A stretch of DNA of 64,000 bases from Planotetraspora phitsanulokensis (GTDB taxonomy: Bacteria; Actinomycetota; Actinomycetes; Streptosporangiales; Streptosporangiaceae): contig NZ_BOOP01000009.1 of assembly GCF_016863295.1 (NCBI RefSeq), forward strand, positions 1 to 64,000, given 5' to 3'. The notes beneath the pieces are model-generated. The model did no database searches. It had not been told where the DNA came from and saw only the letters and a program-made list of their open reading frames with translations. The first letter of the stretch is position 1. Each line of letters starts with the position of its first letter. Positions 1 to 64,000 of this stretch are shown in pieces. Both the position numbers and the translations under genes were made by a program.

Positions 1-111
1 TGCAGGCAACCCGTCAGCCCAGCCGCCCTGAGCAGCAGACAAGACGGGACGAGCGACCTGCACGCCCGTAGGCAGCGGCCGACGTTCTCCTCGATCACCA
101 GACACGCAGCG

Positions 112-1776
112 TCAGACTCGCGCTCCCACGGACGACTGATCGGCGCCCTCCGCACCGGTATCCCCCGGGTGCCCGAACCAGCGACTGAGGGCTGACCGCA
201 GCTCCGCCCGCCGCCGGTCGTCCGGGCTGGGTGACGCCGAGGCCCAGGCGACGTAGCAGTCCGGCCGCAGGAGCAGCCCGGTGACGCCGGGGTCGTCGCA
301 CCGCGCGGTCACGACCTCGACCCGGTCGCGCCACGGTGCCGCGACATCGGCGAGCTTCCCGCCGTCGGTGAGGTCCAGGAGCAGCGGCCGGGCGTCGCGG
401 GTGAGCTCAGCGAGTCGCACCGTACCCGTCTCGGTGTGCAGCAGCAGGTCGGGCGCCCAGCGGCCGGTCAGGGCGGCCGCGGCCGCATCGTCGAGACTCG
501 CGGTCGCACCCGCGCCACCGCGAGCAGCGCCCGCGTCACCGAGACCCGCGCCCATGTCGTAGCGGATGTCTGCGCCGGCTATCAGGTCCGCGAGGCGCTG
601 CAGGGTGTTCTGGTCCGCCAGCAGCTCGCCGAACAGCTCACGGAGCGCGGTGATCTCGCTGCCGGGGCCGACCAGTACGCCCTGCGCCTGGGTGTGCATG
701 GTCACCCGTTGACCAGCCGGGCGGCGCTCGGCCTCGTAGCTGTCCAGCAGGCCCTCCGGCGCCCATCCGCGCAACTCCGCGGCGAGCTTCCAGCCGAGGT
801 TGATCGCGTCCTGCAGGCCGAGGTTGAGCCCTGGCCCGCCCATCGCGGAGTGCACGTGGGCGGCGTCTCCGACGAGCAGGATCCGGTCGGCGCGGAATCG
901 GTCGGCCAGCCGGGTGTTGCCACCGGTCAGCCGCCGCAGCATGTGCGGTCCGGCCCCTTCCGGGGGACTGATCGGCACATCTACGCCGAGCACCCGCTGG
1001 ATGCTGTCCCGCAGTTCGGAGATCGTGAGGGGCTCGTCGAACCGGGCGTCATGGCCGGGCGGCAGCATCTCGGTCGTGCTCACCAACGGGGGGCCGCTGG
1101 GGAACGGCGCGAACGTGATCAGTCCGCGCTCGGTCCGGTGGTGCAGGAAGGGCGGGACGGCGCCGTAGCCGGGAATGAGCAGCCCACCGGAGACCGGGTC
1201 GATCAGCTCGGCCGGCATGCTGACGTGACCGCTGCGGGAGATCCTGCGGTCGGTGGTCACGCCGGGGAAGCCGATTCCGGCGAGCTTGCGGACCACGCTG
1301 TGCCCGCCGTCGGCTCCCACCAGGAACCGCGCCTCGATCCGGTACGGCCCCGCGGGACCGGCCACCTCGACTGTGACCGCGCCGGAGTCCTGGGTCAGCC
1401 CGGTCAGCTCGTGACCCCGCCGGATCTCGACGCCGAGTTCGGCGGCGCGCTCGGCCAGCATCTCCTCGATGCGGCGTTGAGGCACCATCAGCAGGTAGAC
1501 CGGGTTGTCGGACAGGGCGGCCAGGTCCAGCGGGAACGCACCGAACATGAAGGCCGGCGCTGGGCTCGGCGGCGCGGTGGTGCCGCTGAGCCGTTCATGG
1601 AGACCGCGCCGGTCGAGCATCCGCACGACCTGGCCGACGAGCCCGTTGGCCCGCTGTTCGCCGGACGGACCGGACAGTCGCTCGAGGACGAGTGGCCGGA
1701 CACCGGCCAGGGCGAGTTCGCAGGCCAGCATGAGGCCGTTCGGACCGGCACCGGCGATGACGACGTCGATGGGCAT
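112..1776 (-). CDS. FAD-dependent aromatic-ring monooxygenase (PheA/TfdB-like)
   Basis: The 554-residue product is a class A flavoprotein hydroxylase, which uses NAD(P)H and O2 to hydroxylate an aromatic or polyketide-like substrate. Visible motifs are the FAD dinucleotide fold GAGPNG (residues 9-14), the DG motif GADGG (about 154-158) and the GDAAH motif (about 303-307) followed by GGPGLNLGLQDA. A C-terminal region of about 150 residues matches the thioredoxin-like extension of the PgaE/rifampicin-monooxygenase group. The ATG is preceded by AAAGGA. A TetR gene lies immediately upstream on the same strand, so substrate-induced derepression is likely (inference). The substrate cannot be told from sequence, and no link to the steroid genes is visible. 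Confidence 0.85.
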   Translation of the reverse strand: MPIDVVIAGAGPNGLMLACELALAGVRPLVLERLSGPSGEQRANGLVGQVVRMLDRRGLHERLSGTTAPPSPAPAFMFGAFPLDLAALSDNPVYLLMVPQRRIEEMLAERAAELGVEIRRGHELTGLTQDSGAVTVEVAGPAGPYRIEARFLVGADGGHSVVRKLAGIGFPGVTTDRRISRSGHVSMPAELIDPVSGGLLIPGYGAVPPFLHHRTERGLITFAPFPSGPPLVSTTEMLPPGHDARFDEPLTISELRDSIQRVLGVDVPISPPEGAGPHMLRRLTGGNTRLADRFRADRILLVGDAAHVHSAMGGPGLNLGLQDAINLGWKLAAELRGWAPEGLLDSYEAERRPAGQRVTMHTQAQGVLVGPGSEITALRELFGELLADQNTLQRLADLIAGADIRYDMGAGLGDAGAARGGAGATASLDDAAAAALTGRWAPDLLLHTETGTVRLAELTRDARPLLLDLTDGGKLADVAAPWRDRVEVVTARCDDPGVTGLLLRPDCYVAWASASPSPDDRRRAELRSALSRWFGHPGDTGAEGADQSSVGARV

Positions 1777-1864
1777 GACAAGATCCTTTGAGTACGGGTG
1801 CGCACGCGCGCACGGTGGATCGACCCGGCGGCGCCGGGTTGACGTACTGGAGGAGGAGCCCGCG

Positions 1865-2497
1865 CTACGGCGTGGGCAGGCCCGCGGCGAACTGCGCCAG
1901 AGCCTCGGTCAACAACCGCTGCATCTCCACGGGCGGATCGGTGCGCAGCCAGAGCTGCATGGCCACGTTGCCGGCGGCCGTGACGGCGGCGGCAACCAGG
2001 TTCGGATAGAGGTCACGGTTGACGTCGGTGCCGGTGCGCTCGGCCACCGCGGCGGCGATCTCGGCCTCGGCGAGCGCTCCGGCCCGTAGGAACTCGCCCT
2101 GCAGCGCCGGCTCGGCGACCATCACCCGCACTCCGGCGATCCACTGCTGAGGCTCGGTCGCCGGGCGCGCGATCGTCTCCGGCGGCGGCTCGAACTGCGC
2201 GCGCGCCGCGTAGGCGATGGACTCCCAGAGCGGCTCGGAGGCTGGGCGGCCCCGCAGTATCTCCGCCCCCCGCAGGGATCGGTCGAGGTGGCGGGCGACG
2301 ATCGCCTCGGCCTTGCTGGAGAAGTAGTTGTTGAACGTGCGTGGTGACACCCCCGCCGCCTCGGCGATGTCCTCCACCCGTACGCGGTCGAACCCGCGCT
2401 CGACCGTGAGCCTGACGGCCGCCCAGCTGAGCATCGCCCTGGTTTCACGCTTCTTGCGCTCCCGCAGGCCGATCCGCACGCCGTCCTCAGTGCTCAT
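1865..2497 (-). CDS. TetR family regulator
   Basis: The roughly 210-residue protein has an N-terminal TetR helix-turn-helix (residues about 20-65, with VEDIAEAAGVSPRTFNNYFSSK) and a poorly conserved ligand-binding C-terminal domain. I start it at the ATG giving MSTEDG; a GTG three codons upstream (2506) is an alternative. It is followed after 88 bp by the flavin monooxygenase on the same strand and is divergent from an XRE regulator, so it probably controls the monooxygenase and itself. The inducer is unknown. Confidence 0.85.
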   Translation of the reverse strand: MSTEDGVRIGLRERKKRETRAMLSWAAVRLTVERGFDRVRVEDIAEAAGVSPRTFNNYFSSKAEAIVARHLDRSLRGAEILRGRPASEPLWESIAYAARAQFEPPPETIARPATEPQQWIAGVRVMVAEPALQGEFLRAGALAEAEIAAAVAERTGTDVNRDLYPNLVAAAVTAAGNVAMQLWLRTDPPVEMQRLLTEALAQFAAGLPTP

Positions 2498-2691
2498 GGC
2501 GCCCACACTAGCCTAAGTTGCGCGTTGAGCAAAGATGCGTGGTGCGCAATTTCTTACCCCATCGAGGCCTCGGGACCAGGCGGCACGCAATCTCCCCGAC
2601 TGGAGATGACCAGGCAGGCGAGAGGTTCATACTTCTTAAAGATTCCAGTTTGACCCTATATATCCGCTTATGCGTGGCTTACGGTGGCCCA

Positions 2692-3645
2692 ATGGACAGA
2701 GGTAGTCCCCTTGGAGATTTCCTCCGCGCCCGACGCCAGGCCAGGGACATCGAAGACCTGGGGCTGCGCGACTCCGGGCGTCGCCGTACGCCTGGATTGC
2801 GCCGTGACGAGCTGGCCGCGCTGGCCGGCGTCAGCGCCGACTACTACGCACGGCTGGAGCAGGGACGCGAACGCCACCCGTCGGATCAGGTGCTCGGCGC
2901 GCTCGCGCGGGTCCTCCAACTCGACCACGAGGCCACTGACCACCTGTTCGACCTGGTCCGTCCTCGGGTGGCGAGGCCGGCAGCGTCCGGATCGACCGAC
3001 CGGGTCAGCCCGAGCGTTCTCCGGCTCATGGAGCGCTGGAGCGACGCCGTGGCGTTCGTGACGAACCGCTGGTTCGACGTCCTGGCCAGGAACGAGGTGG
3101 CCGCCGCCCACCTGGGGGCGCTGGAGTACACGGACAACCTGCTGCGGCTGACCTTCCTCAACCCCATGGCCCGCGAGTTCTACCTGGACTGGGAGGAGCA
3201 GGCGTGGTCCAAGGTGGCGCACGTGCGCGCCGCCGCAGGAGCGGACCCGGACGACCCGGCGCTCCTCGAACTGGTCGAGGAGCTCTCACAGCGAAGTGCG
3301 GACTTCCGCCGGATGTGGGCTCGCCACGACGTGCGGGCCAAGACCAGCGAAGTCCTCCGCCTGAACCACCCGATCGTCGGCGAGGTGACGCTCTTCCAGG
3401 AGTCGTTCACCGTCAACAGCGCCCCCGGGCAGATCCTCTTCGTCGCCCAGGCCGAGCCGGGCAGCCGTTCCGAACGGGCAATGGCCGCACTGGCCGCGCT
3501 GGGCGCTCATGGGTCCGGCGCCGGCCACCCGCAGGCCCGATCCGCTGGACGGCCGGGCGGATCCTCAGAAATGACGGGCTCCGCCGAACCAACGCGCCGC
3601 TCGGACTCGGCCGTCGTCGCCTCGCGAATGAGCGGGCGCGGATAG
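2692..3645 (+). CDS. XRE family regulator with MmyB-like ligand-binding domain
   Basis: The ATG at 2692 gives a 317-residue protein starting MDRGSPLGDFLRARR. The N-terminal helix-turn-helix (about residues 10-75) contains RRTPGLRRDELAALAGVS and the YYARLEQGR signature typical of the actinobacterial MmyB-type family. The remainder matches its PAS-like ligand-binding domain (for example YTDNLLRLTFLNP and REFYLDWEEQA). An upstream in-frame extension to 2518 looks non-coding. Such regulators usually control a neighbouring oxidoreductase; the divergent TetR/monooxygenase pair is the obvious candidate, but no operator was identified. The C-terminal 40 residues are low complexity. Confidence 0.8.
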   Translation: MDRGSPLGDFLRARRQARDIEDLGLRDSGRRRTPGLRRDELAALAGVSADYYARLEQGRERHPSDQVLGALARVLQLDHEATDHLFDLVRPRVARPAASGSTDRVSPSVLRLMERWSDAVAFVTNRWFDVLARNEVAAAHLGALEYTDNLLRLTFLNPMAREFYLDWEEQAWSKVAHVRAAAGADPDDPALLELVEELSQRSADFRRMWARHDVRAKTSEVLRLNHPIVGEVTLFQESFTVNSAPGQILFVAQAEPGSRSERAMAALAALGAHGSGAGHPQARSAGRPGGSSEMTGSAEPTRRSDSAVVASRMSGRG

Positions 3646-3659
3646 CGCGCTCCCCGCCC

Positions 3660-3875
3660 TGTCCGCACGACTCCCCACACGCCCCTATCCACCGACTGTC
3701 TGCACGCCCTCCGCGCGCCCGCCCAACGCGCCTGCCCGCCGGCTGTCCGCTCCCCTAGCCGCCGGCTGTCCGCACGCCTGTCCGCGCTCCTGCCCACTGA
3801 CCGTACGCACGCCCTCCCGCACGCCTGTCCGCCGGCTGTACGTACGCCCTCCCAACACGCCTGTCCGCACTACCC
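3660..3875. repeat. Degenerate GC-rich tandem repeat tract
   Basis: About 200 bp built from imperfect copies of short units such as GCCTGTCCGC, GCCGGCTGTCCG and CGCACGCCCTCC. Unit length and order vary, so this is not a CRISPR array. No protein is convincingly encoded. It separates the XRE gene from the transporter promoter and is the main content of the 425-bp gap 3646-4070, whose other content is the two palindromes listed separately. Confidence 0.6.
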
Positions 3876-3895
3876 CGGCTGGCCACATCTCATTT

Positions 3896-3909
3896 CGCAA
3901 TCGATTGCG
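3896..3909. promoter_or_regulatory. Perfect 14-bp palindrome, LacI-type operator candidate
   Basis: CGCAATCGATTGCG is a perfect inverted repeat with a central CG, as in LacI/PurR-family operators. It lies 161 bp upstream of the ABC ATPase start. Three further copies of the 12-bp core class occur at 4007, 8160 and 8251. No LacI-family gene is in the window, so the cognate regulator would be encoded elsewhere. Confidence 0.55.
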
Positions 3910-4006
3910 CGGCGCTCGCAATCTGAAGCCCGAGGTGAGGTTCTTGCTGCCCAAATAATGCGTATACACCTTCTTGACGCTGGTTAGCCCGTTGGGTACC
4001 GTCGGC

Positions 4007-4018
4007 GCAACCGATTGC
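4007..4018. promoter_or_regulatory. Second GCAACCGATTGC operator candidate
   Basis: GCAACCGATTGC differs by one base from the perfect palindrome at 3897-3908. It lies 52 bp upstream of the ABC ATPase start codon, a position that would overlap the promoter or leader. The same 12-mer recurs at 8251 and, in reverse complement, at 8160. Confidence 0.55.
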
Positions 4019-4070
4019 AGCGGTCAACGCCAGAGGCAGGAAAACAGGCTGATCTGAGCAGGGAGCTGGG

Positions 4071-4946
4071 ATGGGGCAAGTAGAGGCCCACAGTGCGCCC
4101 GGCGCACAGCACGCCGCGGATGACAGGGCGTCGGAGCCGGCGCTGATCGAGGCAGTACATGTGACCGCGGGCTACGACAACAGGCGGGAACACACACGAC
4201 TGATCGCACTAAGAGACGTCTCACTCCAGGTACGGCGGGGCGAGTTCCTCGCCATCGTCGGGCCGTCCGGTTGCGGGAAGACGACCTTCATCAATCTGAT
4301 CGCCGGCTTCGTCAAGCCGATCGAAGGTTCGGTGCGCGTGCGCGGCGAGGAGGTCACCGGCCCGGGCGCCGACCGGGCGATGGTCTTCCAGGACTACGCC
4401 CTGCTTCCCTGGCGGACGGTCGAGCGGAACATCCGGTTCGCCATGGAGAACCGCCGCGGGCACGTGCCGAAGGCCGAGCAGGCCGAGCGGGCGGCGCGCG
4501 CGCTCCGGCTCGTCGGGCTGACGGGTTTCGAGAAGTCGTATCCCCATGAGCTCTCCGGAGGCATGCGCCAGCGCGTCGGGATCGCACGCGCACTCGTCAC
4601 CGAGCCCGAGATCCTGCTCATGGACGAGCCGTTCGGCGCGGTGGACGCGATGACGCGGGAGGCCATGCAGGCGGAGCTGGAGAAGATCATCGCCGAGACG
4701 CGGCAGACGGTCGTCTTCATCACCCACTCGATCGACGAGGCCATCCTCCTCGCCGACCGCATCGTGGTCATCAGCAAGCGGCCCGGCACCATCCGGGAGG
4801 TCATCGACGTCGACCTCCCACGCCCGCGGTTCGACGAGCAGGCCGACGTCCAGCGCTCGCCCAGGTTCGGAGAGATCCGCAGTCATCTGTGGTCGCTTCT
4901 GGCGGACGAGGCCCTGGGCGCGAAGCAGGAGGTCGCGACACGATGA
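4071..4946 (+). CDS. ABC transporter ATP-binding protein (SsuB/TauB-like)
   Basis: The 291-residue protein is the ATPase of a nitrate/sulfonate/taurine-class importer. It shows Walker [10 protein letters not shown], the Q-loop region [11 protein letters not shown], the signature LSGGMRQR, Walker [13 protein letters not shown] and the switch histidine in FITHS. The ATG has GGGAG about 5 bp upstream. It is the first gene of a four-gene operon and overlaps the permease start by ATGA. The substrate is undefined; close relatives import sulfonates, pyrimidines, riboflavin precursors or aromatic compounds. Two palindromic operator candidates lie upstream. Confidence 0.92.
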
Positions 4947-5791
4947 CCGAGACGATCCAGGGCGCCACGCGCACCAACGACCAGCAGAACGGTCAGCAGA
5001 TCGAGAGCATCGAGGTCAGCAGGTTCGCGCGGTTCAAGAACGTCGGGATCACGGTGGTCAACCTGGCCGTCTTCTTCGTGATCTGGGAGCTCGTCGCCCG
5101 CGCGGAAGTGATCAACTCGCTGTTCTTCCCCCGGGCGAGCGACATGTTCGCCGCTCTGTTCAACGGCTTCGCGGACGGCACGATCTGGCCGCAGCTCAGC
5201 CACAGCCTCACGAACTTCCTCATCGGCCTGGCGATCTCGGCGGCGATCGGCATCCCCGTCGGCCTGCTCATGGGCGCCAGCAAGATCGCCGACCTGATCC
5301 TCAGTCCCTACGTATGGGCGATGACCTCCCTGCCCCGCGTCGCCCTCATCCCCCTGCTGATCCTGATCATGGGATTCGGCAACTCCATGCAGCTGACGAT
5401 CATCGTCCTGTCCGCCGTCTTCCCGATCATGGTCAACTGCATGGCGGGCGTGAAGACGGTCGAGCCGTCACTGGTCCGCGCGGGAGTGGTGTTCGGGGCC
5501 AGCAGGCTGCAGATCTACCTCAAGGTCATCCTGCCCTACACGCTCCCGTTCGTGATCTCCGGCGTCAACCAGGGCATCGCCCGCGGACTCGTCGGCATGC
5601 TCATCGGTGAGCTGCTCGGAGGCGGAGGCAACGGCCTCGGCTTCCTGCTCGACAGGGCGGGCGAGCAGTTCGACGCCCCGATGTTGTACGCGACCCTGAT
5701 CCTTCTCGCCGTCATGTCCGTCGGACTGGTGCAGGCGATGCGCTGGCTCGAACAGCGCGCGGCGCCATGGCGCGACATCTCACGCGCATAG
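4943..5791 (+). CDS. ABC transporter permease (SsuC/TauC-like)
   Basis: Starting at the ATG that overlaps the ATPase stop gives a 282-residue integral membrane protein with about six hydrophobic segments. The EAA-like cytoplasmic loop ([20 protein letters not shown]) contacts the ATPase. Single-permease importers of this family work as a homodimer with two copies of the ATPase. A longer in-frame start at 4889 would sit inside the ATPase gene and adds no plausible sequence. Confidence 0.9.
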
Positions 5792-5879
5792 ATTCCTCCA
5801 CCCCCCGCCCGGGTCGGTGCGGTTCGCCATCCCCCACTCGACACAGCCGCTTCCACGGGACGACGCCCAGGAGTCACCG

Positions 5880-6965
5880 ATGCACAGATCCAAGCAGTTA
5901 CTGTCCGTATTCAGCCTCACCGTCCTCCTCGCTGCCTGCGGAGGCGGCGGAGGAGGCGCGGCCGCCCCGAACGCCGCGAACAAGAGCGCTCCGGCGAGCG
6001 CCGACGACATCGACGCGACGATCGACACGAGCAAGGTCAAGCACAACCTCGTGGTCGGCGTCGACAACCCCTACTACCTGTTCCACGAAGACATCCTGGT
6101 GGCCCAGGACAAGGGCTACTTCAAGGAAGTCGGCATCGACAACGTCGAGATCAAGACCATCGAGGACCCGCTGCCCGCTCTCATCGGCGGCTCGCTCGAC
6201 ATGGCGCTGTACGACTCCGACACCACGATCGCCGCCGCCAAGAAGAGCAACACGGGAGTCCGGTTCCTGTCGGTCTACCTGGGCGGCGAGGCCAACATCC
6301 TCGGCGTCGGCAAGGGCATCAACACGGCCGCCGACCTGAAGGGCAAGACGATCACCGGCGGCCAGTTCAACAGCCGCAACGACGCGATCCTGCGTGAGCT
6401 GCTGGTCAAGAACGGCGTCACCCCGGACAAGGACGTCAAGATCGTCAGCACCGGCGGCCAGTCGAACGAGCGGCTCCAGTCCGTGATCGCCGGCGTGGTC
6501 GACGGCGCCAGCGTGCAGCTGCGCCACCGTGAGCTGCTGGAGAAGGCCGGCGGCAAGTTCCTGTTCGAGGAGACCCGCAGAGTGCCGCAGAACGGGTGGG
6601 CGGCCAACAAGCTGCTGACGGAGAGCCCGGAGACGGTCACGGCGTTCCTCACGGCCACGCTGAAGGCACGGCAGTTCATCACGAACCAGGCGAACAAGGA
6701 CGAGGTCCTAGCGCTGATGGTGAAGAAGGGATTCGACGTCCCGCCGGAGTTCGCGAACGCGTACTCGGCGGAGAACGCCCCCGACTACCACGTGGCCGAC
6801 GGCGGATTCGATCCCGCCGACATGGACAAGTTCATCCAGGACCAGATCGGGTTCAAGTCGGTCCCGGAGGGCACGGACTGGCGGGCGTTCACCTACCTCG
6901 AACCGCTCTGGCGCGCCCAGAAGATCCTGGGCCTGCCGTTCAGGCCCGCGCTCGGGAACGTGTGA
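5880..6965 (+). CDS. ABC transporter substrate-binding lipoprotein (NMT1/TauA-like)
   Basis: The ATG at 5880 gives a 361-residue protein with a lipoprotein signal peptide whose lipobox ends LLAAC (Cys20), followed by a flexible glycine-rich linker. The mature part has the two-lobed NMT1/THI5/TauA fold features, such as DIDNVEIKTIEDPLPALIGGSLDMALYD and ADLKGKTITGG. It would be anchored outside the membrane and deliver ligand to the preceding permease. The earlier in-frame start at 5817 would bury the signal peptide, so I rejected it. The ligand is unknown. Confidence 0.9.
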   Translation: MHRSKQLLSVFSLTVLLAACGGGGGGAAAPNAANKSAPASADDIDATIDTSKVKHNLVVGVDNPYYLFHEDILVAQDKGYFKEVGIDNVEIKTIEDPLPALIGGSLDMALYDSDTTIAAAKKSNTGVRFLSVYLGGEANILGVGKGINTAADLKGKTITGGQFNSRNDAILRELLVKNGVTPDKDVKIVSTGGQSNERLQSVIAGVVDGASVQLRHRELLEKAGGKFLFEETRRVPQNGWAANKLLTESPETVTAFLTATLKARQFITNQANKDEVLALMVKKGFDVPPEFANAYSAENAPDYHVADGGFDPADMDKFIQDQIGFKSVPEGTDWRAFTYLEPLWRAQKILGLPFRPALGNV

Positions 6966-6967
6966 GC

Positions 6968-8149
6968 ATGAGCCTGGGAACGGCTGCCGCCAAGGGGCTC
7001 CGGCTCGTCGCCCATCATGACCTCGCCGGCAGCGGCGACGGCATGCAGGTGATGCGCGAAGGCGACGCCCTGTACGTCGGCCACAGCGGAACGTCCCGGA
7101 TGGGAACCTCGATCCTGGACGTGTCGGACCCGCTACGCCCTCGGCTGGTGGACCAGTGGCGCGCCCCGGACAACACCCACACGCACAAGGTCCAGGTCGC
7201 CGGCGGACTGCTGCTCGTCAACCACGAGCGCTTTCCGTACCGGCCGACCAGACCGCTCGGCCCCCACTCGGCGGGCCTCGCGGTGTACGACCTGAAGGAC
7301 CCGTTCGCCCCGGAACAGATCGCGTTCTGGGAGTCCGGGGGCAAGGGCGTGCACCGCATCGTGTGGGAAGGCGGCCGGTACGCCCACATGTCGGCGGTGC
7401 CGGGGGGCTTCAGGGACCGCATCTGGGTCGCCGTCGATCTCGCGGACCCCGCGCGTCCCGTCGAGGCCGGGCGATGGTGGTGGCCGGGACAGTGGGAGGC
7501 GGGCGGCGAGCAGCCGGACTGGCCGGAGGGCCGGCGCTATGCCGCCCACCACGCCCTCGTCTCCGGCGACGTCGCCTACCTCGGCTTCGACGACGCCAAC
7601 CTGGTCGTGCTGGACGTCTCCGACATGGCGGCGCCGAAGATGATCGGCCGGTGCCGGTGGGGCGGCGGTGCGACGCACACGTGCCTCCCCCTGCCGGGCC
7701 GCGACCTCCTCGTGGTCACCGACGAGCAGCAGCACGACGGTCCGCGCGCGCCGGAGAGGCGGATCCACCTCGTGGACGTCGCCGATCCGGCCGAGCCGTC
7801 ATATCGCGGCGTCCTCCCCCATCCGGACGGTCCGTACGACGACCTGCCGATGCGCTTCGGACCGCACAACCTGCACGAGAACCGGCAAGGCTCCTACCGG
7901 AGCGAACGCCTCATCTTCGCGACGTACTTCAACGCGGGCGTTCGCGTCTACGACCTTGCGGATCCGGACGATCCGCGCGAGGTCGCGCACTGGGTCTCGG
8001 AAACGCCGCCCGGCCAGCAGGCGCCGCAGGCCAACGACCTGTTCGTCGACGGCGACGGGCTCATCTGGGTCACCGACCGCACCCATGGCGGGCTGTTCGT
8101 CCTGGAACCGGAGCCGGAGCTGGCCGCGCTGATGGAGGAGGCCCGCTGA
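6968..8149 (+). CDS. LVIVD-repeat beta-propeller protein
   Basis: The 393-residue protein starts 2 bp after the lipoprotein stop, so it is in the transporter operon. It contains at least six LVIVD-type repeats with the pattern hhDhxDPxxP, for example SILDVSDPLRPRLV, AVYDLKDPFAPEQI, VAVDLADPARP, VVLDVSDMAAP, HLVDVADPAEP and RVYDLADPDDP, which predict a beta-propeller. No signal peptide is visible, so it is probably cytoplasmic. Proteins of this family are found beside catabolic genes for unusual aromatic compounds, but no activity is established here. It could be a lactonase-like enzyme or a binding protein. Confidence 0.8.
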   Translation: MSLGTAAAKGLRLVAHHDLAGSGDGMQVMREGDALYVGHSGTSRMGTSILDVSDPLRPRLVDQWRAPDNTHTHKVQVAGGLLLVNHERFPYRPTRPLGPHSAGLAVYDLKDPFAPEQIAFWESGGKGVHRIVWEGGRYAHMSAVPGGFRDRIWVAVDLADPARPVEAGRWWWPGQWEAGGEQPDWPEGRRYAAHHALVSGDVAYLGFDDANLVVLDVSDMAAPKMIGRCRWGGGATHTCLPLPGRDLLVVTDEQQHDGPRAPERRIHLVDVADPAEPSYRGVLPHPDGPYDDLPMRFGPHNLHENRQGSYRSERLIFATYFNAGVRVYDLADPDDPREVAHWVSETPPGQQAPQANDLFVDGDGLIWVTDRTHGGLFVLEPEPELAALMEEAR

Positions 8150-8153
8150 AACG

Positions 8154-8268
8154 GCCGACGCAATCGGTTGCACGCCAAGATGACGTGGCGTTTCCGAGCC
8201 GCAGCAGGTGAACCCCCGGCATCGTGCTGCCTGCGCTCGCACCACATCATGCAACCGATTGCGTCGGC
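8154..8268. repeat. 19-bp perfect inverted repeat containing two operator-like palindromes
   Basis: GCCGACGCAATCGGTTGCA at 8154-8172 is repeated in exact reverse complement at 8250-8268, with 77 bp between. Each arm contains a copy of the GCAAYCGATTGC-class palindrome found upstream of the transporter operon. The region lies between two convergent genes, so a bidirectional terminator with a long loop is one reading. A DNA loop between operators, or terminal repeats of a lost element, are others. Confidence 0.6.
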
Positions 8269-8330
8269 ACCTGGAGTACCTGGCGGTACCCGGCGGCACC
8301 TGGAGTACCTGGAGTTCCTGGCAGCACCTA
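8269..8330. repeat. Short direct repeats of ACCTGGAGTACCTGG type
   Basis: Units resembling ACCTGGAGTACCTGG occur twice within about 60 bp, interspersed with GGCGGTACC variants. They run directly up to the stop codon of the molybdenum hydroxylase small subunit. The tract is non-coding, and no function is apparent. Confidence 0.5.
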
Positions 8331-8783
8331 CATCTTCGCCGCCGCCCGCTTGATCGCCTCCCGGATCCGGACGTAGGTGCCGCAGCGGCAGACGTTCTGG
8401 ATCGCGTCGATCTCGGCATCGGTGGGGTTCGCGGTCTTCCTGAGCAGTGCGACGGCCGCCATGATCTGGCCGGGCTGGCAGTAGCCGCACTGGGCGACGT
8501 CCTGTTCGAGCCACGCCTCCTGCACGGGGTGGAGCACGTCGCCGTCGGCGAGCCCCTCGATCGTGGTGACCTCCCTGCCCGCGGCCTCGGACACGGCGAC
8601 GACGCAGGGGTTGATCGCCTCCCCGTCGAGGTGACTCGTGCAGGCCTTGCAGACGTCGATGCCGCAGCCGTACTTCGGGCCCGTCACCCCGAGCCGGTCG
8701 CGCAGCACCCACAGCAGGGGCATGTCGGCGGGCGCGTCGACGGTGACGGTCCTCCCGTTCACGGCGAAGGTGTAGGTGGGCAC
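8328..8783 (-). CDS. Molybdenum hydroxylase [2Fe-2S] small subunit (isoquinoline 1-oxidoreductase alpha type)
   Basis: The GTG at 8783, preceded by GAGGAG, gives a 151-residue protein. The N-terminal plant-type cluster uses Cys40, Cys45, Cys48 and Cys60; the C-terminal alpha-helical cluster uses Cys99, Cys102, Cys132 and Cys134 (CGYCQPGQ and CRCGTY). It passes electrons from the molybdopterin subunit encoded just upstream. There is no FAD-binding medium subunit, which fits the two-subunit IorAB/aldehyde oxidase class that feeds an external acceptor. It follows the large-subunit stop by 11 bp and would be carried out with it by the Tat system. Confidence 0.9.
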
Positions 8784-8794
8784 GATCGGACTCC

Positions 8795-11032
8795 TCAGCG
8801 GGGAAACGGGGTGAAGTCGACGTCGAAGTTGATGGGGAAGCTGCGAGGCCGGATGCCGGTCGCCCGCGCGTAGGCGTTGGCGATCGCGCCGACCGCGGCG
8901 GGAACGCCCAGTTCGCCCGCGCCGCCCGGCTCGCCACCGGCGGGCATGATGAAGATCCGTACGTCGAGAGGCGAGTCCTTCTGCCGGGCGTAGTGGAACT
9001 GCGAGTAGCTGCCCTCCAGCGGCAGGCCCCGGTCGATGTGCAGGCCCGCCCTCAGGGTCGTGGAGATGGCGTCGGTCAGGCCGCCGAGCAGCTGCGCCTC
9101 CAGCCCGCGCGGGTTGATCGGGCGGCCGACGTCCGCCGCGATCACCGCCCGGACCACCCTCGGCTCGTCTGGGTCGCGCGCGTCGATCTCGACCAGGCAC
9201 GCGGTGCACGACTTGTACTCGTCGTGGAAGCCGACGCCCTGGGCGAAGCCCGCCGGCATGGCGCGGCCCCAGTCCCCCTCGGCGGCGACCTTGTCCAGGA
9301 CCCTCCGCTGCCGGTCGGTCTTGAGGAACGTACGGCGGAACGCGACGGGGTCCTTGCCCATCTTCTTCGCCAGCTCGTCGACGAGGATCTCCTCGGCTCC
9401 ACGGGTGTTGGCCGAGTACACCGACCGCCAGCTCGCGGTGTGCATCTTCAGCGGCACCTCGTTGAGCAGTTCGGTCACGACGCCGAAGTCGTAGGGCACC
9501 TTCACGGTGGTGAGGAACACCGTCTGCGCGAAGCTCAGGTTGCCCGCGACCGGGAGACTGGCCGCGGTGGCCGTGAGGATCTCGCCGAGCCCGTGCCGCA
9601 GATCGGTCTCCACCGCGGCCACACGGTGTTCGTAGGTGAGCACCCGCCCGAGCGCGTAGGTGGCGCGGATCTTGTGATGCGTCGCCGGGCGGGCCCGGCC
9701 GTGCCGCATGTCGTCGATCCGCGACCACATCAGCTTGACAGGCTTGGCCATGGCCTTGGAGATCTGCGCGGCCTCGAGCGCGCCGTCGAAGAACAGCCTG
9801 CGGCCGAACGAGCCGCCGCTCTGCCTCACGTGCACGGTGACGCGGTCCTCCGGCAGGCCGATCGCCGCGGCGATGGTCTGCTTGGCGACGATCGCGGACT
9901 TCAGCCCGGCCCAGATCTCCGCCCGGTCCTCGCGTACGTCGGCGATCGCGCAGTTCGTCTCCAGCGGGGCGTGGCTGACGAAGGCGAAGTCGAACTCCGC
10001 GTCGACATGCAGGGTCAGCAGCGGCGGCACGGCGAACGGCAGGGCGGCGGCGCGGAGCCGCTTGCGGATGTCGGCGTCCGACAGAGAGTCGACGGTTCCG
10101 CCGTTCCAGGTGACGTCCAGCGCGTCCTTGGCGTCCAGCGCCTGCCCGAAGGTCTCGGCCATGACCGCGACGCCGGTCGGGACGACGGCGAGGTCGATCA
10201 CGCCGGGCATGGCCCGCACCTCGGTCTCGTTGTTCACCGACCGAACGGTGCCGTTGATCGTCGGCGGCCGCCGCACCATCGTGGGCCTGGCGCCCGCCAC
10301 GTCGAGGTCCAGCGTGTAGCGCATCGCGCCGGTCACCATCGCGCGGGCGTCGATGCGCGACGTCGGGGTGCCCACCAGGGTGTGCTCGGACTCCGGTTTC
10401 GGTTTCGCGGTGAGGCCCGGCAGCGGCAGCGTCGCCGCGAGGCTCGTGAGGGAGCCGTAGGTGGCCGTGCGCCCGTCCGGTGCGACGACCGCGCCGTCGC
10501 GGGTGACCAGCCGGCCGGGTGCCAGGTCCCATCGCACGCCGGCGGCGGCGACCAGGCGCGCCCGCGCGGCGGCGGCCGTCCGGCGCACGGGTCCGTAGAC
10601 CGAGCGGATCGTGTTGGAACCTCCGGTCAGCTGGTTCATCAGCAGCTCAGGCCGCGCGTCGGCGAGCCGCACCCGCACCTTGGCCAACGGGAGGTCGAGC
10701 TCCTCGGCGACCAGCATCGCCACCGCCGTGGTGATGCCCTGTCCGACCTCGGCTCGCGGCAGCTCGAAGTGGGCTTCGCCGTCCTCGGTCACCTCCAGCG
10801 TCAGCAGGTGCGCCGTGGGCGTTCCGGCGAGGATGAGCACGTCGCCGAGGTCCATGATGTCCGCCGGCTGCGGAAGACCGGGCAGGCCCGCCTCGGCGGC
10901 CGCGGCCTCCTCCGGAACCAGGTTCGTCGTCGCGAGCGTCAACGTCGGAGCCGCGACCAGGAAGGTGAGGAACCTTCGCCGGCCGACCGCGCCGCCGGTG
11001 AGTTCTGTGGTGCTCGCGGTGGGGTCGCCCAT
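8795..11032 (-). CDS. Tat-exported molybdopterin-binding dehydrogenase large subunit (isoquinoline 1-oxidoreductase beta type)
   Basis: The 745-residue protein matches the xanthine dehydrogenase/IorB family molybdopterin subunit. It begins with a twin-arginine signal ([18 protein letters not shown], about residues 17-34), so it should fold with cofactor and be exported. Conserved parts include [29 protein letters not shown] and the C-terminal [21 protein letters not shown], where the glutamate of GELG is the usual active-site residue. It would hydroxylate a heteroaromatic or aldehyde substrate with water as the oxygen donor. Its neighbours (importer, LVIVD protein) suggest a periplasm-side catabolic step; the substrate is unknown. 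Confidence 0.9.
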
Positions 11033-11151
11033 GGAAATCCCCTCTCACCCGACACTGAGGTAACTCACGGGTAGGAGGCATCGTCGCACCGTGACGGATT
11101 CGGGATGGGCTGTTTCGCGGTTTCGGCCGGAAATCTCCGGTCAGGCGCGGC

Positions 11152-12153
11152 TCACGGGCCCGCGACCTTCACCGCCGCGAGGTGCGGCAGGACCTCGGCC
11201 CCGATCAGGGCGAGGTGGTCCAGGTCGTGGATGTCGAAGATGAACAGGTAGACCGTGTCGAACCCGAGCTCCCCCAGACCTGCGAGTTGTTCGGCGACCT
11301 GGTCCGGGGAGCCGATCGCCGCGGCGCCGCGGAAGAACGGCGCCATGCCCTCCGCCCGGCGTTCCACCTCCGCGGGCGTGGACCCGCAGGCGACGGGCAC
11401 ACACGCCGACCGCCGCGGCTCGCCCGGATCTCTGTCGATCTCCTCGCAGGCCCGGGTGAAGGTCGCCATCTGCTCGCGCAGGTCGCCGCCGAGACCCGCG
11501 TTGAACTCGGACACGTATCTGGCCGCGATGGCCGGAGTCCGCTTCGGCCCGGTGCCGCCGATCAGGATCGGCGGGTGCGGCGACTGGAACGGCCGCGGCG
11601 GAGTGCGGTTGGCCTCGATGCGGTAGTGAACTCCCTCGAAGGAGAATCCCTGATCGTCTCCAAAGGGCGTACGCCACAACCCGGTGATGATCTCCAACTG
11701 TTCCTCGAGCCGGTCGAAGCGTTCGCCCGTGTCCGGGAACGGGAACCCGAACGCGGCGTGCTCCCGGGCGAACCAGCCGGTGCCGACACCGAGTTCGACA
11801 CGGCCGCCGCTCATCTCGTCGACGGACGCGACGATGGTCGCCAGCAGCCCGGGGTGACGGAACGTCGCCGCGCTCATCAGCGCGCCGAGCCGGATCCGCT
11901 TCGTGTCCCTGGCCAGCCCGCCGAGCGTCGTCCAGCAGTCGGTGGGCCGGTAGGCCGGGTCGTCGGGGTCGACGCCGAGCAGATGGTCCGAGCGGAAGAA
12001 CGCGTCGAACCCGGCGCTGTCGGTGGCCTGGGCGAGCGCGAGGATGTCCTCGTAGCGGGCGCCGTGCCGGGGCTCCATGAGAACCCGGAGCCTGATCCCT
12101 TCTCTGCCTGCCACAACCGCACCGCCTTCGTCTGGGGACGTCTCCGAGATCAA
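11152..12153 (-). CDS. LLM-class (luciferase-like) F420-dependent oxidoreductase
   Basis: The 333-residue TIM-barrel protein has the family hallmarks GFDAFFRSDHLLG, RIRLGALMSAATFRHPGLLA, GGRVELGVGTGWFAREH and PPILIGGTGPKRTPAIAARY. Relatives use coenzyme F420 or FMN for hydride transfer; F420 use is an inference from the actinobacterial subfamily. A start at the internal GTG/VAGREG region is possible because the first 15 residues are atypical. It stands alone and is divergent from the DUF6745-type gene. The substrate is unknown. Confidence 0.82.
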   Translation of the reverse strand: MISETSPDEGGAVVAGREGIRLRVLMEPRHGARYEDILALAQATDSAGFDAFFRSDHLLGVDPDDPAYRPTDCWTTLGGLARDTKRIRLGALMSAATFRHPGLLATIVASVDEMSGGRVELGVGTGWFAREHAAFGFPFPDTGERFDRLEEQLEIITGLWRTPFGDDQGFSFEGVHYRIEANRTPPRPFQSPHPPILIGGTGPKRTPAIAARYVSEFNAGLGGDLREQMATFTRACEEIDRDPGEPRRSACVPVACGSTPAEVERRAEGMAPFFRGAAAIGSPDQVAEQLAGLGELGFDTVYLFIFDIHDLDHLALIGAEVLPHLAAVKVAGP

Positions 12154-12273
12154 CTATGCAAAGCGAGGGCCTCTCGATCAAGACCGCGTCGGATGTGGAC
12201 CGTGGACAACAGACATGGTGATCTGCCACCATTTCGGCATGATCATTGGAAAGGACGACATCACCTTCATCTG

Positions 12274-13347
12274 GTGAACGCTCTTGTGCAGCGGGAAGCT
12301 GCCGAAATCCGCGAAGAATGGCTGGGCCGGGCGTTGTCGACGCTGCCCGCCGACCGTACGGCCGCCGAAGCGGCCATCTCGGGCCTGTACCGCCTCATCG
12401 GGCTCGATCCACCGCGCTTCCACTGGGTCCCGTCACCGGTCGCGGCCCTGACGACCGTCCCGCCAGGTATGCCGTCATGGCCTGCGGAGCACATCGGGCG
12501 GGCGCCGGGATGGACTCTGCCGCCGCGGTTCTCCGCATCGATGAGACAGCTGTGCCTGGACCTCGACGCCCGGATCCATCCGTCGGTGAGCGGGCTGATT
12601 CGCCAGGAGGTTCGCGACCCGCTGTCGCGGTCCTCCGGAAGCTCTCTCCTCATGGCGCTTCGCGCGGCGCACGATGTGGAATACCACGCGACGAACACCT
12701 GGTACCAGACGCAGTGTGTCTCATGGGTCGCCCACTATGACGCCGTGCGCCGGGCGGCCGGGGCGGTCTTCACCTCCGAGCAGCTCAGGCGACTCGATCT
12801 CTGGGCGGCGGTGGCCCGGTCATGCGGCTGGTGGTGGCCTCGTCAAACCGTGTGCGTGATCTCCGAGCGGCCCGTCACCGTACGCACGGAGGTCTGGGGC
12901 GACAACGGCGAAGTGCGGCTGCACAGCGCGGACGGCCCCGCGATCCGTTACCCGGACGGGTGGGACGTGCACGCGTGGCACGGGACGCGGGTGCCTTCCT
13001 GGGTGTTCACGGATCCGAGCGTCCTCAGGATCGACCGGGAGGTCAACGTCGAGGTCAGACGGTGCGCGATCGAGCGCATCGGCTGGGGCTCCTACATCGG
13101 TCAGGCCGGGCTGCGCCTGGTCGCGTCCGCACCCGACCCGGGCAACCCCGGTTCCGAACTGCGGCTCTACGACCTGCGAAGGGAGACCCGGGTACTCCTC
13201 GCGATCAACGGGTCCGTGGAGCGTGACGGGGTCCGCCGCCAGTACGGGCTGACCGTGCCGGCCTCCTTCGACGATCCGGTCGCCGCCGCCGGCTGGACCT
13301 ACGGGCTGTCCGCCGACCAGTACTCCCTTCTCGTCCGCCGAACCTGA
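12274..13347 (+). CDS. DUF6745-type conserved protein
   Basis: I take the GTG at 12274 (VNALVQREAAEIREEWL, about 357 residues), but ATG 12193 and GTG 12202 are in frame and possible. The C-terminal half carries the HSADGPAIRYPDGWDVHAWHGTRVP motif and a following WVFTDP segment typical of DUF6745 proteins, which occur across actinomycetes next to a small partner. The N-terminal part is helical and rich in Trp and His (for example HATNTWYQTQCVSWVAHYD). No enzymatic motif is recognised. The stop overlaps the ribosome-binding site of the next gene. Confidence 0.7.
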   Translation: MNALVQREAAEIREEWLGRALSTLPADRTAAEAAISGLYRLIGLDPPRFHWVPSPVAALTTVPPGMPSWPAEHIGRAPGWTLPPRFSASMRQLCLDLDARIHPSVSGLIRQEVRDPLSRSSGSSLLMALRAAHDVEYHATNTWYQTQCVSWVAHYDAVRRAAGAVFTSEQLRRLDLWAAVARSCGWWWPRQTVCVISERPVTVRTEVWGDNGEVRLHSADGPAIRYPDGWDVHAWHGTRVPSWVFTDPSVLRIDREVNVEVRRCAIERIGWGSYIGQAGLRLVASAPDPGNPGSELRLYDLRRETRVLLAINGSVERDGVRRQYGLTVPASFDDPVAAAGWTYGLSADQYSLLVRRT

Positions 13348-13357
13348 GGTGCCTTCC

Positions 13358-13795
13358 ATGACAGTGACTCTCGCATCGCTCTCCCAGCAGACCGGGCTCG
13401 CCGTGCTCGACCACCTCGAGCAGTCGGTGAGCATTCCCGTCGTCGACGGGCTCCAGGCCCAGGGCGACCTCATCGTCGTCCCGCTTCCCGTCATCGCGTC
13501 GTCCGTGCAAGTCAGGCCCGATGCGCGGTGGAGCGACGTGCCCCCCGAGGGGGTCGAACTGCTTCGCGGCGCGGCCGGGGGCAACCCGCACACGCTCGTC
13601 GCCGACCCGGGAACCTGCAGATGGACGCGCAGCGTGTCGGACTCCCATTGGCTGGCGATCGGCGTCTTCGAGACCTCGGCCGTCGCCTACCTGCTCCACC
13701 CCGAGCACGGGGCCACGGGCTGCACGCCCGGCACCTACGTCGTCCGCCGTCAACGCGAGTTCGGAGGGCGGAGGGAACGCCTCGTCGCAGACTGA
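13358..13795 (+). CDS. Small conserved protein paired with the DUF6745-type gene
   Basis: The ATG at 13358 lies 7 bp after TGAGGT, which overlaps the preceding stop, so the two genes are translationally coupled. The 145-residue product has no signal peptide or membrane segment. Its pattern of beta-strand-rich sequence with GVELLRGAAGGNPHTLVADPGTCRW and GVFETSAVAYLLHPEHGATG suggests a compact soluble domain. I do not recognise a function. Co-occurrence with DUF6745 suggests the two act as a pair. Confidence 0.65.
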   Translation: MTVTLASLSQQTGLAVLDHLEQSVSIPVVDGLQAQGDLIVVPLPVIASSVQVRPDARWSDVPPEGVELLRGAAGGNPHTLVADPGTCRWTRSVSDSHWLAIGVFETSAVAYLLHPEHGATGCTPGTYVVRRQREFGGRRERLVAD

Positions 13796-13803
13796 TCTCC
13801 ACA

Positions 13804-13870
13804 GGCCGTGACCTGGGCCGTGACCTGGGCCGGGGACTGGCCGGGGACTGACCGGGGCTGGCCGAGGACT
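13804..13870. repeat. Short tandem repeats GGCCGTGACCT / GGCCGGGGACT
   Basis: Two copies of GGCCGTGACCT-like units are followed by three variants of GGCCGGGGACT in about 65 bp of non-coding DNA just after the small partner gene. The tract precedes a strong hairpin. Confidence 0.5.
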
Positions 13871-13880
13871 GAACGTACGA

Positions 13881-13909
13881 GTGCACGGCCGCCTGAGGTG
13901 GCCGTGCAC
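13881..13909. terminator. Bidirectional hairpin terminator
   Basis: GTGCACGGCC at 13881-13890 pairs perfectly with GGCCGTGCAC at 13900-13909 around a 9-bp loop. It sits between the convergent DUF6745 partner gene and the cholesterol oxidase gene and probably terminates both. Confidence 0.65.
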
Positions 13910-13930
13910 ACGTGCGGGATGGGGCCGTCG

Positions 13931-15589
<1,659 letters not shown>

Positions 15590-15682
15590 CTAAATCAAGT
15601 TCTCGTTACTGTGCGTTAAGCCGCTACCTCTCCGTGAGTGGCTTGTGGGGGAATCGCCCCACCTGACGTTCCAGGCGTGCGT

Positions 15683-16183
15683 CTATCCGCCGGCCTGGGG
15701 GCGCCGGGCCGACGGCAGCGCGCACACGGTGTCGAGGCCCAGCACGTGGTTGAGCCGGCCGAAGGCCAGCCAGGAGCCGATGCTCATGCTCAGCTCGACG
15801 ATCTCGAGCTGGCTGTAGTGCGCGCTCATCCGCGCCCAGAACTCCTCGTCGAGGCCGTGGTGGTCCAGGGCGTACCGCTCGGCGTACTCGGCGGCCAGCC
15901 GGGTGCGGTCGTCGAAGGCGTCGGTGGTCCGCCACTCGGTGACCGCGTCGAGGAACTCCACCTCGACCTTCTGGCCGTCCCGCTCAGTGCGCCAGTCGAG
16001 GCAGAAGGCGCACCCGTTGATCTGCGCGATCCGCAGCCGTGCGGCCTCGAACTCGCGCAGCCCGAGGGTCGTGTGGGCGTACACCGACATCGAGAACTTC
16101 GAGGCGGCGATCCCGATGCCCGGGACCATCTCACCCCACACGTACTCGATCGCGTCCCTGCCCTCGGGGATGTCGATGTTCAC
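15683..16183 (-). CDS. Carboxymuconolactone decarboxylase / AhpD-like protein
   Basis: The 166-residue helical protein carries a CxxC pair, Cys58-Ala-Phe-Cys61 in INGCAFC, and the later SMSIGSWLAFGRLNHVLGLD segment of the AhpD-like fold. The family includes alkylhydroperoxidases and decarboxylases. Its start overlaps the stop of the upstream DapB-like gene by ATGA, so the two are co-translated. The operon sits behind a canonical KstR2 box, which argues for a role in steroid or HIP catabolism, though none is established. A peroxide-detoxifying role next to cholesterol oxidase is an alternative. Confidence 0.8.
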   Translation of the reverse strand: MNIDIPEGRDAIEYVWGEMVPGIGIAASKFSMSVYAHTTLGLREFEAARLRIAQINGCAFCLDWRTERDGQKVEVEFLDAVTEWRTTDAFDDRTRLAAEYAERYALDHHGLDEEFWARMSAHYSQLEIVELSMSIGSWLAFGRLNHVLGLDTVCALPSARRPQAGG

Positions 16184-17259
16184 GGGTGTTTCCTTCCGAG
16201 GAAGCCGACGGCCGGACGCAGGGGCACGTCGAGGGCGTCATAGAGTCCGGGGTCCGCGTCCAGGAGCCAGTCGATGGCGCTCACCAGCCGGCCGACGGCT
16301 GTGGCGTTCCCGCCCGCGGCCCGGTTGCCGCCCTCGTCGGTGGCCTCGACCGTGACCTCGATGCGCGGACGGCCTTCGATGATCACGCGGTGCGCCCCGT
16401 CGCCGTCGGGCGGCGTGGGCCAGTCCGGCGCGCAGGACGCGTGGATGCGGGTGACGTGCTCGATGACGATGCGGGGCTCTCCCTCGACGATGCCCTGCAC
16501 CTCGAACCGGACCGCCCCCTGGGTGCCGGCCTCGAAGTCGCCCATCGACTTGGTGCTGATCGTGGCGTCGAGCGGGCGCCGGTCCAGGGTCTCGCGGATC
16601 TCGTCGAGCTCGACGCCGAGGGCCCTGGCCATCAGCCGTATCTGCCCGCCCCACACCATGGTCGGGACGGTCGGCGCGGTCATCGGCGGCTCGTAGTCCA
16701 TCGGCTGGCCCATGCCGACCAGGTAGCGGACCGAGTCGGGCTGGTCGTAGGTGGAGTAGTCGAAGATCTCCTGGCACCGGATCACGTCGATGGTCGTGCC
16801 GAGCCCGCTGATCAGCAGAGGCAGCACGTCGTTGCCCCAGCCCGGGTCGACTCCGGAGACGAACAGCGAGCCGCCCCCCTCCGCCGCGGCGGCCAGCACC
16901 GGCTCCCGCATCTCCGGCGGGGCGTTGCGCTGGTCGTAGAGCGCGTACAGCGAGGGGGTGACGACCACGGCTCCGATTCGGATCGCCCTGATGATGTCGG
17001 CGAGGGCCTCGTCGGGACGGATCTCTCCGGACGCCGCGTAGACCACGGCGCGCGGGCCGGCCGCCAGCACCGCGTCGACGTCATCGGTGGCCTCGACCCC
17101 CAGATCGTGGCCGAGACCGGCGAGATCACCCGCGTCGCGGCCTACCTTGCCCGGGTCGTGGACGAGCACGGCCGTGAGTTTCAGGGCCGGGTGGGCCTCC
17201 ACGGCGCGGATGGCCGCACGGCCGACGTTGCCGGTACCCCAGACAATCGTGGGAATCAT
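16180..17259 (-). CDS. DapB-like / 2,4-diaminopentanoate dehydrogenase-like NAD(P)-binding protein
   Basis: The 359-residue protein begins with a Rossmann motif GTGNVG (residues 8-13) and has the two-domain layout of the dihydrodipicolinate reductase/amine dehydrogenase family. Conserved stretches include VSGVDPGWGNDVLPLLISGLG and CQEIFDYSTYDQPDSVRYLVGMGQP. Members of this subfamily are common in actinobacterial steroid and lipid regions but their reaction is not known. It is the first gene of a two-gene operon whose promoter has a perfect match to the KstR2 operator 12 bp before the start codon. Confidence 0.8.
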   Translation of the reverse strand: MIPTIVWGTGNVGRAAIRAVEAHPALKLTAVLVHDPGKVGRDAGDLAGLGHDLGVEATDDVDAVLAAGPRAVVYAASGEIRPDEALADIIRAIRIGAVVVTPSLYALYDQRNAPPEMREPVLAAAAEGGGSLFVSGVDPGWGNDVLPLLISGLGTTIDVIRCQEIFDYSTYDQPDSVRYLVGMGQPMDYEPPMTAPTVPTMVWGGQIRLMARALGVELDEIRETLDRRPLDATISTKSMGDFEAGTQGAVRFEVQGIVEGEPRIVIEHVTRIHASCAPDWPTPPDGDGAHRVIIEGRPRIEVTVEATDEGGNRAAGGNATAVGRLVSAIDWLLDADPGLYDALDVPLRPAVGFLGRKHP

Positions 17260-17270
17260 GGCCGGATCCT

Positions 17271-17284
17271 AACAAGCGCTTGCT
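17271..17284. promoter_or_regulatory. Canonical KstR2 operator
   Basis: AACAAGCGCTTGCT fits the published KstR2 consensus AnCAAGnnCTTGnT at every fixed position. It lies 12 bp upstream of the DapB-like start codon, where a repressor would block transcription. kstR2 itself is encoded about 1.2 kb away. Confidence 0.85.
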
Positions 17285-17323
17285 TTGCTGTATAGTGTCC
17301 CCGCGATCCCCCGAAGACCGTTC

Positions 17324-18484
17324 TCACCAGAGGCGTTCGACGATGGTGACGTTGGCCTGGCCGCCGCCCTCACACATCGTCTGCAGGCCGTATCGGCCGC
17401 CGGTGCGCTCCAGTTCGTGCAGCAGGGTGGTCATCAGCCTGGCGCCGGTCGCGCCGAGGGGGTGGCCCAGCGCGATGGCGCCGCCGTTGGGGTTGACCCG
17501 GGCCGGGTCGGCGCCCGTCTCCTTGAGCCAGGCCAGCACCACCGGGGCGAACGCCTCGTTGATCTCGACGACGTCCATGTCGCCGATGGACATGCCGGTC
17601 TTCTTCAGCGCGTGCGCGGTCGCCGGGATCGGCGCGGACAACATGCGGATCGGGTCCTCGCCGCGCGCCGACAGGTGGTGGATCCGGGCCCGGGGGCGCA
17701 GGCCGTGGGTCCGTGCGGCCTCCGCCGACGCGATGAGGAGCGCCGCGGCCCCGTCCGAGATCTGCGAGGCCACCGCGGCCGTGAGCCGTCCGCCCTCCTC
17801 CAGGGTCCGCAGCGCCGCCATCTTCTCCAGGGACGTGTCGCGTCGCGGCCCCTCGTCGGCCGCGACGCCCTCGAACGGAGCGATCTCACGCTCAAACCGC
17901 CCCTGGTCGATCGCCCGGATCGCGCGCCGGTGCGACTCGTAGGCGAAGACCTCCATGTCCTCCCGGGAGATGTCCCAGTCGCGGGCGATCATCTCGGCGC
18001 CGCGGAACTGGGAGACGTCCTGCCCGCCGTACCTGGCCTGCCAGCCGCGCGAGCCGGCGAACGGCCCGTCGGTGAGGCCGAGGGAGTCCGTCGCCCCGCG
18101 GGAGGCGAAGGCGATCGGGATCTGGGACATGTTCTGCACCCCGCCGGCGACCACGAGGTCACTCGTGCCCGACATCACGGCCTGGGCCGCGAAGTGCACC
18201 GCCTGCTGGGACGAGCCGCACTGGCGGTCGACGGTGACGCCCGGCACCTCCTGGGGCAGCCCGGCGGCCAGCCAGCTCGTGCGGGCGATGTCGCCCGCCT
18301 GCGGGCCGACCGCGTCGAGACAGCCGAAGACCACGTCGTCCACCGCCGCCGGATCGACCCCGGAGCGCGACATGAGCTCGGTCAGCACATGGGCGCCCAG
18401 ATCGGCCGGGTGCACACCGGAGAGACCGCCGCCGCGCCTGCCCACCGGGGCGCGCACCGCTTCGACGATGTAGGCCTCCGCCAT
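17324..18484 (-). CDS. fadA6: Steroid-degradation thiolase FadA6
   Basis: The 386-residue thiolase has the nucleophile Cys89 (DRQCGSSQQA), His341 (GGAIALGHPLGATG) and the second catalytic Cys371 (TMCEGGGQAN). In Mycobacterium tuberculosis FadA6 (Rv3556c) lies next to kstR2 and takes part in the final thiolytic steps of ring C/D breakdown; the same adjacency is seen here. The start is 10 bp after the kstR2 stop, so ipdF-like, kstR2 and fadA6 form one operon. Another acetyl-CoA acetyltransferase role is possible by sequence alone, but the context is decisive. Confidence 0.88.
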   Translation of the reverse strand: MAEAYIVEAVRAPVGRRGGGLSGVHPADLGAHVLTELMSRSGVDPAAVDDVVFGCLDAVGPQAGDIARTSWLAAGLPQEVPGVTVDRQCGSSQQAVHFAAQAVMSGTSDLVVAGGVQNMSQIPIAFASRGATDSLGLTDGPFAGSRGWQARYGGQDVSQFRGAEMIARDWDISREDMEVFAYESHRRAIRAIDQGRFEREIAPFEGVAADEGPRRDTSLEKMAALRTLEEGGRLTAAVASQISDGAAALLIASAEAARTHGLRPRARIHHLSARGEDPIRMLSAPIPATAHALKKTGMSIGDMDVVEINEAFAPVVLAWLKETGADPARVNPNGGAIALGHPLGATGARLMTTLLHELERTGGRYGLQTMCEGGGQANVTIVERLW

Positions 18485-18494
18485 AGAGAACTCC

Positions 18495-19112
18495 TCAGGT
18501 CGTCACGATCCCGTCCAGGACCATCGCCATGTACTGCCTGGCTATCTCGTCCGCGGACAGCCGGCCGTCGCTGCGGTACCAACTCGCGGCCAGCCAGACG
18601 GTGTCGCGGGTGAAGCGGTAGATGAGACCGGTGTCGAGGTCCGCGCGGAAGACGCCCTCCATGACCCCCCGGTCGAGCACCGACAGCCACATCGCGCGGA
18701 ACCGCCGCTGCGAGTCGGTCAGGTAGGCGAACCGCGGATTCGTCGCCAGGTGCTTGGACTCGTTCTGATAGATCACGACCGCGGGGCGATGCCGGTCGAT
18801 CGTGCGGAACGACTCGGCGATCAGCGCACGGAAGGTGTCCCGCGCGTCGAGCCCGGACGCGATCACGGCGTCGTAGGCCGCCCACATGTCGGTGAGGAAG
18901 ACCGAGAGGACCTCGTCGACCATCGACTCCTTGGAGTCGAAGTGGTAGTAGAGGCTGCCCCCGAGCATGCCCGCCGCGTCGGCCACCTCGCGGACCGTCG
19001 TCGACGCGTATCCCCGCGACGCGAACACCTCGGCGGCGGTCGCGAGCAACTCCGCCCGGCGCTCGGCGCGTGCGGCCGCGGTGCTCTCGGAGTCTCGACG
19101 TCGTGGGCTCAT
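18495..19112 (-). CDS. kstR2: TetR family repressor KstR2
   Basis: The 205-residue protein closely follows M. tuberculosis KstR2 (Rv3557c) along its length. Shared segments include the HTH with ASTTVREVADAAGMLGGSLYYHFDSKESMVDEVL and the ligand domain with AVVIYQNESKHLATNPRFAYL and LIYRFTRDTVWLAASWYR. KstR2 represses the HIP (ring C/D) regulon and is released by HIP-CoA. Matching operators are at 17271 and, in relaxed form, at 19967 and 60545. It lies between the IpdF-like SDR and fadA6, as in mycobacteria. Confidence 0.92.
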   Translation of the reverse strand: MSPRRRDSESTAAARAERRAELLATAAEVFASRGYASTTVREVADAAGMLGGSLYYHFDSKESMVDEVLSVFLTDMWAAYDAVIASGLDARDTFRALIAESFRTIDRHRPAVVIYQNESKHLATNPRFAYLTDSQRRFRAMWLSVLDRGVMEGVFRADLDTGLIYRFTRDTVWLAASWYRSDGRLSADEIARQYMAMVLDGIVTT

Positions 19113-19127
19113 GGAAGGGCAGACCTC

Positions 19128-19901
19128 TCAGGGATGCTGGCTGGAGACCGAGACGATCTCCCCGGTCATGTACGAGGAGTAGTCGCTCGCGAGGAAGACG
19201 ATAACGTTGGCCACTTCCCAGGGCTCCGCGTAGCGGCCGAAGGCCTCGTCCTCCACGAGCTCCGCCAGCAGTTCCTCCGTCGTCACCTTGGCCAGGTGCG
19301 GATGCATGGCCAGCGAGGGCGCCACGGCGTTGACCCGCACGCCGTACGGCGCGGCCTCGACCGCGGCGCATCTGGTCAGAGCCATGACCCCCGCCTTGGC
19401 CGCCGCGTAGTGGGCCTGGCCCTCCTGCGCCCGCCAGCCGACCACCGAGGCGTTGTTCACGATCACGCCGCGGCCTCTCGGCTGCATGCGCGACAGCGCG
19501 GCCCGCGTGCAGCGCATCGTGCCGGTCAGCGTCACATCGAGCACCCGGCCCCACTGCTCGTCGGTCATCTCGGCGAGCCTGGCCGTACCGCCGAGACCGG
19601 CGTTGTTGACCGCGACGTCCACCGGGCCGAAGCGCTCCTCGGCGACCTCGAACAGCGTGCGCACCTGCTCCTCCGAGGTGACGTCGCAGGGCACCGCCGT
19701 CACGTCGTCGCCGAACTCCGCGCGCAGCTTGTCGAGGCTCTCGCCGAGCCGCCGCTCGTGGGCGTCGCTGATCACCACGCGCGCACCCTCCTCCAGCAGG
19801 CGGCGCGCGCAGGCGCCCCCGATGCCGGTGCCGGCCGCCGCGGTCACCGTCGCCACCCGGCCGCGCAGCAGGCCGTGACCGGGAACGTAGGTCGGCTGCA
19901 T
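19128..19901 (-). CDS. ipdF: Short-chain dehydrogenase, IpdF-like (Rv3559c type)
   Basis: The ATG at 19901, with GAAGGG upstream, gives a 257-residue SDR beginning MQPTYVPGHGLLRGRVATV. It shows the cofactor loop TAAAGTGIGGACA, NNAG, and the catalytic YAAAK. The N-terminal PGHGLL motif and the position next to kstR2 match Rv3559c/IpdF, which oxidises the hydroxyl of 5-hydroxy-methylhexahydroindanone propionyl-CoA intermediates. It heads the ipdF-kstR2-fadA6 operon and is divergent from an enoyl-CoA hydratase across a KstR2-like box. Confidence 0.82.
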   Translation of the reverse strand: MQPTYVPGHGLLRGRVATVTAAAGTGIGGACARRLLEEGARVVISDAHERRLGESLDKLRAEFGDDVTAVPCDVTSEEQVRTLFEVAEERFGPVDVAVNNAGLGGTARLAEMTDEQWGRVLDVTLTGTMRCTRAALSRMQPRGRGVIVNNASVVGWRAQEGQAHYAAAKAGVMALTRCAAVEAAPYGVRVNAVAPSLAMHPHLAKVTTEELLAELVEDEAFGRYAEPWEVANVIVFLASDYSSYMTGEIVSVSSQHP

Positions 19902-19964
19902 GCCCCGCCCTTCACGGATCCCCGGCCCGCCGGGATCCACCTCGCTGAGCTTACGTGGTTTACT

Positions 19965-19982
19965 CTATCAAATAGTTGTTAG
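19965..19982. promoter_or_regulatory. KstR2-like operator in a divergent promoter
   Basis: CTATCAAATAGTTGTTAG contains ATCAAATAGTTGTT (19967-19980), which keeps the AnCAA...TTGnT arms of the KstR2 motif but not the inner G and C. It starts 20-35 bp from the enoyl-CoA hydratase start and about 65 bp from ipdF. A very similar 18-mer occurs at 60543, in the promoter of another KstR2-type gene pair. Confidence 0.6.
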
Positions 19983-20000
19983 AAAGAATGCGAGGGTGCC

Positions 20001-20840
20001 ATGAGCGTGGTGCGCTACGAGCGGCGCGGCCCCGTGGCGGTGGTCACCATGAACCGCCCCGAGTACCGCAACGCGCAGAACTCGGCCATGACGTACGCGC
20101 TGGACGAGGCCTTCTACCGGGCGGTGGCCGACGACGAGGTCAAGGTGATCGTGCTGGCCGGCGAGGGCGCCCACTTCTCCGCGGGACACGACATCGGCAC
20201 TCCGCAGCGGGACGCCCACCAGTCCTTCGACCGCAAGGCGGGCCTGTGGTGGGACCACGTGGGCAAGGAGGGCGCGGAGAGCCGCTTCGCCCGCGAGTCG
20301 GAGGTCTACCTCGGCATGTGCCGGCGGTGGCGGGAGATCCCCAAGCCCATGATCGCGATGGTCCAGGGCGCGTGCATCGCCGGCGGCCTGATGCTCGCCT
20401 GGGTCTGCGATCTGATCGTCGCCTCCGAGGACGCGTTCTTCTCCGATCCCGTGGTGCGTATGGGCATCCCAGGCGTGGAGTATTTCGCCCATCCGTGGGC
20501 CATGCCGCCGCGGATCGCCAAGGAGTTCCTCTTCACCGGCGACCGCATGCCCGCGCGGCGCGCGTACGAGGTGGGGATGGTCAACCGGGTGGTGCCTCGT
20601 GACGAGCTGGAGGCACAGGTCCTGGCACTCGCCGAGCGGATCGCGGCCATGCCCCGCATGGGTCTGGCCCTGGCGAAGAAGGCCGTGAACCAGGCCGAGG
20701 ACCTCCAGGGCATGCACGCCGGGATGGACTCGGTCTTCGGGCTGCACCACCTCGCCCACGCCCACAACGCCGAGACCTCGGCCGACTCGCTCGCCGGGAT
20801 GGACCCCCGGAGCATGAAGGCGGCCGCCGATGGATCTTGA
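20001..20840 (+). CDS. Enoyl-CoA hydratase/isomerase family protein
   Basis: The 279-residue crotonase has the oxyanion-hole segments AHFSAGHDIG and GACIAGGLMLAWVCDLIVASEDAFFSDP. A full crotonase length and the NRVVPRDEL segment after the active-site region support a functional hydratase. The gene overlaps fadE30 by 11 bp, so it likely hydrates the double bond introduced by an acyl-CoA dehydrogenase of this regulon. I cannot assign it to a particular mycobacterial EchA with confidence. Confidence 0.85.
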   Translation: MSVVRYERRGPVAVVTMNRPEYRNAQNSAMTYALDEAFYRAVADDEVKVIVLAGEGAHFSAGHDIGTPQRDAHQSFDRKAGLWWDHVGKEGAESRFARESEVYLGMCRRWREIPKPMIAMVQGACIAGGLMLAWVCDLIVASEDAFFSDPVVRMGIPGVEYFAHPWAMPPRIAKEFLFTGDRMPARRAYEVGMVNRVVPRDELEAQVLALAERIAAMPRMGLALAKKAVNQAEDLQGMHAGMDSVFGLHHLAHAHNAETSADSLAGMDPRSMKAAADGS

Positions 20841-21957
20841 CCTGTCGGCCGCGGAACCGTTCCGCGTCGAGGTCCGGCAGTGGCTGCGTGCCCACGTCCC
20901 CGCCACGCCGCTGCCCTCGCTGGAGACCGCGGAGGGGTTCGCCGCCCACCGCGCCTGGGAGCGTGAGCTGCACGCGGCCCGGTTGTCGGTGGTCTCCTGG
21001 CCCGAGGAGTACGGCGGGCGGAACGCGACCCCGCTGGAGTGGCTCGTGTTCGAGGAGGAGTACTACGCGGCCGGGGCGCCGGGCCGAGTGAGCCAGAACG
21101 GCGTCACCCTGCTCGCGCCGACCCTGTTCCGGTACGGCACGCCCGAACAGCTCGCCCGCGTGCTGCCGCCGATGGCCTCCGGTGCGGAGATCTGGGCGCA
21201 GGCCTGGTCCGAGCCCGGAGCGGGCAGCGACCTCGCCTCCCTTCGCGCCACCGCGACCCGGACCGACGGCGGCTGGCTGCTGAACGGCCAGAAGACGTGG
21301 AGCTCGCGGGCCGCGTTCGCCGACCGGGGCTTCGGCCCCTTCCGCTCCGACCCGGAGGCGGATCGGCACCGCGGGCTGACCTACCTGATGTTCCCGCTGG
21401 ACGCCGAGGGGGTCACCCGCCGTCCGATCGGCCGGCTCGACGGCAAGCCCGCGTTCGCCGAGCTCTTCTTCGACGACGTGTTCGTGCCCGACCAGGACGT
21501 CGTCGGCGCTCCGGGTGAGGGCTGGCGGGTCGCGATGACGACGACGGGCAACGAGCGCGGGCTGACCCTGCGCAGCCCAGGGCGGTTCATGGCCGCCGCC
21601 GACCGGCTGGTGGAGCTCTGGCGCGAGCGCGGCGACCCCGCCGACACCGCGATGCGCGACCGTGTGGCGGACGTGTGGATCCGGGCCCGGGCCTACCGGT
21701 TGAAGGGCTTCGAGACCATCTCGCGCACCGACGACATCGGCGCCGAGTCCAGCGTCAACAAGGTCTTCTGGTCGGAGCTGGACGTGGCGCTGCACGAGAC
21801 GGCCCTCGACCTGCTCGGCCCGGACGGGGAACTGGCGGGCGAATGGCTGGAGGGCTACGTGTTCTCCCTCGCCGGCCCGATCTACGCGGGGACCAACGAG
21901 ATCCAGCGCGACGTGATCGCCGAGCGTGTGCTCGGCCTGCCGAGAGCGGGGCGATGA
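20830..21957 (+). CDS. fadE30: Acyl-CoA dehydrogenase FadE30-like
   Basis: The 375-residue flavoprotein shows the acyl-CoA dehydrogenase signatures WAQAWSEPGAGSDLASLR and GPIYAGTNEIQRDVIAERVLGLPR. It begins MDLDLSAAEPFRVEVRQWLRAHVP. By similarity and by adjacency to kstR2/ipdF it corresponds to FadE30 (Rv3560c), which dehydrogenates the CoA ester of 5-hydroxy-HIP in ring C/D degradation. It is followed after 3 bp by a second, smaller-type acyl-CoA dehydrogenase that may be its partner subunit. Confidence 0.83.
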   Translation: MDLDLSAAEPFRVEVRQWLRAHVPATPLPSLETAEGFAAHRAWERELHAARLSVVSWPEEYGGRNATPLEWLVFEEEYYAAGAPGRVSQNGVTLLAPTLFRYGTPEQLARVLPPMASGAEIWAQAWSEPGAGSDLASLRATATRTDGGWLLNGQKTWSSRAAFADRGFGPFRSDPEADRHRGLTYLMFPLDAEGVTRRPIGRLDGKPAFAELFFDDVFVPDQDVVGAPGEGWRVAMTTTGNERGLTLRSPGRFMAAADRLVELWRERGDPADTAMRDRVADVWIRARAYRLKGFETISRTDDIGAESSVNKVFWSELDVALHETALDLLGPDGELAGEWLEGYVFSLAGPIYAGTNEIQRDVIAERVLGLPRAGR

Positions 21958-21960
21958 CGC

Positions 21961-22932
21961 GTGAGATTCATCCTGGACGCCGAGCAGAGACTGTTCGCGG
22001 AGACCCTGGACAAGCTGCTGGCCGAGGCGGCCACCGCCGCCGTCGCCCGCGAGTGGGCCGCGGGAGGGCACGAGCCCGGCCTCGCCCTGTGGCGCTCGCT
22101 GGCCGGCGCCGGAGTCCTCGCGCTCGCGGTGCCCGAGTCCGCGGGCGGCGCGGGCCCGCTCCCGGTCGAGCTCGTGACGGCGTTCCACGAGCTCGGCAGG
22201 CACGGCGTGCCCGGGCCGTACGTCGAGACCGCGGCCGCCGCCGTGATGCTCGGCCGTCTTCCCGAGTCGTCGCCCGCCACCGCGTGGCTGCCCGCGATCG
22301 CCGACGGCACGCTGGTCGCCTCGCTCGCGCTTCCTCCCGCGGTGCCGTACGCGCTGGACGCGGACGTCGCCGGGCTGGTGTTGTCGGTGGACGGCGAGGA
22401 GCTCCGCGTGGCCGGGCACGGCGAGGCACGGGTCTCCCTGGACCCGGCCCGGCGGCTGTTCTCGGTCACCGCGGGCGAGGTGATCACCTCGGGCGCCGCG
22501 GCCGCCGAGGCGTACGACATGGGGGCGCTGGTGTGCGCCGCCCAGCTCGTCGGGGTGGGACGCCGGCTGCTCGAGGTGTCGGTGGACCACGCGCGCACGC
22601 GACGGCAGTTCGGGCGGCCGATCGGCGAGTTCCAGGCGGTGCGGCACCACCTGGCCGACGCGCTCGTCGGGCTGGAGTACGCCCGCCCTCTGGTGTACGG
22701 CGCCGCCCTCTCGTACGGCACGCCCGGCTTCGCCGCGGACGTGTCGGCGGCGAAGGCCTCCGCGGCCGAGTCCGCGTACACGGCGGCCAGGATCGCCCTG
22801 CAGGTGCACGGCGCGATCGGCTACACCGACGAGTACGACCCCAGCCTGCTCATCCGCAAGGCGCGCGCGCTGCACACCGCCTGGGGCTCCCCCGCCGCCC
22901 ATCGGGCACGGGTGATGTCCGCTCTGGTGTGA
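21961..22932 (+). CDS. Acyl-CoA dehydrogenase, FadE33-like
   Basis: The GTG at 21961 gives a 323-residue protein of the shorter, divergent acyl-CoA dehydrogenase class found in steroid regulons, where such subunits pair with a full-length FadE as an alpha2beta2 heterotetramer. It keeps the C-terminal helical part (RRQFGRPIGEFQAVRHHLADALVGLE and LQVHGAIGYTDEYD) but has a reduced N-terminal and middle domain. Order and size resemble FadE32/FadE33; the exact ortholog is uncertain. It is translationally tied to fadE30. Confidence 0.8.
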   Translation: MRFILDAEQRLFAETLDKLLAEAATAAVAREWAAGGHEPGLALWRSLAGAGVLALAVPESAGGAGPLPVELVTAFHELGRHGVPGPYVETAAAAVMLGRLPESSPATAWLPAIADGTLVASLALPPAVPYALDADVAGLVLSVDGEELRVAGHGEARVSLDPARRLFSVTAGEVITSGAAAAEAYDMGALVCAAQLVGVGRRLLEVSVDHARTRRQFGRPIGEFQAVRHHLADALVGLEYARPLVYGAALSYGTPGFAADVSAAKASAAESAYTAARIALQVHGAIGYTDEYDPSLLIRKARALHTAWGSPAAHRARVMSALV

Positions 22933-22971
22933 GCTCACGCAGAGTGGCGACTATATGTCCTTAAATCAGTA

Positions 22972-22984
22972 AACATCTGATGTT
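22972..22984. promoter_or_regulatory. 13-bp palindrome upstream of the peptidase gene
   Basis: AACATCTGATGTT is a perfect inverted repeat with a single central base, lying 127 bp before the peptidase start in an unusually AT-rich patch. It shares the flanking TGTTAG with the KstR2-like boxes but has different spacing. An operator is possible; there is no direct evidence. Confidence 0.35.
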
Positions 22985-23110
22985 AGGGTGATGATCACGC
23001 TTTTGCCCCGTAGTGGTCACCGGATCGACGAGCGGTGACGGCGGAGAGGTTCTCCGGTCGGACGGCTCGAACCTCTGGTGACGCGCCTCCTCCCCCCAGG
23101 AGACACGATC

Positions 23111-24529
23111 GTGCGAACCCGCACCGCCCTCGTCCCCGCCCTCATGCTCGCGCTCGTCACCACCGGCCCCGTCGCCCTGCCCGCTTCCGCGGTGGCGATC
23201 CCCGCCCAGTCGTCGTCCGTCACAGCCGCCGAGGATCCCCTGCTGGCCGCGCTCAAGGCCGTTCCCGGCCTGACGGTGGTCTCGGAGTCGCAGCCGACGG
23301 GATACCGGTACTTCATCCTCAGCTACACGCAGCCGATCGACCACCGCAACCCGAAGAAGGGGACGTTCCAGCAGCGGCTGAGCCTGCTGCACCGCGACAC
23401 CGCGGCCCCGGTGGTGCTCTACACCAGCGGGTACGGCCTGTCGACGAACCCGTCCCGGACGGAGCCGACCCGGCTCCTCAACGGCAACCAGGTCTCGGTC
23501 GAGCACCGGTTCTTCACCCCGTCGCGTCCCGCCGCCGCGGACTGGCGCACCCTCGACATCTGGCAGGAGGCGAGCGACGAGCACCGGATCGTCGAGGCGC
23601 TCAAGACGGTCTACACCGGGAAGTGGATCCAGACGGGCGCCAGCAAGGGCGGCATGACCTCCGTCTATCACCGGCGGTTCTACCCTGGCGACGTCGACGG
23701 CGTGGTGGCGTACGTCGCACCGAACGACCGGGTCAACCCCGCCGACCGCGCCTATGACGACTTCTTCGCCACCGTGGGCGACGCAGCGTGCCGCACCGCG
23801 CTGAAGAACGTGCAGATCCAGGCGCTCAAGCGGCGCGACCGGCTGGTGCCCAGGCTGCAGGCGTACGCGGCGGACAACGGCTACACCTTCACCGAGACGC
23901 TCGGCACCGCCGACAGGTCGTTCGAGATGACCGTGCTCGACGCTCCGTGGGCGTTCTGGCAGTACTCCAGGGCGGCGGACTGCGCGGACGTCCCGGCGGC
24001 GACGGCGTCCGACGACGAGATCTACGAGTGGCTCGACCAGGTGGCGTCCTTCGCCTTCTACACCGACCAGGGTCAGGAGTACTACACGCCGTACTACTAC
24101 CAGGCCGCCACCCAGCTCGGCTGGCCCGAACTGAAGTTCGCGCACCTGCGCGGGCTGCTCCGCTACCCCGGGCTCTACCAGGCCAACTCGTCGATTCCCG
24201 CGGAGCTGCGCTCACGGCACGATCCCCGGCCGATGCTCGACGTGGACCACTGGGTGCGCAAGCAGTCGAGCCGGATGATGTTCATCTACGGCGAGAACGA
24301 CCCGTGGAGCGCCGAGCGGTTCACGCCCACGAGGAAGGACTCCTATCTCTACGTCGCGCCCGGCGCCAACCACGGGGCGAACGTCGCCGGTCTCGAAGAG
24401 GCCGACCGCCTCGCGGCGACCACGACGTTGCGGCGCTGGGCCGGGGTGTCCGAAGTGACGGCACTCCAGCGGAACGCGCCGGCGTCGGTCCCCGACGACG
24501 ACATGCTTCCGGCCCGCCGCCCGTTCTGA
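23111..24529 (+). CDS. Secreted prolyl tri/tetrapeptidyl aminopeptidase (peptidase family S37)
   Basis: The GTG at 23111 has AGGAG 8 bp upstream and gives a 472-residue protein with a Sec signal peptide (hydrophobic stretch about residues 7-28, cleavage after an Ala-rich segment). The catalytic triad is visible as Ser178 in TGASKGGMT, Asp in YGENDPWS and His in GANHGAN, as in the PS-10 enzyme of Streptomyces lividans. It removes tripeptides from secreted proteins or growth-medium peptides. It has no obvious functional link to steroid genes although it sits between two KstR2-type operons. Confidence 0.87.
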   Translation: MRTRTALVPALMLALVTTGPVALPASAVAIPAQSSSVTAAEDPLLAALKAVPGLTVVSESQPTGYRYFILSYTQPIDHRNPKKGTFQQRLSLLHRDTAAPVVLYTSGYGLSTNPSRTEPTRLLNGNQVSVEHRFFTPSRPAAADWRTLDIWQEASDEHRIVEALKTVYTGKWIQTGASKGGMTSVYHRRFYPGDVDGVVAYVAPNDRVNPADRAYDDFFATVGDAACRTALKNVQIQALKRRDRLVPRLQAYAADNGYTFTETLGTADRSFEMTVLDAPWAFWQYSRAADCADVPAATASDDEIYEWLDQVASFAFYTDQGQEYYTPYYYQAATQLGWPELKFAHLRGLLRYPGLYQANSSIPAELRSRHDPRPMLDVDHWVRKQSSRMMFIYGENDPWSAERFTPTRKDSYLYVAPGANHGANVAGLEEADRLAATTTLRRWAGVSEVTALQRNAPASVPDDDMLPARRPF

Positions 24530-24567
24530 TCCGCATCCCGTCCTGATCCGCATCCCGCGGAAGCGGG
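24526..24567. terminator. Direct repeat and hairpin between convergent genes
   Basis: CTGATCCGCATCCCG occurs at 24526-24540 and again at 24543-24557, partly inside the peptidase stop region. CCCGC-GGAA-GCGGG at 24554-24567 forms a short perfect hairpin followed by TCT. The location between convergent peptidase and ipdC genes suits a terminator. Confidence 0.5.
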
Positions 24568-24568
24568 T

Positions 24569-25630
24569 CTAGGCCGTCAGGCCGCCGAGTCCCCGCAGGA
24601 CGTCGGCGGCCTGAGCGGCGATCCGGTCGATCAGCTCCTCACAGGTGGGCAGGTCGTCGATCAGCGCCACCACCTGGCCGGACGCCATCACGCCCAGGTC
24701 GGGCCTGCCGTCCACCATGGCCGCCTTGAGCAGCATGGGGGTGTTGGCGGCCATGAGGACCTGCGCCCAGCTCAGCTCCCTGCCCCGCCTCATCGCCAGG
24801 CCGTCGCGGATCATCGCGGGCCAGGACATCCCGGAGATCCTCCTGAACCGGGCGGCGCTGCGCACGGCCCGCAACAGCCGGGACGCCCCGCCCGACCGCT
24901 CCAGCCCGTCGACGAGCGCGGTGCGCAGGACCCGGTGCGGCATGCCGTCGACCTGGCGCGTGACGACGGTCTCCGTCGTGCCGAGGTAGGCCTGCTTGAC
25001 CGCGTCGGGGACCGGGCTGTCGGCGGTCAGCAGGAACCGGGTGCCCATCCCCACCCCGGCGGCGCCGTACGTCAGTGCGGCCGCGAGTCCCCGGCCGTCG
25101 AAGAAGCCGCCCGCGGCGATCACCGGGATGTCCACGGCGTCGACGACCTGGGGCAGCAGGAGGGTGGTGGCGACCGCGCCGGTGTGGCCGCCGCCCTCGC
25201 CGCCCTGGACCATCACGGCGTCGGCTCCCCAGGCCGCGACCTTCTCGGCGTGCCGCCGCGCGCCCACCGACGGGATCACCACGACCCCGGCGTCCTTCAG
25301 CTTCGCGATGAGCTCCCGGCGCGGGGCCAGGGCGAACGAGGCGACCTTCACCCGGCTCCTGATCAGCAGGTCAATCCGGTCACCCGCGTCCCCGGCGTCC
25401 GCGCGCAGGTTCACGCCGAACGGCGCGTCCGTCCGGGAACGGACCTCCTCGATCGCGGCGGCGAGCCGTTCGAGCGTCATCGTGGCCGAGCCGAGGATGC
25501 CGAGCCCTCCGGCCTCCGCCACGGCGGAGACCAGCCGCGGGCCCGCCACCCAGCCCATCCCGGTCTGCACGACCGGGTGGCGGACGCCCGCGAGGCGGGT
25601 CAGCGGAGTGTCCAGCACCTGGGCGATCAC
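24569..25630 (-). CDS. ipdC: IpdC, nitronate monooxygenase-family flavoprotein of ring C/D degradation
   Basis: The GTG at 25630 overlaps the ipdB stop (GTGA) and gives a 353-residue FMN TIM-barrel protein of the nitronate monooxygenase/2-nitropropane dioxygenase family. Key stretches are HPVVQTGMGWVAGPRLVSAV, MVQGGEGGGHTGAVATTLL and VIAAGGFFDGRGLAAAL. In M. tuberculosis and Rhodococcus, IpdC (Rv3553) is encoded with IpdAB and acts on a HIP-derived CoA intermediate as a reductase-like enzyme. It ends the echA20-ipdA-ipdB-ipdC operon. Confidence 0.87.
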   Translation of the reverse strand: MIAQVLDTPLTRLAGVRHPVVQTGMGWVAGPRLVSAVAEAGGLGILGSATMTLERLAAAIEEVRSRTDAPFGVNLRADAGDAGDRIDLLIRSRVKVASFALAPRRELIAKLKDAGVVVIPSVGARRHAEKVAAWGADAVMVQGGEGGGHTGAVATTLLLPQVVDAVDIPVIAAGGFFDGRGLAAALTYGAAGVGMGTRFLLTADSPVPDAVKQAYLGTTETVVTRQVDGMPHRVLRTALVDGLERSGGASRLLRAVRSAARFRRISGMSWPAMIRDGLAMRRGRELSWAQVLMAANTPMLLKAAMVDGRPDLGVMASGQVVALIDDLPTCEELIDRIAAQAADVLRGLGGLTA

Positions 25631-26391
25631 GCCCTGACCTCCCGGCCGCGCAGGCCCTTGGGGTCGAGCACCTCGCGGATCAGCCGCAACTCCTCGTCGG
25701 AAGGCTGCCGGGTCTCCGACACCTCGCCCTCGATGACCAGCTCGAAGCCGGTCGCGGCGACGACCCGCTCGACCTCGACTCCGGGATGCACGGAGACCAG
25801 CCGCATCGACCGGTCGGGCGTGCCGAAGTCCAGGACCGCGAGGTCGGTCACCACGCGGCGCAGGCCGTGGAACCGGGACGCGCGGGGCCCGAGCGCGGCC
25901 GCCCGGTCGAAGCCGACTCCGCTCACCACGTCGACCTCGGGGACGAAGACCCGCGTCGAGTGCCGGGGGATCCAGTAGCTCGTCGGGTTGGCGATCGTGT
26001 TCCCCGGCGCGCCGCGCACGCCGAGGAGCTGTGACTTCGGCCGCGCCCAGTCGCCGATGGCCGAGATGTTGGTGTTGCCGTGCCGGTCGATCTGGGAGGC
26101 GCCCATCATCACGTGGCGCCGCCCGTTCTGCACGAGCCACAGGTGCTCGCGGAACGGCAGCCATCCCTCCACCGCGCCCGCGGGCGCGCCGAGCGCCACC
26201 GGCTCCGCGGTGAGCAGGGCGCCGCCGTCGGTGGTCAGCAAGTCCGGTTCGAACGTGAGCCGGGCCAGCCTGGCGCCCAGGACGGAGCAGGTGCCCATCG
26301 CCGCGGCCAGCACCTCGCCGTCACCGCGCCACGCCTCGGCGCAGGCCACCACGCAGATCTCCGCGCGGGTCGCCGCGGACGACCCGCTCAC
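25627..26391 (-). CDS. ipdB: IpdB, beta subunit of the COCHEA-CoA ring-C hydrolase
   Basis: The GTG at 26391 overlaps the ipdA stop as GTGA, giving 254 residues. It belongs to the CoA-transferase beta superfamily, with EHLWLVQNGRRHVMMGASQIDRHGNTNISAIG. IpdAB is a heterotetramer that hydrolyses the last carbocyclic ring intermediate (COCHEA-CoA) rather than transferring CoA. Tight coupling with ipdA fits an obligate 1:1 complex. Confidence 0.9.
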   Translation of the reverse strand: MSGSSAATRAEICVVACAEAWRGDGEVLAAAMGTCSVLGARLARLTFEPDLLTTDGGALLTAEPVALGAPAGAVEGWLPFREHLWLVQNGRRHVMMGASQIDRHGNTNISAIGDWARPKSQLLGVRGAPGNTIANPTSYWIPRHSTRVFVPEVDVVSGVGFDRAAALGPRASRFHGLRRVVTDLAVLDFGTPDRSMRLVSVHPGVEVERVVAATGFELVIEGEVSETRQPSDEELRLIREVLDPKGLRGREVRA

Positions 26392-27272
26392 CGCGCCTCC
26401 TCCCGGTCGTGGTCCCTGTCGCGGTCCTGCTCGTGCCATCGCCGTACGGCCTCCTGGTAGGCCGCCTCGTCACCGGACAGGAACCGGTCGGCGAACGCCG
26501 CCCACGCCTTCGGGTCGGCGGCCGAGGCCGCGTAGTGCCGCTGGAACGCCTCGTCGCGCTCGTGGCCGGGGCCGCGGTCGGTGAAGTGGCCGCCGGCCGG
26601 CGTCTCCACTACCCCCGTGACATGCATGCGGCTGACCAGCAGCGTCTGCGGCGGGCCGTCGAGCTCGCCGGGCTCGACCATCCGCTCGCAGGAGAGGTAG
26701 GCGCGTCCGGCCGCCTTCACGAACAGGTCGTCCATGTAGGGATCGGGGCCGAGGTAGCGGCCGTTGCCCCGGGTGTCGGCCAGGTCCAGGTGCACCAGCG
26801 CCGCGTCCGTCGTCAGCGCGGGCACCGCGACCAGTTCCTCCCCGTCCTCGTACGGCGAGCGGACGGTGCGAAGGCCGGGGACGACCCGCATGACGTCGGA
26901 GCCGAGCCCGGCCCGGGTCGGCAGGAACGGCAGCCGGTGCGCGCCGGCGAGCAGGCCGAACATGAACATCCCCTCGTCGTACTCGGTGAACTCGACGGCT
27001 CCGCTCTGCCGGGCGGCCCGGAAGTGCGGTTCGAGGGCGATGGAGTCGAGCGTCACGAACGGGGCGATCACCCGGCGGACCTTGCCCGCCGCGCACAGCA
27101 GGCCCACGTCCGGCCCGCCGTACGAGACGACGGTCAGGCCGGTCAGCGGGGAACGGCAGATCGCCCGGACCAGGGCCATCGGCTTGCGCCGCGAGCCCCA
27201 CCCGCCGATCCCGATCGTCATGCCGCTGTCCAGCGAGCCGACGATCTCCTCGATCGACATCACGGCGCCCAT
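26388..27272 (-). CDS. ipdA: IpdA, alpha subunit of the COCHEA-CoA ring-C hydrolase
   Basis: The ATG at 27272 shares a base with the echA20 stop (TGATG) and gives 294 residues. It matches mycobacterial IpdA through SGMTIGIGGWGSRRKPMALVRAI, VVSYGGPDVGLLCAAGKVRRV, RLPFLPTRAGLGSDV and DEAFQRHYA. A conserved acidic pair at about residues 99-100 (YDEGM) lies where the catalytic glutamate of IpdA is expected. With IpdB it opens ring C by retro-Claisen-like hydrolysis in the cytoplasm. Confidence 0.92.
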   Translation of the reverse strand: MGAVMSIEEIVGSLDSGMTIGIGGWGSRRKPMALVRAICRSPLTGLTVVSYGGPDVGLLCAAGKVRRVIAPFVTLDSIALEPHFRAARQSGAVEFTEYDEGMFMFGLLAGAHRLPFLPTRAGLGSDVMRVVPGLRTVRSPYEDGEELVAVPALTTDAALVHLDLADTRGNGRYLGPDPYMDDLFVKAAGRAYLSCERMVEPGELDGPPQTLLVSRMHVTGVVETPAGGHFTDRGPGHERDEAFQRHYAASAADPKAWAAFADRFLSGDEAAYQEAVRRWHEQDRDRDHDREEAR

Positions 27273-28021
27273 CAGGTCGCCCGGTCCGAGACGAAGGCGT
27301 CGCGGTGCCGGTCGCCGGCGCCGGTGAGGCTGAGCTCGAACGTGAAGCCCTGCTCGAACCGGTAGCTCCGCCTGACGTCGACCGGGTCGATGCCGTTCAG
27401 CGACTCCTTGGCCAGCCGGATCACCTGTGGATCCTTGGCGGCGATCTGGGCCGCCACCTCCAGCGCGGCGTCGCGGAGCCGCTCGCGCGGCACGACCTCC
27501 AGCACCGAGCCGTACGCGTGCAGCTCGGCGGCCGTGACGTTGCGGCAGGTGTACACCATGGCCCGCATCAGATGCTGGGGAACCAGCCGCGCCAGGTGGG
27601 TGGCGGCCCCGAGGGCGCCCCGCTCGACCTCGGGCAGCCCGAAGTAGGCGTCGTCGGAGGCCACCACGATGTCCGCGTTGCCGGCCAGGCCGACGCCTCC
27701 GCCGAGGCAGAACCCGTGCACGGCGGCGATCACCGGCACCTCGCACTCGTAGACCGCCGCGAACGCCTCGTAGCAGCCCCGGTTGGCGCCCACCAGCGCG
27801 GTGAAGTCACCACCGGCCTGCATCTCCTTGATGTCGACGCCCGCGTTGAACCCGCGGCCCTCGGCCCGCAGGACCACGACCCGGGTCCGCATGTCCCGCC
27901 CGGCCTCCCGTACGGCGCCGGCCAGGTCGAACCAACCCCGCACGGTCAGCGCGTTCACCGGCGGGGCGTCCATCACGATCTCGACGACGCCCTCGCCGTG
28001 ACTGCTGGCGGAGATTCCCAT
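27272..28021 (-). CDS. echA20: EchA20-type enoyl-CoA hydratase/hydrolase (ring D opening)
   Basis: The ATG at 28021 with GAAAGG upstream gives a 249-residue crotonase. It has GRGFNAGVDIKEMQ and HGFCLGGGVGLAGNADIVVASDDAYFGLPEVERGALGAATHLARL. EchA20 (Rv3550) precedes ipdAB in mycobacteria and hydrolyses ring D of the HIEC-CoA intermediate; gene order here is identical. A much longer in-frame upstream extension overlaps the divergent SDR gene and was rejected. Confidence 0.88.
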   Translation of the reverse strand: MGISASSHGEGVVEIVMDAPPVNALTVRGWFDLAGAVREAGRDMRTRVVVLRAEGRGFNAGVDIKEMQAGGDFTALVGANRGCYEAFAAVYECEVPVIAAVHGFCLGGGVGLAGNADIVVASDDAYFGLPEVERGALGAATHLARLVPQHLMRAMVYTCRNVTAAELHAYGSVLEVVPRERLRDAALEVAAQIAAKDPQVIRLAKESLNGIDPVDVRRSYRFEQGFTFELSLTGAGDRHRDAFVSDRAT

Positions 28022-28037
28022 ACAACCGCCTTTCGAT

Positions 28038-28051
28038 CTAACATTTGTTAG
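28038..28051. promoter_or_regulatory. CTAACA-TT-TGTTAG palindrome in the echA20 divergent promoter
   Basis: The 14-bp inverted repeat starts 17 bp upstream of echA20 and ends 49 bp upstream of the divergent SDR. It shares TTGTTAGAAAG exactly with the KstR2-like box at 19976-19986, but its arms are closer together than in the KstR2 consensus. It is probably a KstR2 target by location; the altered spacing makes this uncertain. Confidence 0.5.
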
Positions 28052-28099
28052 AAAGTACGCTAGCAGAGTCCCCCGGAGACCCACAGAAGTGAGCGCACG

Positions 28100-29014
28100 A
28101 TGATCTGCGAGGACCGCGTCGTGATCGTGACCGGCGCCGGGCGAGGCCTCGGCCGCGCGCACGCCCTGGAGTTCGCCAGGCACGGCGCCAAGGTCGTGGT
28201 CAACGACCTCGGCGTGAGTCTGTCCGGCGAGGGCGGAGCCCAGGGGCCCGCGCAGGCCGTGGCCGAGGAGACGGCCGAGGAGATCCGCGCGCTGGGCGGC
28301 GAGGCGGTGGCCGACTGCTCCGACGTCGCGACCGGCGAGGGGGCGCGGCGGCTGGTCGCGACGGCGCTGGACCGCTTCGGCCGGCTCGACGTGCTGGTCA
28401 GCAACGCCGGGTTCCTCCGCGACCGCATGCTGGTGAACCTCTCCGAGGAGGAGTGGGACGCGGTGACGCGCGTTCACCTCACAGGCCATTTCCTGCCGCT
28501 GAAGTACGCCGGGCTGCACTGGCGGGCCGAGTCCAAGGCGGGCCGCCCGGTGGACGCCCGCGTGATCAACACCTCGTCGGGGGCCGGCCTGCTCGGCAGC
28601 GTCGGGCAGGGCAACTACTCGGCGGCCAAGGCGGGCATCGTGGGGCTCACGCTCGTCGCCGCGGCCGAACTCGGCCGCTACGGCGTGACCGTCAACGCCA
28701 TCGCCCCCGCCGCCCGCACCCGGATGACCGAACAGGCCTTCGCGGCCGCGATGGCGGTCCCCGGGAACGGCGAGTTCGACGCGATGGCCCCGGAGAACGT
28801 GTCCCCGCTCGTCGCCTGGCTCGGCTCGGCCGAGTCCGCGGGCGTCACCGGGCGGGTCTTCGAGGTCGAGGGCGGCCGGATCTGCGTGATGGAGGGCTTC
28901 CGCCGCGGCCCCGCCGTCGACAGAGGCGCCCGCTGGGACGCGTCCGGCCTCGGCCCCGAGATCGCCGCCCTGCTCGCCGCGGCCGCCCGGCCGGAGCCCG
29001 TCTACGGCGCCTGA
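28100..29014 (+). CDS. Short-chain dehydrogenase (Rv3548c-like)
   Basis: The 304-residue SDR has the cofactor motif TGAGRGLGRAHALEFARHGA, the VSNAG variant of NNAG, and the catalytic YSAAKAG. Its extended C-terminus and the VNDLGVSLSGEGG region resemble the SDR domain of multifunctional enzyme type 2 (17-beta-HSD4). An SDR of this kind (Rv3548c) is found beside echA20/ipdAB in mycobacteria, so oxidation of a hydroxyacyl-CoA in ring C/D degradation is likely. It is divergent from echA20. Confidence 0.8.
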   Translation: MICEDRVVIVTGAGRGLGRAHALEFARHGAKVVVNDLGVSLSGEGGAQGPAQAVAEETAEEIRALGGEAVADCSDVATGEGARRLVATALDRFGRLDVLVSNAGFLRDRMLVNLSEEEWDAVTRVHLTGHFLPLKYAGLHWRAESKAGRPVDARVINTSSGAGLLGSVGQGNYSAAKAGIVGLTLVAAAELGRYGVTVNAIAPAARTRMTEQAFAAAMAVPGNGEFDAMAPENVSPLVAWLGSAESAGVTGRVFEVEGGRICVMEGFRRGPAVDRGARWDASGLGPEIAALLAAAARPEPVYGA

Positions 29015-29020
29015 GAGCCG

Positions 29021-30016
29021 CTATGTCCCTTCGGCGGGCGGCCGGCTGACCCCGCCGAGTTGCTCCCCGAGCCCCGTGCGCCGGTAGCGCAGCCGGCGGC
29101 CGGCCCGCTCGCCGACCACCAGGCCGGCGTCCCGGAGCGTCGTCAGGTGATGCGAGGCGGTCGCCGGGGCCAACCGGAGGGCTGTGGCCACCTCACCCGT
29201 GCTGCACGGCACGGCCAACAGGGTGAGCACCGCCGCCCGGGTCGGACCCAGCAGGGCGGCCAGCGCCTCCGGGGGCTCGACCGAGGCCGGACGGTCCCAG
29301 AGCCCGCCGTGACCGCGCGGGGCGTACCAGAGCGCCCTGCCGGTCGGAGACTCCGCCATGGTGTACACGTCCGGCCCGGCGAACCCGGTCGGCAGCAGAG
29401 CGAGCGGGTGCCCGTCCAGGCTGAAGTCCCCGTCCTTCGCGTAGGCCAGCCGCAGCGCCGCGCCATCCCAGTCCAGCTTCGGGTGCAGGTCCGCCAGCAG
29501 CGCCCGCGGCCCCCGTTCGGCGGCCAGCAGTCCCCGGCGCACCAGCTCACCCTCCGCGACCTCGCGCAGCCGCGGCCAGTCCGGTGCGATCGCCAGCGCG
29601 AAGTAGCGCCGGACCTGTCGCACCAGCTCCGCCAGCCCGCCGGCCGGATCGGTCGCGAACCGATCGATCTCCGGCGGCGCCCGGTGCCCGGTCCACGCCC
29701 TGTCGACCTCCACTGCGACTCGGTCGAGCGGTGTTCCGGCCACCACCCGCAGTTCCTGGTCCAAGGTGGGCCGGGCGGTGTCCGGCGCCGGAGTGAGGAA
29801 GTCCGGCACATACCCGGTGGGACCGCAGACCACCGCGCGAAAAGTGCCCAGGTCCGGGCCGCGGAACAGCGGCCCGACCCTCGCCCGCCAGGACGGGTGC
29901 AGCCTGCGCTCCGATCGCGACCTCAGCGCCAGACAGCTGGCCACGACCTCGACCATCGGAGAGTGCGCGAACCTGAGCCCGATCAGGTCGGCGGGGGCGA
30001 ACTCGATCCGGATCAC
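29021..30016 (-). CDS. ArsR-type winged-helix regulator with DUF5937-like N-terminal region
   Basis: The GTG at 30016 gives 331 residues beginning VIRIEFAPADLIGLRFAHSP, the usual start of this actinobacterial family. The C-terminal ArsR helix-turn-helix includes GPTRAAVLTLLAVPCSTGEVATALRLAPATASHHLTTLRDAGLV. The start is close to that of the divergent aldo/keto reductase (64 bp apart), which it probably regulates. No metal-binding cysteine motif of classic ArsR is present. The pair looks like a small insertion within the steroid region. Confidence 0.8.
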   Translation of the reverse strand: MIRIEFAPADLIGLRFAHSPMVEVVASCLALRSRSERRLHPSWRARVGPLFRGPDLGTFRAVVCGPTGYVPDFLTPAPDTARPTLDQELRVVAGTPLDRVAVEVDRAWTGHRAPPEIDRFATDPAGGLAELVRQVRRYFALAIAPDWPRLREVAEGELVRRGLLAAERGPRALLADLHPKLDWDGAALRLAYAKDGDFSLDGHPLALLPTGFAGPDVYTMAESPTGRALWYAPRGHGGLWDRPASVEPPEALAALLGPTRAAVLTLLAVPCSTGEVATALRLAPATASHHLTTLRDAGLVVGERAGRRLRYRRTGLGEQLGGVSRPPAEGT

Positions 30017-30023
30017 CCTTGTA

Positions 30024-30039
30024 TTCGAGCACGGTCGAA
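30024..30039. promoter_or_regulatory. TTCGA-N6-TCGAA inverted repeat between ArsR and AKR genes
   Basis: TTCGAGCACGGTCGAA is an inverted repeat with 5-bp arms in the 64-bp divergent promoter. Its position suits an operator for the ArsR-type regulator acting on both genes. Confidence 0.4.
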
Positions 30040-30080
30040 CGGCTACCAGGGGACCGGGGGCCGGACCTACGGTCGGCGCC

Positions 30081-31061
30081 ATGAAATACATCCATCTGGG
30101 CCGGACCGGCCTGACCGTGAGCCGGTTGTGCCTCGGCACGATGAACTTCGGCTGGCAGATCGACGAGTCCGACAGCCACGCCGTTCTGGACCGGGCCCAC
30201 GACGCGGGCGTGAACTTCGTGGACACCGCGAACATGTACGGCCGCGAGACCGGTGACGGTCTGAGCGAGCAGTTCATCGGCAGCTGGTTCGAGAAGACCG
30301 GCAACCGGGACCGGATCGTGCTGGCCACCAAGGTGTACGCGCCGATGACGGACTGGCCCAACGACGGCGGCCTGTCCGCCCGGCACATCATCGCCGCCTG
30401 CGAGGCGTCGCTCCGCCGTTTGCGTACCGACTGGATTGATCTCTACCAGATGCACCACGTGCAGCGGGAGACACCGTGGGAGGAGATCTGGCAGGCGATG
30501 GAGACGCTGGTGGTCCAGGGCAAGGTGCGCTACGTCGGCTCGTCGAACTTCGCCGGTTGGCACCTCGCCCGCGCGCAGGCGGCGGCCGACCGGCGGAATT
30601 TCCTCGGCCTGGTCTCCGAGCAGTGCAAGTACAACCTGCTCACCCGGCACGTCGAACTCGAGGTGCTGCCGGCGGCGATCGGGCTCGGGATCGGGATCCT
30701 GCCCTATTCGCCGCTGCACTTCGGCGCGCTTTCCGGCGCGCTGCGCAAGCAACGCGACGGCGTCGCCGGCCGGAGCGTTCTGCACGCCGCCGAGCGGGTC
30801 GAACCGCATCGGGCGGCCTTGGAACGCTACGAGGAGCTGTGCGGGGAGCTGTCCGAGAAGCCGACCACCGTCGCGCTCGCCTGGCTGCTGTCGCGGCAGG
30901 GGGTGACCAGCCCGATCATCGGGCCGAGGACCCCCGAACAGCTCGCTCTGCCCCTGGCCGCGCTGGACACCGAGCTGTCCGCCGAGACCCTGGCCCGGCT
31001 GGACGAGCTGTTCCCGCCGATCGGCAAAGGCGGCCCGGGCCCGGAGGCCTGGGCCTGGTGA
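30081..31061 (+). CDS. Aldo/keto reductase
   Basis: The ATG at 30081 gives a 326-residue TIM-barrel NADPH-dependent reductase. Family motifs are LGRTGLTVSRLCLGTMNFG, GVNFVDTANMYG (Asp and Tyr of the catalytic tetrad), VLATKVYAPM (Lys) and YQMHHVQRETPWEEIWQAM (His). It resembles the YhdN/general stress protein 69-type group. It is convergent with fadD3 and divergent from the ArsR-type gene. The substrate is unknown. Confidence 0.85.
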   Translation: MKYIHLGRTGLTVSRLCLGTMNFGWQIDESDSHAVLDRAHDAGVNFVDTANMYGRETGDGLSEQFIGSWFEKTGNRDRIVLATKVYAPMTDWPNDGGLSARHIIAACEASLRRLRTDWIDLYQMHHVQRETPWEEIWQAMETLVVQGKVRYVGSSNFAGWHLARAQAAADRRNFLGLVSEQCKYNLLTRHVELEVLPAAIGLGIGILPYSPLHFGALSGALRKQRDGVAGRSVLHAAERVEPHRAALERYEELCGELSEKPTTVALAWLLSRQGVTSPIIGPRTPEQLALPLAALDTELSAETLARLDELFPPIGKGGPGPEAWAW

Positions 31062-31079
31062 ACGAGCACGCGCGGCCGC

Positions 31080-32660
31080 TCAGGTGGTCAGGCCGGCCAG
31101 CGCGGCCTTGTCGATCTTCCCCGCCGCGTTGCGTGGAAGCTCCCCGACGAGCACGACCTCGCGGGGCATCTTGAAGCCGGCGAGCCGGTCCCGGCAGTAC
31201 GCGACGAGTTCTCCGGGCACGAGGACGGCTCCCGGACGGGCCACGACGTACGCCCGGCCGGTCTCGCCCATCCGGGCGTCGGGCACTCCGGTCACCGCGG
31301 CCTCGGCGACCCCCTCGTGGGCGGCGAGCACCTGCTCGACCTCGGCCGGGTACACGTTGAACCCGCCGACGACGTACATGTCCTTCGACCGGCCGGTGAT
31401 GACCAGGTTGCCGCGCTCGTCGAGCCGTCCCCGGTCGCCGGTCACCAGCCAGCCGTCCCTGATCGTCTCGGCGGTCGCCTCCTCGTCGTCGAGGTAGCCC
31501 ACCATCACGTTGTGGCCGCGGACGAGGATCTCCCCGTCCTCCCCCTCAGGGACCGGGTCGCCCGCGCCGTCCGTCACCATCACCTCCACGCCCTCGATGG
31601 GACGGCCGGACGTGGTCGCCACCGTGACGTCGTCGTCCGCCAGGGAGCACGCGGTGACCGTGCCGCACGACTCGGTCAGCCCGTACGCGGTGACCACCTC
31701 GGGGAAGAGTTCGGCCCGCATCCGCGCGACCAGCGCGACCGGCACCACCGCGGCGCCGGTCACCGCGAGCCGCAGCGACGACAGGTCGAACCGTTCACGC
31801 TCCGGCGCGTCGAGCATCGAGACGTAGATGGTCGGCGCCCCCGGCAACACGGTGATCCGCTCGGCCTCCACCAGCCGCATCGTCTCCCCCGCCGCGAACA
31901 CCGGCTGGAGGACCATCGTCGCGGCCCTGAGCAGGCAGGCGAACACCCCCGCCTTGTAGCCGAAGGAGTGGAAGAGCGGGTTGACGATCAGGTAGCGGTC
32001 GCCGTGGTGCAGGCCGGTCCGGTCGCTCCAGGCCAGGTAGGTCCGGACGTTCTGGCGGTGGGTGCACATGGCGCCCTTGGACCTGCCGGTGGTCCCGGAG
32101 GTGAACAGGACGTCCGCGACGTCGTTCGGGCGCACCGCCTCGGCCCGCGCGTCGGCCTCCTCGTCCGAGACCGCTTCGCCGGCCGACACGAACTCCTCCC
32201 AGCGCGTCGCCCCCGGCCGCTCCTCGGCGTCGTAGGTGACCACGGTGGTGAGGCCGGGCAGGCCGGGCGCCCGCCCGTCCGCCGTCACCCCGAGCATGCC
32301 GAGGTAGCCGTTGCCGAGGAAGCCGTCCGCCACGAAGAGCACACGCACGCGGCTGCGGCCGAGCAGCCACCGCGCCTCCTCGCCCTTGTACCGGGTGTTG
32401 GCCGGGACCACGACGGCGCCGGCACTCAGGGCCCCCAGCGCGGTGACGATCCACCGGAGGCTGTTCGGCGCCCAGATCCCGATGCGGTCGCCCGGCTCGA
32501 CGCCGAGCGCGATGAACGCCTTCGCCGCCTCGCGCACCCGGCTCCGCAGCCGCGCGTAGGTCAGCCGGGAGGCGCCGTCCACGACGGCCTCGGCGTCCGG
32601 GAACTCCGCGGCCGCGCGCCACAGGACGCCGGGAATCGTCAGTGCCACGTCGTCGCTCAT
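31080..32660 (-). CDS. fadD3: HIP-CoA ligase FadD3-like acyl-CoA synthetase
   Basis: The ATG at 32660 gives a 526-residue class I adenylate-forming enzyme with the P-loop DVLFTSGTTGRSKGAMCTHRQN, the ATP site VVTAYGLTESCG, the hinge GDRGRLDERGNLVITGRSKDMYVVGG and the catalytic lysine region RNAAGKIDK. Length and sequence fit FadD3 (Rv3561), which activates HIP after ring A/B removal and so starts ring C/D degradation. A TCCCG-type palindrome lies 45 bp upstream in the promoter shared with an SDR gene. Confidence 0.82.
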   Translation of the reverse strand: MSDDVALTIPGVLWRAAAEFPDAEAVVDGASRLTYARLRSRVREAAKAFIALGVEPGDRIGIWAPNSLRWIVTALGALSAGAVVVPANTRYKGEEARWLLGRSRVRVLFVADGFLGNGYLGMLGVTADGRAPGLPGLTTVVTYDAEERPGATRWEEFVSAGEAVSDEEADARAEAVRPNDVADVLFTSGTTGRSKGAMCTHRQNVRTYLAWSDRTGLHHGDRYLIVNPLFHSFGYKAGVFACLLRAATMVLQPVFAAGETMRLVEAERITVLPGAPTIYVSMLDAPERERFDLSSLRLAVTGAAVVPVALVARMRAELFPEVVTAYGLTESCGTVTACSLADDDVTVATTSGRPIEGVEVMVTDGAGDPVPEGEDGEILVRGHNVMVGYLDDEEATAETIRDGWLVTGDRGRLDERGNLVITGRSKDMYVVGGFNVYPAEVEQVLAAHEGVAEAAVTGVPDARMGETGRAYVVARPGAVLVPGELVAYCRDRLAGFKMPREVVLVGELPRNAAGKIDKAALAGLTT

Positions 32661-32704
32661 AGGTCCCCATGGTGTCCGCCCCGGCCCGGGCCGGCGGGCC
32701 GTCG

Positions 32705-32719
32705 TCCCGCTGGCCGGAA
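32705..32719. promoter_or_regulatory. TCCCG palindrome in the fadD3/SDR promoter
   Basis: TCCCGCTGGCCGGAA is the weakest full-length member of the 15-bp motif found upstream of the upper-pathway operons. It is 45 bp from the fadD3 start and 77 bp from the divergent SDR start. Confidence 0.45.
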
Positions 32720-32795
32720 CCGCTCCCCCGCGCCGGGACGCCCGGCCGTACCCTCCGAGGGATCCTTCTCCTCGACCCCTCTCCGGGAGGCCCAT

Positions 32796-33563
32796 GTGGA
32801 CGTGACGGCGGACTACGGCGGCCGGGCGGTCCTGGTGACCGGCGGCACCAAGGGCATCGGATTCGTGATCGCGGAGAGGTTCCTCGCCGCGGGCGCGGAG
32901 GTCGTGGTGGGCGGGCGCGGCGAGCCCGAGGTCCTGCCCGCCGCCGGCGGCAGGACGGCCCGTTTCGTCTCCGCCGACATCCGCGACGCCGGGGCCGCCG
33001 CCGGCCTGGTGGAGGAGGCGGTCGGGCATCTCGGCCGGCTCGACGTGCTCGTCAACAACGCCGGCGGTTCGCCTCCCGCGGACGCGGGGACCGTCTCGCC
33101 GCGATTCGTCGAGAAGGTCGTGGACCTCAACCTGCTCGCGCCGTTCTACGTGGCGCAGCCGGCCAACAAGGTCATGCGGGAGCAGGAGACCGGCGGCTCG
33201 ATCATCAACATCGGCAGCGTCGCCGCCGTCGACCCCCAGCCGGGCATGGCGGCCTACTCGGCGGCCAAGGCCGGCCTGCTCGTGCTCACCAGGGCCCTCG
33301 CGCTCGAATGGTCGCCGAAGGTGCGGGTCAACCACATCACCACCGGCCTCATCCGGACGGAGTCCGCCGCCTGGGCGTACGGCGAGGACGGCGGCGCCGC
33401 CGTCGCGGAGCTGATCCCGATGGGGCGCATGGCGGTGCCCGCCGACGTGGCGAACACCTGCCTCTACCTGGCGAGCGACCTCGCCTCCTACATCACCGGG
33501 GCGGACATCCCGGTGCACGGCGGAGGCGAGGTCCCGGCCCGTTACGTGCTGACGCGTAACTGA
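32796..33563 (+). CDS. Short-chain dehydrogenase/reductase
   Basis: The GTG at 32796 has GGGAGG 5 bp upstream; another GTG six bases later is possible. The 255-residue SDR shows TGGTKGIGFVIAERFLAAGA, NNAGGS and YSAAKAG, with a C-terminal ASYITGADIPVHGGGEV. It is divergent from fadD3 and likely oxidises a hydroxyacyl intermediate of steroid catabolism; it does not map clearly to a named Mycobacterium gene. Its 3' end overlaps the convergent MaoC-type gene by 22 bp. Confidence 0.8.
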   Translation: MDVTADYGGRAVLVTGGTKGIGFVIAERFLAAGAEVVVGGRGEPEVLPAAGGRTARFVSADIRDAGAAAGLVEEAVGHLGRLDVLVNNAGGSPPADAGTVSPRFVEKVVDLNLLAPFYVAQPANKVMREQETGGSIINIGSVAAVDPQPGMAAYSAAKAGLLVLTRALALEWSPKVRVNHITTGLIRTESAAWAYGEDGGAAVAELIPMGRMAVPADVANTCLYLASDLASYITGADIPVHGGGEVPARYVLTRN

Positions 33564-34247
33564 GCGCGCCCGGCGGCCAGCACAGGCGTGCCGTTCACCG
33601 CCGCCTCGAAGAGCACGTCCTCACCGCGGCCCGCCTGTTCCCATCCCCGCACGTCCAGCCGGTCGCCGGGGAAGACCGGGGAGGCGAACCTGCCCTCCAG
33701 CTCGACCAGGTCGGCCGGGTGCGCACCCACCGCCGCGGCCAGCGGCAGCGTCACCGCGGCCAGCGTGCACAGGCCGTGCATGAACGGCCTCGGCATCCCG
33801 GCCGCCTTCGCCGCCTCCGGGTCGATGTGCATGGCGTGCCGGTCGCCGAGCAGGCGGTACAGCGCGGGCGACGAAGAACTCGCTCTCCACCTCGACCTCG
33901 AAGATCGCGGCGCTGCCCTTGTCCCAGACGTGCGCGACGTGCGAGGCCATCGTCAGCTCGCCCGCGGGAGGCAGCGGCCGCAGCACCCGCAGCCGCTGCG
34001 ACGCGTGCATCGTGGTCCTGATGTCGAACGCGCCCAGCGACCCGAGGGCGTCCGGCGCCCACTGCGCCTTCGTCAGCGCGAACGTGGGCAGCGCACGCAG
34101 CCGCTTCTCGAAGACGAGGTCCAGGTCCGTCGGCGCGGCGCCGACCGCGAGCGCGTAGAGGATCACGTCGCGCTCGTCGTAGGCGGCCGTGCGCCTCCCG
34201 AGGTCGCGGCCGATCCACTGACCCGCGCCGGGCCCGTTCCGGCTCAC
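33542..34247 (-). pseudogene. MaoC-type 2-enoyl-CoA hydratase, frameshifted
   Basis: Two reading frames together make one double-hotdog hydratase. Frame one starts at GTG 34247 (overlapping the upstream fadE stop) and carries the N-terminal hotdog, with TMHASQRLRVLRPLPPAGELTMAS, up to VESEFFVARA. Frame two carries LYRLLGDRHAMHIDPEAAKAAGMPRPFMHGLCTL, the hydratase 2 active-site motif with Asp and His. The switch occurs near 33861-33870 in the run AGCGCGGGCG, so one base is extra or two are missing. This is either a sequencing error in GC-rich DNA or a recent inactivation. The intact protein would be about 235 residues and hydrate side-chain enoyl-CoA made by the adjacent FadE pair. Confidence 0.75.
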
Positions 34248-35365
34248 GGGGCCGCCGTCCCGGAGGCGAGCACGGCGCCGAGCCTGGCCAGGTCGGCGCT
34301 GGGCCCGCCCAGGGTGCCGGAGATCTGCCGCGCCCACAGGAAGTGCCGGTGCACGGGATAGTCGACGTCGACGCCGATTCCGCCGTGAAGGTGCTGCACC
34401 CGGTGCGCCACGGTCAGCCCGGCCTCGCCGGCCCACCACTTCGCGACCAGCACGGCCGCCTCGGCGCCTTCCTCAGCACCGAGAGCGGTGACGGCCTGCC
34501 ACAGGCACACGCGCATGGCGTCGATGTCGATGTAGCAGTCGGCGAGCTGGTGCTGCACCGCCTGGAAGGTCGCAAGCGGGCGGCCGAACTGCCTGCGCGC
34601 GCTGAGATGGGTCACCGCGTGGCGCAGCGCGCCCTGGGCGACGCCGAGCTGGACCGCCGCCAGGGCGACGGCGGCGCGGTGAAGGGTCTCCCGGAGGGCG
34701 CCGCCGCCCGGCACGCCGACGGCCGTGGCGGACGCGCCGGTCAAGGTGAGATGGCCGCCGCGGTCGTGACTTGTGGTCTCCACGCGATCCCAGGCGCCCC
34801 CCTCCGGGCCGGTGGGGTCGTCGGAGACGACCAGGAACAGGCCGGGCCCGGTCTCGGCCGTCGCGGAGACCAGCACGCCGACCGCGCCGAAGGGCGACGG
34901 GACGGCGGCCTTCACACCGGTCAGCCGCCACGCGTCGCCGTCCCGCCGGGCCACACAGCCCGGCTCGGCCGGATCGGGCGCGCCGAACTCCTCCAGCGCC
35001 ACGGTGAGCCGCAGCGAGCCCTCAGCCACGCCGGGTAGCAGGCTCTCGCGCTGCTCCGCCGTACCGTGCCGGGCGACCGCGAGCGCGGCGACCGCGGACG
35101 GCCACAGCGGGACGGGCGCAACGGCACGGCCCTGCTCCTCCAGCAGGACGCACAGGGCGCCGAGTCCCAGCCCGGCCCCGCCCGCCTCCTCCGGCAGCGC
35201 GATGCCGAGCAGGCCGGTACGGCCCAGCTCCGCCCACAACTCCTCGTCGATCCCCGTGGAGGTGCCCTCGACCAGGCGGACACGATCGGTGCGCGCACGG
35301 TCGCTGAAGATCTTGCCCGCCAGCTCGCGGACCGCCTCGAGCTCGTCGTCCAGAGTGAAGTCCAT
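34244..35365 (-). CDS. fadE28: Acyl-CoA dehydrogenase, FadE28-like (ChsE1 type)
   Basis: The ATG at 35365 shares a base with the preceding stop (TGATG) and gives 373 residues of the small, divergent FadE class. C-terminal motifs include ARRQFGRPLATFQAVQHQLADCYIDIDAMR and QHLHGGIGVDVDYPVHRHFLWARQISGTLGG. Together with the following-named full-length FadE it should form an alpha2beta2 dehydrogenase like FadE28-FadE29, which oxidises the three-carbon cholesterol side chain of 3-oxo-pregnene-carboxyl-CoA. Its stop overlaps the start of the MaoC hydratase. Confidence 0.8.
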   Translation of the reverse strand: MDFTLDDELEAVRELAGKIFSDRARTDRVRLVEGTSTGIDEELWAELGRTGLLGIALPEEAGGAGLGLGALCVLLEEQGRAVAPVPLWPSAVAALAVARHGTAEQRESLLPGVAEGSLRLTVALEEFGAPDPAEPGCVARRDGDAWRLTGVKAAVPSPFGAVGVLVSATAETGPGLFLVVSDDPTGPEGGAWDRVETTSHDRGGHLTLTGASATAVGVPGGGALRETLHRAAVALAAVQLGVAQGALRHAVTHLSARRQFGRPLATFQAVQHQLADCYIDIDAMRVCLWQAVTALGAEEGAEAAVLVAKWWAGEAGLTVAHRVQHLHGGIGVDVDYPVHRHFLWARQISGTLGGPSADLARLGAVLASGTAAP

Positions 35366-36528
35366 CAGCGACGCTCCATTCGGGGAAGGCCGAGCCCCTG
35401 GGTGGCGACCATGTCCCGCAGGACCTCGTTCACGCCGCCGCCGAAGGTGTTCACGATGCCCTGCCGCGACAGCTGCTCGATCTGACCGGCGAGCACGGCC
35501 CCCGGCGACCCGGGTCGGAGCCGCCCGCCGACGCCGATGATCCCCGACAGCGTCCGCTGCACGTCGATGTGCGTCTCGGTGCCGTAGACCTTCGCCGCGC
35601 CCGCGTCCGCGCCGGACAACGTGCCGTCCGCGACCGCGGCGGTCATCTTCCAGTTCATCAGCCGCATCGCCTCCAGGCGCGCGTAGGTGCGCGCCAGGTC
35701 GCGCTGGACCCACGGCAGGTCGATCGCCCCGTTGTCCCTCGCCCAGTCCCGGACGCGCTCCCACAGCTGGATCATCCGGCCGCCCATTGCGGCCAGGCCG
35801 ATCCGCTCGTGGTTGAGCTGGTGGGTGATGAGCCGCCAGCCGCCGTCGACCTCGCCGACGACGTCGCCCGCGAGCACCCGGACGCCGCTGTAGTAGGTGG
35901 TCGTGACCACCATGCCGCCCACGCACCGGATGGGGCTCCAGGAGAAGCCGGGGGCGGCGGTGGGGACGATCAGGATGGAGATGCCCTTGTGCTTGGGGGC
36001 GTCCGGATCGGTGCGGCAGGCGAGCCAGACGTAGTCGGCCGTGTTCGCGCCGCTGGTGAAGATCTTGCTGCCGTCGACGACCCACTCGTCGCCGTCCCTG
36101 ACCGCGCGGGTCGTCAGGGAGGCGAGGTCGGTGCCGGCTCCCGGTTCGGTGTAACCGATCGCGAAGACGATGTCGCCCGACAGGATGCCGGGGAGATATC
36201 TCTTCTTCTGCTCGTCCGTCCCGTGGCTCATCAGGGTCGGACCGACGGTGTTGACGGTGACGAAGGGAAAGGGCAGCCCGGCCCGCTGGACCTCGTCGAA
36301 GAACACGTACTGCTCCTCAACCGACCTGCCCTGCCCGCCGTACTCGACGGGCCACCCGATGCCGAGCCAGCCGTCGGCGCCGAGTCGTCCGACCACCTCG
36401 CGGAAGCGGTCGCCGCCCACGCCCTCCTCGCCCGTCAGGCGCCGCTCGTCCTCGGGCAGCAGGCCCGCGAAGTACTCCCGCAACTCCATGCGCAGCCGTC
36501 GTTGCGCGGCGGTCTCGCGCAGATCCAT
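35365..36528 (-). CDS. fadE29: Acyl-CoA dehydrogenase, FadE29-like (ChsE2 type)
   Basis: The 387-residue protein has the same length as mycobacterial FadE29 and the motifs FAIGYTEPGAGTDLASLTTRAV, GSKIFTSGANTADYVWLACRT and GIVNTFGGGVNEVLRDMVATQGLGLPR. It supplies the flavin-binding partner for the FadE28-like subunit encoded next. The pair and the MaoC gene follow the FadD17-type ligase by only 30 bp, so all four probably share one promoter. Confidence 0.82.
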   Translation of the reverse strand: MDLRETAAQRRLRMELREYFAGLLPEDERRLTGEEGVGGDRFREVVGRLGADGWLGIGWPVEYGGQGRSVEEQYVFFDEVQRAGLPFPFVTVNTVGPTLMSHGTDEQKKRYLPGILSGDIVFAIGYTEPGAGTDLASLTTRAVRDGDEWVVDGSKIFTSGANTADYVWLACRTDPDAPKHKGISILIVPTAAPGFSWSPIRCVGGMVVTTTYYSGVRVLAGDVVGEVDGGWRLITHQLNHERIGLAAMGGRMIQLWERVRDWARDNGAIDLPWVQRDLARTYARLEAMRLMNWKMTAAVADGTLSGADAGAAKVYGTETHIDVQRTLSGIIGVGGRLRPGSPGAVLAGQIEQLSRQGIVNTFGGGVNEVLRDMVATQGLGLPRMERR

Positions 36529-36558
36529 GGTCCGCTCTCCTCCTCGGTGGCCGTAGGT

Positions 36559-38220
36559 CTAGATCCCTGGCAGGAAGCGCTGACGGCCGGCGGAGGCGAA
36601 CTCCGCCCGCAGCGCGGCCCTGTCCTGATCGGTCAGCAGGGTGTACTCGGGACCGCCGCGGCCCGCCCACCGGTAGACCTGGTCGCCGGTCCGCCAGCCG
36701 TCGTGCCGCATCTCCTTCTTGCGGAGCTTCCCCGAGCCGGTCGCCGGCAGCGCGTACGAGACCCGGACGAAGCGCGGCGCACCCTTGGCGCCCAGGTCCG
36801 CCTGCCCCGCCAGGAAGCCGGCCAGCCGGAGGTCCTCGAAGGAGGTCTCGCCGGCCACCTCGATCGCGGCCATCACCTGGTCGCCGGACCGGGGGTCGGG
36901 CACCGCGAACACGGCGGCGGCCACGATCCGCGGATGGCGGCGCAGGACGCGCTCGGTCAGCAGCGCGGAGACGTTCTCGCCGTCCACCCGGATCCAGTCG
37001 CCGGAACGACCGGCGAAGTAGACGTAGCCCTCCTCGTCGGCGTAGCCGAGGTCACCGGTCCAGTACCAGCCGTGGCGGACCCGCTCCGCGTCCGCCGCCT
37101 CGTTCTTGTAGTAGCCCTCGAACCTCGCCGCGCCGTCGACGTCCACGATCTCGCCGATGGCCTCCTCGGCGTTGGTCACCCGCCCGTGCTCGTCGAGCAG
37201 CGCCGGCGGACGCGTGTGCCTCGTCTCCGGGTCGACGATCCTGACCCCGCCGTGCGCCGGCCGTCCCAGCGCGCCCGCGGGAGCCTCCGGCACCGGCCTG
37301 ATCATGCCCGCGCCCTCGCTCGACCCGTAGCCCTCGAGCAGCCTGCAGCCGAAGCGGCGCAGGAACGCGGCCTGGTCCTCCGGCGACGCCTCCGTCCCGA
37401 AGGCGTGCGTGAGCGTGTTGTCCGCGTCTCCGGGGTCCGCCGGAGTCGCCAGGACGTACGCGATCACCTTGCCGACATAGGTGAAGAACGTCGCACCGTA
37501 GAAGCGCACGTCGGGCAGGAAGCCGGACACGGAGAACCGGGGTGTCAGCGTGACGGTCGCGCCAGCCGCCAGCGACGGGGCCCACAGCGCCATCACCGCG
37601 TTGCCGTGGAACAGGGGCATGCAGCAGTACGTGACGTCGTGCCGCCGGACGTCGTATTTCGCGGAGTTGGCGTAGGCCAGCCCGGTGAGCCTTCCCTGCG
37701 AGCATCTGGCCGCCTTCGAGGCTCCGGTCGTGCCCGAGGTGAACAGCAGCAGCAACTGCGTCCCGGCGGTGATCTCCGGGTCGCGGGACGGCTCGCACGC
37801 GTGCGCGGCCACCGCCTCGGCGTACTCCTCGCCGTCGACGAGCAGGAAACGGTCACGGGGCACGCCGACGTCGAGACCGTCGAGCAGTTTCAGACCGGCC
37901 TCGTCGGTGACGATGAACTGCGGGTCGGCATGCCTGACCTCCTCCTCCAGGACCGAGCCCCGGTGGGTGGGGTTGACGCCGACGATCGTCGCGCCGCTCA
38001 GCGCGGCCGCGCCGAGCCAGAAGACGTACTCCGGCACGTTGTCGAGCAGGACCCCGATGTGGAAGGGGCCGTCGATCCGCGACTCGCGGGCCAACCGGGC
38101 GCGGGCGGCGCTCGCGCGGACCACCTCGTCCCAGGTCCAGGTGCGCTCGCGGGTCCGCAGCCCGGCGTGACCGTCGCCGGATCGGGCGAGCAGCAGGTCG
38201 GCGATCGTCTCGTGTCGCAC
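36559..38220 (-). CDS. Acyl-CoA synthetase, FadD17-like
   Basis: The 553-residue adenylate-forming enzyme has LLLLFTSGTTGASKAARCS, LLEGYGSSEGAGM, the hinge TGDLGYADEEGYVYFAGRSGDWIRVDGENV and a C-terminal lysine region ATGSGKLRKKEM. Overall resemblance is to FadD17 (Rv3506), a steroid-regulon ligase of undefined substrate, probably a short steroid side-chain or ring-derived carboxylate. It is first in the operon with the FadE28/29-like pair. Two TCCCG-type motifs lie upstream. Confidence 0.78.
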   Translation of the reverse strand: MRHETIADLLLARSGDGHAGLRTRERTWTWDEVVRASAARARLARESRIDGPFHIGVLLDNVPEYVFWLGAAALSGATIVGVNPTHRGSVLEEEVRHADPQFIVTDEAGLKLLDGLDVGVPRDRFLLVDGEEYAEAVAAHACEPSRDPEITAGTQLLLLFTSGTTGASKAARCSQGRLTGLAYANSAKYDVRRHDVTYCCMPLFHGNAVMALWAPSLAAGATVTLTPRFSVSGFLPDVRFYGATFFTYVGKVIAYVLATPADPGDADNTLTHAFGTEASPEDQAAFLRRFGCRLLEGYGSSEGAGMIRPVPEAPAGALGRPAHGGVRIVDPETRHTRPPALLDEHGRVTNAEEAIGEIVDVDGAARFEGYYKNEAADAERVRHGWYWTGDLGYADEEGYVYFAGRSGDWIRVDGENVSALLTERVLRRHPRIVAAAVFAVPDPRSGDQVMAAIEVAGETSFEDLRLAGFLAGQADLGAKGAPRFVRVSYALPATGSGKLRKKEMRHDGWRTGDQVYRWAGRGGPEYTLLTDQDRAALRAEFASAGRQRFLPGI

Positions 38221-38250
38221 TGGTGTGGCTCTCCCCTTGGTCCGGGCCGA

Positions 38251-38265
38251 CGTTAGTCAGCGGGA
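38251..38265. promoter_or_regulatory. TCCCG motif half-site upstream of the FadD17-like gene
   Basis: Read on the minus strand this is TCCCGCTGACTAACG, matching the first ten positions of the motif consensus but lacking the second arm. It lies 31 bp upstream of the start codon, 20 bp from the full palindrome. Confidence 0.35.
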
Positions 38266-38284
38266 CGCGCCTCGGGCCGTCGAG

Positions 38285-38299
38285 TCCCGCTGACCGGGA
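38285..38299. promoter_or_regulatory. TCCCG palindrome upstream of the FadD17-like operon
   Basis: TCCCGCTGACCGGGA is palindromic except for one central pair and lies 65 bp upstream of the start codon of the FadD17/FadE29/FadE28/MaoC operon. Confidence 0.65.
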
Positions 38300-38310
38300 A
38301 GGACCCTTGG

Positions 38311-38356
38311 AGGTCGGAGGTCGGAGGTCGGAGGTCAGCCGGTCAGCCGGTCAGCC
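38311..38356. repeat. Two adjacent microsatellites spanning the SDR stop codon
   Basis: AGGTCGG is repeated three times at 38311-38331, followed by GGTCAGCC three times at 38333-38356. The last copies run through the stop codon of the SDR gene on the minus strand, so slippage could change the end of that protein. Confidence 0.7.
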
Positions 38357-39112
38357 GAAGAACGCCTGCCCGCCGTCCAGCGGCACGGTGGCGCCGGTCA
38401 GGTACCGCATGGCCGGGCCGACGATCGCGACGACCGCCCGGCCGATGTCCTGCTCGCAGTCGCCGATGTAGCCGAGCGGGATCGTCCTGCGGAACTCCTC
38501 CGCCTCCTCCGGGTTGGTCTCCGTCCACCACTTCAGGCCGGGGGACAGCGCGTGCGGGGCGATGGAGTTGGCGCGGATGCCGTCGGGCCCCCATTCGGCC
38601 GCGGCCGTGCGCGTCAGCGAGCGGAGCGCCTGCTTGGCCGCGGCGTAGGCGCCGTAGGTGGTGGGATCCCATCGGACCATCGCCGAGGTGACGAGGTTGA
38701 CGATGCTGCCGCCGCCGCGCCGCTTCATGTGGGGGTGGCACGCCTTCATGAAGGCGAACGCGGCGAAGGGGCCGCTGCGGAAGCCCTTCTGGAAGGCCGC
38801 GTCGCTCATGGACAGCAGCGGGCCGTACGCGCCGGAGTAGGCGTTGTTGACGAGGATGTCCACCCCGCCGAACCGCTCCGCCACCTGGTCGACCACCGCG
38901 GGGATCGTCTCCGTGACGCTGACGTCGCACTGGAAGGGCTCGGCCGTCGCGCCGCGTTCGCGGACGAGTTCGCAGGTCGCCTCGAGCTTCGCCATGGTGC
39001 GCCCGACCACCGCGACGGACGCCCCCTCGGAGGCGAGGGCGAGCGCGATGCCCTGGCCCACCCCCTGACCCGCACCGGTGACGATCGCGACCTGTCCGTC
39101 CAGACTTCCCAT
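38351..39112 (-). CDS. Short-chain dehydrogenase/reductase
   Basis: The ATG at 39112 gives a 253-residue SDR starting MGSLDGQVAIVTGAGQGVGQGIA. It has the NNAY variant of NNAG and YAAAKQALRSLTRTAAAEWG with the catalytic Tyr and Lys. The C-terminus ends in TGATVPLDGGQAFFG, so it is complete despite the repeat at its stop. It is divergent from an acyl-CoA ligase across a perfect TCCCG palindrome, which places it in the same regulon. The substrate is unknown. Confidence 0.8.
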   Translation of the reverse strand: MGSLDGQVAIVTGAGQGVGQGIALALASEGASVAVVGRTMAKLEATCELVRERGATAEPFQCDVSVTETIPAVVDQVAERFGGVDILVNNAYSGAYGPLLSMSDAAFQKGFRSGPFAAFAFMKACHPHMKRRGGGSIVNLVTSAMVRWDPTTYGAYAAAKQALRSLTRTAAAEWGPDGIRANSIAPHALSPGLKWWTETNPEEAEEFRRTIPLGYIGDCEQDIGRAVVAIVGPAMRYLTGATVPLDGGQAFFG

Positions 39113-39183
39113 TCGGGCTCCCCGTTTCCGCCGTGTGCTCGACCGTAATAGTGGTGTCGCCCCGCCCTGGGCCGGAAGGGCCG

Positions 39184-39198
39184 TCCCGGTGACCGGGA
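39184..39198. promoter_or_regulatory. Perfect TCCCG palindrome in a divergent promoter
   Basis: TCCCGGTGACCGGGA is a perfect inverted repeat around one central base. It is 72 bp from the SDR start and 62 bp from the ligase start, so one site could serve both directions. Confidence 0.7.
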
Positions 39199-39259
39199 GA
39201 CGACCCTCGGCAGACGCTCCCCCGGCGGTCACAATGGGCGCCCGAGAGAGAGGGCGCAG

Positions 39260-40926
<1,667 letters not shown>

Positions 40927-40930
<4 letters not shown>

Positions 40931-41841
40931 GCCAGAAGACCAGCCTGGAGGGCAGGACCGCCGTCGTCACCGGCGCGGGCGCCGGCCTCGGCCGCAGCGA
41001 GGCGCTCGCCCTCGCGGGCCGGGGCGCGAACGTCGTCGTCAACGACGTGGGGTCGGCCGCCGACGACGTCGTGGCCGAGATCAAGGCCCGCGGCGGGCAG
41101 GCCGTCGCGGTGACCGGCGACGTCGGCGAATGGTCCATGGGCGACCGGCTGGTCCAGGCGGCGACCGAGACGTTCGGCGGCCTCGACATCGTGGTGAACA
41201 ACGCGGGCGTGCTCCGCGACAAGATGGTGTTCAACCTGAGCGAGCCGGACTGGGACGACGTCGTCCGCGTCCATCTCAAGGGCCACGCCGCGGTGTCCCG
41301 CGCGGCGGCGGCCTACTGGCGGGCCGCCTCGAAGGCCGTCGGAGGGCCGGTCTACGGCCGCGTCGTCAACACCTCCTCCGAGGCGTTCCTCTTCGGCTCC
41401 GCCGGCCAGCCGAACTACTCGGCCGCCAAGGCGGGCATCACCGCGCTCACCCTGTCGACCGCGCAGGGCCTGGCGAGGTACGGCGTGCGGGCCAACGCGA
41501 TCTGCCCCCGGGCCCGCACCGCCATGACGGCCGGGGTCTTCGGCGACGCCCCCAAGACGGGCGGGCTGGACGTCCTGTCCCCGGATCGGGTCGCCACCTT
41601 CGTGAGCTATCTCGCCTCCCCGGCGGCCGACGAGATCACCGGCCAGGTGTTCGTGGTGTACGGCGACATGGTCGCGCTGCTGGCGCCCCCGACGGTCGAG
41701 CAGAAGTTCACCGCCGCCGACGGGGTGTTCTCGGTCGACGAGTTCGACGAGCTGCTCACGCCCTACTTCAGCGGGCGCGACCCCCACCGCACCTACGCGG
41801 CCCACAGCGTGGCCCGGCTCGGGGGGACTCAGCCCACCTGA
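40927..41841 (+). CDS. Short-chain dehydrogenase, 17-beta-HSD4/Hsd4-like
   Basis: The GTG at 40927 overlaps the ligase stop and gives 304 residues. It has [32 protein letters not shown] and [23 protein letters not shown], and an extended C-terminus like the SDR domain of multifunctional beta-oxidation enzymes. It would oxidise a 3-hydroxyacyl-CoA or a 17-hydroxyl. The stop is 1 bp from the convergent TetR stop. Confidence 0.8.
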
Positions 41842-41842
41842 G

Positions 41843-42454
41843 TCACCCGGAGTTCGACCTCGGGGCGAGCAGCAGCCGGCAGGCGATCCTGATGTCGCTC
41901 TCGGTGTCGGGGATCGACATCCGCCCGTTGAGGCTCGACTGCAGCACGCCGTACCAGCACTGCATGAGCAGGCGGATCAGCGTGACGTCGAGGGCGGTGG
42001 GCTCGCCGATCCCGAGCGCCCGCTGGATGATCTCGCTGAAGGTGCCGTCGATCCGCCCGGCGTCGGCCACCGCGGCCGCGTTCGCCGCGTTCGCGGACTG
42101 GAGCATCGCGACCGCGAGCCTGGGCCTGCGCAACAACTGACGGCTGGCCTGCACCAGCACGTCGGCGACCGCGTCCTCAGGGCTCGTGCCCGGCTCCGGG
42201 GGCCGGATGCCCTCGTTGAAACGGTCGATCTGCTCGGCCAGCACGGCCGTGAACAGATGGGTCTTCGAGGGGAAGTAGCGGTACAACGTCGCGATCGCGA
42301 CGCCCGCGGCCTTGGCCACCTCGTGCATCTGCATGCGCTCGAGGCCCCGGTCGGCCCCGATCCGCGCGGCGGCCCGGAGGATGCGCAGATGCCGGGCCCG
42401 CTGCTCCGGGGAGCTGGGCTCCGCCGGCGCTCTGACCTCGGCGATTCTCGGCAC
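41843..42454 (-). CDS. KstR-like TetR regulator
   Basis: I start at GTG 42454 (GGGGG just upstream), giving about 203 residues; a TTG at 42481 is the alternative. The HTH MQMHEVAKAAGVAIATLYRYFPSKTHLFTAVL closely resembles KstR of mycobacteria (MRAVADRADVAVGTLYRYF), and the C-terminal domain follows KstR over LLRRPRLAVAMLQSANAANAAAVADAGRIDG. KstR represses upper cholesterol genes and responds to 3-oxo-cholestenoyl-CoA-type ligands. A copy of the TCCCG palindrome lies 69 bp upstream, suggesting autoregulation or cross-regulation. No mycobacterial KstR motif was found nearby. Confidence 0.78.
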   Translation of the reverse strand: MPRIAEVRAPAEPSSPEQRARHLRILRAAARIGADRGLERMQMHEVAKAAGVAIATLYRYFPSKTHLFTAVLAEQIDRFNEGIRPPEPGTSPEDAVADVLVQASRQLLRRPRLAVAMLQSANAANAAAVADAGRIDGTFSEIIQRALGIGEPTALDVTLIRLLMQCWYGVLQSSLNGRMSIPDTESDIRIACRLLLAPRSNSG

Positions 42455-42522
42455 GGTTCCCCCTGCTCGGTTCTGTCGCAACGACCATACACAGCGCCAC
42501 CGGCGGTGACGCGAGCCGTTCG

Positions 42523-42537
42523 TACCGGTGAGTGGGA
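42523..42537. promoter_or_regulatory. TCCCG-type palindrome upstream of the KstR-like gene
   Basis: TACCGGTGAGTGGGA differs from the consensus at the second base only in its left arm. It is 69 bp upstream of the regulator start codon and lies between the regulator and the 3' end of hsaA. Confidence 0.55.
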
Positions 42538-42547
42538 TCGGCGTCCG

Positions 42548-43714
42548 TCAGACCAGGTTGTCCTCGACGGTCAGGCCGAACTCGCCCTTGCCGTACATCG
42601 CGAGGGCCCGCTCGACGTCGTTGGCCACATGGACGCTGCCCGCGTGGGCGTCCCGCCAGGCCCGCTCGATGGGGTTGCCCCGCCGGAGCGAGTTGCCCCC
42701 GGCGGTCTTGAAGAGGATGTCGATCGCCTCGAGCGCCCGCTCGGTCGCCCGGACCTGGTCCCTGCGGACCCGCAGGCGCAGCTCCATCGGGATCCGCTCG
42801 CCCCGGACGGCGTGCTCGTACACCTCGCGCACGTTGCGGTCCGTCTGCAGGATCGCCGCGTCGATCTCCGAGGCGGCCCTGGCGACGGCGACCTGGGCGA
42901 ACTGGTCCTCGGCGAACCGGCCGCCGCCCAGGCTCAGCCGTACGCGGTCGCGCATCGCCGTGACGTAGGACCGGTAGCAGCCGGCCGCCATGCCGATCAC
43001 GGGGGCGGTGATCGCGGTCGTGAACACGCTCCCGAACGGCATGCGGTAGAGCGGGCCGGAGTTGACCTTCTGGCCGGGACCCCGCAGCTGGGCCTGGTCG
43101 TAGTTGCGCATCGTGCGGTGCTCGGGCACGAAGGCCCGCTCCACGATCACGTCGTTGCTCGCCGTGCCGCGCAGCCCGATGACGTCCCACACGTCCTCGA
43201 TCAGGAAGTCCGACCGGGGGACGAGCACGGTCATGAAGTCCACCGGCCTGCCCTGGGCGCCCACGACCAGGCCGCCGACCAGCACCCACGAGGCGTGCTC
43301 GCAGCCAGAGGAGAACCGCCACCGGCCGGTGAGCTCGTATCCGCCCTCGACCGGGGTCAGCCGCCCGACGGGGGCGTACGACGAGGCGACGAGCGCGTCC
43401 TGGTCGTCGCCCCAGACCTCGTCCTGCGCCGCCTCGTCGAACAGGCCGACATGCCACGGATGCACCCCGAGCACGCTCGCGACCCACCCGGTCGACCCGC
43501 AGACCCCGGAGATCTCCCTGACGACCTCGAAGAACCACACCGGGTCGCTCTCCGCGCCGCCGTACCGCTTGGGCTGCAACATCCGGAAGACCCCGGCCTC
43601 GACCAGCGCCTGGACGGTCTCCGCGGGTACTCCCCGGTCCTCGTCCGTGGCTCGGGCACGCTCCGCGATCACGGGCAGAAGCGCGCGGACCGCCTCCAGG
43701 ACCTCGTTGCTCAT
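42548..43714 (-). CDS. hsaA: HsaA, 3-HSA 4-hydroxylase oxygenase component
   Basis: The ATG at 43714 with GGAG upstream gives 388 residues; an ATG five codons earlier is possible. The acyl-CoA dehydrogenase-fold flavin monooxygenase matches mycobacterial HsaA through GVCGSTGWVASVLGVHPWHVGLFD, FSSGCEHASW, GRPVDFMTVLVPRSDFLIEDVWDVIGLRGTAS and the C-terminus WRDAHAGSVHVANDVERA...EFGL. It uses FMNH2 delivered by HsaB to hydroxylate 3-HSA to the catechol 3,4-DHSA. It is divergent from kshA, with a TCCCG-type site between. Confidence 0.9.
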   Translation of the reverse strand: MSNEVLEAVRALLPVIAERARATDEDRGVPAETVQALVEAGVFRMLQPKRYGGAESDPVWFFEVVREISGVCGSTGWVASVLGVHPWHVGLFDEAAQDEVWGDDQDALVASSYAPVGRLTPVEGGYELTGRWRFSSGCEHASWVLVGGLVVGAQGRPVDFMTVLVPRSDFLIEDVWDVIGLRGTASNDVIVERAFVPEHRTMRNYDQAQLRGPGQKVNSGPLYRMPFGSVFTTAITAPVIGMAAGCYRSYVTAMRDRVRLSLGGGRFAEDQFAQVAVARAASEIDAAILQTDRNVREVYEHAVRGERIPMELRLRVRRDQVRATERALEAIDILFKTAGGNSLRRGNPIERAWRDAHAGSVHVANDVERALAMYGKGEFGLTVEDNLV

Positions 43715-43796
43715 CGTGTCGATCTCCATAGTCGCGTTCGTCCGGGCGTACCCGTCCATGATGGTGCGTCGCCCCGATGCCCGCATGTCAGGGCCA

Positions 43797-43811
43797 TCCC
43801 GGCCAATGGGA
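43797..43811. promoter_or_regulatory. TCCCG-type palindrome between hsaA and kshA
   Basis: TCCCGGCCAATGGGA keeps both outer arms of the motif, with a degenerate centre. It is 83 bp from hsaA and 70 bp from kshA. Confidence 0.5.
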
Positions 43812-43880
43812 CTGGCGGCGGGCCGGGCGGATCCGGCTTGGCATGCTGGGATCACGCGCGTCCTGAAGGGATGGGTCAAC

Positions 43881-45032
43881 GTGACTGCAGTCGAGGCCTC
43901 GACCACCGGCGTCCGCAGCATCGAAGCGGAAGCGGTGCCCACGCGATTCGCCCGGGGCTGGCACTGCCTCGGCCTGTCCGGGCGGTTCAAGGACGGCAAG
44001 CCGCACACCGTCAACGCGTTCGGGCAGAAGCTCGTGGTCTTCCAGAGCGGCGACGGCGGCCTCAACGTACTGGATGCCTACTGCCGCCACATGGGCGCCG
44101 ACCTCTCACGGGGCACGATCAAGGGTGACGAGCTCGCCTGCCCCTTCCACGACTGGCGCTGGGGTGGCGACGGCCGCTGCAAGAAGATCCCCTACGCCCG
44201 TCGCGTCCCCCTGCGCGCCCGCACCGCCGCGTGGACCACGATGGAGCAGGACGGCCTCCTGTTCGTCTGGAACGACCCGGAGGGCAACCCGCCCCAGCCG
44301 GAGGTGGCGATCCCCCGCATCGAGGGCGCCGGCCGCGACGACTGGACCGACTGGGTCTGGCAGGAGATCGTGGTCGAGACGAACTGCCGCGAGGTCATGG
44401 ACAACGTGGTGGACATGGCGCACTTCTTCTACGTGCACTACTCGTTCCCCACGTACTTCAAGAACATCTTCGAGGGCCACGTCGCGACCCAGATCATGAA
44501 GGGCCTCAGCCGCCCGGACGCCCGTCCTCCGGGCAAGGGACCGCGGATGCTCGGCAACACCTCGGTGGCGTCGTACCACGGGCCGTCCTTCATGATCGAC
44601 GACCTGACCTACCACTACGACGACATGGACCTGAAGTCCGTGCTGATCAACGCGCACTACCCGATCGACGGGAACTCGTTCATGCTGCACTCGGGCATCA
44701 TCGTGCAGCACAGCGACAAGCTCCCCGGGGAGTCGGCCGAGGCCATGGCCCACAAGCTGGGCGAGTTCATCCTCAAGGGCTTCGACCAGGACGTCGAGAT
44801 CTGGAAGCACAAGACCCGCATCGACAACCCCCTGCTGTGCGAGGAGGACGGGCCGGTCTACCAGCTCCGCCGCTGGTACGAGCAGTTCTACGTCGACGTG
44901 GCCGACGTCAGGCCGGAGATGGTGGAGCGCTTCGAGTTCGAGCTCGACACCACCCGCCCGGTCGAGGCGTGGAAGCAGGAGGTCGAGGCGAACCTCGCGC
45001 GCAGGGCCGCCGCGGCGGGCCGGCAGGCATGA
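43881..45032 (+). CDS. kshA: KshA, 3-ketosteroid 9-alpha-hydroxylase oxygenase
   Basis: The GTG at 43881, preceded by AAGGGA, gives 383 residues, close to the usual 386. The Rieske [2Fe-2S] ligands are Cys68, His70, Cys87 and His90 (CRH and CPFH). The mononuclear iron ligands are His181, His186 and Asp304 (in FDQDVEIW), the same numbering as M. tuberculosis KshA. With KshB it 9-alpha-hydroxylates AD/ADD or their CoA-side-chain forms, and with KstD it opens ring B. It overlaps a 90-residue Cys-rich protein by ATGA. Confidence 0.94.
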   Translation: MTAVEASTTGVRSIEAEAVPTRFARGWHCLGLSGRFKDGKPHTVNAFGQKLVVFQSGDGGLNVLDAYCRHMGADLSRGTIKGDELACPFHDWRWGGDGRCKKIPYARRVPLRARTAAWTTMEQDGLLFVWNDPEGNPPQPEVAIPRIEGAGRDDWTDWVWQEIVVETNCREVMDNVVDMAHFFYVHYSFPTYFKNIFEGHVATQIMKGLSRPDARPPGKGPRMLGNTSVASYHGPSFMIDDLTYHYDDMDLKSVLINAHYPIDGNSFMLHSGIIVQHSDKLPGESAEAMAHKLGEFILKGFDQDVEIWKHKTRIDNPLLCEEDGPVYQLRRWYEQFYVDVADVRPEMVERFEFELDTTRPVEAWKQEVEANLARRAAAAGRQA

Positions 45033-45301
45033 CGATCCGCGCCGACGACCGCCTGCTCGACGGAGCGCCGATGCGGCCGCTGTGCTGCCTCCGGTGCGGC
45101 GCCGGAGTCGAGGTGCGCAAGGCGAGCTGGGAGCAGACCAGCGTCCAGTGGAGCGCACAGGCCCTCGGCGCCTGCCTCGAACGACAGGCCGCCCGCGCCG
45201 CCGACGGCGGGGCGGGCGGGCTCTTCGAGGGCTGTACGGCACTGCGGGAGTCGATCGTCCGGGCGGCGCTCGAGGGCGCCATCCCCGTGCCCGAAGACTG
45301 A
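45029..45301 (+). CDS. Small Cys-rich protein translationally coupled to KshA
   Basis: The ATG at 45029 overlaps the kshA stop. The 90-residue product has a CCLRCGAG motif (Cys19, Cys20, Cys23) and two further cysteines, Cys49 and Cys69. It is too short for a plant-type ferredoxin and lacks its spacing; a zinc-ribbon-like metal site is more likely. The tight coupling suggests that it helps KshA assembly, electron transfer or stability, but this is inference. I know of no characterised relative. Confidence 0.7.
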   Translation: MTIRADDRLLDGAPMRPLCCLRCGAGVEVRKASWEQTSVQWSAQALGACLERQAARAADGGAGGLFEGCTALRESIVRAALEGAIPVPED

Positions 45302-45305
45302 TGGA

Positions 45306-45327
45306 GCGGGCGGCCGCGGCCGCCCGC
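45306..45327. terminator. 22-bp perfect GC palindrome between convergent genes
   Basis: The sequence is a perfect inverted repeat whose core is GGGCGGCCGCGGCCGCCC. It fills most of the 31-bp gap between the kshA operon and the convergent SDR and probably forms a bidirectional terminator. Confidence 0.6.
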
Positions 45328-45332
45328 CGCGA

Positions 45333-46082
45333 TCAGCTGTGGGATCCGCCGTCGACGCGGACCTCGACGCCGTTGAGGTAGGCGCCGTCCGCCGAGGCCG
45401 CGAACGCGATCGTCCCGGCGACGTCCTCGGGACGGCCGGGCCTGCCCCACAACGGGTAGGTGCGGGCGTACCACGCGGTGTCGATGCCGGCGTAGGTCTG
45501 CCTGTTCGCCGTCAGCGGCGTGGCGACGCCGCCCGGCGAGACCGGCACGACGCGGATCCGCCGCGCCGACAACTCCGCGGCCAGGCTGATCGAGAAGGAG
45601 AGCAGAGCGCCCTTGGAGGCCGCGTACCCGGTCATCCAGGGGTGGGCCTTCGTCGCCGCCGTCGAGGTCACGTTCACGACGACCCCCGTACGGTCCGGGA
45701 CGTGCGGCAGCACCTCCCGGCAGAGCACCACCGGTGCGAACACGTTGACCGCGAAGATCTCCCTGTAGTCGTCGAGGCGCAACGAGTCCATCGGAGTGAC
45801 CCGCAGGACCCCCGCCACGTTGACCAGCACGTCGACCCGCTCAAGGGCGGCGACAGCCGCGGCCGCCGCCGAGACCACCCCCTCCTCCTCCGCCAGGTCG
45901 GCCACGTGAGGGAGGAACCGGCCGTCGTCGCCGGCGAGCTTCCCGGTCTCGGCGAGACCCGCCTCGTCCCGGTCCACGGCGAACACCGTCGCGCCCTCCG
46001 AGAGCAGCCGTACGGCCGTCGCCCGGCCGATGCCCGACCCGGCGCCGGTCAGCAGGACGTTCCTGTCCTCGAAACGGTTCAT
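45333..46082 (-). CDS. Short-chain dehydrogenase/reductase
   Basis: The ATG at 46082, preceded by GGAGG, gives 249 residues. Motifs are LTGAGSGIGRATAVRLLSEGA, NVAG and YAASKGALLSFSISLAAELS. It lies 167 bp after the KstD-like flavoprotein gene on the same strand and is convergent with the kshA operon, so it may be the last gene of the hsaC operon or have its own promoter within the repeat DNA upstream. A steroid hydroxyl or keto group is the likely substrate type. Confidence 0.8.
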   Translation of the reverse strand: MNRFEDRNVLLTGAGSGIGRATAVRLLSEGATVFAVDRDEAGLAETGKLAGDDGRFLPHVADLAEEEGVVSAAAAAVAALERVDVLVNVAGVLRVTPMDSLRLDDYREIFAVNVFAPVVLCREVLPHVPDRTGVVVNVTSTAATKAHPWMTGYAASKGALLSFSISLAAELSARRIRVVPVSPGGVATPLTANRQTYAGIDTAWYARTYPLWGRPGRPEDVAGTIAFAASADGAYLNGVEVRVDGGSHS

Positions 46083-46092
46083 CCATCCTCCG

Positions 46093-46248
46093 TGTCTATG
46101 GCCGCGCCTTCGGCACGGCGCTCGGGGCGCCTTTGAGGCCATGGCTTCCCTCGTCGCGTCCTCACTCGTTCCTCGCTCCGGGCGCTCCTCAGTCCAGTCC
46201 ACGGCCGCGCCCCTCCCTGTCTATGGCCGCGCCTTCGGCACGGCGCTC
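46093..46248. repeat. 31-bp exact direct repeat flanking a low-complexity spacer
   Basis: An identical 31-bp sequence beginning TGTCTATGGCCGCGCC occurs at 46093-46123 and 46218-46248. The spacer is CT-rich (for example TCGTTCCTCGCTCCGGGCGC), and GCGCTCCTCAGTC also occurs twice. The element is non-coding and lies between two genes of the same strand; the second copy ends just before the stop of the flavoprotein gene. Confidence 0.7.
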
Positions 46249-46249
46249 C

Positions 46250-47728
46250 TCAGTCGCCGGCGGCGGCGCGGCCCGCCCGGCGGCCGAAGAAGGTGCCGTC
46301 GCCGAGTGAGGTCCCGCTGATGTAGCCCTCTCCGTGGATCCCGGCGCTCGCCCGGCCCGCGGCGTACAGTCCCGGGATCTTGAGCCCCGAGTGGTTCAGC
46401 ACGGCGCCGTCCACGGTGGTGTGCAGCCCGCCGAGGGTGAATCCGGCGACTCCGGTCCCCTTGCCCGCGCCCTCGGCGTCTCCCGGCGCGAAGCCCTCCT
46501 GCGGATCGACGGCGGCGAGCGGCGGTCTGAGCGGCCGCAGCCACCTCGGGTCCTTGTGGAAGTAGGGGTCGCTCCCCCGCTCCGCGTGCCGGTTGTACAC
46601 GTCGAGAGTCGCCTCGAGCGCCCCCGCCGGCATGCCGAGCGACTCCTCCAACTCGGCGACCGTCTCCGCGACGAACCGCGGGCGCACGCCCCACAGGTCC
46701 TCCGGGGGGATCTCCTCGAACCCCTCCTCGTCGATGATCGCCCAGTAGGGCCCCGGCTGGTGCCGTACGGCGGCGACGCTGAACAGTCCCGGATAGACGT
46801 CCTCGTTGACGAACCTCTGGCCGAGCGCGTTGACGAGCATGCCGCGCACGAGGATCGCGGGCAGCGCCGTCAGGGCGATCTCCACGACCGACATGCGCCG
46901 GGTCGCGGCGCCGAGCGCCGTCGCCATCCGGATGCCGCTGCCGTCGTCGAGGCCGTCGCTGACCTTGCCGTGGCCGAGCAGCACCGGGGCGTGGTCGGCC
47001 AGCATCTCCTCGTTGTCGACGAATCCCCCGGTCGTGAGGATCACCGCCTTGCGCGCACGGCAGGCCAGCGTCGTGCCGTACCTACGCGCCACGACCCCGG
47101 CGACCCGGCCGTCGTCGTCGACGACCAGATTGGTCGCGCGGGTGTCGGCGCGGCAGACCGCGCCCGCCGACTGCGCCGCCTCGGCCAGCTTCTCCATGAG
47201 CAGCCAGCCGCCGAAGGCCTCGGTCGCCGGTCGGTGGCCGCGCGGGACCGGCCGGGCGATCGTGTTGTACGGCCAGGCGTTCTCACCCAGCCACATCAGG
47301 CCGTCGGCCGTCAGGGGCATCCAGGTCGGGGCGTCGTGCAAGGTCGCGTTGAAGGTGAGCCCCAGGCCGCGGAGCCACTCGAAGTGCTCGACGCTCTCGT
47401 CGCAGTACAGCCGCAGCTTCTCCTCGTCGGCGTGCGGGCCGAGCGCCGCCGTGAGGAAGGCGAACATGTTGTCCGGATCGTCGTCGAAGCCGCACGCCCG
47501 CTGAACCGCCGTGCCGCCCCCGAGGTAGAGCTCTCCCCCGGACTGCGCCGAGGACCCGCCCGGCCCGCCCGCGCGCTCGAGCACGAGCACGTCGGCGCCC
47601 GCCCTCGCGGCCTCGCAGGCGGCTGCCGCGCCGGCGCATCCGAAGCCGACGACGAGCACGTCGCATTCGTGGTCGAAGGCGCTGATCGACCGGGCGGGAA
47701 CGGGCTCGACCGGCGGCACGGCGCTCAT
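46250..47728 (-). CDS. FAD-binding KstD/fumarate reductase-family flavoprotein
   Basis: The 492-residue protein begins with an FAD fold (VVGFGCAGAAAACEAARAGADVLVLERA, about residues 26-53), followed by GGSSAQSGGELYLGGG, and ends with PGLYAAGRASAGIHGEGYISGTSLGDGTFFGRRAG. It belongs to the 3-ketosteroid dehydrogenase/fumarate reductase superfamily, but the NEYAGPG-type motif of true KstD is replaced by GEGYISGTSLGDG. It starts 2 bp after hsaC. It may dehydrogenate a different steroid such as a 4(5)-ene precursor or a ring-opened product; the role is uncertain. Confidence 0.75.
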   Translation of the reverse strand: MSAVPPVEPVPARSISAFDHECDVLVVGFGCAGAAAACEAARAGADVLVLERAGGPGGSSAQSGGELYLGGGTAVQRACGFDDDPDNMFAFLTAALGPHADEEKLRLYCDESVEHFEWLRGLGLTFNATLHDAPTWMPLTADGLMWLGENAWPYNTIARPVPRGHRPATEAFGGWLLMEKLAEAAQSAGAVCRADTRATNLVVDDDGRVAGVVARRYGTTLACRARKAVILTTGGFVDNEEMLADHAPVLLGHGKVSDGLDDGSGIRMATALGAATRRMSVVEIALTALPAILVRGMLVNALGQRFVNEDVYPGLFSVAAVRHQPGPYWAIIDEEGFEEIPPEDLWGVRPRFVAETVAELEESLGMPAGALEATLDVYNRHAERGSDPYFHKDPRWLRPLRPPLAAVDPQEGFAPGDAEGAGKGTGVAGFTLGGLHTTVDGAVLNHSGLKIPGLYAAGRASAGIHGEGYISGTSLGDGTFFGRRAGRAAAGD

Positions 47729-47730
47729 GC

Positions 47731-48645
47731 TCAGGACCTGGGCACGAACGCGGCCAGCGGCTCGGAGCCGGACCAGTCGTGGCCCCAGTAGCTGTCGGCG
47801 GCGATCTCCTCGGCCGTGTAGTACGTCTCGTCGACGAGCATGCCGCCGGTGCCGTATTCGAGGTCCCAGCCGCCCGGCGCGCGGACGTAGAAGGAGACCA
47901 TCTTGTCGTTGGTGTGCCGGCCCAGGGTCGAGGAGATGGAGAAGCCCAGCTGGCTGACCCTGTCGAGCGCCCTGCCGACCGCGTCCAGGCTGTCGACCTC
48001 GATCATGAGGTGCACCAGACCGGGGTCGCCGTTGTGCGCCGCCGGGCAGATCGCGAGGCTGTGGTGCCGCTGGTTGATCCCCATGAAGCGCATGCGCCGG
48101 AAGGGCGGCTTCCGCCGGCCCACCTTCATCGCCCCGCGCGGCAGGAAGCCGAGCACCTCGGTGTAGAAGGAGACCGTCTCCTCCATCGCGATGGTGGGCA
48201 GCACCACGTGGCCCATCCCCTGCGGGCCGGTCACGAACCGCTGCCCCCTGCCCGTGATCACGGGGCTGTGGTCGAGCACGGGGCCGAAGTAGACCTCGAC
48301 CGGGATGCCGGCGGGGTCGGTGAACGCGATCACCTGCTCGGCCGCGCGGTCGATGGCCTCCTGCTCGGAGAGCACCTTGACCGGCGTCCCGTGCGCCTCG
48401 ACGGCGCGGCCGACCGCGGCGAGGGCGAACTGGTCACGGACCTCCCACCCGACGGCCAGCACCCGGTCGGAGTCCCCGGGGAGCACGATGAGCCGCGCCT
48501 GCCGTTCGTCCATCCGGAGGTAGAGGCCGTCCGGCTCGGGTCCGGAGCCCTCCGCGAAGCCGAGCCCGTCGATCACGAGCTCGCGCCAGCGACCGATGTC
48601 ACGCGTCTGGACCTTGAGATAGCCCAGTCCTCGGATCTGCGTCAC
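47731..48645 (-). CDS. hsaC: HsaC, extradiol dioxygenase cleaving 3,4-DHSA
   Basis: The GTG at 48645 gives 304 residues, the usual type I extradiol dioxygenase size. The Fe(II) ligands are His146 (GMGHVVLPT), His212 (GLVHLMIEVD) and Glu263 (DLEYGTGG). It cleaves the ring-A catechol made by HsaAB in the meta position. A 96-nt longer frame upstream has no relation to the family. It is first in a transcription unit with a TCCCG palindrome 70 bp before the start and is followed by the KstD-like flavoprotein. Confidence 0.93.
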   Translation of the reverse strand: MTQIRGLGYLKVQTRDIGRWRELVIDGLGFAEGSGPEPDGLYLRMDERQARLIVLPGDSDRVLAVGWEVRDQFALAAVGRAVEAHGTPVKVLSEQEAIDRAAEQVIAFTDPAGIPVEVYFGPVLDHSPVITGRGQRFVTGPQGMGHVVLPTIAMEETVSFYTEVLGFLPRGAMKVGRRKPPFRRMRFMGINQRHHSLAICPAAHNGDPGLVHLMIEVDSLDAVGRALDRVSQLGFSISSTLGRHTNDKMVSFYVRAPGGWDLEYGTGGMLVDETYYTAEEIAADSYWGHDWSGSEPLAAFVPRS

Positions 48646-48714
48646 CTGTCCACCAACCTCCCGGGCCGTCGTCCACCCAAAAGTGACAGACAGTCCGCCC
48701 GGCCGCCTGGAGGC

Positions 48715-48729
48715 TCCCGCTGAGTGAGA
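48715..48729. promoter_or_regulatory. TCCCG palindrome upstream of hsaC
   Basis: TCCCGCTGAGTGAGA matches the consensus with one arm base changed and lies 70 bp upstream of the hsaC start codon. Confidence 0.6.
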
Positions 48730-48751
48730 GTCCCCGGCCACGGTGGCGGGT

Positions 48752-48773
48752 GGGGCGGCCTCCCGGCCGCCCC
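48752..48773 (-). terminator. Hairpin after the glycine/glutamine repeat protein gene
   Basis: GGGGCGGCC (48752-48760) pairs perfectly with GGCCGCCCC (48765-48773) around a 4-bp loop TCCC. It lies immediately after the stop of the gene that ends at 48778. Confidence 0.65.
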
Positions 48774-48777
48774 AGGC

Positions 48778-49929
48778 TCAGATCGAGCCGCGGGTGCGAG
48801 CGGGCAGCCCCTCCTGCTCCGCGATCGGACCCCACAGTTCGACGAACGCGGACTTGGCCTTGGTGGCGCTTTCAGACGCCGCGTTTCCGAGCTTGTAGTC
48901 GGCGTCTCCCGTGGTCGGCCCGGTACAGCCGTTGGCCTGGTACTTCTTCGCCCATTTCAGGTACGCCGCGTCGGCCCGCTGCGAGGCCACGAGCGCGTCC
49001 ACGAGACGTTGCCTCAGCGTATAGCCGCGTTCGAGCGCGTCGACCTTCAGCTTCTTCGCCTGCTGGACCTGTTGGGCCCGCTGGTCGGCGGCCTGCTGAA
49101 TCGCCGCGATGCCCTGGTCGGCCTTCGAGCAGGGCGGCCGCATCTGGTTGAGCCCCTGCTGGAGCTTGCCCCGGCTGGGCTTGCTCGCGTCGAGGACCTT
49201 GTCGATCGCCACGGCCTGCTCGTGCGCGCCGCTGCTCTTCGGAGCGGACGGGGACGCGCTGGCGCCGGTCGCACCGGTGCCGCCGACCTTGTCGCCTTTC
49301 AGGCCATAGATCGCGTAGGCGGCCCCGACGCCGATCACGACAGCGGCGGCGATGGCGCCGATCGTCTTCCACGGGACCCCGGTGCCCGTGCCCGGCCGTT
49401 CGGAGGGAGCGCCGCCCGGGGCGGGACCGACCCCACCCGGACCGAATCCATCCTGGCCGAATCCACCCTGACCGAATCCACCCTGATCAAACGCGCCCTG
49501 ATCGAAACCAGTCTGACCGAACGCGCCTGGACCCATCGGAGCCGGGCCCTGCCCGAATCCGCCCTGATCGAATCCGCGCTGACCGAATCCGCCTTGATCG
49601 AATCCGCCCTGATCGAACGCACCCGGCCCCGGACCCTGACCGAACGCACCCGGCCCCGCCGGGCCCTGACCGAATCCGCCCTGACCGAAGCCACCCGGCC
49701 CTGGACCCACCGGACCCGGACCCGGACCCCGCCCGAAGTCCATGGTGTCGCCGACGCCCCGCAAGGCCGTCACATCGCGAACCCACCACTGCCAGTTCGC
49801 CGGGGGCTCCGGCCAGCCCGGACCGGGCCCGGCCCAGTTCGGAGTAGGGATCCAGTCCCTGGGGGGAACCGGCCAACCTGGCGGGGGGTTGAACCGCCAC
49901 TCGGCACCTGGCTGTGGAGGGATGTTCAA
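48778..49929 (-). CDS. Membrane protein with Trp/Pro-rich head and GFDQG/GFGQG repeats
   Basis: The 383-residue protein has four parts. Residues 1-50 are Trp/Pro-rich (PPPGWPVPP, PGPGWPEPPANWQWW), a module seen in actinobacterial membrane proteins. Residues 65-175 are low-complexity repeats of GFGQG, GFDQG and AFGQG. A single membrane segment spans about 189-209 (IGAIAAAVVIGVGAAYAIYG). The remaining 170 residues are helical and charged, with Cys267 and Cys335. An N-in topology with an outside helical domain is likely. It lies between hsaC and the HsaA-like gene on the same strand. No function is known. Confidence 0.8.
   Translation of the reverse strand: MNIPPQPGAEWRFNPPPGWPVPPRDWIPTPNWAGPGPGWPEPPANWQWWVRDVTALRGVGDTMDFGRGPGPGPVGPGPGGFGQGGFGQGPAGPGAFGQGPGPGAFDQGGFDQGGFGQRGFDQGGFGQGPAPMGPGAFGQTGFDQGAFDQGGFGQGGFGQDGFGPGGVGPAPGGAPSERPGTGTGVPWKTIGAIAAAVVIGVGAAYAIYGLKGDKVGGTGATGASASPSAPKSSGAHEQAVAIDKVLDASKPSRGKLQQGLNQMRPPCSKADQGIAAIQQAADQRAQQVQQAKKLKVDALERGYTLRQRLVDALVASQRADAAYLKWAKKYQANGCTGPTTGDADYKLGNAASESATKAKSAFVELWGPIAEQEGLPARTRGSI
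49440..49735. repeat. In-frame tandem repeats encoding G-F-x-Q-G units
   Basis: The DNA repeats the pattern GAATCCACCCTGACC and GAATCCGCCCTGATC (plus-strand reading) with a 15-bp period. It encodes about 18 pentapeptide units in the membrane protein. The GC skew and the conserved third positions suggest recent expansion. Confidence 0.7.
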
Positions 49930-50019
49930 AGCCGCTCACCTAACGGGCAACAATGTTGACCGTTGGGAGTTTAGTCCTCATTCACCGTGCCTAGATGATC
50001 GGCGGGAGTGCCCTCGGCT

Positions 50020-51204
50020 TCAGATCATCGAACGCATCGGGCCCTGGGGCGGCTCGATGCCGAGTTGCGTCAGCGCCGAGACGTGGAAGACCGCGCCCGG
50101 CACGTGGATCGCATGCGTCAGGCCCACGTGCGCGTCACGCCAGAAGCGCTGGATCGGATTGTCCACACGCATGGCGTTTCCGCCGGACCGGTTGACGATC
50201 TCGTCGACCGCGCGGACCGCCCGCCAGGCCGCCTGGACCTGGGTGCGCCGGCTCACCGCCCGCTCGTCGAAGGTGACCTCGCGGCCCGCCGCGACGAGGT
50301 CGTACATCCGCGAGGCGTTGTCGAGCAGCGCCGACCGCGCGGCGGCGATGTCCGCCGCGGCCTCGCTGATGGCGTAGAGCACGTACGGATCGTCCTTGAT
50401 CTTGGTGCCGGTGATCTGCACGCGGCCCTTCTGGTAGGCCAGATGGTGCGCGAGGGCGCCCTCGGCCATGCCGATCACGGACGCGGTGATGCCGAGGGGG
50501 AACGCGACTGAGAACGGCAGGTGGTAGGTCGGGTTGGTCAGCCCCGCCTCCCTGGCCGCGCTGCCGTCCACGACCTTCGAGAACGGGATGACCCGGTAGT
50601 CGGGGACGAACGCGTCCCTGACGACGATGTCCTTGCTGCCGGTGCCACGCAGGCCGACCACGTTCCACGAGTCCTCGACGATCTCGTAGTCGGACCGCGG
50701 GAGGATCAGGTGCAGCGACTCCGGGGGCTTGGCGACATTGCCCTCCTCGTCGCCGAGCATGCCGCCGAGGAAGATCCAGTCGCAGTGGTCGGTGCCGGAG
50801 GAGAACTGCCAGCGCCCGTTGAAGACGTAGCCCCCGTCGACCGGGCGGGCGACGCCCATGGGCGCGTACGGCGAGGCGATCCAGGTGTCCTGGTTCTCCC
50901 CCCAGATCTCCTGCTGGACCCTGGGGTCGGCGTAGGCCATCTCCCAGGGGTGCACGCCGACGACCCCGGCGACCCAGCCCGTCGATCCGTCCAGACTGGC
51001 GATCTTCATGACGGTCTCGGCGAACTCGCGCGGGTGGAACTCGAAACCGCCGTGGATCCGCGGCTGGAGCATCCGGATGACTCCGGCCTCGCGCAGCACT
51101 TTGCCGGCCTGGTCGTCCAGCCTGCACAGGGTCTCGTTCACGGAGCCGAGCGCGCTGATCTCCTCGGCCCGCCGGGTGATCGCCTCGAGTACCGGGTTGC
51201 CCAT
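50020..51204 (-). CDS. HsaA-like flavin-dependent monooxygenase (paralogue)
   Basis: The 394-residue protein shares the HsaA/4-HPA hydroxylase family layout, including SLDGSTGWVAGVVGVHPWEMAY, FSSGTDHCDWIFLGG, LPRSDYEIVEDSWNVVGLRGTGSKDIVVRDAFVPDYR and WRDAHVGLTHAIHV. Its C-terminus lacks the EFGL ending seen in hsaA at 42548. It follows hsaF by 8 bp and closes the hsaE-G-F operon. It presumably uses FMNH2 from HsaB and may hydroxylate a related phenolic, or a later ring intermediate. Confidence 0.82.
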   Translation of the reverse strand: MGNPVLEAITRRAEEISALGSVNETLCRLDDQAGKVLREAGVIRMLQPRIHGGFEFHPREFAETVMKIASLDGSTGWVAGVVGVHPWEMAYADPRVQQEIWGENQDTWIASPYAPMGVARPVDGGYVFNGRWQFSSGTDHCDWIFLGGMLGDEEGNVAKPPESLHLILPRSDYEIVEDSWNVVGLRGTGSKDIVVRDAFVPDYRVIPFSKVVDGSAAREAGLTNPTYHLPFSVAFPLGITASVIGMAEGALAHHLAYQKGRVQITGTKIKDDPYVLYAISEAAADIAAARSALLDNASRMYDLVAAGREVTFDERAVSRRTQVQAAWRAVRAVDEIVNRSGGNAMRVDNPIQRFWRDAHVGLTHAIHVPGAVFHVSALTQLGIEPPQGPMRSMI

Positions 51205-51212
51205 GGCTTCTC

Positions 51213-52235
51213 TCACTTCTTCGCCGCGAGGGCGACTGCGATCTCGATGAGCTGGTCTTCCTGGCCGCCGACGAGCTTGCGCCGCCCGGCCTCGAGCAGG
51301 ATCTCCGCGCCGGGCACGCCGTACTTCTTCGCCTGGCGGTCGGCGTGCTTGAGGAAACTGGAGTACACGCCGGTGTAGCCCATGGTGAGCGCCATCCGGT
51401 CGAGCAGGCACTCGCCGTCCATGATCGGGCGGACGACGTCCTCGGCGGCATCGATGATCTTGATGGTGTCGATGCCGGTGCGGATGCCGAGCCTCTCGGC
51501 GGCGGCGGCGAACGCCTCGACCGGCGTGTTGCCCGCCCCCGCGCCGAACCGGCGGGTCGAGCCGTCGATCTGGAGCGCGCCGGCCCGGACCGCGAGGATC
51601 GAGTTGGCGACGCCGAGGCCGAGGTTCTCGTGACCGTGGAAGCCGACCTGGGCGTCGGAGCCGAGCTCGGCCACGAGCGCCGCGACCCGGTCGGAGGTCT
51701 GCTCCATGATCAGGGCGCCCGCCGAGTCGACGACGTACACGCACTGACAGCCCGCGTCCGCCATGATCCGGGCCTGCCGGGCGAGGACCTCGGGCGGCCG
51801 GCTGTGCGCCATCATGAGGAACCCGACCGTCTCCAGCCCCAGCTTCCTGGCCAGGCCGAAATGCTGCACCGCGATGTCGGCCTCGGTGCAGTGCGTGGCG
51901 ATCCTGCAGATGCTCGCGCCGTTGTCGGCGGCCTCCCGGATGTCGTCCTGGATCCCGAGACCGGGCAGCATGAGGAAGGCGATCTTCGCGTTCTTCGCGG
52001 TCGCCACGGCGGCCTTGATGAGCTCCTGCTCGGGGGTGAGGCTGAAGCCGTAGTTGAACGACGAGCCGCCGAGCCCGTCGCCGTGCGTCACCTCGATCAC
52101 CGGCACGCCCGCGTCGTCGAGCGCGGCGACGACGGACTGGACGTGCTCGGCGGTGAACTGGTGCTGCTTGGCGTGGGAGCCGTCGCGCAGCGACGAGTCG
52201 GTGACCCGGATGTCCAGGTCGGCGCTGTAGGGCAT
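51213..52235 (-). CDS. hsaF: HsaF, 4-hydroxy-2-oxovalerate/hexanoate aldolase
   Basis: The 340-residue DmpG-type aldolase shows LRDGSHA, with Arg17, Asp18 and His21, and the metal-binding [15 protein letters not shown], with His200 and His202. It splits 4-hydroxy-2-oxohexanoate into pyruvate and propionaldehyde; the aldehyde is channelled to HsaG. It lies between hsaG and the HsaA-like gene, with short gaps. Confidence 0.93.
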
Positions 52236-52247
52236 GGGGTCGGTCTC

Positions 52248-53156
52248 CTAATGGCTGAGAGTCCCTGGTGACTGGGTCCGCGCGAAGCCCTCGCCGACCT
52301 TGGTGGCGGCGGCCGTCATGATGTCGAGATTGCCGGAGTAGGGCGGCAGGAAGTCCCCCGCGCCCTCGACCTCGAGGAACACCGCGACCCTGGCGAGCCC
52401 GCCGCTCACCGGGGTCGGATCGTCGAACTGCGGCTCCGCGCGCAACCGGTAGCCGGGCACGTACGACGCCACGGCCGCGACGACGTCCTTGATCGAGGCG
52501 GCGATCGCGTCCCGGTCGGCGTCGGCGGGGATCGCGCAGAAGACGGTGTCCTGCATGAGCATCGGGGGCTCGGCCGGGTTGAGGATGATGATCGCCTTGC
52601 CCCTCCCCGCTCCGCCGATCGTCTCGATGCCACGGCCGGTGGTGCGGGTGAACTCGTCGATGTTGGCGCGGGTACCCGGGCCGGCCGACGGGGAGGCGAC
52701 GCTGGCGACGATCTCGGCGTAGGAGACCTCGGTGACCCGCGAGACGGCGTGGACCACGGGGATCGTCGCCTGTCCGCCGCAGGTGATCAGGCTGACGTTC
52801 GGCGCGTCGAGGTGGGCGCCCAGGTTGACCGCGGGCACCACCGCGGGCCCGATGGCGGCGGGGGTCAGGTCCACGGCCCGGATGCCGAGCGCCTCGTACT
52901 TGGGCGCGTTCTCCCTGTGCACGTACGCCGAGGTCGCCTCGAAGACGATGTCCGGCAACTCCCGCTGGTTCAGCAGCCACTCGACGCCCTCGGCGGACGC
53001 GGCGAGGCCGGCGGAGTCCGCCCGTTTCAGCCCGGGGCTGTCGGCCTCGACGCCGATCATCCAGCGCGGCTCGATGAGCTCGGAACGGAGCAGTTTGTAC
53101 ATCAGGTCGGTCCCGATGTTGCCCGAGCCGACGATCGCGGCGGTCGCCTTGGTCAC
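52248..53156 (-). CDS. hsaG: HsaG, acylating acetaldehyde/propionaldehyde dehydrogenase
   Basis: A GTG start gives 302 residues with the NAD motif GSGNIG (10-15) and catalytic Cys126 in [10 protein letters not shown]. It converts the aldehyde received from HsaF into propionyl-CoA (or acetyl-CoA) in a channelled complex. It is followed 12 bp later by hsaF. Confidence 0.93.
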
Positions 53157-53169
53157 TGCTGTCTCACTC

Positions 53170-53955
53170 TCATTCGAATCGAGCGCTCACGGACCCGAGC
53201 CCGGCGAACTCGGCCCGGAAGACGTCGCCGGGGCGCACGTCGACGGCCCTGGTGCACGAGCCGGGAAGGATGACGTGCCCGGCCTCGAGCTGCACTCCGA
53301 AGGAGGCGACCTTCCTGGCCAGCCAGGCCACGGCGACGGTGGGGTCGCCGAGGACGGCGTTGGTGTTGCCCCGCGCGATCTCCGTGCCGTCCTGGTACAG
53401 CACGGCCTCGACGTCGGCGGGGTCCAGGTCGGCCGGGCTCACCCTGGCGGCGCCGAGCAGCACCCCGGCCGAGGACGCGTTGTCGGCGATGGTGTCCGCC
53501 AGCCCGATGCGCCAGTCCTTGACCCGGCTGTCGATCAGCTCGAGGCTCGGCACGACATACTCGGTCGCGGCGAGCACGTCCGCCTCGGTGCATCCCTCAC
53601 CGGGGAGGCTCGACCCGAGCACGTACCCGATCTCGACCTCGATCCGGGGGTGGCAGTACCGGCCCGCCTCGACGGGCACGTCCTCCGACAACACCATCGT
53701 GTCGAGCAGGTGGCCGTAGTCGGGCTCGTCGACGCCCATCATCCGCTGCATCACCGGGGACGACAGCCCCACCTTGTGCCCGTACACCCGGGCGCCCTCG
53801 GCGAGGCGGCGCCGGATGTTGATGAGCTGGATCTCGTAGGCGTCCACCACGTCGATGCCCGGGTAGGCGTCGGTCAGCGGCTCGATCGGCACCCGGTCCC
53901 GCTCCGCCGCCCACAGCCGTCCGGCCACGGACGCGCGCTGCGCCGCCTCCAGCAT
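53170..53955 (-). CDS. hsaE: HsaE, 2-hydroxyhexa-2,4-dienoate hydratase
   Basis: The 261-residue MhpD-type hydratase carries the metal-binding acidic residues in [11 protein letters not shown] and the [26 protein letters not shown] segment. It hydrates the dienoate released by HsaD to 4-hydroxy-2-oxohexanoate. It is first in the hsaE-G-F-HsaA-like operon, with a TCCCG palindrome 70 bp upstream. Confidence 0.92.
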
Positions 53956-54024
53956 CCAGTCCTCCCGCGATCGCCCCTGCGAATCTCAAAGGTTCCAGCC
54001 GGGGCTCCCGGCCGGTGCCCGCTT

Positions 54025-54039
54025 TCCCGCTCAGTGGGA
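54025..54039. promoter_or_regulatory. TCCCG palindrome upstream of hsaE
   Basis: TCCCGCTCAGTGGGA, flanked by a further T and A, is palindromic at 8 of 9 symmetric pairs over 17-18 bp. It lies 70 bp upstream of the hsaE start codon in a 108-bp gap and is one of the best copies of the motif. Confidence 0.7.
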
Positions 54040-54063
54040 ACCGCCCGGCGTCCGGTGGCGGGT

Positions 54064-55098
54064 TCAGCCGTCGTAGGTGACCTTGAGCCGTTCGCTGACC
54101 GGGAGCGCCTGGCAGGACAGGATCAGGCCGTCGGCGAGGTCCTGCCGGTCGAGCACGGTGTTGCGCTCCAGCGTGACCTCGCCCTCCAGGAGCACGCAGG
54201 CGCACGCGCTGCAGGACCCCTCGCGGCAGGAGTACGGGGCGTCCATCCCGGCGTCCAGGATCACGTCGAGCAGCTTGTTGCCCGCGGGCCAGGCCAGCGT
54301 CCTCGTCTCCCCGTCCAGCTCGACCTCCACCGTGCTGACCGGGCCGGACGCGTCGAGGACGACCGCCGACCCGGCGAACGGGTCGGTGGCGAGCGACTCG
54401 AACCGCTCCACGTGGATCCGCCGGTCCGGTGCGCCCAGGCCGGCGAGGACCTCCGTGGCGAGGTCCATGAACGGTCCCGGCCCGCAGACGAACGCCTCCC
54501 TCCGGGCGTACGGTCGGACCAGGGCGGCGAGGCCGGCCGCGGTGGGCAGGCCCTGCACCGACTCCAGCCAGTGGACGACGGTCAGCCGCTCGCCGTACTC
54601 GGCGGTCAGCGCGACGAGCTCGTCCCGGAAGATCACCGACTTCTCGTCCCGGTTGGCGTAGACGAGCGTGAGCGCCCCGGTCCCCGCGCGCAGGCACGAC
54701 TTGAGGATCGACATGACCGGGGTGACGCCGCTGCCGCCCGCGAGAAGCAGCAGGTCGTCGTCGAGCGAGGCGGGGGTGAACGTCCCGGAGGGGCGCAGCA
54801 CCTCGAGCACGTCCCCCTCGGTGACGTTGTCGCAGATCCAGTTGGACCCGTAACCGCCCCGGGTCCGCTTCACGGTCACCTTGAGCTTGTCGTCGCACAC
54901 CGGCGAACTGCTGAGGGAGTAGCAGCGCGCCGCGCCCTCGGGGCGGGTGGTGGGCACCCGGACGGTGAGGAACTGGCCGGGACGGTAGCCCAGCCGGGAA
55001 TGGTCGCCGTCGGCGGGTTCGAGGACGAGCGAGTGGGCGTCCGCGGTCTCGCGGACGACCTCCACGACCCGCACCCTGAGCGGTCCCGGCTGCGTCAT
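54064..55098 (-). CDS. kshB: KshB, ferredoxin reductase of the 9-alpha-hydroxylase
   Basis: The ATG overlaps the kstD stop (ATGA) and gives 344 residues. An FAD/NAD-binding reductase domain (PGQFLTVRVP, ARCYSLSSSP, LLLLAGGSGVTPVMSIL) is joined to a C-terminal plant-type [2Fe-2S] domain with Cys291, Cys296, Cys299 and Cys329. It passes electrons from NADH to the Rieske centre of KshA. It is the third gene of the hsaD-kstD-kshB operon. Confidence 0.92.
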   Translation of the reverse strand: MTQPGPLRVRVVEVVRETADAHSLVLEPADGDHSRLGYRPGQFLTVRVPTTRPEGAARCYSLSSSPVCDDKLKVTVKRTRGGYGSNWICDNVTEGDVLEVLRPSGTFTPASLDDDLLLLAGGSGVTPVMSILKSCLRAGTGALTLVYANRDEKSVIFRDELVALTAEYGERLTVVHWLESVQGLPTAAGLAALVRPYARREAFVCGPGPFMDLATEVLAGLGAPDRRIHVERFESLATDPFAGSAVVLDASGPVSTVEVELDGETRTLAWPAGNKLLDVILDAGMDAPYSCREGSCSACACVLLEGEVTLERNTVLDRQDLADGLILSCQALPVSERLKVTYDG

Positions 55099-56744
55099 CT
55101 CTTGGACGCCGCGTGCCGCGCGGCGATGTACCCGAAGACGATCGAGGGGCCGATCGTGGCGCCCGGGCCGGCGTACTCGTTACCCATGACGGAGGCCGAG
55201 GTGTTGCCCGTGGCGTACAGGCCCTCGATCACCGACTCGTCGGCGCGCAGCACCCGGCTGTGCTCGTCGCAGACCAGCCCGCCCTTGGTGCCCAGGTCGC
55301 CGGCCTCGATCCGGAAGGCGTGGAACGGCGCCTTGCCGATCACGTCGAGGTTCGGGTTCTTCAGCGTGGGGTCGCCGTAGTACCGGTCGTACGCGCTGTC
55401 CCCGCGGCCGAAGTCCTCATCCCTGCCGGCCTCGGCGAACCGGTTGAACCGCTCCACGGACTCGGCCAGCGCTCCGGCGGGCACCCCGATCTTGCCCGCC
55501 AGCTCCTCGATGGTCCCGGCCTCGAACGCCGTGCCCTGCTCGTAGTACCCCCTCGGGATCGGCGCCCCCGGGAGGATCTGGGCGAACGGGTAGCGCTCCC
55601 TGGCCTTGGCGTCCATCACGAACCACGCCGGAACATGCCCTCCGGCCAACTGGTCGTGGACGAAATTGACGTACGGCGACGACTCGTTGGTGAAGCGCCT
55701 GCCCTCCGACGACACGATGATCGACGGCGGGATGCACCGCTCGGACACCAGCGGGATGACCGCACCCGCCGGATGCCGGACGGCGGGCATCCACCAGGCG
55801 TCGTCCATCAGGCCGAGGGCGGCGCCGAGCTTCTCACCGGCCAGGATGCCGTCGCCGGTGTTCTCCCTGGCGCCCATGCCGAAGTCGTCCCGGCCGCCCT
55901 CGGGCAGGTATTTCGCGCGCATCTCCGGGTTGTGGTCGAACCCGCCCGTCGCCAGCAGCACGCCGTGCCTGCCCCGGATCCGGACCTCCGCGCCGTCACG
56001 CCGGGCGACGATGCCGGTGACGGCTCCGGCGTCGTCGGTGACCAGGTCCGTCATGGGCGTCTTCAGCCAGAGCGGGACGCCCGCGTCCTTGACCGCCATC
56101 CGCAACCGCGCGACCAGCGCCCGTCCCCCGGTGGCCATGTGCCTGCGGCGCACGAGGTTGGACGAGACCCGCCAGGCCGCGACCACCGAGGCCCAGCGGC
56201 CCCGCCAGGTGCGCTTCACCATGGCCAGGTCGTGGTAGTCCTTGGCGGTGATCCACAGCCCGAGGGGGCCCTTCATGCTGTTGGGACGCTGGTGCCGCTC
56301 GTCCTCGCCGAGCTCGCGGGTGTCGAACGGCAGGGCCTCGATCGACCGCCCCATCGGCCGGCCGCCCTCCAGTTCGGGATGGTAGTCCGCATAGCCCTTC
56401 ACCCAGAAGAAGCGCATCCACCTGCTCCTGCAGAGCAGCTCCATCGCCGCTGGGCCCTCGTCGACGAACGCGTCCAGCCGCGCGGCCGGGACCCGTCCCT
56501 CGGTCAGCAGGTCGAGGTAACGGCGGATCGACTCACGGCTGTCGTCGTGGCCCTTCGCCCGCAGGGCGGGATTGTTCGGGATCCAGATCCCGCCGCCGGA
56601 GATCCCGGTGCTGCCGCCGTACTTCCCGCCCTTCTCGACCACGACGGCGGACAGCCCGCTGTCCCGCGCGGTCAGTGCGGCGGCCATGCCGCCGGCGCCG
56701 CTGCCGACGATGACGAGATCGAACTCGTGGTCCCACTCGCTCAC
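55095..56744 (-). CDS. kstD: KstD, 3-ketosteroid delta-1-dehydrogenase
   Basis: The GTG at 56744 overlaps the hsaD stop and gives 549 residues. Motifs are the FAD fold VGSGAGGMAAALTARDSGLSAVVVEK, the YADYHPELEGG region with Tyr121 equivalent to active-site Tyr119 of Rhodococcus KstD1, and the C-terminal NEYAGPGATIGPSIVFGY with Tyr524 and Gly528, matching catalytic Tyr487 and Gly491. It introduces the 1-ene in ring A, enabling ring-B opening after 9-alpha-hydroxylation. Confidence 0.93.
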   Translation of the reverse strand: MSEWDHEFDLVIVGSGAGGMAAALTARDSGLSAVVVEKGGKYGGSTGISGGGIWIPNNPALRAKGHDDSRESIRRYLDLLTEGRVPAARLDAFVDEGPAAMELLCRSRWMRFFWVKGYADYHPELEGGRPMGRSIEALPFDTRELGEDERHQRPNSMKGPLGLWITAKDYHDLAMVKRTWRGRWASVVAAWRVSSNLVRRRHMATGGRALVARLRMAVKDAGVPLWLKTPMTDLVTDDAGAVTGIVARRDGAEVRIRGRHGVLLATGGFDHNPEMRAKYLPEGGRDDFGMGARENTGDGILAGEKLGAALGLMDDAWWMPAVRHPAGAVIPLVSERCIPPSIIVSSEGRRFTNESSPYVNFVHDQLAGGHVPAWFVMDAKARERYPFAQILPGAPIPRGYYEQGTAFEAGTIEELAGKIGVPAGALAESVERFNRFAEAGRDEDFGRGDSAYDRYYGDPTLKNPNLDVIGKAPFHAFRIEAGDLGTKGGLVCDEHSRVLRADESVIEGLYATGNTSASVMGNEYAGPGATIGPSIVFGYIAARHAASKR

Positions 56745-57610
56745 TGGGCGTCCTTCCTCGTCAGGAAGCCGAGCACGACGCTCTCCCAGGCGGCCTTCTG
56801 TTCGATCATGACCCAGTGCCCGCAGTCGGGGAAGACGTGCAACTCGGCGTCGGGGATCGTGCGCATCGGCAGGATCGCCATGTCGACCGGGCTCACCCGG
56901 TCGTCGCGCCCCCACGTGATCAGTGTTCTGGCCTTCAGCCGGTGCAGCATCGCCCAGTACGGCGGGGCGTCCGAGCGGGCCATGGCGGCCGCGCGGGCGG
57001 CGGACGCGGCCCTGCCGTACATGCGGCGGGCGCTTGCCAGCGTGTCCGGGTCGGTGGCCTGGGTCCAGCGCTCCTCGATCAGCTCCTCGGTGACCAGCGC
57101 CGGATCGTGGACCATCGAGTAGAGCCACCGGACGAGCGCCTCCCTGGTGGGGTTCTCGGTGAACTCCATGAGGAGGTTGATGCCTTCGCCCGGGCCCGGG
57201 CTGAACAGGTTCCTGCCGATGCCGCCGATGGTGACGAGCCCGCGCACCCGATCGGGGTGGGCGATCGCCACCTGGGCGGCCACGACGCCGCCCATCGAAT
57301 TGCCGATCACGTCGACCTGCTGGAGCCCGAGCCCGTCGAGGAAGCGGATCACCGCGCCGTTCGCCGCCGCCATGGGGTGCTCGCCGGTCGGGTCGCTGAC
57401 CCCGAACCCGGGGAACTCGAGGACCAGGCAGCGGAAGTGGTCGGCGAACACGGGCAGGTTGCCGCGGAAGTTCCGCCAGCCGGTGACCCCCGGACCCGAG
57501 CCGTGCAGGAGCAGCAGGGGCGGGCCCTCACCCGCCTCGTGGTACCGCAGCACTCCGTGGTCGGTCGTGAGCTCGCGCGCCGTCGACTCATAGGTCAGCT
57601 CTGTGGTCAT
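56741..57610 (-). CDS. hsaD: HsaD, meta-cleavage product hydrolase
   Basis: The ATG at 57610 gives a 289-residue alpha/beta hydrolase with Ser105 (GNSMGG), Asp236/237 (GRDDRVSP) and His265 (DCGHWV). It hydrolyses the HsaC product 4,9-DSHA to HIP and 2-hydroxyhexa-2,4-dienoate. It is first in the operon hsaD-kstD-kshB and is divergent from hsaB across a 212-bp gap with two TCCCG-type motifs. Confidence 0.93.
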   Translation of the reverse strand: MTTELTYESTARELTTDHGVLRYHEAGEGPPLLLLHGSGPGVTGWRNFRGNLPVFADHFRCLVLEFPGFGVSDPTGEHPMAAANGAVIRFLDGLGLQQVDVIGNSMGGVVAAQVAIAHPDRVRGLVTIGGIGRNLFSPGPGEGINLLMEFTENPTREALVRWLYSMVHDPALVTEELIEERWTQATDPDTLASARRMYGRAASAARAAAMARSDAPPYWAMLHRLKARTLITWGRDDRVSPVDMAILPMRTIPDAELHVFPDCGHWVMIEQKAAWESVVLGFLTRKDAQ

Positions 57611-57680
57611 GTCGCCCCAGTCATCGCAATGTCGGCTCCGGGGGAAGGTAATCGACGGCACCGGCCCGTCGTGATGATCA

Positions 57681-57695
57681 TCCCGATGAGCGAGA
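57681..57695. promoter_or_regulatory. TCCCG palindrome on the hsaD side of the divergent promoter
   Basis: TCCCGATGAGCGAGA matches the consensus at most positions and lies 71 bp upstream of the hsaD start codon. Confidence 0.55.
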
Positions 57696-57715
57696 CCCTC
57701 GGGGCCCGCCGCCGC

Positions 57716-57730
57716 GTCCACTCAACGGGA
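57716..57730. promoter_or_regulatory. TCCCG motif on the hsaB side of the divergent promoter
   Basis: On the minus strand it reads TCCCGTTGAGTGGAC, sharing TCCCGnTGAGTGG with the consensus. It is 93 bp upstream of hsaB and 21 bp from the hsaD-side site. Confidence 0.5.
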
Positions 57731-57822
57731 TCCGCCGTCGGCCGCGAACGGGCCGGGGCTTAACGTCGTGTCTCAGACGCCGCGAACACGGCGCGACGAG
57801 AGGCCGAACTCGAGGTGACCGC

Positions 57823-58398
57823 ATGACAGCTGAGCCCGCACTGACGACAGACCCTGTCGGCGTGGCTCCCCCCACGCCCGCGGAGTTCCGCCGCGCGATG
57901 GGGATGTTCGCGAGCGGTGTGACGATCGTCACCGGTGTGGACGACGGCGAGCCCGTCGGTTTCGCGTGCCAGGCGTTCGCCTCGGTCTCCCTCGAGCCGC
58001 CGCTGATCCTCTTCTGCGCCGATCACAACGGCCGCACCTGGCCGAGGATCAGGAGATCGGGTCGCTTCTGCGTCAACGTCCTCGGCGAGGAGCAGGTCGA
58101 CCTGTGCGGCCGGTTCGGCTCCAGCAGGGGAAGGAAGTTCGACGGGCTCGGCTGGGAGACGTCGCGGTGGGGCACCCCCGCGCTGCCCGACGTGCTCCTC
58201 CGGATCCACGCCGAGGTGCACGACGTGCACGTCGCGGGCGACCACGACGTGGTGATCGGCCGGGTCCTCCAGTTGGAGCAGATCATCGAGCAGCGCCCGA
58301 TGCTCTTCTTCCGCGGCCGCTTCGGAGTCGACGGCCACGAGCCCGCCGAGCAGCCCGCGCTCGCGAACCTCTGGGGCTGGGGCGACCACTGGGGGTAG
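57823..58398 (+). CDS. hsaB: HsaB, flavin reductase component
   Basis: The 191-residue protein is a flavin reductase-like (HpaC-type) FMN oxidoreductase, with FRRAMGMFASGVTIVTGVDDGEPVGFACQAFASVSLEPPLILFC. It supplies reduced FMN from NADH to HsaA and probably to the HsaA-like protein at 50020, since no other flavin reductase is seen in the window. It stands alone, ends 10 bp from the convergent IclR gene and faces hsaD across the shared promoter. Confidence 0.92.
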   Translation: MTAEPALTTDPVGVAPPTPAEFRRAMGMFASGVTIVTGVDDGEPVGFACQAFASVSLEPPLILFCADHNGRTWPRIRRSGRFCVNVLGEEQVDLCGRFGSSRGRKFDGLGWETSRWGTPALPDVLLRIHAEVHDVHVAGDHDVVIGRVLQLEQIIEQRPMLFFRGRFGVDGHEPAEQPALANLWGWGDHWG

Positions 58399-58408
58399 CC
58401 CCGGAGGG

Positions 58409-59296
58409 TCAGAGCCAGTCGCCGTCCTGGCCGACGGTGAGGAAGCGGTTCATGCTCTCGGAGGACCACGTCCGGTCCGGCGCCCGCCTGGCCCGGCGGG
58501 CCCGCCGCGGCGACTCGAGGTCGGGGAAGTAGGCCAGCGAGGCCTGCCGTGCGGCGTCGGCCACGAGGGGCGCGACCTTCTCCAGCGGCATGCGGGCGTC
58601 GCCCACCAGGGAGATGCTCGCCACCGGCCCTTCGGGACCGCGGATCGCCGCCGCGACGCAGGCGATGTTCGGGAAGCACTCTCCCCGTTCGAAGGCCAGC
58701 CCCCGGCGCTGCCGGATCCGGTTGAGCTCCTGGTGCAGGGTGCCGATGTCCCCGATCGTGCGGCTGGTCAGCCTGCTGATGGATCGGCCGACCAGCGCCT
58801 CGACCTGCTCGGGCTCCAGCCACGCGAGGATCGCCTTGCCCAGCGCCGTCGAGTGCGCGGGGGCCCGGCCGCCCACGCGGGAGGGCACCGACAGGGCGAA
58901 CCGCCCGCCGACCTTGTCCAGGTAGAAGACGTCGGACCCGTCGAGCACCGCCAGGTGGACGACCATCCCGGTCTTGATCTGGAGGTCGTGCAGGAGCGGC
59001 GCGGCCGCCTCGCGGACCTCTCCGTGGCTTCCGTTCCTGCCGCCCAGCCCGAGCGCGCGCCGTCCCAGGCTGTATCCGAAGGACGTGTGGTCGAGCCAGT
59101 CCAGCCGTACGAGCTGGTCGAGGATCCGATGCGCGGTCGAGCGCGGCAGGTGGGTGGAGCGGGCCACGTCCTCCAGGGTGAGGCGGGTGGAGCGGCCGGC
59201 GAAGGCATCCATGATCAGTGTCATCCGCTCGACCATCGAGAGCGGCAGCTCCGGTCGTGCGGGCGTCGGTTCGGGCTCGGCGCTGAGGGCGGTCAT
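58409..59296 (-). CDS. IclR family regulator
   Basis: The 295-residue protein has an N-terminal winged helix (about residues 22-75, LTLEDVARSTHLPRSTAHRILDQLVRLDWLD) and a C-terminal effector domain (VGGRAPAHSTALGKAILAWL, CVAAAIRGPEGPVASISLVG). IclR proteins of catabolic clusters act as activators or repressors that bind short palindromes. Its place at the end of the upper-pathway block makes it the leading candidate to bind the TCCCG palindromes, though its own promoter lacks a clear copy. The tail after residue 260 is Arg-rich. Confidence 0.87.
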   Translation of the reverse strand: MTALSAEPEPTPARPELPLSMVERMTLIMDAFAGRSTRLTLEDVARSTHLPRSTAHRILDQLVRLDWLDHTSFGYSLGRRALGLGGRNGSHGEVREAAAPLLHDLQIKTGMVVHLAVLDGSDVFYLDKVGGRFALSVPSRVGGRAPAHSTALGKAILAWLEPEQVEALVGRSISRLTSRTIGDIGTLHQELNRIRQRRGLAFERGECFPNIACVAAAIRGPEGPVASISLVGDARMPLEKVAPLVADAARQASLAYFPDLESPRRARRARRAPDRTWSSESMNRFLTVGQDGDWL

Positions 59297-59369
59297 CGAA
59301 CCTCCCGAAACTGAAATGAATTCTTGCCGTGGAATCTAGCAACGGCATGCGCCCGAGGGAAGGGCCGGT

Positions 59370-60533
59370 TCACCGGGCCTCCCGGGGCAGGCCGAGCACA
59401 CGCTCGGCGATGACGTCGCGCTGGATCTCGTTGGTGCCGGCGTAGATGGTGTCGGCCCGGGAAAACAGGTAGAGCCGCTGCACGTCGCTCAGGTCGTACG
59501 GCCGGCCGTCGGCGATCATTCCGGCCACACCGAGCACGTCCATGGCCAGTTCCCCCAGCTCCCGGTGCCAGGTGCCCCACACGAGCTTGGAGATGGACGA
59601 CTCGGGACCCGGCGCACCCGCCGCGACGCCCGCCATCGTGCGGACCGCGTTGAGCCGCATGACCTCCAGGCCGATCCAGGAGCGGACGAGCCGGTCGCGC
59701 AGCAACGGGTCGTCGGCGGCCCCGGTCCTGCGGGCCAGCGCGATGACGGCCTCCAGCTCCGCGCGGAAGCCCACCTGCTGCCCGAGGGTGGCCACCCCGC
59801 GCTCGAAGCCGAGCGTGGCCATGGCGATCCGCCAGCCGTCGCCGGGCGCGCCCACGATGTTCGCGGCGTCGGTCACGGCCCCGTCGAAGAAGACCTCGCT
59901 GAACTCGCTCGTCCCGGTCATCTGGACGATCGGCCTGACCTCGACCCCGTCCTGCCGCATCGGCACCAGCAGGTAGGACAGTCCGTGGTGGCGGGCCGAT
60001 CCGGGCTCCGTGCGGCAGACGGCGAAACACCAGTCGGCCTGCGCGGCCAGGGAGGTCCACACCTTCTGGCCGTCGATCCGCCACCGCCCGCCGTCGAGCT
60101 CCGCGCGGGTCCGCACGTTGGCCAGGTCGGAGCCCGCGCCGGGTTCGGAGTAGCCCTGGCACCACAGCTCCTCGACCGCCACGATCGGCGGCAGGAAACG
60201 GTGGCGCTGCTCATCCGTGCCGAACGCGATGATCGTCGGGCCGAGCAGATTCTCGCCGATGTGGTTCACCCGGGCCGGCGCCCGCGCGAGCGCGTACTCC
60301 TCGTGGAAGACGACCTGTTCCTCGACGCTCGCGCCGCGCCCGCCGTACCGCTCGGGCCAGCCGAGGCACGTCCAGCCGGCCGCGGCCATGTGCCGCTCCC
60401 AGGCGAGCCGGACGTCGAACGCCTCGTGCTCGCGGCCCGGCCCTCCGAGCCCGCGCGCCTGTGCGAACGCGCCCGTCAGGCTGTCCTCGAGCCAGGCCCG
60501 CACGTCGCGCCGGAACGACTCGCCGCGCTTCAC
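59370..60533 (-). CDS. Acyl-CoA dehydrogenase (FadE31-type)
   Basis: A GTG start gives 387 residues of full-length acyl-CoA dehydrogenase, with WCQGYSEPGAGSDLANVRTRAEL, DGQKVWTSLAAQADW and SRADTIYAGTNEIQRDVIAERVLGLPR. It is divergent from a smaller FadE, and the two may form one heteromeric enzyme, as FadE31/FadE32 of the KstR2 regulon are thought to do in ring C/D degradation. A KstR2-like box lies 10-27 bp upstream of the start codon. Confidence 0.82.
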   Translation of the reverse strand: MKRGESFRRDVRAWLEDSLTGAFAQARGLGGPGREHEAFDVRLAWERHMAAAGWTCLGWPERYGGRGASVEEQVVFHEEYALARAPARVNHIGENLLGPTIIAFGTDEQRHRFLPPIVAVEELWCQGYSEPGAGSDLANVRTRAELDGGRWRIDGQKVWTSLAAQADWCFAVCRTEPGSARHHGLSYLLVPMRQDGVEVRPIVQMTGTSEFSEVFFDGAVTDAANIVGAPGDGWRIAMATLGFERGVATLGQQVGFRAELEAVIALARRTGAADDPLLRDRLVRSWIGLEVMRLNAVRTMAGVAAGAPGPESSISKLVWGTWHRELGELAMDVLGVAGMIADGRPYDLSDVQRLYLFSRADTIYAGTNEIQRDVIAERVLGLPREAR

Positions 60534-60542
60534 GCTGCTAAT

Positions 60543-60560
60543 CTACCAAACAGTTGTTAG
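60543..60560. promoter_or_regulatory. KstR2-like operator between two fadE genes
   Basis: CTACCAAACAGTTGTTAG, containing ACCAAACAGTTGTT at 60545-60558, agrees with the box at 19965-19982 at 16 of 18 positions. It fits AnCAA-N4-TTGnT. It lies within the 50-bp gap between the two divergent start codons, so a bound repressor would block both. Confidence 0.6.
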
Positions 60561-60583
60561 GCACATAAGGTCTTGGGGTCGCC

Positions 60584-61657
60584 GTGATCACGACCGACGA
60601 GCAGGAGGAGCTGCGCCGCACCGTGCGCGCCCTCCTCGAGCGCAACCCCCAGTCCCGGCCCGGGCCGGACGCCGAACCCGGCTACGACGAGACCGCGTGG
60701 CGGCTGCTCGCTGAGCAGGTCGGCGCCTTCGGACTCGCCGTTCCCGAGGCGTACGGCGGGGCGGGCTGCACGGCGGTGGAGACCCACGTGGTGTGCGAGG
60801 AACTGGGCCGCGCGCTCAACCCGGTGCCGTACCTCGGCTCGGCGGTCCTCGCCACCGAGGCCCTGCTCGCGTGCGGCGCGACGGAGCCGCTGCCCGGCCT
60901 GGCCGACGGCAGCCGTGTCGCGGCCCTGGCCTGGGCGGAGAACGGCACCTGGGATCCGGCCGCGATCCAGGCCCGCGTGGAGGACGGCAGGCTGACGGGA
61001 GTGAAGGATCACGTGCTCGACGGCGCACGCGCGGACCTGTTCGTCGTGCCCGCCCGAACGCGGGAGGGCGGCCTCGCGGTCTGCCTCGCCGAGCCGTCCC
61101 CTCCGGCCGTGCGGGTCGAGCCGCTGGCCACGCTCGATCAGACGAGGCTTCAGGCACGCGTGACCTTCGACTCGGCCCCCGTACGGCTGATCTGCGCCGA
61201 CGGGCGTCGGGTCCTCGAACGGCTCATCGCCGTGGCCGCGACCGCGCTCAGCGCCGAGCAACTCGGCGGCGCCGGACGTTGCCTGGAGATGACGCTGGCC
61301 CACGTGAAGACCAGAGAGCAGTTCGGGCGGCCCATCGGGTCCTTCCAGGCGGTCAGGCACCGGCTGGCCGACCTCTACGTCCTGGTCGAATCCGCCCGCT
61401 CGGTGAGCTACGACGCCGCCCACGCCCTCACCGGCGACGCCCCGGACCTGGCGGTGCGGGCCGCGACCGCCCAGGCCTACTGCGCCGAAGCGTTCTCTGC
61501 GGTGGCCGCCGAGACCATCCAGTTGCACGGCGGCATCGGCTTCACCTGGGAGCACGAGGCGCATCTGTACTTCAAGCGGGCACACTCCGCCGCCAAGTTG
61601 TTCGGCGACGCCGCCTGGCACCGGTCCCGGCTCGCCCCGATCGTGCTCGGACGCTGA
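60584..61657 (+). CDS. Acyl-CoA dehydrogenase (FadE32-type small class)
   Basis: The GTG at 60584 gives 357 residues with the C-terminal features KTREQFGRPIGSFQAVRHRLADLYVLVE and QLHGGIGFTWEHEAHLYFKRAHSAAKLFG. The middle domain is shortened, as in the partner subunits of heteromeric steroid acyl-CoA dehydrogenases. It is probably the partner of the divergent FadE at 59370 and controlled by the same KstR2-like box. The exact FadE number is uncertain. Confidence 0.8.
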   Translation: MITTDEQEELRRTVRALLERNPQSRPGPDAEPGYDETAWRLLAEQVGAFGLAVPEAYGGAGCTAVETHVVCEELGRALNPVPYLGSAVLATEALLACGATEPLPGLADGSRVAALAWAENGTWDPAAIQARVEDGRLTGVKDHVLDGARADLFVVPARTREGGLAVCLAEPSPPAVRVEPLATLDQTRLQARVTFDSAPVRLICADGRRVLERLIAVAATALSAEQLGGAGRCLEMTLAHVKTREQFGRPIGSFQAVRHRLADLYVLVESARSVSYDAAHALTGDAPDLAVRAATAQAYCAEAFSAVAAETIQLHGGIGFTWEHEAHLYFKRAHSAAKLFGDAAWHRSRLAPIVLGR

Positions 61658-61680
61658 CGGTCTGACACACCCCCACGTCC

Positions 61681-61694
61681 GCCGGGCTTCCGGC
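61681..61694 (+). terminator. Short hairpin after the fadE gene
   Basis: GCCGG-GCTT-CCGGC forms a 5-bp stem 24 bp after the stop codon. It is weak, but the position suits a terminator. Confidence 0.35.
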
Positions 61695-61818
61695 CGCCGA
61701 TTCGCCTCGCCGAGGCCATGCGGATCACCCGTCGCGCGATGAATTTGTAACGTTGCTGTTCCCCTAACCTGCGGCAATACGTCGCGAGCGGTCTCCGGGA
61801 CAGGACATACTCAGGAGA

Positions 61819-62046
61819 ATGAAGTCAGCAAGCGGGGCGCCCCGGCGCCATCTGCCCACGAGTCCCTTCAAGCCCCCGCCCCCCGCGCCACCGCTCGAGG
61901 AGTACAGCGTGGACGACCGGGTGAGTCACGATCGTTACGGCCTCGGCGTGGTCGTCGGTGTCGAAGAGGGAGCCGCCGTCCTCGTCGACTTCGGGTCACG
62001 GCAGGAGCGGATCACCGCGCCGTACGCCAAGCTCGTCAAGCTCTGA
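61819..62046 (+). CDS. Small conserved actinobacterial protein with CarD/KOW-like fold
   Basis: The 75-residue protein starts at ATG 61819, with AGGAG upstream. After a Pro-rich stretch (SPFKPPPPAPPLEEY), the core VDDRVSHDRYGLGVVVGVEEGAAVLVDFGSRQERI resembles the small beta-barrel seen in CarD N-termini and at the C-terminus of UvrD/PcrA, which contact RNA polymerase. An interaction role in transcription is a guess. A strong hairpin follows the stop. Confidence 0.7.
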   Translation: MKSASGAPRRHLPTSPFKPPPPAPPLEEYSVDDRVSHDRYGLGVVVGVEEGAAVLVDFGSRQERITAPYAKLVKL

Positions 62047-62050
62047 TACC

Positions 62051-62072
62051 TCCGCGCACGGCAGTGCGCGGA
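62051..62072 (+). terminator. Strong hairpin terminator
   Basis: TCCGCGCAC pairs perfectly with GTGCGCGGA around the loop GGCA, starting 5 bp after the stop of the small CarD/KOW-like gene. The rest of the gap to 62341 shows no gene I can support. Confidence 0.75.
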
Positions 62073-62341
62073 ACACATGATCGGCGTCCGGGAGACGCGG
62101 ACAGCCGATCATCGAGTACGGAGGCGATCGCCTCAGAGAACGCCCCGCCCTGTGGCTGTCGTTCTCGTTAGACCAGCGTGTCTTCGGCGCCTCCGGTGGA
62201 CCCCCCGGCGTTCCTGCTCGCTTTCCTTCGCATGGGTCCTGGCCACGGTGTTCGCGTCCGCGGACGACCATGATCACCATGCGGATCAGGCCGCCAGGCT
62301 CCCAAAGGTCCCTCCGGGTCGCATGCCGCGGTCCGGGCGGG

Positions 62342-63508
62342 TCACCTGCCTGCTTTCCTGTTGTTCCTCCTCCTGCGCTTGCGCGTCTCGCCGTTCCGTT
62401 TTTCCTCCGGCGGCACGGGTTGAGGAGACAGGGGTTGAGGAGACGCGGGTTGAGCCGGTGCGGATTCCGGGGGCGCGTCCTTGTCCGCGGCGCGCCCCCA
62501 TGGCAGGAGGCCGCCGAGCCGGGCCGTCAGCCTCTCCTTGTAGATGCCGACGACGATCAGCAGCATGGCCAGGACGACGGTCAGCACCCACACCAGGGGG
62601 CCTGCCGTCACGACGGCGGCGAGTTGTTGCTGCCGGAACTTGCGCGCCAGGACATCCACCACGACGCCACCGTCTTCGAGCAGGTCCGGATCGCCGAGAC
62701 CGATGACACGTTCTCCCCTCCCCTGCGCGATGGCATGACCGTCGGACGACGGCGTCGTCGCCGTGACGGCGAAGACCGGATACCGGAGAACGAGAGACGA
62801 GGCCGGGTCAAGGCCGAGGTACACCTCGAGCGAGCCCTTGCGGGTCAGCCATTCTCGCTGCTCGTTCGACAACCAGCCCAGGCTCTCCTTCGCGAGGTCG
62901 GCCTCGCGGAGACTGAAGTAGCCCTGGGGTTGCACGAGCGGCGTGACGGTGATCCGGTGCGAGACCGTGGGCGGCCACACGCTGGGCAGGGGTATCTCGG
63001 CGGTCGTCGTCTGCCGGGTGAACTGCAACTCGACACGATCGAGGGCGTCCGGACGAACGAACGACCGCTCCAGCCCCCAGTTGCTCCGGCCGAGCTCCGA
63101 CGTGAGGGCGTCGGCCAGGACTTCGGCGTCCGACGCGAGCGCGAAGGTGAGGCGCTCTGTCCCGCTCCAGGTGACGCAGTCCAGTTCGCACGAGAAGACC
63201 CCTGAATATCGGGCGTCCAGTGCGATCGCCGGCGACGGCGCGGCGTGGATACCCTGATCGCCGTAAGAGGCCCAGATCAGGGCCGCCACTCCTCCCAGCA
63301 AGCCGATCAGGGGCGCCAAGCGCGCAGCCCACCTGCCCAGACGGCGCGAGCGTGTGCCCGTGCGCGAACGCGTGCCCGTGCCCGAGCCCGAGCCCGAACG
63401 CGTGCCCGAGCCCGAGCCCGAACGCGTGCCCGTGCCCGAGCCCGAACGCGTGCCCGTGGGTGTGTCTTCGGAGCTTTCCTCGCGCACGCCGGGGCCCCTC
63501 TCCTTCAT
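62342..63508 (-). CDS. Two-membrane-segment protein with Gly/Ser/Thr/Arg repeat N-terminus
   Basis: The ATG giving MKERGPGVREESSEDTP yields 388 residues. Residues 18-57 are simple repeats of TRSGSGSG. A membrane segment at about 65-81 is followed by an outside domain of about 215 residues with a CELDC pair (Cys107, Cys111), and a second membrane segment (LVWVLTVVLAMLLIVVGIY). A Pro-rich, then strongly basic tail (RKRRRRNNRK) ends the protein inside. The large extracytoplasmic loop suggests a sensing or binding role. I do not recognise a family. Confidence 0.7.
   Translation of the reverse strand: MKERGPGVREESSEDTPTGTRSGSGTGTRSGSGSGTRSGSGSGTGTRSRTGTRSRRLGRWAARLAPLIGLLGGVAALIWASYGDQGIHAAPSPAIALDARYSGVFSCELDCVTWSGTERLTFALASDAEVLADALTSELGRSNWGLERSFVRPDALDRVELQFTRQTTTAEIPLPSVWPPTVSHRITVTPLVQPQGYFSLREADLAKESLGWLSNEQREWLTRKGSLEVYLGLDPASSLVLRYPVFAVTATTPSSDGHAIAQGRGERVIGLGDPDLLEDGGVVVDVLARKFRQQQLAAVVTAGPLVWVLTVVLAMLLIVVGIYKERLTARLGGLLPWGRAADKDAPPESAPAQPASPQPLSPQPVPPEEKRNGETRKRRRRNNRKAGR
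63350..63465. repeat. GC-rich repeat encoding the Gly/Ser/Thr/Arg N-terminus
   Basis: Units of CGTGCCCG and AGCCCG recur throughout about 115 bp (plus-strand reading). The tract encodes TRSGSG-type repeats in frame in the membrane protein, and copy number is likely to vary between strains. Confidence 0.65.
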
Positions 63509-63593
63509 GGTGCGATGACCCTCGATCCCTGATCGCTCCCGGTTCCCGCGCCGCCGCACACCGATCCGCGTCCTCGCCGCCCATCGCCGAGCC

Positions 63594-63633
63594 GCGCCTC
63601 GCTTCGCCTCGCCTCGCCTCGCCTCGCCTCGCG
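63594..63633. repeat. CGCCT pentanucleotide microsatellite
   Basis: About seven near-perfect copies of CGCCT/CGCTT lie upstream of the membrane protein gene. This and the surrounding 63509-63814 stretch (about 300 bp) show no gene or promoter that I can support. Confidence 0.65.
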
Positions 63634-63814
63634 ACAAGAGTGCGCGGCCGCTCCCATCACGTACAGACTCTCGATCGCCGACTCATGCGCACGCAACATA
63701 CGGCTGTGTCCGGCATACGTCGACACCTCGCCTTGACCGCCGGGCTTCCCCACCTCGCGCCCGCCCGCTCGCCGGACTCTCCGATGTCAAACTTCCTCGG
63801 ACGTTTCTCGGACG

Positions 63815-64000
63815 TCAGAAAGGCGGATCATCGGCTGTGGGATCGGGAGGCGGTCTGCCGGGCGGCTCGTGAGGCCGCCGCCCCGGCCCAGCCGCCGAAT
63901 CGATTGGCCCCTCTGCTGCCCGTTCGACGTACGCCGGTTCCAACCAGATGGGGCTGCCCTCCCAACGTGAGAGCAGATACACCGACGCATCAAGGGCGAT
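63815..64000 (-). CDS. 3' end of a gene running off the window
   Basis: An open frame of 62 codons on the minus strand enters from the right edge and ends at TGA 63815-63817. It reads ...IALDASVYLLSRWEGSPIWLEPAYVERAA and closes with a Pro-rich tail ending DPTADDPPF. Codon third positions are GC-rich as in real genes, and the sequence is unlike a shadow frame. The start lies outside the window and no family is recognisable. Confidence 0.5.
   Translation of the reverse strand: MALDASVYLLSRWEGSPIWLEPAYVERAAEGPIDSAAGPGRRPHEPPGRPPPDPTADDPPF

Follow-up and report, generated by a model that had tools for sequence, protein, structure and literature searches.

Which protein governs bile-acid breakdown in actinobacteria, and through which DNA element, is the question raised by the 64,000-nucleotide stretch of the soil actinomycete Planotetraspora phitsanulokensis analyzed here (the window). 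A 15-base palindrome stands at a near-fixed distance before most operons of its bile-acid-type steroid breakdown cluster, which also encodes two candidate regulators, an IclR-family protein and a KstR3-like TetR protein. In the openly licensed literature on this control, the motif has been published and no protein has been assigned to it beyond a guess at KstR3. If an IclR activator does read the motif, that guess would be corrected, strain engineers would know what to knock out or overexpress, and a possible bile-acid-sensing part would become available.

The cluster and its candidate sites

By profile matches, the cluster is of the cholate type and not a sterol upper pathway. Both CoA synthetases characteristic of cholate catabolism score above cut-off: CasG, a steroid-24-oyl-CoA synthetase (39260–40930, plus strand; NF052580, 896.6 bits, cut-off 750), and CasI, a steroid-22-oyl-CoA synthetase (36559–38220, minus strand; NF052587, 987.6 bits, cut-off 900). 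The first-pass annotation had called these genes fadD3 and a FadD17-like ligase, respectively; its label of upper-pathway steroid operons is abandoned along with these names, given the identity of the ligases as CasG and CasI and the many hsa genes for ring cleavage among the targets. The cluster further contains hsaA (42548–43729, minus; NF045629, 661.8 bits, cut-off 450), kshA (43881–45032, plus; PF19298 and PF00355), and an SDR dehydrogenase (38351–39112, minus; PF13561 and PF00106). Below their cut-offs are an hsaC-like extradiol dioxygenase (47731–48645, minus; NF045631, 318 bits, cut-off 450), an hsaD-like hydrolase (56741–57610, minus; NF045632, 274.7 bits, cut-off 400), an hsaB-like flavin reductase (57823–58398, plus; NF045630, 192.3 bits, cut-off 230), and the hydratase of an hsaE-hsaG-hsaF-like set that also encodes an acetaldehyde dehydrogenase and an aldolase (51213–53955, minus). 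The starts of the hsaA, kshA, SDR, hsaC-like, and hsaD-like genes are estimated.

The putative binder of the sites (58409–59296, minus) has both domains of the IclR family, PF09339 (HTH_IclR; 47.5 bits, cut-off 22) and PF01614 (IclR_C; 117.1 bits, cut-off 24). Its best NCBIfam match, PcaR/PcaU/PobR (TIGR02431), reaches 114.2 bits against a cut-off of 284.75, so the protein does not belong to that curated subfamily, whose members are pathway regulators of aromatic acid breakdown. The KstR3-like TetR protein (41843–42454, minus; PF00440 and PF17925), which we propose to be a target rather than the binder, falls short of KstR itself (NCBIfam NF033703, 112 bits, cut-off 280).

All ten sequences listed in the first-pass annotation are present at the coordinates it gave, and the site-to-start distances, worked out by hand as 44–92 nt with 9 of 12 at 60–71, are close to those it had claimed. 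A loose search of the window with TCCCGSTSANYGGGA, allowing up to three mismatches, returned 122 matches against a mean of 81.5 in 100 shuffles, none of which reached 122; by itself, the loose pattern is therefore just mildly enriched. With a scoring matrix built from 165 sites of relatives, none from Planotetraspora, five window positions score at least 18 bits, compared with a mean of 0.13 (maximum 2) in the 30 Markov simulations used as background.

Reading outward from each site, a −10-like hexamer can be found at a similar distance. The casI site (38285–38299, minus; 22.2 bits) is followed by TAACGT starting 30 nt past it, the hsaC site (48715–48729, minus; 20.6 bits) by CACTTT at 30, the hsaEGF site (54025–54039, minus; 21.8 bits) by AACCTT at 31, and the hsaD site (57681–57695, minus; 22.2 bits) by TACCTT at 31. 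The site between the divergent SDR (minus) and casG (plus) genes (39184–39198; 20.9 bits) has CACAAT at 32 on the casG side; on the SDR side, the script chose TATTAC at 34, and CACTAT at 31 is readable in the same sequence. Before the KstR3-like gene (42523–42537, minus; 15.4 bits), TATGGT starts at 34. The weaker site between divergent hsaA and kshA (43797–43811; 12.6 bits) has CATGCT at 31 toward kshA and, toward hsaA, CATCAT at 34 by the script's choice, with CACCAT readable at 31. A weak hsaB site (57716–57730, plus; 7.3 bits) was retained because TAACGT starts exactly 31 nt past it, and an uncertain one between a divergent AMP-binding ligase and SDR pair (32705–32719; 11.7 bits) has TACCCT at 30 (plus) and CACCAT at 31 (minus). 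Scores in the range of the weak sites or above it also occur inside predicted ORFs, at 59912 (14.4 bits), 16111 (13.1), and 14305 (11.9).

A half-site previously read at 38251 on the minus strand overlaps the TAACGT of casI; we take it to be probably a −10 region and reject it as an operator in its own right. Exact pattern matches occur at seven places genome-wide, three of them in the window; we rejected the other four as extra regulon members, as each overlaps a long ORF, which is itself no proof of a gene.

Motif identity, conservation, and promoter architecture

The first-pass annotation had regarded the motif as undescribed for steroid genes, which is wrong: judged from its sequence and genomic setting, it is the Lcin1 motif of Nocardioides simplex VKM Ac-2033D and hence already known (Shtratnikova et al. 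2020, PMC7593942). Lcin1, with consensus TCCCGGT[C/G]ACCGGGA, is reported there before cholate-cluster genes, and our sites likewise precede cholate-cluster orthologs plus hsaEGF, a gene set of the same kind. The base frequencies of 173 non-redundant sites agree with this consensus: T (.99), C (.98), C/T, C (.99), and G/A at positions 1–5; mixed (C.51), T (.98), C/G, A (.97), and mixed (G.51) at positions 6–10; and C (.96), G (1.0), G/A, G (.96), and A (.99) at positions 11–15, with positions 6 and 10 looser than in N. simplex. The sections of that paper examined report lithocholate induction of Lcin1 genes and name KstR3 (TetR; KR76_18060) as a likely regulator, which is a guess; they do not describe a spacing to the −10, and the main text does not contain the word IclR (PMC7593942).

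The palindrome also resembles IclR-family group-1 operators such as that of NdgR/LtbR, KTYCRSMWYSYGRRM (Suvorova and Gelfand 2021, PMC8222616). Both are 15 bp long, and the group-1 core YCR-N5-YGR is found in the motif at the same spacing (C-N7-G). The flanking positions differ from the group-1 consensus, with C (.98) rather than T before YCR and G (.96) rather than A after YGR; the C at position 2 counts against an IclR protein.

Across 80 related loci, the matrix yields 183 matches of at least 16 bits, where 60 column-permuted matrices average 4.9 (maximum 87). Of these, 160 stand ahead of a located gene at a distance of no more than 300 bp, and none of the remaining 23 falls within a located gene. 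The site precedes hsaD in 71 of 72 loci, hsaB in 73 of 74, hsaE in 23 of 30, and, at 13 bits or more, kstR3 in 55 of 62, some of these loci being duplicates. It is nearly absent upstream of kstD (0 of 70), hsaF (0 of 45), and kshB (1 of 69).

We measured spacing on hsaD, hsaE, hsaC, and hsaG promoters, dropping within each gene group those with over 80% similarity across the 50 nt past the site, which left 78; an earlier filter with an 85% limit had kept 173 of 222 promoters. NANNNT starts 30–32 nt past the site in 73 of the 78, and because the spacing persists after redundancy removal we rejected an artefact of closely related promoters. A strict TANNNT at 30–32 occurs in 39 of 45 hsaD promoters and in none of the hsaE, hsaC, or hsaG promoters. 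The 78 exclude hsaB-oriented promoters, where the best site usually belongs to hsaD (TANNNT at 30–32 in 9 of 63), iclR-oriented ones (n = 21; spacing not seen), and a mixed set (n = 16; five TANNNT matches at 30–33). The commonest −10 position in kstR3 promoters is 34. A TTGACA signal was sought at the −35 place and none was found. With NANNNT at 30–32 and no −35, the site falls near −50, as activator sites do; counting the conserved NANNNT as the −10 box gives it an extent of about −57 to −43. Conservation and spacing together support the earlier suggestion that the palindrome is a genuine regulatory site, constant in position and arranged as for an activator.

IclR or KstR3 as the binder

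The IclR and KstR-like proteins had been put forward as equal candidates. Both remain candidates; their equal standing does not survive genome comparison, which favors the IclR protein (58409–59296) as the binder and supports it as candidate regulator. Apart from the genomes that follow, the two nearly always co-occur. Four genomes of the family with IclR and without a KstR3 ortholog, G158, G188, G207, and G168, retain sites, with 7, 9 (one inside a gene), 6, and 9 matches of at least 14 bits, respectively. By hand count, 17 of these 31 sites have a strict TANNNT at 30–32 in at least one direction, and the best TetR match in the four genomes is a 36–40% paralogue. G158, G188, and G207 are one genus; completeness is 87% for G207, and contamination is 7% for G168. 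G419 and G663 are consistent, having sites and no KstR3 ortholog, an absence that for these two and G431 is based on eight scored candidates at 1e-40.

Three genomes have KstR3 with an unchanged HTH and no IclR ortholog: G065, G281, and G301, the latter two of one genus. Eight of their nine hsaA, hsaB, and kstR3 promoters score below 11 bits, and the ninth, at 14.1, is a weak copy; G301 has a 14.4-bit match between hsaB and hsaA. With hsaD missing from all three, theirs are reduced clusters. Homologs of 43–99% identity retain the IclR recognition helix, LPRST.HRIL, which differs in the five IclR paralogues inspected in these genomes (of 4, 16, and 15 IclR-type matches), and we therefore rejected a diverged paralogue as a substitute. 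The 14.4-bit match in G301 apart, surviving operators were likewise rejected: a 16.6-bit match in G281 lies inside a 2957-aa ORF and has an equal-score counterpart with very similar flanks in G301, and the single match of 14–15 bits in G065 is far from hsa genes.

Other observations count against IclR. Among them are the usual co-occurrence with KstR3, the reduced clusters of the KstR3-only genomes, and the promoters that depart from the common pattern (kstR3 and iclR in spacing; hsaE, hsaC, and hsaG in having no strict TANNNT). G126 has IclR (72%) and hsaA without a KstR3 ortholog, and its matches are confined to 13–16 bits and to places other than the iclR and hsaA promoters. In G231:C111, an IclR protein (58%) with the same helix stands beside KstR3 (51%), and the matches are one of 14.3 bits at a distance of 10 kb and one of 15.2 bits within iclR itself. 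These two IclR loci thus have no convincing site. The G431 sites reach just 15–17 bits, away from clear steroid genes.

Alternatively, the sites would be operators of the KstR3-like TetR protein, named in the published guess for Lcin1, and the cluster would stay repressed until a steroid-CoA brings release. This reading can draw on the site before kstR3 in most loci, on the presence of KstR3 in almost every genome with an IclR ortholog, and on KstR and KstR2 being TetR repressors. In N. simplex, moreover, the regulator gene reported as lithocholate-induced is the KstR3 ortholog (PMC7593942), which also counts against IclR. We nevertheless think this reading unlikely, given the sites retained in the six genomes without a KstR3 ortholog, the sites lost at eight of nine promoters where KstR3 persists with its HTH unchanged, and a position upstream of the RNA polymerase core-promoter contacts that would be unusual for a simple repressor.

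Less probable again is an IclR protein that, once bound to the sites, works as a repressor or in both directions; the site's place outside the core promoter, its near-fixed distance from the −10, and the missing −35 signal speak against this. The constant distance to the −10 could also mean that the palindrome is one element of a fixed promoter architecture recognized by a sigma factor, with no operator involved. This we regard as very improbable, because the palindrome is of operator type and lies at about −50, one site is common to divergent genes, and the site is tied to IclR presence; moreover, we know of no sigma factor that reads DNA at about −50.

A proposed IclR circuit

The sites, their conservation, their near-fixed spacing, and their link with IclR are results of computation. 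We consider it likely, from these comparisons of sequence, that the palindrome is the operator of the IclR-family protein (58409–59296) and that this protein activates the cholate-type operons. One or more IclR dimers would bind the palindrome, with a pathway steroid as ligand, probably an acid of the bile-acid type, free or as its CoA ester. The ligand-bound protein would bring RNA polymerase to promoters with a −10 and without a −35, and so would switch on the cholate-type operons together. As kstR3 carries the same site, the second regulator would itself be an IclR target, and feedback is possible.

We advance more tentatively, at somewhat short of an even chance, the broader proposal that one IclR-type protein serves throughout Actinomycetia as master activator for the breakdown of bile-acid-type steroids, acting from a near-fixed place at about −50 on −35-less promoters and also switching on KstR3. 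The result would be a feedback circuit of two regulators, in contrast to cholesterol breakdown, which is controlled through repression alone by KstR and KstR2. Those regulons likewise have palindromic sites before steroid-degradation operons, with motifs that differ from Lcin1 (for KstR, TnnAACnnGTTnnA).

Palindromic sites of a cholate-type gene cluster

The window (bases 1-64000 of contig 9, in a genome of 9.17 Mb) encodes CasI, CasG, and HsaA proteins that exceed NCBIfam cut-offs, a KshA recognized by Pfam, and hsaB-, hsaC-, hsaD-, kshB-, kstD-, and hsaEGF-like genes. On this gene content, the cluster is of the type that Mohn et al. are said to have described for cholate in Rhodococcus in 2012. 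Two ORFs in the gap between hsaC and hsaF (≈48778-51200) have no NCBIfam match, and one of them no Pfam match; because a further HsaA-like protein (41% identity) is encoded in the equivalent stretch of a comparison locus (L075), the frames taken here are probably wrong.

The ten palindrome sequences listed in the first-pass annotation are all present in the window. A scoring matrix that we derived from 165 sites found in other genera put five positions (57681, 38285, 54025, 39184, and 48715) above 20 bits; at a threshold of at least 18 bits, the window holds five positions versus a mean of 0.13 and a maximum of 2 in 30 runs of simulated DNA. The site at 42523 follows with 15.4 bits. The weak sites at 43797 (12.6 bits), 32705 (11.7 bits), and 57716 (7.3 bits) are not established by score alone, because positions within predicted ORFs reach 14.4 (59912), 13.1 (16111), and 11.9 bits (14305). 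We retained 57716 because TAACGT starts exactly 31 nt past it toward hsaB, and dropped the half-site at 38251, which overlaps the −10-like element of casI.

To examine conservation, we searched 80 loci retrieved by IclR homology, among them Streptosporangiaceae and their kin, Streptomyces, Geodermatophilus, Saccharopolyspora, Nocardioides, and Rhodococcus. Three Planotetraspora species provide the highest-ranking loci of the named collection: their IclR-family proteins share 96 to 99% identity with that of the window (58409-59296, minus strand), which most likely comes from a Planotetraspora too. The starting matrix gave 183 matches of at least 16 bits, versus a mean of 4.9 and a maximum of 87 for 60 column-permuted matrices. 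For 160 of the 183 matches, a located gene begins no more than 300 bp downstream, and the remaining 23 all fall outside such genes, which make up 711,304 of the 1,593,518 bases. Counted as sites of at least 14 bits no more than 250 bp upstream, and not independent because close relatives and three Planotetraspora are among the loci, the motif precedes hsaD in 71 of 72 cases, hsaE in 23 of 30, hsaC in 14 of 53, and iclR in 22 of 80; the 73 of 74 for hsaB, judging by distances, mostly reflect the common hsaD/hsaB gap. It is nearly absent in these loci upstream of kstD (0/70), hsaF (0/45), and kshB (1/69).

Promoter architecture

The distance from site to start codon is variable, whereas that from site to a −10-like element is nearly fixed. 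NANNNT starts 30 to 32 nt past the site in 73 of 78 nonredundant hsaD, hsaE, hsaC, and hsaG promoters, and at any other single offset in at most 10 of them. The strict form TANNNT occurs at 30 to 32 in 39 of 45 hsaD promoters and in none of those of hsaE (0/19), hsaC (0/10), or hsaG (0/4), which have the looser form only. No −35 hexamer is apparent at a matching distance in promoters of the comparison loci. Within the window, the element starts at 30 for casI and hsaC, at 31 for kshA, hsaE, hsaD, and hsaB, and at 32 for casG; for the dehydrogenase gene (38351..39112, minus strand) and hsaA, the script's first choice lies at 34, with NANNNT present at 31 too. The element of kstR3 (41843-42454, minus strand), encoding a KstR3-like TetR protein, starts at 34, also the commonest offset in relatives (20 of 55 loci with a site), and iclR promoters are without the 30 to 32 spacing. 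If the hexamer is taken as −12 to −7, the site would extend from about −57 to −43, placing it where an activator would bind. The near-fixed offset supports the initial reading of a putative activator site.

Several close relatives (loci L051 and L052, and also L155-L158, L160, and L161) carry a short inverted repeat, GTCGTTGCGA(C), that overlaps kstR3 in its −10/start region; it could be KstR3's own operator.

IclR and KstR3 as candidate regulators

We propose that the IclR protein would act as an activator, binding at around −50 before weak promoters that have only a −10, and that with a pathway steroid bound it would switch on the cluster, kstR3 presumably being a member of the same regulon. 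The motif, thought in the first pass to be undescribed for steroid genes, is already in print as Lcin1, with the consensus TCCCGGT[C/G]ACCGGGA (Shtratnikova et al. 2020, PMC7593942), where the text suggests a KstR3 ortholog of Nocardioides simplex, KR76_18060, as its regulator because lithocholate induces this gene. The word IclR is absent from the main text of that paper, which names KR76_18040 as a possible ortholog of the regulator casA; we read KR76_18040 as probably the iclR gene, because in relatives, G397 and G523 for example, kshA adjoins iclR. Our search of openly licensed papers and their listings found no earlier assignment of an IclR protein to the motif or cluster; the Rhodococcus ruber Chol-4 annotation places an iclR gene within the steroid cluster, with no role given in the passages searched (PMC6498646).

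The two regulators nearly always occur together. Scoring the top 10 and top 8 candidates in each genome, we found KstR3 in 58 and IclR in 60 of 297 family genomes, and both in 55; among 394 class genomes, the cut-offs give 14, 16, and 13, respectively. A KstR3-type match appears in all 37 genomes reached via IclR loci, one metagenome bin having a 33% paralogue only. Four genomes (G158, G188, G207, and G168) have an IclR of 51 to 57% identity but only a 36 to 40% TetR paralogue, and within 20 to 40 kb they hold 7, 9 (one in-gene), 6, and 9 matches of at least 14 bits, 17 of these 31 with strict TANNNT at 30 to 32 in at least one direction by hand count. Conversely, G065, G281, and G301 have a KstR3 of 61 to 78% with an unaltered HTH and a best IclR of only 37 to 40%, and they have lost the sites: eight of nine hsaA, hsaB, and kstR3 promoters score below 11 bits, and the ninth, a kstR3 promoter with the site in its customary position, reaches 14.1. 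Elsewhere in their 40-kb stretches, G065 has one match of 14 to 15 bits, G301 has two of 14.4 and 16.6, and G281 has one of 16.6 within a 2957-residue ORF. G229 and G300 are without hsaD as well, yet keep IclR and sites, and G482, with distant IclR (43%) and KstR3 (44%), has two sites, scoring 19.3 and 18.1 bits. Beyond the family, among genomes where IclR but no KstR3 was found with 8 candidates scored, G419 carries a single site of 21.8 bits with TANNNT at 31, G663 has sites of 20.7, 16.8, and 14.0 bits with TANNNT at 31 for the second, and G431 has 15.2- to 16.9-bit sites remote from clear steroid genes. Counting against IclR, a convincing site is absent from G126, which has IclR and hsaA, and from G231:C111, where a 58% IclR adjoins a 51% KstR3. 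These exception genomes argue strongly for IclR rather than KstR3, but fall short of proof, given their small number and the genus that some of them share.

The recognition helix LPRST.HRIL is conserved in 7 IclR orthologs and in 21 distinct homologs of 43 to 78%, two of which are those of G126 and G231:C111. It deviates in five paralogues (35-39%) of G065, G281, and G301, and in the 37% paralogue beside hsaE at locus L118, where no 16-bit site was seen. Most IclR operators follow GKTYCRYW3-4RYGRAMC in the text of Suvorova and Gelfand (2021, PMC8222616); our site fits at positions 3 (C/T), 4 (C), and 5 (G/A) and at 11 (C/T), 12 (G), and 13 (G/A), with equal spacing, but differs at position 2, with C for T, and at its mirror position.

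Additional regulator copies in relatives

An IclR paralogue (35-38%) lies divergent to an hsaEGF-like set (51-69%), with the motif absent, at L118 (7737-8429), G281:C25, and G301:C4 (loci L280 and L281), pointing to a putative separate IclR regulon. A second KstR-type TetR, ≈37% identical to the window's, occurs at G000:C23:220565-221110, at equivalents in relatives, and in G001 of the same genus, where neither a KstR3 nor an IclR ortholog was found. Extra IclR copies (47-66%) with more motif sites nearby on contigs C4 and C22 of G060 and contig C8 of G087 suggest duplicated regulons in one genome.
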